Below are positions 1 through 64,000 of a DNA stretch of 64,000 nucleotides, in pieces. Numbering within the stretch: the stretch's first letter is position 1; the number at the start of each line of letters is the position of its first letter. The stretch spans positions 310,001-374,000 of the forward strand of contig CAMXCT020001768.1 of the NCBI GenBank assembly GCA_947184155.2, read 5' to 3'. The notes beneath the pieces were generated by a model. That model worked only from the letters and a program-made list of their open reading frames with translations, had not been told where the DNA came from and searched no databases. Made by a program: the position numbers and the translations under genes. Source of the DNA: Cladocopium goreaui. Lineage: Eukaryota > Sar > Dinophyceae > Suessiales > Symbiodiniaceae.

Positions 1-201
1 AAAATTTCATTAGGTTTATCCCATTTTATCCCATTATTTTGTTTGGGTTTCAACTTGTTTCAGTCATCCTTTTGGTGGTAAAAATCCATAAACATCCCCT
101 GTTCATTGGGACTACTTCTTGTGATCCCAACTGCCTTGAGCGTGGTGTTCGTAAAGCCGTGGTGTGTCCGAAAATAGGAGACCTCTAAATCAACTGGGTT
201 A

Positions 202-302
202 CCCTCTGGTTATGTCAAAATAGCTATTGAAAATTGCCATTTATAGTGGATTTTCCCATGAAAAATGGTGATTTTCCATAGTTATGTTAGTTCACCAGAG
301 GG
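202..302. mobile_element. HP2 hairpin element (CCCTCTGG...CCAGAGGG)
   Basis: Family definition: terminal repeat CCCTCTGG with a TA duplicate outside. One inner arm carries a ...CTATTGAAAATGGCC word and the other a GATTTTCCATAG word, and copies occur in both orientations. TA flanks are intact here. Confidence 0.85.
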
Positions 303-530
303 TAATCAACATGAATGGCCATTTTATGTGGTGGTACTATCTTAATCAACTGGGTTATACTATGATATTATGGGTTAATCAGCATTTTCACTTGCAAAAA
401 TCGCCATAAAGTGGTGGTACTGTATAGCGGCATAGATCGGCATAGCATATATCCATTAAAATGTCATTTTCTCACATCTTTTCACTATGAACATGCAATT
501 TTTGACCCAATGTAAGCAGCCTATTTTCAG

Positions 531-680
531 ACGTCGGCCGAGGTTGGCCTCAGTACCCCATCTGCCACTGATTGGCCTGGAAGCTTAGAGAGTTTTTCGG
601 AGCAGCTCCGAAGAAAATCAGAAAGCAATGTTGCAAACGGGATAGAACGAGATAGGAATAGAATATGTCTTTATCTTATA
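531..680 (+). CDS. Candidate exon, unidentified
   Basis: After TATTTTCAG one frame reads TSAEVGLSTPSATDW, then a Ser/Arg-rich stretch. The end is not fixed because the frame stays open into a TA-rich tract. No family was recognised. Confidence 0.3.
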
Positions 681-925
681 TATATTTGTATACAGTTATA
701 TATATATAACATTATATATTATAATCATATATATATATGTATGTACACATAATCATATATATACACATACATCATCACATATATATAATCATATATATAT
801 AATCACATATATATATATGTATATATAAATAATCATATATATATATGTAATCGAAACATATGTATATATATATACTCATATATATATACTCATATACATA
901 TATATATATACGTATATTATATATT
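660..925. repeat. TA-rich simple repeat
   Basis: Runs of (TA)n with CATA and GTATA interruptions between two candidate exons. Confidence 0.95.
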
Positions 926-934
926 TGTAAGCAG

Positions 935-983
935 CAATATGCTTTGAATTTGTGAAGAACTGGACAGGATACCCGGATTCATG
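935..983 (+). CDS. Candidate exon, unidentified
   Basis: Bounded by GTAAGCAG and a GT donor (ATG|GTAATG). It reads ICFEFVKNWTGYPDS in the open frame. No family was recognised. Confidence 0.3.
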
Positions 984-1133
984 GTAATGTTAATAGGAGA
1001 TCACTGTCATATAAGAGGCATGATAATTACGAATCTTTTGAGGAATATTAAGGACAAACCCATTGAGGATGAAGGGATGTGGTGGATATTGTTGTGATCA
1101 ACTTATTCACAATGTCTGGATTACCCTCTGGTA

Positions 1134-1232
1134 GTTTAACAGTTTGCTATTGAACATAGCCATAAAAAATAGTTGATTTACCCATCAAAAATGGTGGATC
1201 ATTCCATAGTTATGTAACACTTTACTAGAGGG
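1134..1232. mobile_element. HP2 element, TA flanks
   Basis: Right repeat changed to CTAGAGGG. Confidence 0.75.
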
Positions 1233-1766
1233 TAGCCATGCATGTCTTATTGGTATAGTTCAAAAATGTTCAAAAGCTAAAGCAACCGAAAATCCATTGA
1301 TTTTGAACTATTTGTACATTATAAATTGGTTAACAAAAGCCCCAGTAACAATAGTTATAAGTACATATAAGTACCATAAACCATAGTTATTGGAGTTATG
1401 TTCACCAACTTAGATATCTTGGGGGCCTCACATTGTAGTTCGTATTGACTATCCATTTATTTTTCCTCATACTCCCAATGCCAAAAAAAACATGGTGCCG
1501 AGGTTCTGGAAGTTTCGAGTTCAAGAAAAGGCCGGCAGCTGGGCATGTCGTATCGGATATGCCATTTTTTGTCAGACACACAAAACATACAAAAAACCTA
1601 TGGAAAATGGTGATTTATAGTGGATTTTCCCATGAAAAATGGTGATTAACTAACAAAAAGCTATGGAAATCACCATTTTAGTCGGTAAATCATTGAAATA
1701 AATGTAATAAATGGATCTAAAGCTATGCCTATGCTCCAGATGTTTTTTTTCTATGTTTCTCACCAG

Positions 1767-1808
1767 GATCGATCGTTGTGCGTCGCTGGAATGATGGTGA
1801 ATGCAAGG
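1767..1808 (+). CDS. Candidate exon, unidentified
   Basis: Between TCTCACCAG and GGTAACT. It reads SIVVRRWNDGECK. It could join in phase to an open segment after 1999 (DFVISGNIHKVTK...), and that in turn to one from 2402 that ends with TAA near 2489. No family was recognised. Confidence 0.35.
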
Positions 1809-2401
1809 GTAACTATCCCATGATGACCTTGTTTCAATTGAGTTTAGCTATGGGATATAGTAATAGTGATGTTCCATTTACCATAGCTATGTCAGTTTAT
1901 TATGATAAAATCACATAGCTATGGACAACCATCATTTTTAAGTAGGTAAAACAACATAAATCGACTATCAATGGACCATTTTCCATAGCTATATTAAATA
2001 AGCAGAGGGTATGATTTCGTGATCAGTGGGAACATCCACAAAGTAACCAAAAAGTTGGCGCCACCAGTTGGCTCAGACGGAAATGCGCTTGGAAATTACA
2101 GTGGGTTCTCACATCATTCCGTAGCTGTTGTGTATGGATGATGTATGGATGTTCATACCGCAAACATATCGTATCATAGGTATTACTGCAACACATCCCC
2201 GGAGCTTTTGAGAAATGAAGTATTATCGAATACATGAATACATTATGTAGTATTATTCGAATTCATGTTCTATACAGGTTGTGCACATGTATATAATACG
2301 TAGTTATATGCATATTATTTGTTATTTGAGTTTGTTGCACGCTAGTTTCGTGTGTATTCCACTACGTAAGTGCTTCAAAGTGATTCAATAACAATTTTCA
2401 G

Positions 2402-2490
2402 GCACGCTTATGGCCCATGTACCCTGCAGTAATCAAACATGGCAATCGGCAGCAGTATATTTCACCAATTTTCCATTCCCATCCGACTAA
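2402..2490 (+). CDS. Candidate terminal exon, unidentified
   Basis: Follows AACAATTTTCAG. One frame reads GTLMAHVPCSNQTW then AAVYFTNFPFPSD and a TAA stop. A second frame is also open, so the choice rests on phase with the upstream segment only. Confidence 0.3.
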
Positions 2491-2826
2491 GATTCCATGA
2501 TATCCCATTCAATCCCCATAAAATCAGACATTTTGTCGGTCAAATGCCAATTCTGGTTGGAAAAATGAGCATCGATTCACCATCGGATCACCATTCTTCA
2601 TATTAAAAATTGGTAAAATCCAGATGCTTCACCATTTTTCTAGGGTAAAATCACCATTTTCCCGGGATAGTCCTTGTTTCTGGCTGTGGCTCCTGTGGCT
2701 GTGTTTTGGATGCACCAAGTGGCGACCAAGTGGCAGGCCACGGTCGAGCGCTTGACTAGAAGGCAGAAACCTGGGAGTTGCTGAAATGGATGGATTTTGG
2801 GGAGGGAAAATCCCCCTACCATGGTG

Positions 2827-2947
2827 CAATGTGGTGCCCCCAAGATAGCTAAGTTGGTTTATAACTTTAATAACTAGGACTTATGGTAGATATATCTATA
2901 GTTAATGGGATTATAAACCAACTTATAACTGGGGGGGCACCACCTTG
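2827..2947. mobile_element. HP1 hairpin element, TG duplicate
   Basis: Family definition: ends CAATGTG(A/G)GG...C(C/T)CACATTG, then G/C-rich words, then a long AT-rich arm built on AAGTTGGTTTATAA / TTATAAACCAACTT. A 2-base duplicate flanks the element and is not limited to TA. This copy uses the CACCACCTTG right end. Confidence 0.8.
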
Positions 2948-3537
2948 TGGGTTTAAAGGTGGAAGAATCAAGTATAAATGAGTCAAATATATCATGTAGG
3001 GAAATCTGAAGTAAATGTATGTTAATAAGTGGGAAAGACATATAAATGAATGGATCAAATATATCATGAACCAACTGGATGTGCTGAATTGGTGCTTGGA
3101 TTTGCTGATGGATGGAGCAGGGTTTCAGGGTCGCTCCAAGCCACGTTATTAGGTAAGTGATCACCACGCTTGCGTGGGAAACTGGCTCAGCGAAACGCAA
3201 TGTTCTTTTTTGGGGGGTTTTGGTATAGCAACTCTGTTAATTCCCATGACACACAAATAAAAAATCCTATTACATCCTAGTAAACTATCAAATGAAATGC
3301 CATGTTAATTCCCTACTGTGGATGGTTGCGAAATCCTGCACCAGTTCATAGGTAGTACACATCCCATTATTTTGTTTGGGTTTCAACCATCCTTTTGGTG
3401 GTTTATCGGATTTCGCTGGCCCATCCACCGTATGTGTATCCTAGTAAACTAATTAAATGGGAATATCATATTATGATATTATTCCTTTGTGATATTCCCA
3501 TATTATATCCCAGGATATAATTCCCTACAATGTGAGG

Positions 3538-3664
3538 CCCTCGTTTGATATCCAAGTTGGGGTTCACATAACTCCAATGTCACTATGGTTTATGGTACGC
3601 AAATAACGAACTAGTTACTGGGGCTTTTGTTAACCAACTAACATCACTAGGGGGCCCCGCATTG
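3538..3664. mobile_element. HP1 element, TA duplicate
   Basis: Complete. Confidence 0.8.
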
Positions 3665-4070
3665 TATGTTTCATTGCTTAGTCATGTTGGGAATATCACA
3701 GGAGAATGGAAGAATCATTCTTCACGGTATGATCCATGGGTTTTTTATCGATCACGGACATGTGCCCAAAACACGGCTGCCACTGGGAAACTTGGAAATA
3801 TGTAGCAAATATCTGTAAATATCATCAAAGTACCATGGTTTCACACTTTTTGGGCTTCTTTTTGGGAGATTACTGTACTATAATTATTATAGGTATCTAT
3901 AGGTATCTATAGGTTGATTTATCAAGCCCATGAATACTATAATAATATCCTCCATAAACATCCATAAACTCCATAAACTATAGAACTCCCTATGGATTTT
4001 TTGGCGATTTTAAAACATCGGTTGATCTCAACAACGGGACCTTTGGCCGGTTCCGCCCGCCCGTTTCTGC

Positions 4071-4134
4071 AGGCTCCAGTCGGTACAGGGCTTGCTACAC
4101 GTCAATGTGCCACATCGCAAAGATGAGGAGATTC
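4071..4134 (+). CDS. Candidate exon, unidentified
   Basis: Flanked by CTGCAG|G and CAG|GCGACT, the same AG|G pattern as the UBC9 exons. One frame reads LQSVQGLLHVNVPHRKDEE; another is also open. Confidence 0.25.
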
Positions 4135-4251
4135 AGGCGACTGGCGAGAGAGCCGTGCGTACAAAAGATACACAAAAAATATCACGATATATCAAACAGT
4201 ATATGTAGTGTAGAATTCTACGGATATACAGACATCTGTATAAAAATAGCT

Positions 4252-4289
4252 AGATGGATGGATGGATGGATAGACAGATAGATAAATAG

Positions 4290-4320
<31 letters not shown>

Positions 4321-4336
4321 GATAGATAGATAGATA
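4252..4336. repeat. GGAT/GATA tetranucleotide repeat
   Basis: About 21 units, changing from GGAT to GATA along its length. Confidence 0.95.
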
Positions 4337-4599
4337 TTTCCTATATTACTATAAAAACAATATATATATATACATAACTATTTGCATAGATGGCACCAAT
4401 TGACCTATCGCTCCACTCACCTCGCCAGCGTTGAAAAGGCTTGGAAAGCTCAGCGCGGCGAACGCATCAGCCAAGCGAAGAGGATGAGCTCTACACTGGC
4501 GGTTCAGGTCGGATACCCTGTTTTAATGGGATATATGATGGTGATTCAATGGTGATTCAATGGCATTTAATGGGATTTAATGGGATATATGATGATATA

Positions 4600-4705
4600 C
4601 CCTCTGGTAAACATACAAAAAGCTATTGAAAATGGCCATAGAAATAGTGAGTTTTCCCATTAAAAATGGTGATTTTCCATAGTTATGTAACAGTTTACCA
4701 GAGGG
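4600..4705. mobile_element. HP2 element
   Basis: TA on the left, CA on the right. It is preceded by short tandem TGGGATTTAA / GATTCAATGG repeats. Confidence 0.75.
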
Positions 4706-4859
4706 CATAACATAACTATGGACAACTATGGAACATTCACATTTTTGATAGGTAAATCAACTATAAGTGGCAATTTTCTGCTGTTGGATAGTGATTTTGT
4801 GAACCAGGGTGGTGCCAGATATAAGTTATAACTTAGTTTATAAGCGCCATGATAGTATA

Positions 4860-4996
4860 CAATGTGGGCCCCCCTAGTTATAAGTTGGTTAACAAAAGCC
4901 CCAATAACTAGTTCGTTATTTGCGTACCATAAACCATAGTGATTGGAGTTATGTGAACCCCAACTGAACGCTATCGTAAACGGGGGCCCCACTTTG
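4860..4996. mobile_element. HP1 element, TA duplicate
   Basis: The right arm carries the AACTGAACGCTATCG word. Confidence 0.8.
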
Positions 4997-5629
4997 TAGG
5001 AGTCATAAACCATTAGCTAACATGATGGGCACCACCGTTTACGGGATGATGGGTGTTATAAACCAACAAATATCACTGGGGGGCAGCAGCAGCATGACCG
5101 ATATGACCATGATAAAAATGGGGATTTTCATTGGGCAAGTACGCGAGGATAGAGTTTTTCTGAATGATGGTGGGTTGATGGTTCATCACCCCTGTTGTGC
5201 ACCCTGTTGGTTGATGATTGCTAGATGTTGGTTGTACTGCCCTTTACAGATTCGGAATTGCCATTGTTTATTGTCATTGGAATCCCGAACAAAATGATGA
5301 TCATTGTGTGCCGGAAAATCCAAACCAGCATTAATCCCTTCCTCCCAAAAAATAATGTTGCTTGATGATTCTGCGCTTATGCAATAGGGGATTATATATA
5401 GTCCAAAAAGTGGACTTCCACTCAATTTGATTATGAATCATTGGCTGATCGTGGAGAAAATCCCATTTGGAATTCCCATTTGAATTATACATAATGTGGT
5501 TAAAACAATCATAAACTATTCCCCAGTCACCGTTTTTATGGGATAAACCAGTATAAACATATCTAAACCATCAAAAAGGAAGGCTTTATGATATTATACA
5601 TTAGATGGTTTAGATATGTTTATACTAAT

Positions 5630-5735
5630 GTTGTTTTAAACCATTTTATATGTGGTTAAACCATCTAATAAACATATCACCATTTTATATAAACCACATT
5701 TGTTCTAACCAGAATTGACATGGATTAAACCAACT
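5630..5735. repeat. Local repeat, copy A (copy B at 5872-5990)
   Basis: Starts TTTTAAACCATTTTATATGT. Copy B adds a TTTG unit and an AAATGATT unit. Confidence 0.85.
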
Positions 5736-5739
5736 TATA

Positions 5740-5850
5740 CCCTCTGGTAAACTAACAGTTTGCTATTGAAATTCACCATTTAGTTCGTGGATTTTCCCAT
5801 TAATAGCATGGTGGATCTTTCCATAGTTTATGTAACAGTTTACCAGAGGG
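5740..5850. mobile_element. HP2 element between two copies of a local repeat
   Basis: TA flanks. Near-identical 100-base copies lie on either side (5630 and 5872). Confidence 0.8.
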
Positions 5851-5871
5851 TAACCAATTTATAACCAGGGT

Positions 5872-5990
5872 GGTTTTAAACCATTTTATATGTGGTTAAA
5901 CCATCTAATAAACATATCACCATTTTATATAAACCACATTTGTTTGTTCTAACCAGAGTTGACATGGATTAAAATGATTAAACCAACTTA
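5872..5990. repeat. Local repeat, copy B
   Basis: Follows the HP2 element at 5740-5850. Confidence 0.85.
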
Positions 5991-6660
5991 TCAGCAATTT
6001 ATATAACCACATGTTTTTTTATTGGATATAGTTTATAACCACATTTTCTATTGTCATTAGATATCCATGTCTATATCCATGTCTATATCTATTGTCATTA
6101 GATATTCATTATCCATGTCATTAGATATACCACTTTTCTATAACCACATTAGATATATCACCATTTTATATCAACCATCTAATAAACATATCACCATTTT
6201 ATATCAACCATCTCATAGTTTGCTATTGAAAATCACCATTTATAGTGGATTTTCCCATCTAATGCTAGTTTACCAGAGGGTAACCAATTCATAACCACAT
6301 CTAAGGACATGGTTTTTTTCACCACATTTCTTCCCCATGGGATGATCCAAACCTTCGGCTGGCCCAGCGAGGCCTCAGATCGGCTGCCCATCCTGGAGGC
6401 CTCGAAGCCAACACGAGTGGTGCCATGGCCTGGTTACGAGGGGTTCCCCTGAGACGTTTCTTTGAAACAAATAGTTGATTTACCAAATAACTATAGTTGC
6501 TGGGGCTTATAAACCAACTTAGATATCTTGGGGGCCTCACATTGTAGCTATAGAACATGGCCTATAGAAATAGTTGATTTACCTTCGAAAAAGTCGTGTT
6601 TTTCAATAGCAAACTGTTAGTTTACTAGGGGGTAAATTTAATTGTCCTAGTGAAATAGAT

Positions 6661-6774
6661 CTGGGTAAATTATAACGACCTCACTGCGACCTCACTGGAA
6701 ATCATAGTTAGTAAGGGGAATCATCCCCTTTTATGGCCTTAATTCAGGTGAGTGAAATATTGTAATTTACCCAG
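6661..6774. mobile_element. HP3 element (CTGGGTAAATTATAAC...TATAATTTACCCAG)
   Basis: Family definition: the ends read CTG|GGTAAA and TTTACCCAG, so they look like a GT donor and an AG acceptor, with AACGACCTCACTG inside. Flanks of this copy share only AT. Confidence 0.8.
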
Positions 6775-6938
6775 ATTACTGTATTGAAATGGTTACTGTA
6801 TTTCAATGGTTATATCCCAGTATTACTGTATTTCAATGGTTACTGTAATTGAAATAGGGTTCATATTGGGATATTAATTGGGATACAACCATTGATATAT
6901 TGATATTGATATAATATTGATATAACCATTGATTGCTG

Positions 6939-7071
6939 CAATGTGAGGCCGCCGTTCGATAGCTAAATTGGTTAACAAAAGCCCCAGTAACTAGTGCGTT
7001 GTTTGCGTACCATAAACCATAGTTATTGGAGTTATGTTCACCAACTTAGCTATCTTGGGGGCCTCACATTG
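6939..7071. mobile_element. HP1 element, TG duplicate
   Basis: Left arm carries the GTTAACAAAAGCCCC word. Confidence 0.85.
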
Positions 7072-7168
7072 TGTAATTGAAATAGATAATATTGGGATAT
7101 ATTGGGATATAACCGTTGATATTTCTGAAGTTTATTGGTTTCTGGTAGATATATGTAGATATGCCTAT

Positions 7169-7278
7169 CTGGTTGGTGGTTTGGAACATGAATGGATTAT
7201 GACTTTCCATTCAGTTGGGAATTTCATCATCCCAACTGACGAAGTCATATTTTTCAGAGGGGTAGGTATACCAACCAG
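7169..7278. mobile_element. HP4 element (CTGGTTGGTGG...CCACCAACCAG)
   Basis: Family definition: ends CTGGTTGGTGG, inner GGAACATGAATGG and a TTTTTCAGAGGGGTAGGT track near the right end. This copy has a damaged right end. Confidence 0.75.
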
Positions 7279-7483
7279 ATTTGTGTTTCATTTATATATC
7301 TTAAAGATATAGGGATTTCCAATCCTTGGGGGTACCCCTAGTTCTCATCCATTTTTAGATTGGGATTTTCCATGAAATAAACCATCCGGCGAGTGGGGTT
7401 TTTCATCATTTTCGGAAATCTCCATATAACTAGTACTATAACCTTTTGTTAACTCATGGTGTCATGGGGTTCATCATATAGTA

Positions 7484-7604
7484 CAGGATGGGGCCCCCTA
7501 GATAGCTAAGTTGGTTTATAACTCCAATAACTATGGTTTATGGTACCTATAACTATAGCTATTGGGGCTTATAAACCAACTTATAACTGGGGGGCCTCAC
7601 ATTG
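7484..7604. mobile_element. HP1 element with mixed ends
   Basis: Left end CAGGATG, right end CACATTG: the two end subtypes are combined in one copy. Confidence 0.75.
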
Positions 7605-7925
7605 TATATAAGTATTACCAATTCATCATATCTTAAATTCTATCCCCCATACAGCCTGGTTAACGAAGTGATGTGCGTCAACTTAGCTATCGTTACATGG
7701 GGGCCTCACCTTGTGGAACATGTCATGGGGAGTATACACCAAGAAAGGCTACTTACATAAGAGTTATCCCTCATAATCATAATGACCATTGGTAGATGCA
7801 TTCAAACCTCTAAAATATGTGTTTTTCCTTCTAAAACCAGGGATGGAATAGGGAGAAATGTAGTTATGCTTGGTGTTCTCGCCCCATAGAATGGTTGGTT
7901 TAGCATCATTCTTCTCGCCATTTAG

Positions 7926-7995
7926 CTGCCGGTTGCCCATCCCCCTCTGAATTGCGACACATCCCACTGCAACCGAGGTCTTTGAGAAGAAGACA
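7926..7995 (+). CDS. Candidate exon, unidentified
   Basis: Between CGCCATTTAG and a consensus GTGAGT donor. The frame that fits both sites reads AGCPSPSELRHIPLQ and ends in an Arg run. No family was recognised. Confidence 0.3.
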
Positions 7996-8059
7996 GTGAG
8001 TGTCCAAAGGACGGCAAGTTGACTGGTTTGAAATTCTGTGTTTCCTCTTCGTTCTATGA

Positions 8060-8173
8060 CTGGTTGGTGGTTTGGAACATGACTGGATTATTTTCCATTT
8101 CATATATGGGATGTCATCCTTCCCATTGACTTTGACTCATATTTTTCAGAGCGGTAGGTCAACCACCAACCAG
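8060..8173. mobile_element. HP4 element, ATGA duplicate
   Basis: Complete. Confidence 0.85.
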
Positions 8174-8303
8174 ATGATATGGAGGTTTCCTATGATGGGT
8201 TTACCTCAAAATCATGGGTTTCAAAATATGTACCAAAATTAGAAAACCCTTTCATGGTTATGAAAATAACCTGAGAAACCATCTTTTTCAATAATTGCAT
8301 AGC

Positions 8304-8402
8304 TCATAGGATCCATGGTGCTGGTATATATGGTAACATGGATCCCATCAATATACCCCCTTTATGTTAGCATATATACCAGCACCATGGATCCGTCATG
8401 GG
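8304..8402. mobile_element. HP6 element (CATAGGATCCATGGTGC...)
   Basis: Family definition: CCCATAGGATCCAT ends, inner TATATATG/TAACAT words, 3-base duplicate. The right end here reads GGATCCGTCATGGG. Confidence 0.75.
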
Positions 8403-8570
8403 TAGACCGTCTTCATGGTCCCCAAAAAGTGAACCTGCTGAAGCTGGAACCGCACCAGGAACGAATGGGATGGAGCCGGGCTTCGGAGTCGGAAACCAGG
8501 CGGCAAACTCGGTTTCACCGATGCGGAAACGGAGCTGCGGTAGCTGGGGAGGAATCGGAAAATCCGCAAA
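8392..8570 (+). CDS. Coding-like segment, unidentified
   Basis: The longest open frame of the window (182 codons from 8315) crosses here. Its central part (VNLLKLEPHQERMGW...) has G/C-ending codons, while both ends run into hairpin elements. A second frame is open over the same bases, so neither is safe. Confidence 0.25.
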
Positions 8571-8807
8571 AATTGGGAAAACAACATGGAAATTATGAGT
8601 TTTTCAATTTTGTTATGGTTTTCAATTATGAGTTTTCAGAAAATCCAAAGGAATCCATGATGGTTTTCAATTTTTCCATGCAATCCACAATGGAATCCAA
8701 TTCTTTGAACAACATGGAGCTGGGAAACAATCAGAAAATCCACAAACATCAGCTGGGAAACATCATGGAATTTCTCATATCAACATGTGGAGCTTGCTTA
8801 TGTCATA

Positions 8808-8942
8808 CAATGTGGGGCCCCCGTTTGATAGCTAAGTTGGTTAACAAAAGCCCCAATAACTAGTTCGTTATTTGCGTACCATAAACCATAGTTTTTGGAG
8901 TTATGTTCACCAACTTAGATATCGAACGGGGGCCTCACATTG
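8808..8942. mobile_element. HP1 element, TA duplicate
   Basis: A second, damaged HP1 copy starts at once (8945-9075). Confidence 0.85.
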
Positions 8943-9237
8943 TACAAGGTGGTGCCCCCCAGTTATAAGTTGGTTTATAAACTTCATTAAGATATAAGTA
9001 CCATAAACCAGTTCGTGACATTGGAGTTATGTGGCCCCCAACTGAACGCTATCGTAAACGGGGGCCCCACAAGTCATAGGGGGTCTCCCCAAAATCATCC
9101 AAGCTAAGTCACCTCGTCACCATGACCTGGTCGTGACTTGAAACCAACATGGTGACCAGGGCATCCCCCATTTAAAGAAACCCATATGTTGAAAGATTCT
9201 TTGTGAAGTCCAAGAATCCTTATCATCAGGTAGAGTA

Positions 9238-9364
9238 GCTATGTTGGAAGGGAAAGTGGTTCCTGGTTAAGATCAAAACGCTCCCTGAGAACCAGTGCCA
9301 GTTGCCGGCCGTTCATCATGACACAATTTCCGTTCATTTATATTCCTTCAAGTCAGCCCAATGA
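9238..9364 (+). CDS. Candidate exon, unidentified
   Basis: One frame reads LCWKGKWFLVKIKTLPENQ then CQLPAVHHD... and ends at TGA 9362-9364. Splice sites are not clear. Confidence 0.25.
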
Positions 9365-9752
9365 CAAATACACCATCACAGTGTGTGATTAACATGCCAA
9401 TGACTGACCATATCATCAAGTACTGCTACATGGTGGTTTTCCCCAGTTATGTTTGTTGGTTTACTAATCCTCAAGAACTATAGATACATCATATCATATC
9501 ATATCTACCATAACTGCACTTAACTTAGTTTTTCTTCGTCCCCAACAATACGGGTATCATTTTTTCAAATCAGCCAGCCAAAAATCACCGGCCAATTTTT
9601 CGACAGGTCAAGTCAACAGCTTTTTAACAGCGTTTGGTGCATCATAATTTGTACTAGAATGAACTAGAACGAAGCTTTACAAACTCTATGAACTATATAA
9701 TAAAACTATATGGATATTCGTTATGATTGTTGAATACCATTATGAACTTCTA

Positions 9753-9889
9753 CAAAGTGGGGCCCCCAAACGATAGCGTTCAGTTGGTGCAAATAACTCC
9801 AATGTCACGAACTGGTTTATGGTACGCAAATAACGAACTAGTTATTGGGGCTTTTGTTAACCAATTTATAACTAGGGGGCCCCACATTG
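9753..9889. mobile_element. HP1 element, TA duplicate
   Basis: Inner words CGAACTGG and CGAACTAG. Confidence 0.85.
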
Positions 9890-10373
9890 TATGAACTATA
9901 TAATAAAACTATACATAAATGAAGTTCATAGAACTCAAAAGAGTGTATGAACAATATTCCAATTACACACTTGGGTACCTAGAACTCTATATGTATATAT
10001 ACACACACCATTCACCCGAGTGATATTAGAGCTATGTACCGACTTACTCGGATTTGCATCCCATTTAAGTGGATTATAATCCATATCAATGAGGTTATAC
10101 CATATAATAGCAGTTATACCATATAAAATAACTATATCAGTTATACCATGGTCATAAAAAGCAGTTATACCATACTATTAAAACTGACCATGGTATAATA
10201 GCAGTTACACACCATATTTTATCAGTTATACTATGGTCATGAAGTTCGAGATTCGGCTCCACTCGCCGGTGTACTTACACCAGGTACACTGGTTGGATCA
10301 CCCCCGGTTGAAAATCTCACCAGGCTTCGATCCTTTTTGGATCCCAAGATTACGAGAAATTATAACTGGGATA

Positions 10374-10506
10374 CAATGTGAGGCCCCCCAAGATATCTAA
10401 GTTGGTTAACAAAAGCCCCAGTAACTAGTTCGTTATAAGTACCATAAATCAGTTCGTGACATTGGAGTTATTTGCACCAACTTAGCTATCTTGGGGGCCT
10501 CACATT
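10374..10506. mobile_element. HP1 element, TA duplicate
   Basis: Follows an open segment that starts at ATG 10235 (MVMKFEIRLHSPVYLHQ...). Confidence 0.85.
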
Positions 10507-10603
10507 GTATGATATGTAGAGAATATATTGGGTAATAATTTTTTTTTCTATATCATATCAAGGGAGAATATTGGATGCCATGATATTCCGATATATATAT
10601 ATA

Positions 10604-10721
10604 TGGGTAAATTTGATCACGAATAACGACCTCACTGTTCTCCCTCACTGGAATCACGGTTGGGGGAATTATCCCAATAAAGCCGAACATTTCAGGTTGG
10701 TGAATCATTCTAGTTTACCCA
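10604..10721. mobile_element. HP3 element, diverged ends
   Basis: ATGGGTAAA...TTTACCCAT in a TA tract; the flanks suggest an 8-base duplicate. Confidence 0.7.
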
Positions 10722-10747
10722 TACATATATAAATATATATATATATA

Positions 10748-10850
10748 CCCTCTGGTTATTTAACGTAGCCATGGAAAATCACCATTTTTAATAGGTAAAC
10801 CATCTGTAAATGGGCCATCTATACCATGGCTATGTTAAATAACCAGAGGG
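10748..10850. mobile_element. HP2 element, TTATTTAAC subtype
   Basis: TA flanks; CCATGGAAAATC inner word. Confidence 0.8.
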
Positions 10851-10949
10851 TAAAAGGGGTATATGGTATACTAGGGGCTCGTTCCTTTTTTGATTTTCAC
10901 CCATCTTCTAAGCTAATCCCATGGCCCATCCCAGATCATCAGTGTCCAG

Positions 10950-11009
10950 GGCTGTTATCCTACACCGGAAGTGCATTGATCCAGCTCCCTAAACTCATCG
11001 ACGAGCGAG
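10950..11009 (+). CDS. Exon 1 of a three-exon chain, unidentified protein
   Basis: Lies between GTCCAG|G and GAG|GCGCCC. It reads LLSYTGSALIQLPKLIDER and ends in phase 1, which fits the exon at 11161. Confidence 0.45.
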
Positions 11010-11160
11010 GCGCCCGCCAGGGCGTTTTTTTGGGCCTTCAGGGCTGGAGTTTTTTTTGAACGCCTTTTTGGATGTGCGGCTATGGATCAATACCTATGAA
11101 AATACCATTTTTAGGGGAATGAACATCCATAAATCCCAGCTATTTTGATGTGAACTACAG

Positions 11161-11225
11161 GGGTACAAGGTTTTGACACACTGCCATGTCTGAAGAAGTG
11201 GGATTTCAAATCTGAATATCCCCTG
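11161..11225 (+). CDS. Exon 2 of a three-exon chain
   Basis: Follows AACTACAG and reads GVQGFDTLPCLKKWDFKSE and YPL. The GA donor at 11226 falls inside a diverged HP2 element. Removing that element with its TA duplicate instead also leaves an open frame, so the junction has two readings. Confidence 0.4.
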
Positions 11226-11307
11226 GAAGATCGCCATGTTGAATAGGTACACAGTCTATAAACAGGCAATTTTCCGTAGCAAACTGTTAAATTTCCGGAG
11301 GGTACAG

Positions 11308-11379
11308 ATTTTGTCCCCCAACGCTTGGGCGATTGGCATGGATCAATGGGGCTTGAGCTTAAATGCACCGTATTTTTAG
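11308..11379 (+). CDS. Exon 3 of the chain, with stop
   Basis: Follows GGGTACAG, starts in phase 0, reads ILSPNAWAIGMDQWG... and ends with TAG at 11377-11379. The chain 10950-11379 keeps one frame through two introns. Confidence 0.35.
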   Translation: MLSPNAWAIGMDQWGLSLNAPYF

Positions 11380-11615
11380 GCCACAAAAACGAATAGATCC
11401 AAGACTACACCAGAATTTCTAGGGGAGTATTTACTATGACAAACAAATACCATAGTTTTGATCCTACACATGATAAATATGTATGTTTACCTATATCCAA
11501 ATAACAAAGAGAAAAAACATCCCAAGGTGCAGTTTACGTTGTCAGGGTACTGACTGGACAGCGCCAAATACCCTAATTATACCCATCACGTCTTTGCAAA
11601 ACAAAGGATATGTAT

Positions 11616-11707
11616 CCCAGATGCTCCATGTATGCAATATTTACCTACATTTACCCCCAAAATGGCACAAATGTAGGTAAATATTCCAGCACCATAGAGC
11701 ATCTGGG
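11616..11707. mobile_element. HP7 element (CCCAGATGCTCCATG...GCATCTGGG), TAT duplicate
   Basis: Family definition: CCCAGATGC ends, inner GTAAATATTCC and GGCACA words, 3-base duplicate. Confidence 0.85.
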
Positions 11708-11920
11708 TATGGGTATGTAAACGTTTGGCAAGCTAGCCTAGTGTAAACCAACCAGTAGATGTGGAAAAGCCACCATTTGAAGATCGTTTTCCCAGCATTT
11801 CAATGACCCGAGGACAGCGAGTCGATTTTGATGGGTGTTTCAGAACGACCTGTTTTTCTCAGCTGGATACTTCATGTTGTTTTTTTGGGTCCCTGAGATT
11901 TGAAAGCAAAAAGAATCACA

Positions 11921-12045
11921 CAATGTGGGGCCCCCAAGATATCTAAGTTGGTTTATAACTCCAATAACTATGGTTTATGGTACGCAAATAACGAACTAGT
12001 TATTGGGGCTTATAAAACAATTTATAACTGGGGGGCTCCACATTG
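11921..12045. mobile_element. HP1 element, CA duplicate
   Basis: Open frames on both sides join as ...KKNHSEMAVSSK if the element and one CA are removed. Confidence 0.85.
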
Positions 12046-12618
12046 CAGTGAAATGGCGGTTTCTTCAAAACTGGAGCCGCCAATTAACCACCCAAAAAAC
12101 CTCCAACCCTGTTGGCAACAAGTAGGAAAAAACTGTTTGTTTTTTGGTGGTGCCCCATTCTAAGAAGCACAAAAAAATATGTCGGACCATGGGAAAATTT
12201 GCAGGAAACCCCCTATGTTTAGTGGTTTCTTGAAAACCTGCCTTCCTGTAAATGTTTTCTTGAGCCAATCCATGAAACCATGGTATTTTCCATTAAGCAA
12301 TGGATTTGGGATACCCAATGGATTCAGGCAAACCTTTCTGGAAAACATCTCCAATCTTTTCTATCTTCTCCTTCCGATTGGAGGCCACTCGAAGTCTGAG
12401 TCATCACTGCCCAGATGACTTCTGACTTCAGAACGGAAGAAGGGCCTGTTGCATGTGTTGCAGTGAATCTCCGGTGCTTTGATCCTCATTTTTGATCCCA
12501 AGTGATCGCACGACGATTGATAAAAGTGTATCGAAACTTGGTCTCTGAGCCCTAGGAAAATACGACACACACACACAGAGAAAAAAAACGACCTGATTCA
12601 AGTTCTGACTGATGGTTT

Positions 12619-12761
12619 CAATGTGAGGCCCCCCCGGCCACGATATCTAAGTTGGGGTTCACATAACTCCAATGTCACGAACTGGTTTATGGTACTTATA
12701 ACGAACTAGTTACCGGGGCGAATCTAAACCAACGTTCACATCACTGGGGGGCCTCACATTG
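12619..12761. mobile_element. HP1 element, TT duplicate
   Basis: Removing it with one TT joins open frames (...IQVLTDG + LRCFDLGSSPG...). Confidence 0.85.
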
Positions 12762-12772
12762 TTTGAGATGTT

Positions 12773-13138
12773 TTGATCTTGGATCATCACCTGGCGCAGA
12801 TTTTTTTGGGCGTTCCAATGGCTCCTGGCACGACGCCGTGCTTTAAGCACCGTGCCTGCGGGGCACCGAGACGCGAATCGACCGCTGAAGGTGCGAGATT
12901 CGCAGGTCTATCGAGGTCTCGTTTCACCCTGTTATTCCAATGGATCTGGGTAAATTATAACGACCTCACTGTTCTCCCTCACTGGAATTTTGGTTAATAA
13001 GGGACATCATCCCCAAATGGCCTTAATTCAGGTTAGTGAAGTATTATAATTTACCCAGAATGGATCTGACATGGATCCGGCAAGGTCCCCTCGACAAAAC
13101 GCATCGCAGAACTCTCCCGTTCGAGTTCAAATAGAAAG
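12773..13138 (+). CDS. GC-rich coding-like segment interrupted by an HP3 element
   Basis: Two or three + frames are open from 12773 to 12945 and again from 13059 to 13130. In the frame ending ...SPCYSNG, removing the HP3 element and one 10-base duplicate continues as SDMDPARSPRQNASQ. The correct frame is not decidable by eye. Confidence 0.35.
12946..13058. mobile_element. HP3 element in a coding-like segment
   Basis: AATGGATCTG is present on both sides (10 bases, counting the CTG end). Confidence 0.85.
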
Positions 13139-13913
13139 GGTAGGCCGGCTCAAATCCCATGGGTTTCTCATGATTTTCCCATTAAAACAAGGTATTTTCT
13201 GGTATACCATAATAATATAATATTTATATATATATATATATTCATATATCATATTTTGAGACAAACCCATTTGGACAAGTCAAAGTTGGATGGCTCACGA
13301 CCAAGAAGGACCAGGATGGACCAGTCATTTCTGGTCTCTTTGGCCAATTGTTTCTCCTTACCAGCATGATATGCTGACACTCTTATACACATACTACTCA
13401 TTAATTTATAGAGTTCATTCACGGTACACGTAATGGTAATATAATATTAATTCAATGTATTTTTTCTTGTCAACTTGGGGTTTACCGAATGGTTATTATA
13501 CATGTATGGTTATGCATTTTAAAATGACTTACCACATATGTACCATCCATAAATACAAAGAAACAGCAAGACTACACTCCATAGGACCGCATAGGGCATG
13601 GGCTACCTGGAGGTCCTAGGGTAAATATCATGCCTCGGGCATGGAATCAAAAAATATCAGACAATCATGGGTATCTATGGCCGATGATATCCGATGATAC
13701 ACATATCCCATATCACATCATATCATCAAATGGCTGCAATCCTACAGAACCGGACTCTGGCTAGTTTGGTGAGTTTGTGGAGGAAAATCATGGAAAATCG
13801 ACCAGAGCCAGCAAAATCATCATATTTGTTAACATTTGCCATCGATTTTGCCATAGATTTTGCCATTTGGTACTGGTATTTTTTCGATTAAGCATGGACC
13901 TTGCCAGGATTCA

Positions 13914-14066
13914 GATGAGATCGAGCCAAGGGTCCAAGGGTCAGCGCGACCTGGGGGCAAAACGGGGAGCTGGAACGGCGACGTGATATGGAGTCAGGCA
14001 ATGAGAACGTCCGACGTTTGTGGGTTAAAACCCTTGCCATCATCTCTGGGAACCGGAACAGGATGA
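13914..14066 (+). CDS. Coding-like segment, unidentified
   Basis: After GGATTCAG the frame reads EIEPRVQGSARPGGKTGSW and onward to TGA 14064-14066, with G/C-ending codons. Confidence 0.3.
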   Translation, partial: DEIEPRVQGSARPGGKTGSWNGDVIWSQAMRTSDVCGLKPLPSSLGTGTG

Positions 14067-14716
14067 ACATCATGAACATCCCAGCTATTTTGCTGTGACT
14101 TTTCACCCATAAAACCATGTTTGAATATATCTTAGGATGACGTTTTTTTTGTCTAAACGACTCGAAAATAGCTGGTCACAGCATGTCACAGCACACATCG
14201 GCTGCGAATTTCGGCTCAGTACCTGGATTTTGGGGGGGCGGCAGCAGTACTGCACAGGTACTAAGACTGTATCCGCAGGCTTGGGAGCCTCAGGTCCATG
14301 TTCGTCCATGTTCGTCAGCGCTTGTTTTGGGCGATCCTTACATTTGGTGATTGGAAATCTATTGAAATCTATTGACATATGGGGATGGGTCATGGCACCC
14401 TGGTACCGTGCCGTGAACCCCAAAATAGCTGGGATTTATGGATGTTCATCCCACTAAAAAGGGTATTAATAGGTATTGACCCATACCCATATAGCATACA
14501 TCAGGAATTGTGTTGCTTCAATTCCAGCGGAAGATGGTCTCTTTCAAGATTTTAAAGACACTTAAAAAATGTGAACCTCTGCTTATCAAACATGACAATG
14601 GAACATCCCCATGTGTAGAGGGTTTACTTGTCAAAAGTGGATAAGGTATTCCGTTGCTGTGCTGGATCATTGGAGTTGTTTTTTTTTTTTTTTGGATGGT
14701 TTGAGACTATAACTGA

Positions 14717-14923
14717 TCAGTGGCCATTTCAGGAACCTAAATTGGGGGTACCTACCATATATAGGGCCTATGTAAGGCCTATGGCCATTTCAGGAACCTA
14801 AATTGGGGGTACCTACCATATATAGGGCCTATGTAAGGCCTATGTAAGGGACTATCCCCCACAAAATATGGCCTTACATGGTGTACAGTACCTCCATAAA
14901 TTGGATCCTGAAATTACCATTGA
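14717..14923. mobile_element. HP5 element with internal tandem copy, ACTGA duplicate
   Basis: Family definition: TCAATGGCCATTTCAGGA-like ends, inner GGTACCTACCATATA and TAAGGCC words, 5-base duplicate. Here about 52 bases are repeated in tandem. Confidence 0.8.
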
Positions 14924-15437
14924 ACTGATGACTGATTGGTATCCCAGCTATCCCATTCTGTTTTTCTTGCAGTTGAACCCTTATTCTTTATAACGACTCC
15001 CAACTTTTGGTGGCTTAATCAAAACAAGAAATTGGTCAAAGGGCAAATTGATTGCGGTGCCAGTTGCAACCACCAGAAAAAAAACAGCTGAGAGGATACC
15101 ACAAAAAAAAAGAAAACAGGATGCTGTGATGTTCTAGTTGAGGCCAGACCAGACATCAAACATCATCAAACCACAGCACATAGAGCTCACCTTGCTATAA
15201 ATAATGGTTACATCTCTAACTTAAACCGTAGTTAGCCCCCACTATTCCTAGATATGATCCCAATTCTCCTCAGTTCATTCTCATAACCCATCAAAAAATC
15301 CAACAAAACTCCTAACATCCCTAATTTTGCCATAAAATCACCAAACACTTATGATTTCTCCCAGTATTTCCCAATGATTTTCCATTTCGAGTTTCTTCGG
15401 CCAGTTCAGGAGGCCCTGACGTCGGGAACTCGAAGAC

Positions 15438-15550
15438 ATGGCCAGCTTTGCATCCAAGCGGCTGGCGCAGGAGAGTCGGAGATCCGGAGATCCACATTTT
15501 TCGCGCGCTGAACGCTGGTGCTGGAACCGCAAGAAAAGAATGGGGATTTA
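15438..15550 (+). CDS. Coding-like segment starting at an ATG, unidentified
   Basis: GACATGGCC opens MASFASKRLAQESRRSGDPH and a basic tail with TAA near 15550. Two other frames are also open. Confidence 0.2.
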
Positions 15551-15575
15551 ATCAACAAAACATTAACTTATAACA

Positions 15576-15729
15576 ATCACTAAATTATACCTGTAATTAC
15601 TATGAAATATAAACAATATAAACAATAACATTAAGTTAGACTATAATAGTTCCAAAACACTATTATTAGTCTAACTTAATGTTATTGTTTATATTTCATA
15701 GTAATTACAGGTATAATTTAGTGATTGTT
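15576..15729. repeat. Long near-perfect hairpin, arms about 70-75 bases
   Basis: CAATCACTAAATTATACC at 15576 returns as its reverse complement at the far end, with a short loop around 15650. The left arm has one extra AACAATATA-type unit. It shares no terminal word with HP1-HP8. Confidence 0.9.
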
Positions 15730-16582
15730 GTCACTTGTGTTCTTGGATTACAATAATTAAGTTATACTAGTGATTAGCCATGGTTGTTAGTATTTTTTAC
15801 CATGGTTATGAGGCACAGAAAACCCGGATTTCATGAGACAATCAATAGGAATTTACAACTGGTTGGTGGTGACTGGAACATGAATGGATGATTTTCCCCA
15901 ATAGTTGGAATGACGATCCAATCTGACTTTCATATTTTTTCAGGGGGTTGAAACCACCGATTAGTGAAGTTATAATAGTGATTAGTGTTTTGGAACTATC
16001 ATAGTAGTGTTATTTCTTGATTAATGAACAATTATTGAACAACATTGTGGCAAAAATGAGATCACCAGTGATACAACTAATGAGATCTTTAGTGATACAG
16101 TAAATAGTGATATATCAGTTCTAGTTAGAAACCATAGATATCAATGGCAGATCTAGAACTGACGAGACTAGTGATCAAGTATCATCATGATCTGGATTGA
16201 TCACGACCTCACGACGTCGCTGGAACCATGGCTTAGTATAGGAAATCATGCCACGGCCGGAAATTTCAGGCTAGTGAAGTGGTAGAGATGCTGGCTCCAA
16301 CTGCAAAAACATGTGTACATGGCAAAAATGAGTAGACATGGTGGTTCAGAAAAAAGCACACAGGGTATAACTATAAGGTGTCAAACAGGGTATATATCTT
16401 TAAGGTGTTACAAAGGGGAAAGGCAAAATTGACCCCTGAATTGGATGGAACATGTGTGGTTTTCTCAACCGAAGATTTCCGAACGGACTTCTACTAGGAT
16501 TTTTTGGTTGGTTGTTTACAATTTGTGCAACAAAAATATTGATTTAGTTGAACTAAGAGATTCTTTCATCATCCATCATCTT

Positions 16583-16697
16583 CAATGTGAGGCCCCCCCA
16601 GTTATAAGTTGGTTAACAAAAGCCCCGGTAACTATAGTTATAAGTACAATAAACCATAGCTATTGGAGTTCTTAGATATCTTGGGGGCCTCACTTTG
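16583..16697. mobile_element. HP1 element, TT duplicate, upstream of the UBC9 exon
   Basis: Ends 128 bases before exon 16825. Confidence 0.85.
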
Positions 16698-16824
16698 TTG
16701 GAATACGTGTCAATTTTTTTCACTGGATTTTCCCTTGGTTTCATCGATTTCTCCCGTGTGAAAACACACACCTTTCGGATGCCAAAAATCCTTCACCGCT
16801 CCGTGGTCCGTGTCGCGGAACCAG

Positions 16825-27284
<10,460 letters not shown>

Positions 27285-27535
27285 CTCGTCGATGGCAAGG
27301 CAGCTGGGAATGGCTGGGAAGAAATCTCCAGATCTTGGATTTAGAGTGGTTGAATATGGTGAATCACTGGTTAATGGATGGTTAATGGATGGTATAGATG
27401 TTCTATAACATCTGGTTTGGAAATGTTTGGAACATGACTGGATTATGTTCCATTTCATATATGGGATGTCATCCGAAACCCATTGACTTTCACTCCATCA
27501 TTTTTCAGAGGGGTAGGTTGAAACCACCAACCAGT

Positions 27536-27665
27536 ATATTATCCCATTATTATCCCATTATTATCCCATTATTATCCCATTATTATCCATATTAAACCAT
27601 ATTAAACCATATTATCCCATTATTATCCATATTAAAACCATATTAAAACCATATTATCCCATTAT
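27536..27665. repeat. Tandem ATTATCCC / ATTAAACC repeat
   Basis: Ten-base TTATCCCATTA units; a shorter array of the same unit lies at 38812-38886. Confidence 0.9.
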
Positions 27666-28316
27666 GATCCATCTTAAAACCATATTCAAGTTTCTTTATA
27701 CTTGTTGTTTTCATGTTTTTTGCTGTCCTTTTTTTTCCAGGAGATCAATGGATTCGGATCCTTAAGATCTTGATGTTAGGAAAAGATCTGTTTTTTTGTT
27801 AGGGATTCACATAAAATGGAATACGGACATTCAAAGAAAATGGAATACGGATGATATTCATGAAATGATTTTCATAAAAATGATATTCATGAAAATATTT
27901 ACATATAATGATATTCATCCTGAAGAAAATGGAATACGGACATTCAAACACACCCTCACTGAAATGGTAGTTTGAAAGAAGCAACGTTTCTCAATCTTTG
28001 CTTCAGGATGATCATGGCTCCCTATAGCTCCAAATACTTCCTGAGAAGTACCCAGCCTGGTAAACTGTTTCATTTTGCTATGGAAAGATCCACCATTTTT
28101 CATGGGTAAATCAACTATTTCTATGGCCATTTTCAATAGCAAACTGTTAAATTACCAGAGGGTAATCTTCCAGATCTTGTAAAGTTCCATGTTCGCTTCT
28201 AGAGCCAATGAAATAAACCATCCCCAAGCCTAGTGGGTGGTATGATGGTATGAATATCCCAAATACTTCCTGAGAAGTAGGTTGTATCCCTTGATATCCC
28301 ATGAAATCATGAGTTA

Positions 28317-28418
28317 CCCTCTGGTAAACTAACATAACTATGGAAAATCACCATTTTTAATATGAAAATCCACTATAACTGGCCATTTTCAATAGCTATG
28401 TTAGTCATTACCAGAGGG
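28317..28418. mobile_element. HP2 element, reversed orientation
   Basis: The arms are swapped relative to the 202-302 copy; TA flanks. Confidence 0.8.
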
Positions 28419-28573
28419 TACATCATTTGATGATGCAACGAGCACTGAGTTGCCCAGGCTGTCCGCTCACAGCTGTGGTGAGGCGTGTCGATTCGACGGG
28501 TGCGGCTCATTTTTTGGTGAGGAGTCTGGCAACAAACAGGAACAAACCGTGAGCCGTGAGGTTTGAATTACTT

Positions 28574-28704
28574 CAATGTGAGGCCCCCGTTCGATATCTA
28601 AGTTGGTGCAAATAACTCCAATGTCACTATGGTTTATGGTACTTATAACGAACTAGTTACTGGGGCTTGTGTTAACCAACTTATAACTGGGGGGCCTCAC
28701 ATTG
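28574..28704. mobile_element. HP1 element, TT duplicate
   Basis: Complete. Confidence 0.85.
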
Positions 28705-28713
28705 TTGGATTTA

Positions 28714-28824
28714 CCCTCTGGTTATTTAACATAGCCATGGTATAGATGGCCCTAATCGAAATAGATGGTTTACCTATTCAAAATGGTGATTTTCCTTGGC
28801 GAACTGTTAGTCATAACCAGATGG
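28714..28824. mobile_element. HP2 element directly after an HP1 copy
   Basis: Starts 9 bases after the HP1 element ending at 28704. Confidence 0.75.
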
Positions 28825-29191
28825 TACTTGGATTTGCTGAAGATGACGGAATTTATTTTCTCCATGGGAAATCCACTACTTGGGGAATCGATGCAGGGAT
28901 TCTTTTTATTTTTTTGGTGGTTCCGTAAGCACATTCATGATTAGTTCGAATCAACAAAAACTGATATGCAAAGTGAGGTTACGATCAAGACAAATATGCA
29001 AAGCATAGATTTTTGAACGAATGTCAAAACATGTCAAGTTCAACTTAACATCCTTAAGCAGCAAAATAGCAAGGAAGATCAGACGCCAAAAAGTTGAGAA
29101 AGGCCTGAAGTCATGACTACTTGCAAGACCATGAATGGTTTATTGAACCCTTCGAGGTGTTTATTTTCTCTGGGAGACTTCCATCAAAATA

Positions 29192-29301
29192 CCCTCCTGT
29201 AAACTGTTAGATAGCCGTGGAAAATCACCATGCTATTAATGGGTAAATCAACTATTTCTATGGCCATGGCTTCAATAGCAAACTGTTAAATCACCAGAGG
29301 G
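29192..29301. mobile_element. HP2 element
   Basis: Left end CCCTCCTG, right end CCAGAGGG, TA flanks. Confidence 0.75.
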
Positions 29302-29746
29302 TATACCATCATATATCCCATTAAATCCCATTGAATCACCATCATATATCCCATTAAAACACCATTCATGGGTAAATAGCTATTTTGATGCCATATAAAT
29401 CCCAATAGAAGTTTTCCGTTTTGTCACAGGGCTACCCCCAGTCCTCCAGTCGTCATATGTCGTCATGGGTGACCTCGGGATCTTGCTACCGTTTTGTCAT
29501 GGGGGCAGCCCTAGAAAGTCATCCATGAAAATAAGCTGGGATTTTCCATGACATACCCTCTGGTTATTTTAACATAGCCATGGTTTTTCGATGGCCCTAA
29601 TCGAAATAGATGGTTTACCTATCAAAAATGGTGGATCTTTCCATGGTTATGTAACAAATAACCAGATAGTAAACCTAAATAAACCATCTAACGAGCGAAA
29701 AAATGTGGAAACCCCATTTCTATTGCCAACTTCCAACATCTGTCAG

Positions 29747-29791
29747 GCCTGTGAGCTGCCAGAGGAAGATGTGGGGCCCCCAACTTCGGAG
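29747..29791 (+). CDS. Candidate exon ACELPEEDVGPPTSE
   Basis: Fifteen whole codons between CTGTCAG|G and GAG|GTTTCG; the AG|G borders and acidic peptide fit the local exon style. No family was recognised. Confidence 0.45.
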
Positions 29792-29871
29792 GTTTCGCCA
29801 TGAATTTCGCTGATCATGGGACGATGATTCTTCGTGTAAGTGTCACATTTGGAACATCCAACAACTAAGAC

Positions 29872-29982
29872 CTGGTTGGTGGTTTCAAACATTTTTTTTA
29901 TTTTTCCATGATATATGGGATAATTTGTACCATTGACTAATATTCTTCAAGATGGTTAAAACATGTTAAAACCACCAACCAG
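29872..29982. mobile_element. HP4 element, AGAC duplicate
   Basis: Complete. Confidence 0.85.
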
Positions 29983-30079
29983 AGACTCATTCAGAAGATG
30001 ATCACTGAATGAATCGGGATTTTTAGAATGGGGATACAACTGTGGAAGTATTGATACAACATGATACAACTGAAATTTA

Positions 30080-30181
30080 CCCTCTGGTAAACTAACATAG
30101 CTATTGAAAATCACCATTTTAAATGGGCAAATCCACTATTAATGGTCATTTTCAATAGCTATGTTAGTCATTACCAGAGGG
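30080..30181. mobile_element. HP2 element
   Basis: Complete, TA flanks, reversed orientation. Confidence 0.8.
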
Positions 30182-30547
30182 TAAACACATGGGTTTTCCT
30201 CAAAAATCGGACCTCCCCAAAGCCCAGGGCTTATCATCACTTACCCATAATTTTTGAATTCCGAGAGTTTGGGGACAAATACTCAGGTGAATCACATAGG
30301 CATGGGTCAAAAATTACGACCTAGAAAACAGCAGATGTCAATGTTTAGTTTGGTTATTAGATGTTATTAGATGTTATTAAACTGATCAGAATAAACATCT
30401 CAATACAAGCAAAAACATGTCGTCTTTGTTGCAATTGATGTTGTTGATGTCGCTTAAACACACTCCCATTTTTGTTTGTACCCATTTTTAACCCATGGCC
30501 CACAGCTGCCACCAAGGGCTAGCGAAAATCTCACCTCTTCGCGTGAG

Positions 30548-30627
30548 GGGATTCAATGGGCCTGGCGGTCCGAAAAAATGGCAAGCTCCAGCTGCAGATG
30601 CAGGAGGATGAGGATGTGGGTCTGGAG
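30548..30627 (+). CDS. Candidate exon, unidentified
   Basis: Between GCGTGAG|G and GAG|GGTAGA. It reads DSMGLAVRKNGKLQLQ then MQEDEDVGLE with strong G/C third positions. Confidence 0.4.
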
Positions 30628-31123
30628 GGTAGACACCAATTTATGGCCATGAAATAATTTGGAAATTCAGGTTTGTAAGGTTTGATGACGTTTGATGACG
30701 TTTGATGGCATCAAACTTGGGGGTAGCCTATGTTACCAGCCCATCCCGAGAAGGTCATTGTAGGCGATGAAGGTTGCAACACTCATGATGTGCATGGGTG
30801 GCTTGCCTGCCTTGCACGGGATGATAAACAAAATGAGAAGTCAGCAACCAGGAGGTATTCGAAGTCAGAAACCAGGTGAAGAGGAGGTTTGCAGGAAGGA
30901 GATCACTCATGTTTGACATTTTGGCTAGAATAGGTGCAGTTGATCTGCTGGTAGTCTCAAGGCAAGCTTCATTTTTGATCGTCAGATAAAGGATGTAGTA
31001 GGCCGAATGTGATAGGACATCATAGCATTGAATGTCATTCAAGTGCATAAATCTTCACAAATTATAACAGTCTCAAAAACCTCATGGTTTTCTCTTAAAG
31101 GAAAACCATGGTTTTTCCTTAAA

Positions 31124-31265
31124 TCAATGGCCATTCCAGGATCCTAAATTGGGGGTACCTACCATATATAAGGCCTATATAAGGCCTATGTAAGGGAATA
31201 TCACCACAAAATATGGCCTTATATGGTACAGTACCTCCATGTTAGGATCCTGAAATTCCCATTGA
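31124..31265. mobile_element. HP5 element, TTAAA duplicate
   Basis: Complete. Confidence 0.85.
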
Positions 31266-31280
31266 TTAAACCAAAGCAGT

Positions 31281-31394
31281 AGTTTTCGGTGTCTCCTGCT
31301 GGCTGTTGGCTCAGTGCACGGGGGGGCAGCAAGTGCACGGCGATCTGCGAAGCCCGCTGCAGCAGACTTGGTGGACACGTGGAAATGACACCAG
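31281..31394 (+). CDS. Candidate Cys-rich exon
   Basis: The frame reads SVSPAGCWLSARGGSKCTA then ICEARCSRLGGHVEMTP up to CCAG|GTGACT. It has several cysteines and no recognised domain. The minus strand is open too. Confidence 0.3.
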
Positions 31395-31627
31395 GTGACT
31401 GATGACTTCAAGATGGATTATATCTGGTGGTTATCAATGGCTAGTGCTTAAGAATGGTGAACCATAATAATATTCATGGTTAGTAATAGTGGTTATTAAT
31501 GGTGAACTATAACCATAATCGTGGTTATTAATGGTGAACTATAACCACAATAGTAGGTATTAATGGTGAATGGTTATTGATGGTTAGTAATAGTTCATAA
31601 TCATGGTTATTGATGGTAATGGTTAAT

Positions 31628-31747
31628 CTGGGTAAACTATAACGACCTCACTGTTCTCCCAAACCCTGGAATCATGGGTTAGATATAGGGAAATCATCCC
31701 CTTTTATGGCCTTAATCCAGATGAGTGAAATATTACAATTTACCCAG
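31628..31747. mobile_element. HP3 element
   Basis: Complete; the duplicate is unclear. Confidence 0.8.
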
Positions 31748-32247
31748 ATTCATGAAGGATTCTTACTCTCTGGTAATTTGTTACATAGCGAACTGGACAA
31801 ATCACCATTTCCATAGATAAATTCTCTATTTCTACGGGCCATCTATACCAGTTCGCTTTTTGTATGTTTAACCAGGCCGGGTTTTTCTATCCCATGGTGG
31901 GATGCCCCCAGTTTACAAATAGAGGTGGTACCCATCTTAGTACCCATCTTACTGCTAACCCATCACCATTTTGGGGCTATCCCCAAAATCAACAGAGTTT
32001 GGCTTCTCTTCATGTAATATTGTATAAACGCACACAAATTGTGTGTGTATTGGTCACCCAGCCTATCTGAGAGTGATCATCTCCGACATGTCTTTGTTTC
32101 ATCCCGACTTGATTCCAACGAATCGAATATCTACACAGAACATCAGGAAACCATCTCTTTCTGAAGAGGCAAACTCATGAAACCATGTGTTTTCCTTTCA
32201 GATATCTTCAGATATCTTTGTTCCCTGTCAGTTTTCACTAACCCAAT

Positions 32248-32363
32248 CTGGTTGGTGGTGACTGGAACATGAATTTCATTTTTCCCATCATATTGGGAAT
32301 GTCATCATCCCAACTGACGAGTTTTCCATCATTTTTCAGAGGGGTAGGTCAACCACCAACCAG
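32248..32363. mobile_element. HP4 element, CAAT duplicate
   Basis: Complete. Confidence 0.85.
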
Positions 32364-32499
32364 CAATGATAGTTGAACCATGTTTAACCTCAAACTTAGG
32401 GATTTCTGATGGAAAACTAGACTCAGAGTTAACCTTGGGTTTCTCTACGGATTTTTCACTAGGTTTCCCTGGAAAGCTGTGATGACTGCTGTATCTGAG

Positions 32500-32611
32500 G
32501 ACCATGGGGTTTCCCATCCCCACGGTGCCACAGCCAGTCGTCCCTCGGCCTGAAATCGGGAGAAATTTTGTCGGAGCTGTCCACCGGACTGATGTGGATG
32601 AAGATTTATAA
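32500..32611 (+). CDS. Candidate terminal exon with stop
   Basis: After ATCTGAG|G it reads TMGFPIPTVPQPVVPRPEIG, then RNFVGAVHRTDVDEDL and TAA at 32609-32611. A proline-rich start and an acidic end suggest a real C-terminus. Upstream partners may be the exons at 29747 to 31394, but their phases do not yet chain. Confidence 0.45.
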
Positions 32612-32642
32612 TTGAAGGAGACATGACTTAGTAAATCACATC

Positions 32643-32880
32643 ATATATATATAATAATAGTAATTATAATGATAGTAGTGATGATAATAATAGTGATAAT
32701 AATAATAATAGTAATGATAATGATAATAATAATGATAATAATAGTGATAATACTAGTGATAATGATAATAGTGATGATAATGATAATAGTGATGATAATA
32801 ATAATAGTAATAATACTAATAATAGTAATGATACTAATACAATTCATATACATATAATAGACATATAATAGAGACATATA
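32643..32880. repeat. AAT/GAT trinucleotide repeat
   Basis: (ATA)n with GTA and GTG changes. Frames open on both strands are low-complexity and not genes. Confidence 0.95.
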
Positions 32881-33245
32881 ATTCATGTTATACATTCGTA
32901 GATGATTTTATCCACATTGAGCATGGGGATATTTGCCAGGTTGGATTTTTTTGGGTCCCTTTTCTTGGTGGCCTATCCATAGAATATCTCCATTTCTGAT
33001 GCTTAAATCCCCATGCTGACATCCCCATTTGGGGTTCATAGGCTTCACACTTTTGATGCTCAAAATCTCAGTATTTGAGGCTGAATTTTCGAGCGAATTT
33101 CCTCGGATTCTCCCTGTTATGTGTTCTGGTGAAAAATCAAGTGAACAAAAATCCTTGGAATCCCGAGTTTTTTCATGGTTTTTCTGGCATTTTTCATGAT
33201 TTTCATGGTTGACTTCTGGGATTGTCCCACTTTTTGATGCACGAG

Positions 33246-33320
33246 GACGTCGTCTCGTCCGACGGCACCGACTCGGATGGAGAGATGTCAGTATCGCCGG
33301 GGGGCGCGGGCAACTGGTTG
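33246..33320 (+). CDS. Candidate acidic exon
   Basis: After GCACGAG|G it reads DVVSSDGTDSDGEMSVSPGG with nearly all codons ending in G or C. The donor is not fixed. Confidence 0.4.
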
Positions 33321-33727
33321 TGGCTATGGTGATACTATGGCAATTGAATTTTACCCTCTACTAAATTAACATAGGCCCTGAAAATCACCAATTTTTAATG
33401 GATTCACTAATCTTCCAACCCCCAAGTCATGGCAGGGTCGTCATGTTAATTTACTGGAGGATAAATGTCAGGGGGATGGGATTATTCACATGGCCTTTTC
33501 ACTTGTTGTAGGTTTTCTTGTTGACTAAAAGTCAATCTGCTGGATGGGTACAAACTAATCCTAACTAGTCTTTTGGTATCTGGCTGGGAATATCTACGTT
33601 CACCGGCAAAGAATTTGTCATTTTTTGCAGGGTATCTAAGATTGGCAATGTTATGGCAATTGAATTTTACAGGGATACAATATTGCGTAATATATGGTGG
33701 TAATATATATATATATGTATATCTAAT

Positions 33728-33847
33728 CTGGTTGGTGGTTTGGAACATGAATTTTATGACTTTCCCATCATATTGGGAATGAAAAATCATCCCAACTGAC
33801 GAGTTGTCCATCATTTTTTAGAGGGGTTTTGGTATACCACCAAGCAG
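33728..33847. mobile_element. HP4 element, TAAT duplicate
   Basis: Right end CCAAGCAG. Confidence 0.85.
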
Positions 33848-34106
33848 TAATAATCTGGTACTGCAATCTATCCCATCTTAAATCCCCATAAAGATGGTTG
33901 GTTCATTGCCACTGCGGTGGAAATCCTTGGCTTTCGTAGACCAGACATGCGACTTGGATATGGGTAAACCAAGCCACCAGCCCCAGATGCTGATCCCTTT
34001 GGAAGACCCTCCGGTGATCAAACGTAGCACTGGGAAATCCCAGTAGCATCCAGTGGGGGTTGCAAAATCATCGAAGTCCATTGGGGCATTGACCAGCAAA
34101 GCATAT

Positions 34107-34202
34107 CCCATGACGGATCCATGGTGCTGGTATATATGCTAACATGACTGGGGTATATTGATGGGATCCATGTTACCATAACAGCACCATGGATCCTATG
34201 GG
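34107..34202. mobile_element. HP6 element, TAT duplicate
   Basis: Left end CCCATGACGGATCC. Confidence 0.8.
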
Positions 34203-34356
34203 TATTTGATTAGCATAAGAAAACGACCAGAGCAGCAATGAAATTCAAAGCAGTTTCTTGACCAAAACAAAGACCAGAGAGCTTCGAAAGACACATTTTC
34301 TCCAATGGTCCCGAAAACGTCTTCGCAGCTTTCAACTCCGTAGAAACAGCCGGATA

Positions 34357-34444
34357 CCCTCTGGTAATTTAACATTGAAAATGGCCATAGAAATAGTGAG
34401 TTTTCCCATTAAAAATGGTGATTTTCCATAGCTTTACCAGAGGG
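34357..34444. mobile_element. HP2 element, short copy
   Basis: Lies 16 bases before the candidate exon at 34461. Inner deletions in both arms. Confidence 0.75.
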
Positions 34445-34460
34445 AATCCACAAACCTCAG

Positions 34461-34527
34461 GTTGACCCAACTGTTGGAAGAAAGTCTCGATGAAGAAATG
34501 GCCTTTCTCGATGCGGATCTGAACGAG
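34461..34527 (+). CDS. Candidate acidic exon LTQLLEESLDEEMAFLDADL
   Basis: Lies between CCTCAG|G and GAG|GCGGCG and ends in phase 0, which fits the exon at 34822. The Leu/Glu pattern suggests an amphipathic helix. An HP2 element ends 16 bases upstream, so that element is wholly intronic. Confidence 0.5.
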
Positions 34528-34821
34528 GCGGCGCCATGGATGGTCCCGAACGGAGGGAATTGTCGGAGGCTTTTTGGAGTCGGTGATGTTTTGTTGTTTT
34601 CTCCAGTGGAAATTCATTCAAAATGGAGAATCTCTATAGGGAATGTGCTGAAAATTTTTGTTGGGCTGCCTTAAGAAAATCCAAGTGTCGGCAACGGAAG
34701 AGATATCCTGATATCCATCCAGGACATGCAATTTTCAAAAGTGAACATGGAAAATTCGCCTTTTTGATGGTTAGGACTTAGGATTAGATCATGTTAGATC
34801 ATATGCTTGGCCATGTATCAG

Positions 34822-34899
34822 CACCCCTCTTCCACAGCTTTGTATCAGGAGCCTCGATCTTCTAGTGCATCAGCATCTGAAGATCTGAACTCAGACTGA
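34822..34899 (+). CDS. Candidate terminal exon, Ser-rich
   Basis: After GTATCAG it reads HPSSTALYQEPRSSSASASE, DLNSD and TGA at 34897-34899. It is in phase with the exon at 34461. Confidence 0.45.
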   Translation, partial: HPSSTALYQEPRSSSASASEDLNSD

Positions 34900-35411
34900 C
34901 TTTGGGATTTGATCTCTTCCTTGATGGAACACCTATGTTTTTATGTTTTGGAAACTTGGGATGTATACATACATATATATATATAAGTATATATGTACAT
35001 ATATATATATATGTATATGTATACATATATATTTCTAGACTATTTGTTTTTATTTTAAAAGATGAAACCACTATTATGCATTATTATGTTAGATGCTAGT
35101 GGAATGGTGGTCAATCCCTTGCCCATGGATGGATCAATGTGGAAAATTTGGGGAGGCATGGAGACACGCTAAAGTTAGCTGTCCTTTTTGCAGTGTATCT
35201 ACGACTACTTATTGTTACGTGATGTCTGATGTCAAGTCCCACGTTTTTGATGCTGTTTTTCCGGTGGGGAATCCACTAGACATGGGGAAACTATTGGAAC
35301 TATGTATTATTTTTGGTGAGTTCCAAAAAAAAAACACGTGTTATATCTACAACTAGCTAGCCATTGTTACATGATGTTGTCTTTTGATGCTGTTTTTTTT
35401 CCCCGAGGCAG

Positions 35412-35433
35412 ATGTCACTGTGAAGCAAGGCAG
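35412..35433 (+). CDS. Candidate micro-exon DVTVKQGR
   Basis: Between GAGGCAG and GGCAG|GTGGC. It ends in phase 2, matching the exon at 35709; GCAGGT recurs at both ends of the intron. Confidence 0.35.
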
Positions 35434-35708
35434 GTGGCTGGTAGTCGTGAAAGGATGGTTGAAGCAGGTTCCCCCCAAAACATGGATGGAACAGATTCTA
35501 CTAATTGGGAATTACATTAGGAATCTAGAATGATAATTTGTTTCATAGTTGATAATTATTGTTGATGATGTAAAATGAATGGATCTACTATTTAGATCTA
35601 CTATTTAGATCTATTTAGGATTGGAGCCATGAGTGTTCTGCATCTTAAGTTTAGCAACCTTAAGTGTTTTTCTTTTCAAACACAGGATGTTTGTGAATAA
35701 CAGCGCAG

Positions 35709-35769
35709 GTCATCAACGTCCAACATCGACGGGGCCATGTCAGGCCGTAGTCCGATGGCGGTTCCCTTG
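35709..35769 (+). CDS. Candidate exon SSTSNIDGAMSGRSPMAVPL
   Basis: Between GCGCAG|G and a consensus GTAAGT donor. One base, then 20 codons ending in phase 0. Confidence 0.5.
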
Positions 35770-36290
35770 GTAAGTCCATGGAGAATGATCCGAAGCGATG
35801 GGGATTTCACGAAACAAACTGGCCCTTACCTGCCTTACCTTCCAAATGGCAATTTCCCATAGCTATGTTAAATTACCATATAGAGTATCCATTGATATAT
35901 CCATTGATATATATATATACCCATTGATCAATTATGGTTGTTTTATATCCATGGATATATCCATTGATAATGGGAAATCATCCCCCAATGGCCTGAATAC
36001 CCTCCAGTAAATTAACATGACGACCCTTGCAGTCATCGGGGTTGGTTCAGACTAGTGAAACCACTATAAATTGGTCATTTTCAGGGTCGACAAGTTAATT
36101 TACCAGAGGTCAACTGGTTTGAACATCTTTGAAATATCGGGAACAAAACATGGAAAAACCATTCCGAATGTATGATGTATATTGATGTATGACTATAGTT
36201 TTTGACTTGGCAATACATGTACGTTTTTCTTTTAACATTTTAAACATGCTACAGATGGGATGATAATCCCAATGACTCACATCGAGTCAG

Positions 36291-36344
36291 GTCGAGACTC
36301 TGAGCAACAAAGAGCAGACAACCAGTCGTCACCATTGCAATTAG
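36291..36344 (+). CDS. Candidate terminal exon VETLSNKEQTTSRHHCN
   Basis: After GAGTCAG|G in phase 0, ending with TAG at 36342-36344. It completes a phase-consistent chain with 35412 and 35709. An HP3 element starts 16 bases later. Confidence 0.4.
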   Translation, partial: VETLSNKEQTTSRHHCN

Positions 36345-36359
36345 TCACCATCCATAGTT

Positions 36360-36472
36360 CTGGGGAAATTATAACGACCTCACTGTTCTCCCTCATTGGA
36401 ATCATGGTTAATAAGGAAAAACATCCCCAAATGGTCTTAATTTGGGTTAGTGAAATATTATAATTTACCCAG
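36360..36472. mobile_element. HP3 element, ATAGTT duplicate
   Basis: Six bases match on both sides. Confidence 0.85.
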
Positions 36473-37050
36473 ATAGTTTCAGTCTCTTTGGACCCCTCTA
36501 TACCAGCTGCTCTATACATATTATAAATGGTAATTAGGCAAAAATTGCATATGGAATATCCATGAAATTCACTTATAATATGATTCATGAGAAAAGGTAT
36601 GTGAGATTATTTGATTAAGAACATGATGGTCTGAAGAAATCAAAAAATATGTACAGTACATTAGTCACACATGATATAATATAGTATAATACATTTGAGT
36701 CACCTTCCTCAGACTGTTTAAGAGAACACACACATTGCAACGTTGGTCCTCTCAGATTCTCAGCAGCAGCCAGCATGTGCATTGACATTTCCCAGCCAAG
36801 AGACTCGGACTGTTTGGACCTGAAATCTACAGCTGATTAGCTATCCAGTGGAGGGAGCTAAGGAGCTAGGGGTATTCATATTCCTTATATATTCCCTATT
36901 CCATGGGGAGCCAAGGAGCTACTTAGAGTTTCCCAACCATCTAACAGTTAGTTCAATATCATGGACGCTCGTGTTTTTATTCATGGTTCTTGACTTCAGA
37001 TCACGGCAAGAAAAGGAACCTGCCAGCTGAAACAACCAATGAATTTACAG

Positions 37051-37144
37051 GGGAAAACCTTCAGGGTTTGCTGAAGATATGACACGTTTATGGTCAATCC
37101 ACCATGTCCATGGGCAATCGACAAGACGTTGGGCATTTTGGCAG
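37051..37144 (+). CDS. Candidate exon, unidentified
   Basis: Between TTTACAG|G and GGCAG|GGGCC. It reads GKPSGFAEDMTRLWSIHHVH then GQSTRRWAFWQ and ends in phase 0. Confidence 0.45.
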
Positions 37145-37359
37145 GGGCCAATCTCACTCCCAAGTTCTCCCAGTTTCCATGGGATATCTCACTTTGCCCA
37201 AGTTGACTCAGCCAGTTGCAAGTTGCCCAAAGTTGACACATACCCTCTGGTAAACTAACAAAAAGCTATTGAAAATCACCATTCTTAATGGGAAAACTCA
37301 CTATTTCTATGGTCATTTTCCAGTTCGCTTTTTGTATGTAAAAACCAGGCCGGCTACAG

Positions 37360-37521
37360 GCCGTCAAAATCCGCAACTGGCTGAGTCAACTGCAGGAGCT
37401 TCCTGGCCGTAGAGGTAGCTGGGATGAACTTTGGCAGCAGCTTGAGAGACAAGGAGAGGGTGACCACGGTGACCACTTCCGGGACTTCCGGGCTACTCCC
37501 TATGTGTTCAGAGAATCCATA
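37360..37521 (+). CDS. Candidate exon AVKIRNWLSQLQELPGRRGS...
   Basis: After GGCTACAG in phase 0, 54 codons stay open (WDELWQQLERQGEGDHGDHF...) up to an HP4 element at 37524. The minus strand is also open, but the G/C third-position bias favours the + strand. Only this + frame is open. Confidence 0.4.
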
Positions 37522-37625
37522 ACTGGTTGGTGACTGGAACCATGGAATTTTCCTGGTGAATCTATGGTTATATAATCTATGGCTAATAATGGTTAATAAT
37601 TGGAATAACAATATATCTGGTTGGT
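37502..37625. repeat. Local duplication, copy A (copy B at 38569-38695)
   Basis: About 115 bases from CCATAACTGGTTGGTG to ATCTGGTTGGTGGTGG are nearly identical to the second copy. Each is an HP4 head nested against a second HP4 head. Confidence 0.85.
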
Positions 37626-37737
37626 GGTGGTTTGGAACCATGGAATGGATTTCATGACTTTCCAGAAACAGTTGGGAATGAAAAATCATCCCAACTGACG
37701 AGTTTTCCATCATTTTTCAGAGGGGGTAGGTATACCA

Positions 37738-37882
37738 CAATGTGAGGCCCCCGTTCGATATCTAAGTTGGTGAACATAACTCCAATAACTATGGTTTATG
37801 GTACTTATAACATCTTATAACGAACTAGTTACTGGGGCTTTTGTTAACCAACGTTCACATCACAACGGGGGGCCTCACATTG
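37738..37882. mobile_element. HP1 element nested inside the end of an HP4 element
   Basis: It splits the HP4 right end: GGTATACCA on one side, AACCAACCAG on the other. Confidence 0.8.
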
Positions 37883-38117
37883 AACCAACCAGTGATATGT
37901 TTTAAGATCTTTTGGCCATGTTTTTCGTTGGTTGAATCCGGGACATCTAAGCGTTGGCGTTGCTTTGAACGCTTACGACTTGGTAATAACCGTGATTTAC
38001 CCTGGTAATCACTAACAGTTTGCGAACTGGAAAATGGGAAAATGGTGATTTAGATATCGTGGATTTAGCCATTGATAGCATGGTGGATCTTTCCATCGTT
38101 TTTTGTATGTTTACCAG

Positions 38118-38200
38118 GCCGGGTCTTGGTATTTTCGATGCCTGTTGGGGATGAATTGCTGAAAGTTTGGGACTTGTTGGCCAGAAATAGGCCATTTTAA
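38118..38200 (+). CDS. Candidate terminal exon, unidentified
   Basis: The acceptor TTTACCAG belongs to an HP2 terminal repeat. The exon reads RVLVFSMPVGDELLKVWDLL, ARNRPF and TAA at 38198-38200. It may complete the chain from 37051; the linking exon near 37950 is unsettled. Confidence 0.4.
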
Positions 38201-38321
38201 ACTGATGAAATCCTCCTAATATGGAGGTTTCCTGAAATACATATTACCCCTTAAAATCATCTATGTTTGCAATTTTAGTTTGGGATTTTCCACAAACAAA
38301 ACCATCCAGCTATTGGAGTAC

Positions 38322-38431
38322 TTAGATGGGCCATGGAGTTAGTTAACTAGTTAGTAAATAGCTTATAATTGGGATATGGAAGGTTATAACCCCAGTTACT
38401 AACTAGTTAACTAACTCCATGGCCCATCTAA
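38322..38431. mobile_element. HP8 element, GTAC duplicate
   Basis: Cleanest copy; others near 19380-19520, 22885-22982 and 42249-42372 are partial or nested. Confidence 0.8.
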
Positions 38432-38568
38432 GTACCACCATTTATGGAAACCCTCATATGGCAATTGGGCTCCAAACGACACTCCATTCGTAGCTCCAAC
38501 GGGCTGAACCAAAGGATACCTCCTTCGCACAGAGACGCGCTCCATTCACCGGATAGTTTACCACATTA

Positions 38569-38695
38569 CCATAACTGGTTGGTGGTGACTGGAACCATGG
38601 AATTTTCCTGGTGAATCTATGGTTATATAATCTATGGCTAATAATGGTTAATAATTGGAATAACAATATATCTGGTTGGTGGTGGTTTGGAACAT
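38569..38695. repeat. Local duplication, copy B
   Basis: Differs from copy A by a GTG insertion near its start and a few bases near its end. Confidence 0.85.
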
Positions 38696-39069
38696 GAATG
38701 GATTATGACTGTCCATTTTCCATATGATATTGGGAAGTTCGTAACCCCAAGTGACGAGTTTTCCATCATTTTTTCAGAGGTATAGAGCTCAACCACCAAC
38801 CAGTATTGTTATCCCAGTTATCCCATTATTATCCCATTATTATCCCATTATTAGCCCATTATTATCCCATTATTATCCATATTAAACCACCATACCACCA
38901 AGCAGATCAGCCGTTCACCAACCAGTTTTCATTGGTGAAATGTTCCAAACGTCCAGAGACCTTGCAAAGAAAAAATGATAAAGCTCCCACTGATATCCCC
39001 AGGGAATATCCCACTGATATACCTGTAAAACACCAGCATTTTTCATGGTTAAACCAGCATTTTTCACAG

Positions 39070-39127
39070 GGCAGCCGTCCCTGGAGGATGGCGCGTTGAG
39101 TATGGACCTCGAGGCAAATCTCAACAG
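39070..39127 (+). CDS. Candidate exon QPSLEDGALSMDLEANLN
   Basis: Between TTTCACAG|G and ACAG|GCCCAG. Two bases, then 18 codons and two bases. Confidence 0.45.
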
Positions 39128-39217
39128 GCCCAGCGGGTAATCTTCCATGGAATTTTCCATGGAATGGACCAGCTGGTTCCACTGCTGGATCACCAGCGAA
39201 ATATCTAAATCATCCAT

Positions 39218-39330
39218 CTGGGTAAATTATAACGACCTCACTGTTCTCCCAAACCCTGGAATCATGGTTTATAAGGGAAATCATCCCCTTTTATGGCCCA
39301 ACAATTCAGATTAGTGAAATATTTACCCAG
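39218..39330. mobile_element. HP3 element, ATCCATC duplicate
   Basis: Seven bases match on both sides. Confidence 0.85.
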
Positions 39331-39452
39331 ATCCATCAATTTTAAATGGTGGAATGGACCATTTCGACATACTGGATTTCACCAAAAAGCATTGCGGAAT
39401 TGCGGGGTTGAGGTTAGATTCTATGGGTATATGGTATTTCAAGCCATATCCT

Positions 39453-39699
39453 AGAAAATCCGGTTCCCCATGCAGATTGCTATGAATTGGGACGTCCCCA
39501 CTTTCAAAGACATCCATCCGAAGATCAACCTGTTGGTTCTCCATCCCATCATATTCCATGGAAAAATCACCATTGCATCCCGCTATCAGTTGGTAAAGAT
39601 CTGAAGAATGCCGAAGGTCTACTACATGCCGCCCGGTGTCACTCGCGGAAAAGGTGCGGAGTCAGAATCAGTCAGAATGAGTCAGATCTCAGGGTGTGA
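39453..39699 (+). CDS. Coding-like segment with two competing frames
   Basis: One frame runs from after CCTAG at 39452 (KIRFPMQIAMNWDVPTFKD... to a GTAAAG donor at 39592). The other opens at 39487 and ends at 39699 (...KDLKNAEGLLHAARC...). One, not both, should be real. Confidence 0.35.
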
Positions 39700-39892
39700 T
39701 GTTTTTGGAAAACGCTGGGTGCAAAGAGTCTATAACAACCTATAGCATTGTATGTGCCATGGTCAAAAGATTGTACACTACACACATATTAGGGATGGTC
39801 ATCAATGCATTTTCAGAGGGATTTCTATATCCACTAATTATGTTTGGATCCCCCTAATATGGGATGGATGATGGATGACCATGAACCATATA

Positions 39893-40013
39893 CCCTCTGG
39901 TAAACTAACAGTTTGCGAACTGGATTGATCCACCATCTTTAAGAAAGGTAAATCAACGATTTCGATTAGGGCCATGTTCAAGTTCGCAAACTGTGAATGT
40001 CATTACCAGAGGG
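39893..40013. mobile_element. HP2 element
   Basis: TA flanks; both arms carry the GTTTGCGAACTGG-type word. Confidence 0.8.
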
Positions 40014-40097
40014 TATACTGTACCATCTTTTCATGGGATATATCATGAGCAAAAAAGGGTGCAGTGATATCACCAAACGATCATCATATTGTTGGAC

Positions 40098-40160
40098 TGT
40101 GTTTAACACTTCACTACTGATTGAGACTACATGGATGTAGTGAAGTGTTAAACACCATGT
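40098..40160. repeat. Short hairpin (GTTTAACACTTCACTAC...)
   Basis: GTTTAACACTTCACTAC is mirrored by GTAGTGAAGTGTTAAAC; a third half-copy follows to 40212. Confidence 0.8.
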
Positions 40161-40464
40161 AAAAATGAGTAGTGAAGTGTCACACAGATTGGTCCAAATA
40201 CTACTTCACTACTGGTGCATATGAAAAGCAGATTGTTTTCTGAGTTCTGTATCTTTTCGTATCATCCCTTGTGTTTTCAAGCATTTCACGGGTCCAACCG
40301 GCCTCATACCCGCCTCATACCGGCAATTCATTGTCGGTCGGAACATCTGTAGCATCCCCATGTGTAATTTGCCCTGCTTCACTTTCTGAAAAGTCGGCCA
40401 TGTCCAAATCTGGCATTTTTGCGAAATTGGAACCACAGCTTTGGGAAACCAAGACATTCTATAG

Positions 40465-40554
40465 CCCATAGGATCCATGTATGCTATATATGTTAACATT
40501 TACCATCAATATACCCCCAATGTTAGTATATATACCATACATGGATCCTATGGG
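40465..40554. mobile_element. HP6 element, TAG duplicate
   Basis: Near-perfect hairpin; ends 24 bases before the candidate exon at 40579. Confidence 0.85.
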
Positions 40555-40578
40555 TAGTGATTCTACAGATGTCCGCAG

Positions 40579-40655
40579 TTTTTCTCCTTTGTCTCCTGTA
40601 CAACCCATCTTTCGGAAATGATGTCCTCAAAAATTGCATCACTCTGGCTTGGCAG
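40579..40655 (+). CDS. Candidate exon, unidentified
   Basis: Between GTCCGCAG and GGCAG|GTGCC. Two bases, then FLLCLLYNPSFGNDVLKNCI and TLAWQ, ending in phase 0. Confidence 0.45.
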
Positions 40656-40714
40656 GTGCCAAAAATCGGAACCTTAGCTGAAGTTGATGATTTGCGCGAT
40701 TGATGGATGACATA

Positions 40715-40905
40715 ATACATATATAATAATATACATATATAATAATATACATATACATATTGATATATATATAATAACAATAATTGATATATATATACAT
40801 ATTGATATAAATATATATATATTAATAAATACACATACATATTAACAATATATATATATTTATATCATACACATATTAATGGACATTTACATATATATAT
40901 ATATA
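40715..40905. repeat. ATATACATA repeat
   Basis: TA-rich tract with TTGATA interruptions. Confidence 0.9.
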
Positions 40906-41099
40906 CCTAGATCCTCCAAGGACCCCATTTCTCCATGGTAAAAGTACTAGACGTCCATCCGAAAAAAAACACCTTGGTCGAGTACGGGATGCTTGGGACT
41001 ACCCGGCCTGGTAAACATACAAAAAACTATTGAAAATGGTGTTTTAATGGGATTCAATGGTGATTCAATGGGATTTTTCATGGGATATATGATGGTATA

Positions 41100-41209
41100 C
41101 CATCTGGTAAACTAACGTAGCTATTGAAGCCATGGCCCAGTCGAAATCGTGGATTTTCCCAGCTAAAAAATGGTGGATCTTTCCATAGTTATGTTAAATT
41201 ACCAGAGGG
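41100..41209. mobile_element. HP2 element
   Basis: Left end CCATCTGG, right end CCAGAGGG, TA flanks. Confidence 0.75.
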
Positions 41210-41569
41210 TAAGGTTTAGTGGGACCACATTTTTGGTTTTCTATGCTTGGTCCACTTAGGGGATGCTTAGGGGATGTCTAGTACTCATCCACATTTTTAA
41301 GGGACGAATTTTGGGGGTGTTTAGGGACTGAACAGGGGATGAGCTTGAGCTTGCTTGCGCTTGGAGATGTCCCTAAGCAGTGGTTGAGTAGATTAGTGGG
41401 GTCAATTTTTCTGCATATGGTGGTTTCCATCGGTTTCCTATGGGGGTACCCCAATAGCTGAAGGGTTTTTTTCATGGAACATCACCAAAAAAGGATGAGA
41501 ACTGGGGGTACCCCCACTTCGGCAACCTCTATATAATGCTTTGGGGGTGTAGTTGAGGTTAAACAGTTA

Positions 41570-41840
41570 CTTCTATGGGTATAACTATGGTATTTCAACT
41601 ATTTCAAGCCTCATGTTGGGATTATGATATGGGGTCCCTATATGGTGAAATCTATCCCGTGAGTTTTTTGGCCTGGCCTGGCTGCTCCAAGTAGACCGGC
41701 TGAAAATGAAGAACTCAGTGGATAGAATTCACCGGACCTAGGGACCTAGGGACCTAGGGACCCCATATCATAATCCCAACATGAGGCTTGAAATACCATA
41801 GTTATACCCATAGTTATACCCATAGAAGTACCAACATGAG
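41570..41840. repeat. Inverted repeat with a 100-base loop
   Basis: GATTATGATATGGGGTCCC near 41634 is mirrored near 41756, and the outer arms (ATGGGTATAACTATGG / CCATAGTTATACCCAT) extend it. The loop holds an open frame (LAWLLQVDRLKMKNSVDR). A third arm copy follows at 41840-41880. Confidence 0.8.
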
Positions 41841-42090
41841 GATTGAAATACTTGAAATACCATAGTTATAGCCATAGAAGTATCTGAAGTTGGTGGAATA
41901 AGTTAGTATCCAAGATTGGCAAAAGTCGAGCCATTTATCTCAAGAACAGGTTTATCATGTTTGTGTTTGGAACATATCGCCAGCCAAGTATCCAATGGCC
42001 ATCACTTCGGGCTTCGAGAAGAAACATGTCGACATGGCTTGGCGAAACATGTATAGACGGGAAATGACGGGAAACGACGGGAAGCTATCA

Positions 42091-42217
42091 TCAATGGTAA
42101 TTTCAGGATCCTAAAATGGAGGTAATGTTTTGCTGGGATATTCCCTTACATAGGCCTAAAAAATAGGCCTTATATATGGTAGGTACCTCCAATTTAGGTC
42201 CCTGAAATGGCCATTGA
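42091..42217. mobile_element. HP5 element, TATCA duplicate
   Basis: Complete, reversed orientation. Confidence 0.85.
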
Positions 42218-42851
42218 TATCATTTTTGTACAGATATGACCCATGGATACTTAGATGGGCCATAGGAAAAAAGCGATTCCTGGTTAGTAACTGGGGTTTG
42301 TTTACCCCAAAAAATCCCAATGAAATAAGCCAATTACTAACTAGTTGTCACTAACTCCATGGCCCATCTAAGGAAAATCACAATTTTTAATGGGAAAACT
42401 CACTATAAATGTCCATGTTCAATAGTTTTTTGTATGTTTACCAGGCCGGGTATGACCCATACCCATGGCATCCTAGGGGCCATGATTTTCCAAACGATTG
42501 GATTTGGGGGATGCCCGAGATGTTCTTCATTACCAACCCATTTCCTGCAGGATCCGTTGTAGCTTCGTAAGCATAGTTGGTTGGTAACCCATAGCTGGTT
42601 GGATTCAGCAAGTCGTTCCCAGTTTTTGTTGTGTGTCCAAGAATTGGCTAGTGTACAAGGAAATCTACGGGAAGCCAGTATATTTTGAGGTCAATTGTTC
42701 ATGGTTTCCGGTTTCGATTTTTCCTGAAACCAATCCCTTGACTTTGTACACTATACATTTAATCTCATTTATGAATATGAATTTACTTGAACTATTTCCC
42801 CTTTCAACATATTACCAATCCCGAAAAAAAATCATCAACCTCTATCCACTA

Positions 42852-42982
42852 CAAAGTGGGGCCCCCAAACGATAGCTAAGTTGGTGAACATAACTCCAAT
42901 GTCACTATGGTTTATGGTACGCAAATAACTATAGTTATTGGGGCTTATAAACCAACTTAGCTATCTAGGGGGCCCCACATTG
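42852..42982. mobile_element. HP1 element, TA duplicate
   Basis: Ends 19 bases before the candidate exon at 43002. Confidence 0.85.
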
Positions 42983-43001
42983 TACTATGGTCGTGCGTCA
43001 G

Positions 43002-43074
43002 GATCGATTACTTTGACTCCAAGAAGTTGGTCATGCAACTGGCGGCAGATTCTTTCAGGGGGGCCATCCGCGCC
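43002..43074 (+). CDS. Candidate exon, unidentified
   Basis: After TGCGTCAG|G, one base then IDYFDSKKLVMQLAADSFRG and AIRA to a GC donor (GCC|GCCTGA). It starts 20 bases after an HP1 element. The longest open frame here is another one. Confidence 0.45.
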
Positions 43075-43351
43075 GCCTGAAGATCCGTTGAGGGTTTTTT
43101 CACTCGGCGAAGGAGCTGCAAAGGGATATCTGTTGGTGTTTGGAAGACAAAAATATGACTTTTTGGAAAGCAGTCCTAAGTCCCAAGCATATTTTTTAAT
43201 TATGATTTTTATGGACAAAAGAGATCTTGGTAGAAAGCTGCAAGAAACATGTCCACATGTCGTTTTTGGTTGTCGATGTTTCTTTTTCATTAGTCAATCT
43301 TGCAGATCGGATATCACCGTGGTGTTGTGTTGTTTTTCTGTGATGTTCTAG

Positions 43352-43492
43352 ACATCCAGACATCCAGATGGTCTCGAATTCGAGGGTGAGCTGATCCTAA
43401 AGAGACCGGAGGTCGGCTCAGTTGTGAATTTGAAGAACAGATGCGGAAGGATTTTTTTTGAGGATAGCATAGGGGAGCTAAATGGTTTGTGA
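43352..43492 (+). CDS. Candidate exon, unidentified
   Basis: After GTTCTAG, 46 codons read TSRHPDGLEFEGELILKRPE then VGSVVNLKNRCGRIFFED and onward to TGA. A GA donor at AG|GATTTT inside it is possible, so the stop may lie in an intron. Confidence 0.45.
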   Translation, partial: TSRHPDGLEFEGELILKRPEVGSVVNLKNRCGRIFFEDSIGELNGL

Positions 43493-43784
43493 TTGGCTCA
43501 AATATCACATGGCATATCCTTAAATGATGCTTGCAGATTTAATTGCCATTTCCAAAATCAGCATTAAGTAATTACGTAGTTTTAAGTTTTATACGACTGT
43601 AAAACCAATTGGGTTTGTAAGAACATAGGGTAATCCTATGATTCTACATGATTCAATTTAAGCCTTATTCAAATTGCCATAACTTGTATTCCCATCAGAC
43701 AGACCCATGGCGGTGTGGTTCCTTGGTTTCATGCTGATGACATTCGCCCGCAAACCATTTGGCGAACTTCAGAAATCGTCCTAG

Positions 43785-43888
43785 TGGGAGAGTAGTTCGG
43801 AGCTAAAGCGTAGCCCGATTCATGGAGAGAGCAGCAGCAGAAAGGGGGAGATGGGAAAAGTCGCTGAAGTGAAAGCTGTATTCCGGAA
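43785..43888 (+). CDS. Candidate exon broken by an HP4 element
   Basis: After CGTCCTAG it reads WESSSELKRSPIHGESSSRK, then GEMGKVAEVKAVFR, and meets the HP4 element at 43889. Taking out the element and one GGAA copy continues as KDRLLANALMYVWCYGSK from 44005. Confidence 0.45.
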
Positions 43889-44000
43889 CTGGTTGGTGGT
43901 TTGGAACATGAATTTTATGACTTTCCATTCAGTTGGGAATAACCATCATCCCAACTGACGAACTCATATTTTTCAGAGGGGTAGGTATACCACCAACCAG
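43889..44000. mobile_element. HP4 element, GGAA duplicate, inside a coding-like frame
   Basis: Complete. See the candidate exon at 43785. Confidence 0.85.
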
Positions 44001-44159
44001 GGAAGGATAGGTTGCTTGCGAATGCACTCATGTATGTTTGGTGCTATGGGTCAAAAGTACCTGGATACTTAGATCCACATGTACCATTAATCCATAGTAA
44101 TTAGGTTATACAATTTGTTATACACCATTCTATTCGCACTATATATATAGAATTATATA

Positions 44160-44215
44160 ATATATAATTATATATATATATAAATTATATATATATATAT
44201 TATATTATATATCCC
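44160..44215. repeat. TA-rich repeat
   Basis: TATAATTATA palindromic tract. Confidence 0.9.
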
Positions 44216-44451
44216 ATAAGTTTCTTGGTTAACTTCCAGAATTCCACAGTTTTTCAGTGGCATGGATGGGTGATCAAAATGGTCGGTTTCAGACCCTATG
44301 ACCATATTTACATGAAGTCCCGGTGAAGAGATCCACGTGGCTCAGCAAACAAGAAACGTTTTCAGTGGAAGTTATACTGTGCTTGGCTACAACCAAGGTT
44401 ACAAACCCACATTTTTGTTGGGATGTTGGCCCCCCATAACTATAATGAAAT

Positions 44452-44546
44452 CCCAGATGCGAACCATGGTGCTGGAATATTTACCTACAAAACTGTGCCA
44501 TTTTGGGGGTGAATGTAGGTAAATTTGCATACATGGAGCATCTGGG
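44452..44546. mobile_element. HP7 element, AAT duplicate
   Basis: Complete. Confidence 0.85.
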
Positions 44547-44596
44547 AATATGGTGAAATATATCCACTTAGAACTCACCGGAACTGCACCTAGTAG

Positions 44597-44774
44597 AATT
44601 CTGCTACCCAATTCGTTTCCTGTCGATTCGCAGATGATTCCATTGAACCAACCGTCGATGACGTGGCGAAAGTTGCCTCGTTGGATTCTCCCACACCCGC
44701 CATTTGGATCGTCAGGCAGTGTCCGGAAACGCCCAAGGGCCAGTTTAGCGCTGAAATATGCTACTTAACGCAGG
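44597..44774 (+). CDS. Long candidate exon, unidentified
   Basis: After CTAGTAG, 59 codons read NSATQFVSCRFADDSIEPTV then DDVAKVASLDSPTPAIWIVR and QCPETPKGQFSAEICYLTQ. It ends in phase 1 at a GT donor and fits the exon at 45140. The overlapping 73-codon frame (44550-44768) looks like a decoy. Confidence 0.5.
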
Positions 44775-44786
44775 GTCAGATTATAG

Positions 44787-44911
44787 CTGGTAGGTGGTGA
44801 CTGGAACCATGGAATGGATTATGATTTTCCATTCAGTTGGGAATGTAAAATCATCCCAACTGACGAGTTTTCCATCATTTTTCAGAGGGGTTGGTTGAAA
44901 CCACCAATTAG
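44787..44911. mobile_element. HP4 element, ATAG/ATAA duplicate
   Basis: Starts 13 bases after the candidate exon ending at 44774. Confidence 0.75.
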
Positions 44912-45139
44912 ATAATTCATCATCAACCATCATGAACCATAATTAATCACCATTAACCACCATTAATCACCATTAACCAAGTAGGTAGCCCCAACCAACC
45001 AGCCATAAAATCACCATAAAATCACCATGAAATCCCCTAAAATCACCATAAAATCACCTAAATCCCATTATAATAAGAATTAGATTGCTGGAAACAGATG
45101 CTTTGAGAAAACATGAAAAAAACAAATGTGTTCTTCCAG

Positions 45140-45178
45140 GGGGATCCCTAGGACACTCCAAAAGCAGCAAGAAGAGTG
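45140..45178 (+). CDS. Candidate micro-exon GSLGHSKSSKKS
   Basis: Between TTCTTCCAG|G and GTACCT. It starts with two bases, in phase with 44597-44774. Confidence 0.4.
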
Positions 45179-45958
45179 GTACCTGAATCTTTGTTCTGTG
45201 TTTTCAGATGTAGAAAACATATATGTGTGATGTGGTCAAAACAAGATGTCAAAAGCCATAGTTCATCATAGTTCATTGTAAATGGAGGGCCATTGATTTG
45301 CTTTAGCCATTGAATTTGAATTTATTCACATAATTCACCAGTTTTGCCTGGAATTGCCTAAACAATTTCCCATTTTAAATGCACCATTTTTTTTCCACGG
45401 AAAAAACGCCATCAATTCTTGGACCCTGTCTCAAGCCATGGCGAGACGTCCAATGGGCCGCTGGGCCGATGGTTCTGGCCTGGTTGATGAAGGTTATCTT
45501 ATCTGGGTTTTGTTTAGTCGGTGATTTGTTATTTTCCCAATAGGAAATCCACCAGAACTGGGGAATCGATGAAGTGAATATTTTTTTTATTTTTGGGGGA
45601 CCCCGAATCAGCAAATCCAAGTTATGGAAAAATGGATGGAACAACGGAAAAAAAACATGGTGATTTAAGGATATTTAAGTGGGATAAGATGGGACAATCA
45701 TTTATGGAAAAACGAGAAACAAAAACATGGTGTTGTTTTTCCATATGGATAAGATGGGAATTCATGGTGATTTTTTGGTATAAATATAGTGGATTAACGA
45801 TGGGACAACCATTGAAAAACATGGATACAGAGTGTGTGATTTAATGAAAAGTGGGATAAGATTCGGGAAAATCATGGGAATCCATATATCATCATATATC
45901 TAAATTAGATAGGAATTGAGATGTATAGAGTCGCCATGGTAATATCTACATCTATATA

Positions 45959-46066
45959 CCCATAGGATCCATGGTGCTGCTATATATGGTGTGCCATGGA
46001 TCCCATCAAGAAATACCACCTTTATGTTAGCAGCCATATACCAGCACCAGCCGGATCCGTCATGGG
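45959..46066. mobile_element. HP6 element
   Basis: TATA on both sides. Confidence 0.8.
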
Positions 46067-46215
46067 TATATTGTCCTGAGATTCATAGGATTAATGTTTT
46101 CTCATGGTACATAACATAAAAATTACCCGGCCTGGTAAACTAACGTAGCTGTTGAAAGATCCACCATGCTATTAATGGGTAAATCAACTATTTCTATGGC
46201 CATGTTCAATAGCTA

Positions 46216-46329
46216 CCCGGCCTGGTAAACATACATAGATAGCTATTGAAGCCATGGCCATAGAAATAGTGGATTTTCCCAGCTAAAAAATGGTGGATCT
46301 TTCCATAGTTACGTTACTTTACCAGAGGG
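46216..46329. mobile_element. HP2 element, left end CCCGGCCTGG
   Basis: An alternative longer terminal word, CCCGGCCTGG, replaces CCCTCTGG on one side only. An ATG in a good start context (AACCATGGCT) follows at 46334. Confidence 0.75.
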
Positions 46330-47016
46330 TAACCATGGCTACATCCGATGTAGATCCTTCCGTTCAAGGCGAGGGCCTCCGCGAGAACTCACTGAATTAA
46401 GAATCCGTTTGGGAACTCTGTCATTTGTAAACCAACTATTGGACCTTATAGACAGTAACTATCGTTATTATAGTGAATAAACTATAGTTATATTCAATCC
46501 ATAAATCTATATATAACTATATGGCCTGTAATATGAATATTATGGTTTCAGCAACTATGGTATAGATAGACACCATTGACAGATGAGAAAAAATACCATA
46601 GGCTATAGTTATCAATTGATATCCACAGTTATCAAATGGTGATCTACAACAATACAGGATTGATAGAGAGATAACTATATATGGTATCAATTTTATGCTT
46701 GAATTTTAGACAGTAACTATAGTTATAGTTGCTGTCATAAACTATAGTTTTAGACAGTAAACCAACTATAGTAATTAGAGACAGTAACCAATTCTAAGTT
46801 ATATAATGGGATGTGTAAACTAACTTTGATTTTTTTGGGCCTCGCCGTGGGTGTAAAATTGAAACATAAACCCAATAAATGGCCCATTTTTTTAGGACCG
46901 GAACATCATATTCCAGTCACCCAATTCTTGGGGGATTCCAGGTAGATCTGTCAAATGGGGCTCCGTTACGTTACCCAATAGAAACGATCCAAGCCCCGCG
47001 AACCATGGTGCTGGTA

Positions 47017-47139
47017 CAAAGTGGGGCCCCCTAGATAGCTAAGTTGGTTTATAACTCCAATGTCACTATGGTTTATGGTACTTATAAGTATAGTTACTGG
47101 GGCTTATAAACCAACTTATAACTAGGGGGCCCCACATTG
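47017..47139. mobile_element. HP1 element, TA duplicate
   Basis: It lies beside CGAACCATGGTGCTGG, a word that recurs inside HP7 near 47230. Confidence 0.85.
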
Positions 47140-47222
47140 TATATATATATATATTTATTTACCTACATGATTGGGTGATTTTGTTCGGGTAAATGTTGGT
47201 AAAACAATAGTAAAAACCACTA

Positions 47223-47322
47223 CCCAGATGCGAACCATGGTGCTGGAATATGCACACCTACAAACCTGTGCCATTTTTGGGGTAAATGTTGGTAAATATT
47301 CCAGCACCATGGAGCACATGGG
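47223..47322. mobile_element. HP7 element
   Basis: Right end GCACATGGG; the duplicate is unclear. Confidence 0.75.
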
Positions 47323-48051
47323 ATTGTTATCCATTCAGATTGCTATGTGTCAAAGGATATTTTGACAATGCATGACAAACCCCCCATCTCATATTGTTGA
47401 TTCTATCAAATTCTATCTCAATATATCATGGTTCATTAAAAAAAAGTATGGTTTCATCATGCATCACCAGCATTTTTCAGGGGAATATGATTAATCTTGT
47501 ATCCCCTGTATTTTTTTTGGGGATGTTGGATGCCTATTAAAAAAAAAAAATAACAAATCCGCCCAGGAAAAGTCATCCGCTGCGCCCAGGATGGTGCAAT
47601 CGTATGTGGTCCAAAAGGATCAACATCTGGGAGTGTCGCTTTATGCGAGCTGATAAGCGGCTCGGTTTTTATCTGAAAAGCGGCTGAAGTAATGGTTGAA
47701 ACACTATTTTAGTGGACTAGAAAGCATAATTGAAAAACCATTATCTAAAAGCGAGTGGACTAGAAATAGTTGAAATTCCTGAACCCTAAGGGTTCAACAT
47801 GGTTCAACTAGTTCTAGTCTGGCCCTGGCTTCTGGGAAAAGAACCCTTTTTTACGCCGTGTTTTGTTTTGGAAAAAAGAAACTGAAACTGGGATGACACT
47901 GAATTAATGTTCGCTTCAACTTGGTTTGAGAAGTTTGAGATCATGCTGGTAGAAGGCTATACAGAAGTGCCACAGCAATGGGGATTCACAAAGTCACAAA
48001 GTGAAAGGAGCCAACCTATGGAAAGCATGTTTATTGTTTGAACTCGCAACA

Positions 48052-48150
48052 CCCATAGGATCCATGTATGCTATATATGGTAACATTTACCATCAATATA
48101 CCTCCAATGTTTCCAATGTTAGCATATATACCATACATGGATCCTATGGG
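48052..48150. mobile_element. HP6 element, ACA duplicate
   Basis: Near-perfect hairpin with a short inner repeat (CCAATGTTTCCAATGTT). Confidence 0.85.
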
Positions 48151-48351
48151 ACATAGTGACATAGTGTTAGCTTAACCCTTAACCCAACAGCATGTACAAT
48201 GCATTAACCAGGTGAAGTCGTATGGGTTGATGAGCGGGGGATTTTTCACAGCCTATCGTATTCACATGGGGGTCACTTAAGGCTCACCACAACATACCCG
48301 GCCTGGTAAACCTTTACAGTTTGCGAAGTAATCACTATAGTTTCACAGGTA

Positions 48352-48440
48352 CCTTCTGGTGAACTAACATAGCAATTGAAATAGTGGATTTTCCCATTAA
48401 AAATGGTGATTTTCCATTGCTATGTTAGTTCACCAGAGGG
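48352..48440. mobile_element. HP2 element
   Basis: Left end CCTTCTGG; near-perfect long arms (TTCACC/GGTGAA). Confidence 0.75.
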
Positions 48441-48542
48441 TAAATCAAGTATTTCAATGGGCCATGGCTTCTATAGCTATTTTGACATAACCAGAGGCTA
48501 CCGTTCGAGGCAGCCTCACCTTGTGTAACTGGCTGGCCACAG

Positions 48543-48630
48543 CTCACCATGGTTCACCGCTGATTTGAGGTGGCTGGTCAACCACCCCTATCACGAGGTG
48601 CCGCACGTGATAGGGCGGCTCGTATACCAG
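48543..48630 (+). CDS. Candidate exon, unidentified
   Basis: Between GGCCACAG and ACCAG|GTTTTT. One base, then SPWFTADLRWLVNHPYHEVP and HVIGRLVYQ, with G/C-rich third positions. Confidence 0.5.
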
Positions 48631-48660
48631 GTTTTTTGATGTGGGAATGTTCAATGAATA

Positions 48661-48764
48661 CCCGGCCTGGTAAACATACAAAAAGCTATTGAAAATGGCC
48701 ATTTATACTGGATTTTACCATTAAAAATGGTGATTTTCCATAGTTATGTTAGTTTACCAGAGGG
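48661..48764. mobile_element. HP2 element, left end CCCGGCCTGG
   Basis: TA flanks; right end normal. Confidence 0.8.
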
Positions 48765-49122
48765 TAGTTGAAGGGTGTAAGTTCAGTTCCACTTTTTGCT
48801 CAATGAATAATGGAAGGACGCAGGTTCAGATCCAATTTATTCAAGGGTGGCATATGTTGGCTGGAAACTTCAGTGGAGACCATTGTTTTTATCATCTTTT
48901 GCCAGCCCCAAAATCAGTTTTTTGTATATATTTGTGTTCCCAGCGTGTAGAGGAACTCGGCTTTGGAAAGAAACAACCGGTTTTAGACCTTGGCATTTCA
49001 ACGACCAGTTGATGTAGGTTGTATTGGTCATATCTCGACTTCACGCGGTGCCCCAATGACCCTCTGGTAATCAAACATGGCAACAGACAGCTCGTTTTTT
49101 TTAATAGTAGGAGCGTCATCTA

Positions 49123-49226
49123 CCCTCTGGTAAACATACAAAAAGCTATTGAAAATGACCATTTATAGTGGATTTTCCCATGAAACATGGTGATTTTCCA
49201 TAGTTATGTTAGTTTACCAGGCCGGG
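49123..49226. mobile_element. HP2 element, right end CCAGGCCGGG
   Basis: The GGCC terminal word is on the right here, the opposite of the copy at 48661. Confidence 0.8.
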
Positions 49227-49261
49227 TATTTCCAAACTGAGTTTTCTTTTGGGTCAGATGA

Positions 49262-49680
49262 TGGGTATATATATATACACAGTGTATATATATATGTGTG
49301 TACAGTATATATATATACAGTGTATATATATATATATGTACAGTATATATACATATCTACACACTATATATATATGTACAGTATATATAGTGTATATATG
49401 TATATATATACTGTACATATATATATATTTATTTATATCTATATATACAGTATATATATAATATGTACAGTATATATACATATATACAGTATATATACAT
49501 ATATACAGTATATATGTATATATGTACAGTATATATATATACCAGTGTAATATATATGTACAGTATATATATATATACACATTATATATATATGTACAGT
49601 ATATATATATACATACAGTATATATATATGTACCAGTATATATATATATATACATACAGTATATACACATATATGTGAAT
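49262..49680. repeat. TATATACAGTATATA minisatellite
   Basis: About 420 bases of TA runs spaced by (A)CAGTA or GTACAG. The motif is self-complementary, so the whole tract can fold, and both strands are open (the 151-codon minus frame is a decoy). Confidence 0.95.
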
Positions 49681-50334
49681 AATATTACGTCAACATCTTC
49701 ATGCAACATTGTATTGATTTATATTGTATCATCAACATTGGTCCTTGGAAGTCTTGACTCGGAGGACTTGAAATCCCGGAATTCCTGCAACTCTCCGCGC
49801 CATCCCAGCGCTATCCGTGGCAGTTCCTAGAATAATCCTAGTTTTTTTTTTCAATTTCAACGATACATCCGATGGCAATGTTGGAAAACCCATGGCATGT
49901 CTATATGGATGTTTTTTTTCACACAGTTCTGTTGTCCATTGTTTTTTGTTTAAAACCAAAAACCCCTGGTTTAAACATGGTTAAGCCATTTTGAGGCCCC
50001 ACAAATTTCAAGTGGATCAAGTCCAATACAGAAAAATGACCCTCAGCCATTTCATCCTATTTTCATCACTTGAACACACTTTCACGGTACGTATCAAGTG
50101 ATGATTTCATGTATCAGTTGTGAATCAAGTGAGGGTTTATCAGGATGACCATAAAAACTCACTTTCAACTGGATCAAGTGTTAATAAAACAAGGTATGTT
50201 GATGACTTTTTTGGGATCAAGTTATCAAGTTCATCATTTTTTCCCCAAAAAATGATGTCAACTTCACCTGTGGGGGGTTTCACTTTCGGATCAAGATCTC
50301 CCAAGTCCTGTGAAGCGAAAATCCTCCCCCCTTG

Positions 50335-50483
50335 TCAATGGCCATTCCAGGATCCTAAATTGGAGGTATATACCATATATAAGGCCTATTTTGTAGGCCT
50401 ATGTAAGGGAATATCCCCCCAAAAATGGCCTTATATGGTACTAACGTACCTCCATAGATTGGATCCTGGAGATCTCCCATTGA
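50335..50483. mobile_element. HP5 element, CCTTG duplicate, inside a coding-like frame
   Basis: Complete. Frames on both sides are open and join on removal. Confidence 0.85.
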
Positions 50484-51295
50484 CCTTGGGCGGCAGGTGA
50501 AGTTTACGAGACCGTTCTGGCTGACGCGGAGGGGATATCCCAACTTCCCCCGTTCTTCCAATCCCCATGAGCTGGGTCCCAAGGGGCAGAAGTGGGGCAC
50601 CTCAGCTGGGGCAGAAGTGGGGCGGTTAACTTCGAAACAGAAAGGGACGGAAAGGCGATTTACGTTGACCGGAAAGGGTACAGGTTTACGGCCCCCCAGT
50701 GATGTGAACGTTGGTGAACAAAAGCCACAGCAACTAGTTCGTTATAAGTACCATAAACCAGAGTGACATTGGAGTTATTTGCACCAACTTAGCTATCGTT
50801 TGGGGGCCCCACTTTGTACAGGTTTACGGAAAGATGTGGACGAAGCTCAAATCTACGGTTTTTGTTCGTTCGGAGAAGGATCGACACATGGTGCGTTTTC
50901 CACAGGCTATTTTGCAGGGTAAGTCTGAGAACGAGTATACCCGCAAAATTGCAACTTTAAGAAGCACCCTCTGGTAAACATACAAAAAGCTATTGAAGCC
51001 ATGGCCCAGTCGAAATAGTGGATTTACCCATTAAAAATGGTGGATCTTTCCATAGCTATGTTGGTTAATCACCATTTTTCATGGGAAAATCCACTATAAA
51101 TCACCATTTTCCATAGCTTTTTGTATGTTTACCAGGCCGGGTAACATGTTGACACATGATCAACCAGTGGATTTGGGTGGTGACCCTTGGGGAACCCAAC
51201 ATAGCCACGGAACATGGCCATGTTTAGGCCATGCTTAATAGGCAAATCGTATAGAAATGGGCATGTCCATGACTACATGTTAAATCACTAAGATT

Positions 51296-51420
51296 CAATG
51301 TGGGGCCCCCCAGTGATGTTAGTTGGTTAACAAAAGCCGCAGTAACTATAGTCATAAGTACCATAAACCATAGTTACTGGAGTTATAAACCAACTTAGCT
51401 ATCTAGGGGGCCCCACTTTG
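51296..51420. mobile_element. HP1 element, TT duplicate
   Basis: Complete. Confidence 0.85.
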
Positions 51421-51543
51421 TTGGAATAATGGCACAAATCATGCGCTCAGCTAACCATTCGGTATGTCGTTGATTGGTTATATCCCCCTTGTTGATGGTG
51501 AAATCACCATCGCTGCTGCTTCAATCGAAAGGGATCATTAAAT

Positions 51544-51655
51544 CTGGGTAAATTATAACGACCTCACTGCGACCTCACTGGGAATCATGGTTAATAAGGG
51601 GAATCATCCCCAAATGGCCTTAATTCAGGTTAGTGAAATATTATAATTTGCCCAG
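51544..51655. mobile_element. HP3 element, ATTAAAT duplicate
   Basis: Seven bases match on both sides. Confidence 0.85.
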
Positions 51656-51780
51656 ATTAAATAGTGAATTTTGACCACCAAAAACCACGTGGTTGACCAT
51701 TTGATGGATCGGAATAAAGTTTTCCTCGGAAGTGGTGGAATAATGGGTATATGATGGGATATTAAATAAATTGTATATAA

Positions 51781-51879
51781 CCCATAGGATCCATGGTGCT
51801 GGTATATATGCTAACATGACTGGGGTATATTGCTGGGATCCATGTTACCATATATAGCAGCACCATGGATCCTATGGGG
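51781..51879. mobile_element. HP6 element
   Basis: Complete; flanks TAA and GAA. Confidence 0.8.
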
Positions 51880-51976
51880 AATGGTGATAATGATTCAATG
51901 GATTAATTATCCACTTGAAAAGGAAGGATTTGGAAATATAAAGAACCCTGCCTGCAAACAGAAACTGATGAGACAG

Positions 51977-52153
51977 GCTTTTGGCGGGCTGGAACATATA
52001 CTGGAACAATGACCGATGTTTGATGTTGGATCCAGAGATTACCGAGACAGCGCAGATACAGATATGGCTAGATCAATACCTATACAAGCATGAACCATAT
52101 CCAGTATTCTTGTTCAGAATACCTATGGCTGAATACCGCACTTGTATGAACAG
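51977..52153 (+). CDS. Long candidate exon, unidentified
   Basis: Between GAGACAG|G and ACAG|GGTCTG. It holds 58 open codons: LLAGWNIYWNNDRCLMLDPE then ITETAQIQIWLDQYLYKHEP and YPVFLFRIPMAEYRTCMN. It is rich in aromatic residues. No family was recognised. An HP2 element begins 20 bases later. Confidence 0.5.
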
Positions 52154-52173
52154 GGTCTGTTTCTACATGTATA

Positions 52174-52281
52174 CCCTCTGGTAAACTAACATATCTATGG
52201 AAAATCACCATTCTCAATGGGAAAATCCACTATTTCGACTGGGCCATGGCTTCAATAACTATGTAACAAATTACCAGAGGG
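52174..52281. mobile_element. HP2 element
   Basis: TA flanks, 20 bases after the candidate exon ending at 52153. Confidence 0.8.
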
Positions 52282-52311
52282 TAAAACCACCAACCAGAAT
52301 CATGTCATTAA

Positions 52312-52385
52312 CCATCATTAACCATCATTAACCATCATTAACCATCATTAACCATCATTAACCATCATTAACCATTATTAACCAT
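52312..52385. repeat. ATTAACCATC decamer repeat
   Basis: Seven near-perfect 10-base units just after an HP2 element. Confidence 0.95.
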
Positions 52386-52544
52386 GGAAATCCCATTAAG
52401 ATCCAACCATAAACAGCAGCACTCCATTCATGATTCGCGAAGGCGACCCATGGCGACATCTTCCAGAGGATAATACGACTCAGGAAATGGCATGTGAATG
52501 AGAAATATCCTGAGACAATGGCTTGAGGTGTTCCAAGCCATTCT

Positions 52545-52672
52545 ACAAAGTGAGGCCCCCAAGATATCTAAGTTGGTTTAGAACTCCAATGTCACTATGG
52601 TTTATGGTACTTATAACTAACTACTTACTGGGGCTTATAAACCAACTTAGATATCTAGGGGGCCTCACATTT
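52545..52672. mobile_element. HP1 element, right end damaged
   Basis: The right end stops at CACATTT. Confidence 0.75.
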
Positions 52673-53054
52673 CAGGATATGATAGGTAAATGATCGCCAC
52701 CTATGTATTTACTCAATTTACCTCCCAAACGTACCTGGGCTGTTTGGAGCAACCCTTCTGGGTATTGTGATATATTGTGAGACTCAAGCCATTCTAGGAT
52801 ATTTGGTAAATGATCGCCACCTCTATATTTACCCAAGCCTTGTATTGGGTATTGTGATATATTGGGTTCGACAAACTCCGGCAACTCAGGTATTGCAACA
52901 TGTCTAAGATTCACCAGCAGGAGAGCGGTGTCGCTGTGTCGATGCTTTTGCGATTTGGATCCTGGAAGTCCTGGAAGCCCTGGAGGTTGCATGAGAAGGT
53001 GTACCCTCTGGTATATAACTCACCATTGCTATGGAACATGGACCTTTTATAGAT

Positions 53055-53169
53055 CTGGGTACATTATAACGCCTCACTGCGACCGAACCCTGGAAATCAT
53101 AGTTAGTAAGGGGAATCCTCCCCTTTTATGGCCTTAATTCAGGTTAGTGAAGTATTATAATTTACCCAG
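53055..53169. mobile_element. HP3 element, ATAGAT duplicate
   Basis: The right-hand duplicate is interrupted by an HP1 element. Confidence 0.8.
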
Positions 53170-53172
53170 ATA

Positions 53173-53297
53173 CAGGATGGTGCCCCCCAGTTATAAGTTG
53201 GTTTATAAACCCCATTAACTATAGTTATATCTGCCATAAACCATAGTGACATTGGAGTTATAAACCAACTTAGCTATCGTTTGGGGGCACCACCTTG
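53173..53297. mobile_element. HP1 element next to an HP3 element
   Basis: Inserted in the target duplicate of the HP3 copy at 53055-53169; virtual removal restores ATAGAT on both sides of HP3. Confidence 0.8.
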
Positions 53298-53882
53298 TAG
53301 ATGCTATGCATATCTATGCATACTGGATATGGCGATTTCCCTTCCTTTGACCAATCGGACCATTTCTTGCCAGATGAATGGTCCGCAGCAACGACCTGTT
53401 GTCGCACGCTAGGCTAGGAGGCTAAACTGGCCCATACCCAGATGGCAGCCATGACCATTCCCGATTCGGAGAAAAAAAGGCCTATTTGTTTAGGCCTAAA
53501 TTTCAGGGAATATCCCTACAAAACATGGCCAAACATATGGTACAGTACCTCAACTTTTTTTCGGTACCTGAATGGGCCATTGACCCGATGTCAGGAAATA
53601 CAGGAAAATCGAAGGGGTCAAGATTTAGTTCCGTCTTCTGAGTAGAGTCTAGAGTCTCGCCATCCGGTGATTCTATCAGGTGGAGCCCCCCCAACAAATC
53701 CCAACAAGAGAGGCTCAGTTGGTCGATGTGCCTGGGTAAATGTTTAGGGTTTATAGTAATTAGACAATATTAGACATATTATGATAAATGTAGATCAATG
53801 TATATATATATAGATAAATGTAGACAAATATTAAGATATATCATCATATATCAATAGTTCATGCGGTTTATTAAGACCAACC

Positions 53883-54010
53883 AGCCTTTGCATTTCACCA
53901 CCGGGGGGCACCGCTTTGTAGATGCTGAAGAGGGCCACGCAAAGCGTCGTTTCGCTTTTTGCGGAAAACGAAGGATCTGCGGCCTGGGTCGAAATGACCA
54001 ACCCCTGTGA
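53883..54010 (+). CDS. Coding-like segment, unidentified
   Basis: After ACCAACCAG the frame reads PLHFTTGGHRFVDAEEGHAK, then a basic Cys-containing stretch, to TGA at 54008-54010. The minus strand is open as well. Confidence 0.3.
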
Positions 54011-54508
54011 GTCATGTGAGTTTGTTTCGAAATAGGGTAGCCCAAAATACCATAGGTATCCATAGGCTTATCATTATTTCGCTTTTGTAAACTCAGTAGT
54101 TTGAGATATGTTGAGATACTTTGATTCTATATCCATCTATAATATATCTATAATATATCTATATATATATTATTCTTATTCTTATTATTATTGTTGTTAT
54201 TATTATTATATTATATTATATATACATGATGGTGTGTGTACCATTTGAGATGAAGTGGTGTAACGTGGCGATGCTTGCGCAAAAAATTCTCCGAGCCCGG
54301 GCTGTTTGTTCAGCAGAAAAAAGTGCTTTAGGGTTTACGTAAAGTTTACATGTCCATCATTAATCATAGCAAAAGATGTACCCTCTGGTAAACTAACATA
54401 ACTATGGAAAGATCCACCATTTTTAATGGGTAATAACCAGATGGTACCCTCTGGTAATTAGTGGGGATTTATGATTTAATGGGATTTAATGGGATATCTG
54501 ATGATATA

Positions 54509-54612
54509 CCCTCTGGTAAACTAACATAGCTATTGAAAATGACCATAGAAATAGTGGATTTACCCATTAAAAATGGTGGATCTTTCCATAGTTATGTTAG
54601 TTTACCAGAGGG
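54509..54612. mobile_element. HP2 element
   Basis: Complete, TA flanks. A broken HP2 copy precedes it near 54380. Confidence 0.8.
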
Positions 54613-54703
54613 TAAAAAACCAATGTTAAATGATGTATAGAACATATGTAAAAAAAATATAAAATTGGACCATGTTTGCTCTTTAGGCAACAATGACATA
54701 TGC

Positions 54704-54791
54704 TCCATGTATGGTATATTTACCTACATGACTGGGTGATTTTGTTCGGGCAAATGATGGTAAATATTCCAGCACCATGGAGCATACGGGA
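54704..54791. mobile_element. HP7 element, worn ends
   Basis: Ends ATATGCTCCATG and GGAGCATACGGG. Confidence 0.7.
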
Positions 54792-55066
54792 ATGATAATT
54801 ATACAGAAAGACATCTCCAAGAGCCGCTAAGCCGCATTTCCTGATGGCTCAGAGCTGATTTCGGTGTTTGTAGCGTGTGGCACCGGTGGGCAACCACCGA
54901 ACAGGGGAAGAACTTGAAACATGGGAAACCATGGTTAAAACCTGCAAAGAATATCATGGAAACTTCAAGAAAACCTATTTTTGTAGAGTTTGGTATAGGC
55001 TTTCCTCCTGTTGAGTAAGGTATCAAAATTGACAGCCTGCAAAAGCTGTGAAAGTCTTCCGCCCAG

Positions 55067-55147
55067 CCTCCATTTGAAGTCGCCCAGTGTAACAAGATTG
55101 GCACAACAGACCTGGTGGTTGACAAGTTACAGACTTGGGAGCCCTGA
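55067..55147 (+). CDS. Candidate terminal exon with stop
   Basis: After TTCCGCCCAG it reads PPFEVAQCNKIGTTDLVVDK, LQTWEP and TGA at 55145-55147. Long frames on both strands overlap it. Confidence 0.45.
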   Translation, partial: PPFEVAQCNKIGTTDLVVDKLQTWEP

Positions 55148-55251
55148 CTTTATGTTTGTTATGTTTTTCTCAGCGCTGGTTTTCGGATATAGCAATAATC
55201 ATCAACAAACATTGAGATCTGTCATCTACAAGATCTTAATCTTAAGATGTA

Positions 55252-55384
55252 CCCTCTGGTTATTTAACATAGCCATGGAAAATTGCCCATAGAAATAGAT
55301 GATTTTCCCAGCGCACCAAACCTCCATGGCTATATCCATTTATTTTCGGGATTTTCCATGGCTATGTTAGTCATAACCAGATGG
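55252..55384. mobile_element. HP2 element
   Basis: Left CCCTCTGG, right CCAGATGG. Confidence 0.7.
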
Positions 55385-55549
55385 TTTTGGTCGTCCTTTT
55401 CAGCACACGACCCATCCATCGATTGGGGTCCTCCGAGATCAAAGCTCCGTAATGGACTTATGACACTGACGTCCAGCTGCTTGAAGCTTTATTGAGGTTC
55501 CTGGGCTCTTAAGCATATTTATGGTTAATTATATTCATATTTTACATTA

Positions 55550-55660
55550 TGTATACTGTATATATATTACATATACATAAATATATATATATATATCCAA
55601 GTAGATGTTTGACATTGTACATATACAGTATATACATATAATACGTACATATATAGACAT
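55550..55660. repeat. TA-rich repeat
   Basis: TATATAC/GTATATA units. Confidence 0.85.
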
Positions 55661-56076
55661 ATGGTGAGAATATATCCAACTATGATGATGTTTTGGGCGT
55701 AGAATTCCAAATCCACCAATTGTGGATTAGATTTTTCTGTCAAACAAATTCGCTTATCGAGCAGCATACGGGTTATGAACAAATTCATGGACTTGAAAAC
55801 CACTACAAAACAAGTCTATAATATGTTTTAAATTTAAAGATATCCAGATTCTTCCCTTAAAACATGGTGTTTTACCCCAGTATCAACTCGTAATTTGACA
55901 TGTTTGGGGGCTATTTGGAGGGTCTGGGTATACATATGTAACATTCTTGAACCAACTAAATTCACCCAAAAAAGTTTGAATAATATGTTATGATAATTTA
56001 GCATTAACCGTCATTTAACCAACTAAAAATAGGTTTGCACCTTCACCGGAATCTTTTCGGTGTGCATTAACCATAG

Positions 56077-56212
56077 TATTTAACGAAACATCACCGCACT
56101 GCCATGCATTGCTTGGATGAAACTTGCCATGGCCTCCGTGAAGCCCTGGCCACTTTGCGGCCACCCGGTTTGAAACAAAATTTGAGGGTGGAGTCTGGGA
56201 GGTGGATGACAG
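56077..56212 (+). CDS. Candidate exon, unidentified
   Basis: Between AACCATAG and ACAG|GTAATA. It reads YLTKHHRTAMHCLDETCHGL then REALATLRPPGLKQNLRVES and GRWMT, ending in phase 1. Confidence 0.5.
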
Positions 56213-56443
56213 GTAATAGCTAATCATAGGTAATATCTAATGGTAATATCTAATAGATAATCACAGGTATTAGCGATCTAATTATTGGATGATTATATCT
56301 AGGTAATGGTGATATCTAGTGTCTAATAGTGAATAATAGGTATTAGCTATAGGATATGTCTCATAGATGCTGATAGGGAAATGACAACCTTGGCTAGGGA
56401 AAGATAGAAATCATATCCAATACGGCATGATAGATAATAGCTA

Positions 56444-56564
56444 CAGGATGGGGCCCCCAAGTTATAAGTCGGTTTATAAACCATTATAAGCCCTATTAAC
56501 TATAGTTATATGTACCATAAAGCCACTTATAAGGCAACTTAGCTATCTTGGGGGCCCCATCCTG
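56444..56564. mobile_element. HP1 element, CAGGATG ends
   Basis: TA duplicate, reversed relative to 22759. Confidence 0.85.
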
Positions 56565-56872
56565 TATCTAATGCCTTTGAACATCTATAACTTGGATTTG
56601 CCGAAGATGATGGAATGAATTTTCTCCGTGGGAAATCCAATACTTGGGGAATCGATGAAGGGAATCATGTTTATTACTGTTTGGTGGTTCCTGAAACAAA
56701 TCCATGATAATCATCTATATTTATCATAGGATATCATAGGTAAGCCTTTGTTTTCGGATAATTGATAGTTAATATCCGTAGGTGGTAGATTAAAACTATT
56801 GGATACAATGATTAAGCATGATAGATGGTTATACATAGATGAATGATAGGATGATTCATCTACCCTCCAGTA

Positions 56873-56975
56873 ATTTAACAAAGCTATTGTATGCTATTGT
56901 GTAAATGGCCGATTTATAGATGAATTAACTATTAAACATGGTGATTACCCACTGTTGTGTTAGTTTACTGGAGGG
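56873..56975. mobile_element. HP2-related element (CCCTCCAG...CTGGAGGG)
   Basis: TA flanks with compensating changes in both ends; related to copies near 33353 and 36002. Confidence 0.75.
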
Positions 56976-57270
56976 TAGTTAATAAGTACCCAATAGCACA
57001 TGGTCACAACGATTAGCCATATTGTCAATGATTATTGATAATAGATGGTTGATACAGGAATGTTCGTGGATAATCATTGTGGTTGATAACTATCCAATGA
57101 CGGATGGTTAAAGGACCTCGTTTCTTAAACATGGTAGAAATGCTTGGTTTAACCATCAACAACTAGGGATTGAGCCAATGAAGAATGGAGTCAGTGAACA
57201 TTGGTAAGGTCGTAAACTATCCAGTGGTGAACTTCGTGTCTTGAAATAGGGATATGTATATATATATATA

Positions 57271-57398
57271 CAATGTGGGGCCCCCTATTTATAAGTTGAT
57301 TTATAAGCCCCAATAAGTATAGTTATAAGTACCATAAATCATAAACCATAGTTATTGGAGTTATAAACCAACTTAGCTATCTAGGGGGCCCCACTTTG
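57271..57398. mobile_element. HP1 element in a TA tract
   Basis: TA duplicate. Confidence 0.8.
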
Positions 57399-58026
57399 TA
57401 TATATAGCAATTGTTGACGGATATTCCTTACACTATACTATACCGACTATGTTCCTTTTTGGGATGGGTGTCTAAACGAGAAAGCAAGGATTTCAGTTCC
57501 CAATTGCTTATCTACCTATATGTGCTTGCACATGCTTGCCTATTTTTGCAGGTTACATATGGTTATAAACTAGGAAAACTATGAACAAGAACATAGCTTC
57601 ACTGAAGAACTATAATGAATTGTCTATGATTGGTGGATGTTCCACCCAAGTATTGGATAATTATATCAGTTATCTCCATACTCTTGTCAACGTCCCAGAT
57701 ATTTGTTGGTTAAATCAGCAATTTTTCTTAGTTCTCTCCATGTTTCTGCTGTTTCAAGCTCATCAACTTTGTTGCCTTCAATCAGATAAATCATCTGAGT
57801 TCTCCCAATTGTTGAAACTTACCCTCTGGTAATTTAACATAGCTATTGAACATGGCCCAGTCGAAATAGTTGATTTACCGTTCTCAAAGGTGGATCTTTC
57901 CATAGTTATGTTTGTTTTCCCATCACAAATGGTGGATCTTTCCATAGTTATGGTGGATCTTTCCATCGTTTTTTGTATGTTTAGCAGAGGGTAGATCCAT
58001 TTAGCTTCAACCCATTGGGTCCTAAG

Positions 58027-58120
58027 GCGACGAATCAACTTGCTGCGCGGCGACTCCTCCAGAAGCTGGCTGGGCCGCAAGGAGTACTGGGACGCTGCCT
58101 ATGCGTCGGGACGTTACAAG
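58027..58120 (+). CDS. Methyltransferase exon with the KEYWD block
   Basis: After CCTAAG it reads one base, then RRINLLRGDSSRSWLGRK, EYWDAAYASGRYK. EYW(D/N)xxY is the start of METTL13-like domains. It ends in phase 0 at AAG|GATAGC, a GA donor with AG|G on both sides. Another frame is open for about 75 codons here and is rejected. The 5' boundary is the least certain part. Confidence 0.75.
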
Positions 58121-61100
58121 GATAGCTATGCCGCTTGTCAAGGGACGGGAAGGCGCTATTTTTTCTAAGAACAAGTGGGGATTTGATGGTTCTGATAGCT
58201 GGTTGATAGAATATGGTTCTGAGTTGATACCACATTTAGGAAACATGGGGATTTGATAGTTGATAGTGGTTGATAGTTGATAGTTGGTATCGTTTGGTGT
58301 CAAAAAGTGGACAATTTGAAGATCATATGGGGATTTGATGGTTCTGATAGCCGATAGTGGTTGAACATTGTTGAAAACAGTTGATAGTTGTTTGAACATA
58401 CTTATATAATACCCTCTGGTAATTTAACATAGCTATTGAAAATGGCCATTTAGAGTTGATTTTCCCATCAAAAATGGTGATTTTCCATAGCTTCGTTAAA
58501 TTACCAGAGGGTAATGGTTGATCATGGTTGATTATAGTTGGTCAATGTGCCGAAATCAATGATATCTATGTGAATATAGATGGATATGATATGACCGCTG
58601 TGGCTAGAGTTGATGTCCTGAAATGTCATGTGAATGGGGAATATCCTGAGACAATGGCATATTTCGCCAGCAATATGGAGGTTTTAATGGTAAAATCTAG
58701 GGAAAATCATCTACAATGTGAGGCCCTCCGAGGGCCCTCCAGTTATAAGTTGGTTTTAACAAAAGCCCCGGTAACTAGTTCGTTATGTGCGTAGCATAAA
58801 CCAGTTCGTGACATTGGAGTTATGTGAACCAACTTAGATATCGTGGCCGGGGGCCTCACTTTGCAACAAGCATCACCAACGTTTGCCCAGTATTGGTTTC
58901 ACCAAAAGCCTGTGGTTTCCCCAGAGCTGTTCCCTCTTTGAAATGTCAGCTGGTCACCTGGTCTATAAGCCATACCATACATAGATGTCCTTTTCCCATT
59001 GGTTGGTTGATTAATAGAGGGGTTTGTTTACCCCTTTAACAACAGGTAAATGATGAAAATGATGATAGATGGTATACCAAACCGGCCCTCTATTTTTACC
59101 AAAAGGACATTATTGACACCATACACATCAATTTTCTCATGGATCAATTTATGATTGGGTACTGTAAACATCAGAAATTTAACAGTGTGTAAACAAACTC
59201 TAGTCCATACACATAAATGGGTAAACATCCCATCGAAGTTCTCAAATTTCGTCTGTTACTGAACTCACAGGAGGTGATTTTGACAGTCTGTGGGGATGGC
59301 CTGGAGCCCCTTCAGGGCACTTGGTAAATATGGCAGTTGTCCGTGGCAATGAGGACCAAATGGTTGAAATATGGAGAAATCTAGGCGCCCTCCTCTGTTT
59401 TGGCCAAGGCCCAACCGATCACTTTGCAGAATTTCTGCACAATTCCATAGCTTTTCCATGGATTTCACTTAAATGTCCCATAGATTGTGTGACTCAGCCA
59501 AGTTGCGACGATGCGTCAATAAAAATTTCTCATATGGCATATGGTGGTTTCCTGAAATAGGGGTACCCCTAGTTATGATCCACTTATAGCTGGGATTTTC
59601 CATTATAAACCAACCATTTTGGATACCTCCATTTATGGCAAGCCCCATACAGGGTGGGGCCCCCAAGATAGCGTTCAGTTGGTTTATAAGTGGTTTAACA
59701 ATGGTTTATGGTAGATATAACTATAGTTAATGGGGGTTATAATGGTTTATAAACCAACTTAGCTATCTTGGGGGCACCACCTTGTAGATTTCCCATGCTA
59801 GATTTGATGAGTGTGGCACTGAGGAGTGGAATCAAACCTGTGAAACGATCTGGCCGTCACTGAGATATGGAAAGGTGAAAAACTGCCGGGTGGTTTGAAT
59901 GCGATGTTAGTAGAGTTTAGTTGAATTTAAAAAATCAGAAGTGGACTTTATCCGTCAGAAATCAGACATTTAATTTTAATTGGATTTAACCACAATGAAC
60001 AGTGGATATGGGTGAGATTTCGCTGTGGATGGGTGAAAGAATTCTATTTGGAACACAAAACTGGCTGGATGGATTGTAACAAAAACCTCAAGTTTGTTTC
60101 TTGGCGAGGGGGGGTAGATGGATTTACATAGATATTACAACAGATTCCATTGAGATTGAAACTTTTACCATAGGATGTTTATTTTTTGGAGCATCCGGGA
60201 CTCATAACTTCTTGAAAACCAGCCTAAGATCCCTTAGACAAAGGCACATATGGAGCGGTTTTCCAAATCTGGAAATAGCAATAAGAATTGGAAACTCGAT
60301 GTGATAGATTCCGGAAATGGTCTCGACTCAAAACTAAAAAACGGGCAAATATCGTTGTGATTCACATCCCAACATTGACGACGATTCTGGCAACAAGTTT
60401 GGGATGCGGTTCCATAAGGGTAGCAGGTTTTTGGGCTGTTCCAAACTTCTAGCCGTACCTCCGGAGGCATTTTTGACAATTGAGGTTGAGAGATGGTTTC
60501 CACAGGGCTGGAACCATAGATTTTCCACAGATTTCCATAGATTTTCCATAGATTATTTGGGTTATTCTGTTTACGCATATGTGGAGTTGTCTCAAATTTT
60601 GAATCCCCAGATACTACCATGGGTTTGAACATCATGTTCGCAATTGGAATGGCAAGCTTGGGGCCACTCCCCCAGGTTTAGACTACCTAAATGGTTTTTT
60701 AAATCACTTGGCCTCCAGAAAATTTCAACAGCTTTTTGGAAAGCAACTGATCCCAATTAATCCACAGTGTTGCAAGGTGGTGCCCCATAGTTAGCTAAGT
60801 TGGTTTATAACTCCCATAACTATGGTTTATGGCAGATATAACTATAGTTAATGGGGTTTATAAACCAACTTATAACTGGGGGGCACCATCCTGTGTTTAT
60901 TGTTGATGAAATTAGAATCCCTTTTGTGGTTCCATAGCCGTGGCATCCCGTGGTTTTTGAAACAAAAAGGCATTGATCAATCTGTCCATTTCCTCACGAG
61001 GTGCACCCTCACGAGCCCATTTGACATCATCCATTACATGCACGAATCGTTGATGTTCGTTGATTACACATCATCCAAATATCCCAGATGCTCCATGGTG

Positions 61101-63350
61101 CTGGTAAATTTACCTACAAAACTGGGTGATTATGTTCGGGCAAATGTTGGTAAATATTCCATACATGGAGCATATGGGTATATCCAACTGCTGCATCTTC
61201 AGTTTATATCCAGTTGCTGACGTGAATTTCGACATGCTTTTGATGCTTTTTGGAAGTCCAAATTGACCAATGGGGATGGGTCAATACCTCCAAATTTCGG
61301 GGGATGAACAAATGACCATCGACCAGGCTACATGGGGTTTGGCCCACAGCCAAATGGATATTCGTTATCATTGTTGAATATCATTATGAACTTCTACAAT
61401 GTGAGGCCCCCAAGATATCTAAGTTGGTTTATAACTCCAATAACTATGGTTTATGGATGTTTATGGTACTTATAACTATAGTTACTGGGGCTTATAAACC
61501 AACTTATAACTGGGGGGCCTCACATTGTATGAACTTCTAGTGTTTGATGGTTCCGTAGCCATAATTTGTTTTCCCATAGGCTTCCCATATTTTATTTTAG
61601 ATGTCCATCAAATCTTGGAGATGTTCCATAAGATTTCCCGCAGCTTTTCCATAGATGTCCATGGATTTCCGTTCGATTTCCATAGGTTTCCCATAGATTT
61701 TCATATATAGATATCTCGCAGATTTCCCGTAGATTTCCGTGGATTTGCCACGGACTTCGAGGTATGTGCTCAACACCCTGGAGAGTCGCTTGGATGCGAA
61801 GATTTTGCACGTGGGATGTGGCAACAGCCGACTGGGCCGCATGCTCCATGATGACGGGTACATCAATGTGGCCTGGTCACGAAGTTGGGAGAAAGGATGG
61901 GACGATATGGGACAAGAATGAAGACAAAAATTAGCAGTGGCTGCTTGCGAGACACCCCTGTTGGTTGATGATTATCTCACTATCTCTGTGTTTGAGAGGG
62001 ATTTAACATGATTTAACCATCAGTTATTTAAGAAATGAACAAAAATCATGGGGACATAGGTGACAAATCACGACTGAACCGGTGGTTTCAAAGGCGACTG
62101 ATGGCGGCCCCTGGTAGATTTCACCAAGAAATTCATGGCTGTTTGAAGCTGTTTGAAGTCGGGAGATTCGCTTGCGAAAACGTATGGAGATTCGCTAAGG
62201 GAAGTCTTTATTGAAAACGCGACCGTGTTTTTGGAGTTTAGATTCTTTTCATGTCTGATATCTTTAAATGATTTAAATGCAAGGCCCAGTTGATCTGGTT
62301 GATCTGGGCACTGGTAGATCGGTGTTGAATCACAGGTGTTAAATCATCATCCGCATCGGGTTTTTGGCGATCTTCCCAGAGGTGTTCTGATGAAATCATG
62401 AGCCAATGGGCCTTGAATTAAGATGTACAGCTGAATTTAAGACGTGTTTTGCCTACGTACCTCGACCCTGCATTTATGCATGTTTATGCACTTTTAAATC
62501 GTGGTTTACACCATAATCAACTATATAGTACTTTTACCATCTTTTACCATCAAAATTGTGGGTAAGAATGAAAGGGTCTAGGTAGTTGTGAGCTCATGAT
62601 CCAAGGTACTGAACGTTGACTACAGTGGCTTGGAACCGAAGCATCCCCATGAGTGGCCTTAGATCGGTTGAAATTTTCAGATTTGATCGTGCCCATTGTT
62701 TAAAGATAAGCTTATACAATGTGAGGCCCCCAAGATGGCTAAGTTGGTGAACATAACTCCAATGTCACTATGGTTTATGGTACTTATAACTATAGCTACT
62801 GGGGCGAATCTAAACCAACTTATAACTGGGGGGCCTCACATTGTAAAATACGTTGCACAGCAAGCACTTTTTTGGGGATTTGTTATAACCTCTCTGGACG
62901 ATGCTTCGGATTGTGTCAGTGACTCAGTGAAAATCTTGGGTGAATCTGGCGCGATGGATCTCAATGGGCTTGACTTTTAGGGTGCGTATTCAAGTTTGTC
63001 TTCGAAGATAAAAGTGATATAAGTTGAAACATATTCCTCCCAAGGGATATATACTTAAAGCATCTTAAAGCCTTAGTGCCTAAGCAGAGGCTTCCTAGAT
63101 GGTTCCTTTCAATAAGCGGCCCTGTGCACCTGTGGGGTTGCATAGGGTGGTTTGTCTGAAGCAATCTCGGTGTTACAGTTCAAAAAGTCATCACAATTTG
63201 TTGCTGAGATATTGGATATAACAACTTATCCCACCATAATTGCAAAAGGTAAGTATCCCCACTGTTTAGCCATGGCTAAAACCAAACAAGCAGAAGAAAG
63301 TTGGCGCCGCTGGAGGTCGGGTGGTGATCAAGATGATGCAGCAAAGCCAG
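58027..63350 (+). CDS. METTL13/EEF1A-KMT-like SAM methyltransferase gene, split (span, 3' end outside)
   Basis: Five short exons chain into a protein with the layout of the METTL13 / EEF1A lysine methyltransferase group: a KEYWDAAYASGRYK block, an EW block, motif I with ILHVGCGNSRLG, the DDGYIN-VLNVDYS acidic loop that binds SAM ribose, and VVIKMM. In the family these proteins methylate lysines or the N-terminus of elongation factor 1A. Later motifs (the DKG block) were not found before the window end. The exact target cannot be told from sequence. The span includes introns full of hairpin elements. Confidence 0.82.
58412..58511. mobile_element. HP2 element in a methyltransferase intron
   Basis: Complete, TA flanks. 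Confidence 0.8.
58714..58863. mobile_element. HP1 element with duplicated G/C word
   Basis: The left end has an extra AGGGCCCTCC-type duplication; flanks TA and CA. Confidence 0.75.
59650..59784. mobile_element. HP1 element in a methyltransferase intron
   Basis: Ends 40 bases before the exon at 59824; TA duplicate. Confidence 0.8.
59824..59864 (+). CDS. Methyltransferase exon EWNQTCETIWPSLR
   Basis: Lies after CACTGAG. It starts in phase 0 and its 41 bases end in phase 2, exactly what its neighbours need, and it supplies the (D/E)W...P.L block expected between YW..RY and motif I. The GAG-TATG sequence recurs at both ends of the next intron, so the junction can slide without changing the protein. 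As written the donor would be AT, so the boundary is tentative. Confidence 0.55.
60773..60893. mobile_element. HP1 element, TG duplicate
   Basis: Mixed ends CAAGGTG / CATCCTG. Confidence 0.8.
61083..61178. mobile_element. HP7 element, TAT duplicate
   Basis: Complete. Confidence 0.85.
61397..61527. mobile_element. HP1 element, TA duplicate
   Basis: Inner tandem TTTATGGATGTTTATGG. Confidence 0.85.
61762..61867 (+). CDS. Methyltransferase exon with SAM-binding motif I
   Basis: Reads YVLNTLESRLDAK, then ILHVGCGNSRLGRMLHDDGYIN. VGCGNS is the glycine-rich motif I of class I methyltransferases, and the GCGNSxLxxxLxxxGY form is typical of the METTL13 group. The acceptor is TTCGAG. A GT donor at 61868 gives the family spacing between GYIN and NVDYS. 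Confidence 0.9.
62606..62627 (+). CDS. Methyltransferase exon VLNVDYS
   Basis: After ATCCAAG it encodes VLNVDYSG, the end of strand 2 with the acidic residue that binds SAM ribose (family: NIDIS). The 3' boundary (GC donor at 62628) is inferred from phase with the next exon and could be a few codons longer. Confidence 0.65.
62717..62843. mobile_element. HP1 element, TA duplicate
   Basis: 75 bases after the methyltransferase NVDYS exon. Confidence 0.85.
63316..63350 (+). CDS. Methyltransferase exon RVVIKMMQQ
   Basis: After CTGGAG it reads two bases, then RVVIKMMQQSQ. It corresponds to the SxVVIxxM helix after the NxDxS block. The frame stays open for about 20 more codons, so the donor is not fixed. 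Confidence 0.6.
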
Positions 63351-64000
63351 TGGCTCCGTCAAACACGCCTTGATGTGTTTGGAGACCCCAAAGGAACTGG
63401 TTTTGGTACCTAAAAAGGAAAAAATGCAAAATCCGGCGGATTGGAAGATTCGATTCCTCAGTATTTGATGATTTTGATTGCTATTTTGGGAGTGGAATAC
63501 TGCATTCTAGCTAAAACTAACTGGTTTCCCCAGAACAACTGACAATTCTTGCCGGACTTTGGATGTTGGGGTCTCAAATTTGTGGGTTTCATCATTTTTT
63601 GGTATGCAAATTTGTTAATTAGTTATATTAGTTCTCTCCTTCTTGGACGATGATCCCCAGTGATATACTCATTCTGGGGGGTCAGGTTGTTTCTAAGGGA
63701 ATATTTACAGGAAAACCATGGAAAACCCTACATTGTAAGGATTGGATTGAGGTTCTTGTTTCTTTTCTTCTCAATAGACTGGGTCTGTCTCAGCTAAGCA
63801 AGACTCCAAATGAGAAAGAACCGGAATGCAAACCACTATATTTCAATCACCAGAACATGCTTTCTGGTTCAGATTTTCCCAGCAAAGCTAAGTGGACACC
63901 AGAAAACAACTTATAAGTTGGTAACGGTTCATTCATAATCCCCATTTTTAGCCATTCAGTGTAATCCCCCCATTTCCTCAGTCATCATCAACAATCATTT

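Follow-up and report, generated by a model that had tools for sequence, protein, structure and literature searches.

Seven families of short hairpin elements in a 64-kb window of the Cladocopium goreaui genome and in the introns of its UBC9 gene

A UBC9 gene with long introns

The window analyzed here is a stretch of 64,000 nucleotides from the genome of the dinoflagellate Cladocopium goreaui, and its only gene with placeable exons is a UBC9 gene on the forward strand (16816..26373). Eight exons (16816-16871, 17552-17597, 20217-20267, 20833-20907, 21860-21925, 23099-23146, 25051-25089, and 26327-26373, all on the + strand) are separated by seven introns totaling 9,130 bp; the exon borders were set by alignment, with no RNA, and the first and last exons are possibly incomplete. 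The intron donors are, in order, GT, GA, GC, GT, GA, GC, and GA, and all seven acceptors are AG, followed by G in six of the seven. These borders fit the dinoflagellate rule of GT, GC, or GA donors with AG acceptors, as given in an excerpt of PMC11453091. No tRNA gene was found in the window, and a search for spliced-leader relics using the DinoSL sequence, with up to 3 mismatches, gave no match there, an absence that is expected in 64 kb.

The introns range from 565 to 2619 bp, and all seven of them contain matches to the repeat families described below (23 in total, fragments included), which are absent from all eight exons.

Hairpin families and their density

Imperfect inverted repeats are far more frequent in the window than in simulated sequence. 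With a score of at least 18, a span of up to 260, and overlaps removed, 99 non-overlapping repeats were counted, whereas each of three order-3 Markov sequences gave a single one, and 78 of the 99 overlap by at least 30 bp with members of seven families, termed A through G. The window also holds hairpins outside these families, which were left ungrouped. A preliminary description of this DNA had proposed at least eight families, of which seven could be established; its labels HP1 to HP7 came without sequences, and equating them with A-G is our own inference. The build that it ascribed to all of them, about 85-150 bp with an inverted repeat and no protein, was indeed found in A-G: full-length copies are of about that length, terminal inverted repeats are present at both ends, and the eight elements that were folded all form much more stable structures than their shuffled versions (z -5.1 to -14.0). 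Given to Pfam, 20 sequences of the window, which cover 12 of the 38 frames of at least 100 aa, showed no transposase domain; the elements are short and, as far as these sequences go, non-coding.

Profile matches, fragments counted, number 58 for A, 40 for B, 11 for C, 14 for D, 13 for E, 5 for F, and 7 for G. Together these 148 matches (copies or fragments) amount to one per 432 bp and occupy 15,234 bp, or 23.8% of the window. The density of roughly one per 500 bp that had been called extreme is thus borne out locally, but in 184.5 kb from 20 other genomic places, which were picked for containing family A, it is about threefold lower, at one match per 1,347 bp.

Target-site duplications

Most families are flanked by short direct duplications of a characteristic length, well above the rates found for random intervals (7.3% for 2 bp, 2.1% for 3, 0.7% for 4, 0.26% for 5, 0.12% for 6, and 0.07% for 7). 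Family A has a 2-bp duplication in 22 of 28 full-length copies, every one of them TA, as at 202..302, which has TA on both sides; the top-scoring copy of the A profile lies at 54509..54612. In family B a 2-bp duplication accompanies 24 of 28 copies, and here the dinucleotide varies (16 TA, 4 TT, 3 TG, 1 CA). Family F shows a flanking TA pair in two of four copies as printed, and in three of four by eye after one border is shifted; TA stands on both sides of the copies at 26546..26665 and 38321..38432, the latter a near-perfect hairpin. Family D has 3-bp duplications in six of the eight copies with both tips, three more copies lacking one tip standing outside this count; examples are 11616..11707 (TAT), 40465..40554 (TAG), and 48052..48150 (ACA). 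Duplications of 4 bp flank six of nine E copies, including 8060..8173 (ATGA), 29872..29982 (AGAC), and 43889..44000 (GGAA), and duplications of 5 bp flank all three G copies with intact tips, at 31124..31265 (TTAAA), 42091..42217 (TATCA), and 50335..50483 (CCTTG). The tip rule for G also matched three non-G intervals near 6.8 kb, which carry no duplication. Family C is less uniform, with 7 bp in two of eight copies (12946..13058, AATGGAT; 51544..51655, ATTAAAT) and 6 bp in another two of the eight; a fifth duplication, ATAGAT, emerges at 53055..53169 once the B element that splits it (53173-53297) is removed.

Independent copies outside the window show the duplications again for three families, with TA duplicated in 53 of 57 A copies, 2 bp in all three B copies, and 4 bp in nine of 18 E copies. 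At the profile ends of the genomic copies of C (0/1), D (0/3), and G (0/1) no duplication was seen, the tips of D and G extending past the profile.

The duplication length is therefore fixed within A, B, D, E, and G. It is not peculiar to each family, as had been claimed, since 2 bp is common to A, B, and mostly F. The lengths of 2, 3, 4, and 5 bp reported earlier were recovered, and the 7-10 bp given for HP3 was replaced by a measured 6-7 bp. The further suggestion that different lengths reflect different transposases fares well, in that five length classes (2, 3, 4, 5, and 6-7) suggest several transposase systems, as far as length can indicate them.

Nesting, empty sites, and copies elsewhere

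When each of 92 full-length window elements is removed together with one duplicate, the resulting junction is in two cases bridged by a host element from a different family. The B element at 22759..22879 sits inside an F element, whose profile crosses the junction when one TA is kept (E=3.4e-29), and the B element at 47017..47139 sits inside a D element, of which profile positions 1-65 of 84 cross the junction (E=6.7e-12). Within-family junction matches, at the A element 48352..48440 and at B 4860, were excluded because palindromic fragments can imitate them. Among 143 elements from families A, B, and E in the window and the genome, the same two nestings came up, plus an A element within an E element (locus L022, 3.2e-5).

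Searches with the 92 joined flanks, in which the matches for B 8808 (to itself) and C 10603 (AT microsatellites) were discarded, yielded two accepted paralogous empty sites: one at 5976-6003 for the A element 5740..5850, which has a TA duplication, and one at 52785-52822 for the B element 52546..52672. These two did not reappear under the stricter cut of the 143-element search. That search, in which the matches for B 8808 and B 57271 (AT-rich) were discarded, identified an unfilled relative in locus L014 for the B element at 37738..37882, which is nested at the end of an E element. Sites lacking one duplicate, which the preliminary description had looked to for support, thus occur a few times, as nested or paralogous sites in this one genome.

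The presence of copies elsewhere, a test likewise named beforehand, gave a positive answer: all seven families are matched outside the window in the 1.17-Gb genome, F only once, and the 184.5 kb of comparison sequence contains one match to F, three to D, and three to G. Dispersal is most evident for family A, where a query of the element at 30080..30181, including its TA, found 39 other scored places with 93-96% identity across many contigs. A viral source was considered and set aside, patterns for B, A, and E giving no match in three viral_contigs scans, from which records of the same genome were possibly left out.

Cassette variation among copies

Copies of A and B differ by recurrent replacements of 2 bp by 4 bp, notably TA by GAAC or GTTC, and these swaps recur in independent genomic copies. 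The B element at 9753..9889 carries the long state at all 8 of 8 cassette sites scored and that at 61397..61527 the short state at 8 of 8; at the paired cassette site of 8808..8942, one arm reads GTTT and the opposite arm GAAC. Between nearest-neighbor copies, swaps outnumber 1-bp indels (37 to 20 in A, 16 to 7 in B), and in 16 of 16 swap contexts of A and B, TA is preceded by C or followed by G (0.47 and 0.34 of TA contexts in the background); initial counts are of contexts, in which one site may recur, and later ones were merged by 3+3 flanks, some contexts still being variants of one position.

The two arms of the hairpin vary together in both families (permutation p 1e-4 each). All 22 A copies classified by script, 26 of the 48 being unclassified, have both arms in the same one of three coarse classes at one site, and in the A copy at 10748..10850 the variant CATGG is identical on both arms. 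Among unclassified copies inspected by eye the arms agree in 21323 and 31768 and disagree in 24217, 37243, and 38002, and strict hairpin pairing as the basis of the cassettes was rejected despite the covariation. Nor was GAAC adopted as the excision footprint of a TA element, because T and A are both lost.

It is a serious possibility, if not the probable one, that TA to GAAC or GTTC and its kin reflect errors of base calling or consensus building, rather than changes in the DNA, where repeats carry thymines modified to 5-hydroxymethyluracil (5-hmU), an explanation that concerns the cassettes only. Several features of the swaps would suit an artefact: they are found in either orientation, turn up sporadically among nearest-neighbor copies, do not clearly track SNP relatedness, and have the C or G neighbor in every context, above background. 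In an excerpt of PMC11071213, 5-hmU pull-down in Breviolum minutum is enriched for multimapping reads, and early work cited there places 5-hmU in TA and TC contexts, yet the same excerpt describes the modification in B. minutum as having no sequence preference. Other points also argue against error. A 2-to-4-bp miscall that yields identical letters would be an unusual error type, several B sites have associated cassette states, and the UBC9 frame remains open over eight exons containing 8 CTA/TAG steps, a small number of sites at any of which a +2 error would throw it out of register.

Rather doubtful, though conceivable, is a recurrent mutational process acting in place on hairpin elements, which would swap two bp for four at CTA/TAG steps, in either orientation and independently in one copy after another, in at least two families. 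Its apparent products, read from the sequence, would be TA to GAAC or GTTC and also AT to GATC and AA to GTTC, with AAAC and GTTT perhaps CpG-decay forms of GAAC and GTTC. Such a process might be the repair of paired modified thymines in the self-complementary TA step, or alternatively a scar of nicking by a TA-targeting transposase. We know of no sequence-directed 2-to-4-bp replacement in the literature. If present in the DNA, the variation is a recurrent, sequence-specific class of change; if an artefact, it would call for caution with assemblies of genomes that carry many modified bases.

Identity and origin of the elements

The hairpins, their duplications, the empty sites, and their location inside the UBC9 introns point to ordinary MITEs: very probably A-G are mobile, non-autonomous TIR remnants of several unrelated DNA transposons. 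As elements they are ordinary in kind and of an already known type. They would derive from several unrelated cut-and-paste transposons, retaining both terminal inverted repeats, with each family mobilized in trans by a transposase presumably supplied from elsewhere in the genome, whose specific staggered cut would fix the duplication length (2, 3, 4, 5, or 6-7 bp). Copies would then accumulate in long introns, probably also in intergenic DNA, and occasionally one within another. We infer the superfamily identity of these transposons; none of the 30 sequences scanned contained an autonomous partner sharing their ends, and 10 of the 58 frames of at least 150 aa in the 20 genomic stretches, given to Pfam, included no transposase and one RCC1-like protein.

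The earlier resemblance to introners, in which the families would insert into exons and then be spliced out as whole introns, did not hold up in UBC9 and is very unlikely to describe these elements. It has some appeal: 12,253 introner-derived introns are listed for Polarella glacialis in an excerpt of PMC11453091 citing Roy et al. 2023, Amoebophrya introners carry inverted repeats of 8-20 nt and direct repeats of 3-5 nt according to part of PMC7789003, and those of Symbiodinium have 4-bp duplications and inverted repeats, like family E, according to part of PMC9860276. Duplications and inverted repeats, which A-G do possess, are common among introners without defining them; the definition used, from the same part of PMC9860276, is that the element ends at the splice borders, so that element and intron are one. 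None of the seven UBC9 introns is such an element, because no match crosses or abuts an exon border and every intron is longer than the elements inside it. All 23 matches in this single gene lie at least 38 nt from the splice sites, and some elements are nested inside others. Filling by MITEs, at 23 matches per 9.1 kb of UBC9 intron, is a source of intron length separate from introners, and it shows that several transposase systems at once can supply the long introns in a gene of dinoflagellate type.

A reading of the hairpins as structural RNAs of the host or as regulatory signals, instead of mobile DNA, is hardly credible: strong folding and covarying arms could mean selection on the hairpin, but the window has no Rfam match at gathering score, the covariation is also expected if several matched-arm source elements were amplified, and duplications, nesting, and empty sites require insertion, the duplications and empty sites largely refuting this reading.

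Comparison with known systems

MITEs generally are short and non-coding, have TIRs, a family-typical duplication length, and many copies, are found nested and in introns, and in many genomes, such as those of plants, stem from several superfamilies at once. A-G share these features, although several of the families form hairpins over almost their full length, and we know of no counterpart among MITEs for the recurrent 2-to-4-bp cassettes. The convergence of architecture proposed earlier dissolves here, the shared non-coding hairpin being the trait that defines MITEs. Family A, a short hairpin with TA as its duplication throughout, and less certainly family F, a short hairpin with TA in two or three of four copies, resemble Stowaway-like (Tc1/mariner) MITEs, and the tip CCCTCTGG presumably resembles that of Stowaway; family B differs in using TT, TG, and CA besides TA.

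With the introners of dinoflagellates and Amoebophrya, as portrayed in parts of PMC7789003 and PMC9860276, A-G have in common the host group, inverted repeats, direct repeats of 3-5 bp, several coexisting families, and the lack of a protein, but they sit within far longer UBC9 introns and are not introns themselves. Amorphochlora amoebiformis, in an excerpt of PMC12730881, offers a parallel in its genome, which is dominated by introns, has short exons, and is rich in interspersed repeats. A chlorarachniophyte host, suggested by this parallel, was rejected for the window because of its GC content, genome size, and GA/GC splice donors. The A. amoebiformis genome has a GC content of 27%, a size of 214 Mb, and 26 inserted introns displayed with GT and AG borders, whereas the values here are 39-42% GC, 1.17 Gb, and GT/GC/GA-AG borders in one gene.

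Hairpin families

A dynamic-programming scan recovered 99 non-overlapping inverted repeats from the window, against a single one in each of three order-3 Markov sequences. Iterated profile searches yield 58, 40, 11, 14, 13, 5 and 7 matches, fragments included, to seven hairpin families, A through G, which together cover 15,234 bp (23.8% of the window) at one match per 432 bp. The families carry distinct tips: CCCTCTGG in A, CAATGTG or CAGGATGG in B, CTGGGTAAA in C, CCCA(TAGG/GATG) in D, CTGGTTGGTGG in E, CTTAGATGGGCC in F and TCAATGG in G. The 21 hairpins that overlap no family include many resembling AT-rich simple repeats.

Also outside the seven families are two palindromes longer than 200 bp, at 41569-41829 (score 58) and 15546-15754 (score 56). 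Two pairs of dispersed repeats, each repeat about 120 bp long and not a hairpin, show 82-85% similarity: 24668-24779 with 33531-33650, where +2 bp differences are seen as well, and 28826-28941 with 56590-56708. A 45-bp direct repeat (25120-25164 and 25288-25332, 95.6%) flanks a B element; flank and element were probably duplicated together in tandem.

The two arms of one copy match each other better than shuffled pairs do, both in A (12.15 versus 10.26) and in B (15.0 versus 13.16; permutation p 1e-4 in each case), and the best-matching arm is the copy's own in just 5 of 37 A and 1 of 32 B copies. Two origins fit such within-copy similarity: conversion from arm to arm, or amplification of several source elements whose arms already matched.

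Target sites and insertion

With borders set by the profiles, equal 2-mers flank 22 of 28 A copies, every one of them TA, and 24 of 28 B copies (16 TA, 4 TT, 3 TG and 1 CA); any longer duplication is common to at most 3 of 28 copies in either family. Where tips were placed by rule, duplications of 3 bp were found in 6 of 8 D, 4 bp in 6 of 9 E and 5 bp in 3 of 3 G elements, while C showed 7 bp in 2 of 8 and 6 bp in another 2 of 8. A fifth C with a duplication, at 53055, regains a 6-bp ATAGAT once the B element that interrupts it is taken out. Random intervals show chance duplications of 2, 3, 4, 5, 6 and 7 bp at 7.3, 2.1, 0.7, 0.26, 0.12 and 0.07%, respectively. The preliminary description, which gave at least eight families each with its own duplication length, was thus correct in outline as to its list, but A, B and mostly F all share 2 bp.

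That description had also proposed comparing empty with filled sites; carried out inside one genome rather than across strains, the comparison gave a few nested or unfilled sites. When 92 full-length window elements were excised with one duplicate and the sequence rescanned, removal of B 22759-22879 let the F profile cross the junction (E 3.4e-29), and removal of B 47017-47139 did the same for D (6.7e-12, positions 1-65 of 84). In a larger set of 143 elements (A, B and E, window plus genome), a family E element is interrupted in the same way by an A in L022, a stretch elsewhere in the genome (3.2e-5). Searching with the flanks of the 92, each pair joined, gave two acceptable unfilled paralogues: for A 5740 at 5976-6003 (92.9% over 28 nt, gap-free) and for B 52546, with two gap columns, at 52785-52822 (92.5%). 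Neither was recovered at the stricter cut used for the 143, which gave one, for B 37738 in another outside stretch, L014 (88.6%, one gap). By eye, a longer flanking sequence present twice, at 9711-9752 and 61355-61396, also has a B element at the matching position each time, and these two elements differ in cassette type (see below).

Copies elsewhere in the genome

In an assembly of 1.166 Gb and 6202 contigs, a 106-nt A query brought up 1764 first-look candidates, of which 40 places were scored; one is the window copy itself, and the other 39 show 93-96% identity. Twenty 10-kb stretches picked because they hold A, with 184,499 readable bases in all, contain, at E <= 1e-3, 92 A, 14 B, 6 C, 3 D, 18 E, 1 F and 3 G matches, so the expected copies outside the window exist for all seven families. 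Duplications recur as TA in 53 of 57 full-length A, 2 bp in 3 of 3 B and 4 bp in 9 of 18 E copies; none was found at the profile ends of 1 C, 3 D and 1 G copies. Density in these stretches is one A-G match per 1,347 bp (7.4%). They hold 151 hairpins, one per 1,222 bp, of which 77 overlap A-G and a further 46 are neither in A-G nor low-complexity. The window, with 99 hairpins per 64 kb, is a dense spot in the genome. One very long hairpin, of 239 bp (score 99), lies in a sampled stretch at L018:1151-1389.

Cassette replacements

Alignments show that A and B copies differ by discrete replacements at fixed positions, or cassettes, in which 2 bp are recurrently exchanged for 4. Examples occur throughout the window, as at 8808-8942, 9753-9889 and 39893-40013. 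Merged window-wide contexts number 110 for 2-by-4 bp against 53 for 2-by-3 and 38 for 2-by-5, as raw counts with no shuffled control. The exchange of TA for GAAC/GTTC makes up 10 of 67 distinct 2-to-4 bp contexts (31 positions) in window A and B copies, where composition predicts 0.05-0.13. No other 2-to-4 replacement is as common among the 33 contexts of window A (5), the 29 of window B (5) or, as an independent set, the 51 of genomic A (7); it makes up 1 of 3 in genomic B, 1 of 8 in genomic E and 0 of 8 in window E. Some of these per-family contexts are variants at a single position, which lowers the number of independent positions. Every TA-GAAC context in A and B, 16 of 16, has its TA preceded by C or followed by G, against a background of 0.47 and 0.34 of TA contexts. 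When copies are compared with their nearest neighbours (median identity 0.85 for A and 0.83 for B), A shows 37 blocks of the 2-to-4 type versus 20 one-base indels and 225 single substitutions, and B 16 versus 7 and 92. The commonest blocks are AT to GATC (9), TA to GAAC (8) and TA to AAAC (7) in A, and TA to GAAC (11) in B.

The cassettes may reflect recombination between copies or recurrent mutation in place. Of the 28 pairs of B sites, 20 fail the four-gamete test, and relatedness judged by SNPs is not clearly mirrored in the cassette states (Mantel r 0.08, p 0.12; 24 copies and 46 columns, hence low power). Certain pairs of B sites show association (s3-s7, p 0.0008; s3-s8, p 0.001; s1-s3, p 0.003; uncorrected, 28 tests), which speaks against a purely sporadic process. 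The replacements may also be a base-calling artefact at modified thymine: in a Breviolum study, 5-hmU is suggested to be repeat-associated, but is described as without sequence preference (PMC11071213). Among the open-access matches listed, judged by title and abstract opening, none dealt with MITE families filling dinoflagellate introns or with the cassette pattern. These 2-to-4 bp swaps are the part of the finding that deserves pursuit.

Introns of the UBC9 gene

The window is AT-rich (39% GC by base counts over 64 kb), with numerous GC-rich islands of roughly 100-300 bp. One gene is readable exon by exon, that for the SUMO-conjugating enzyme UBC9 (16816-26373), whose eight exons (428 nt in 9.6 kb) form a single open frame across seven introns totalling 9,130 nt. 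These exon borders come from alignment with known UBC9 rather than from RNA. A translation with provisional borders matches Pfam UQ_con (3.1e-37) and PDB UBC9 chains (5.6e-61), the top two of which are apicomplexan. Elsewhere, an exon-like frame at 61733-61918 (+) has a motif of methyltransferase type (E 0.036 to Pfam MTS, under the cut-off); an upstream frame at 57995-58165, with no Pfam match, may belong with it.

Inside the seven UBC9 introns lie 23 profile matches, the closest 38 nt from an exon border, and none of the 23 crosses or touches a border. The elements therefore fill introns there and do not make them, so the proposed likeness to introners finds no support in this small sample of one gene. 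The donors are, in order, GT, GA, GC, GT, GA, GC and GA, and all seven acceptors are AG, followed by G in six. GT, GC and GA donors with AG acceptors are features of dinoflagellate introns according to PMC11453091, and the host is on this ground termed dinoflagellate-like. The hairpins, then, are genuine multi-system MITEs at high density, and in one gene of this dinoflagellate-like genome they are shown to lie within introns.
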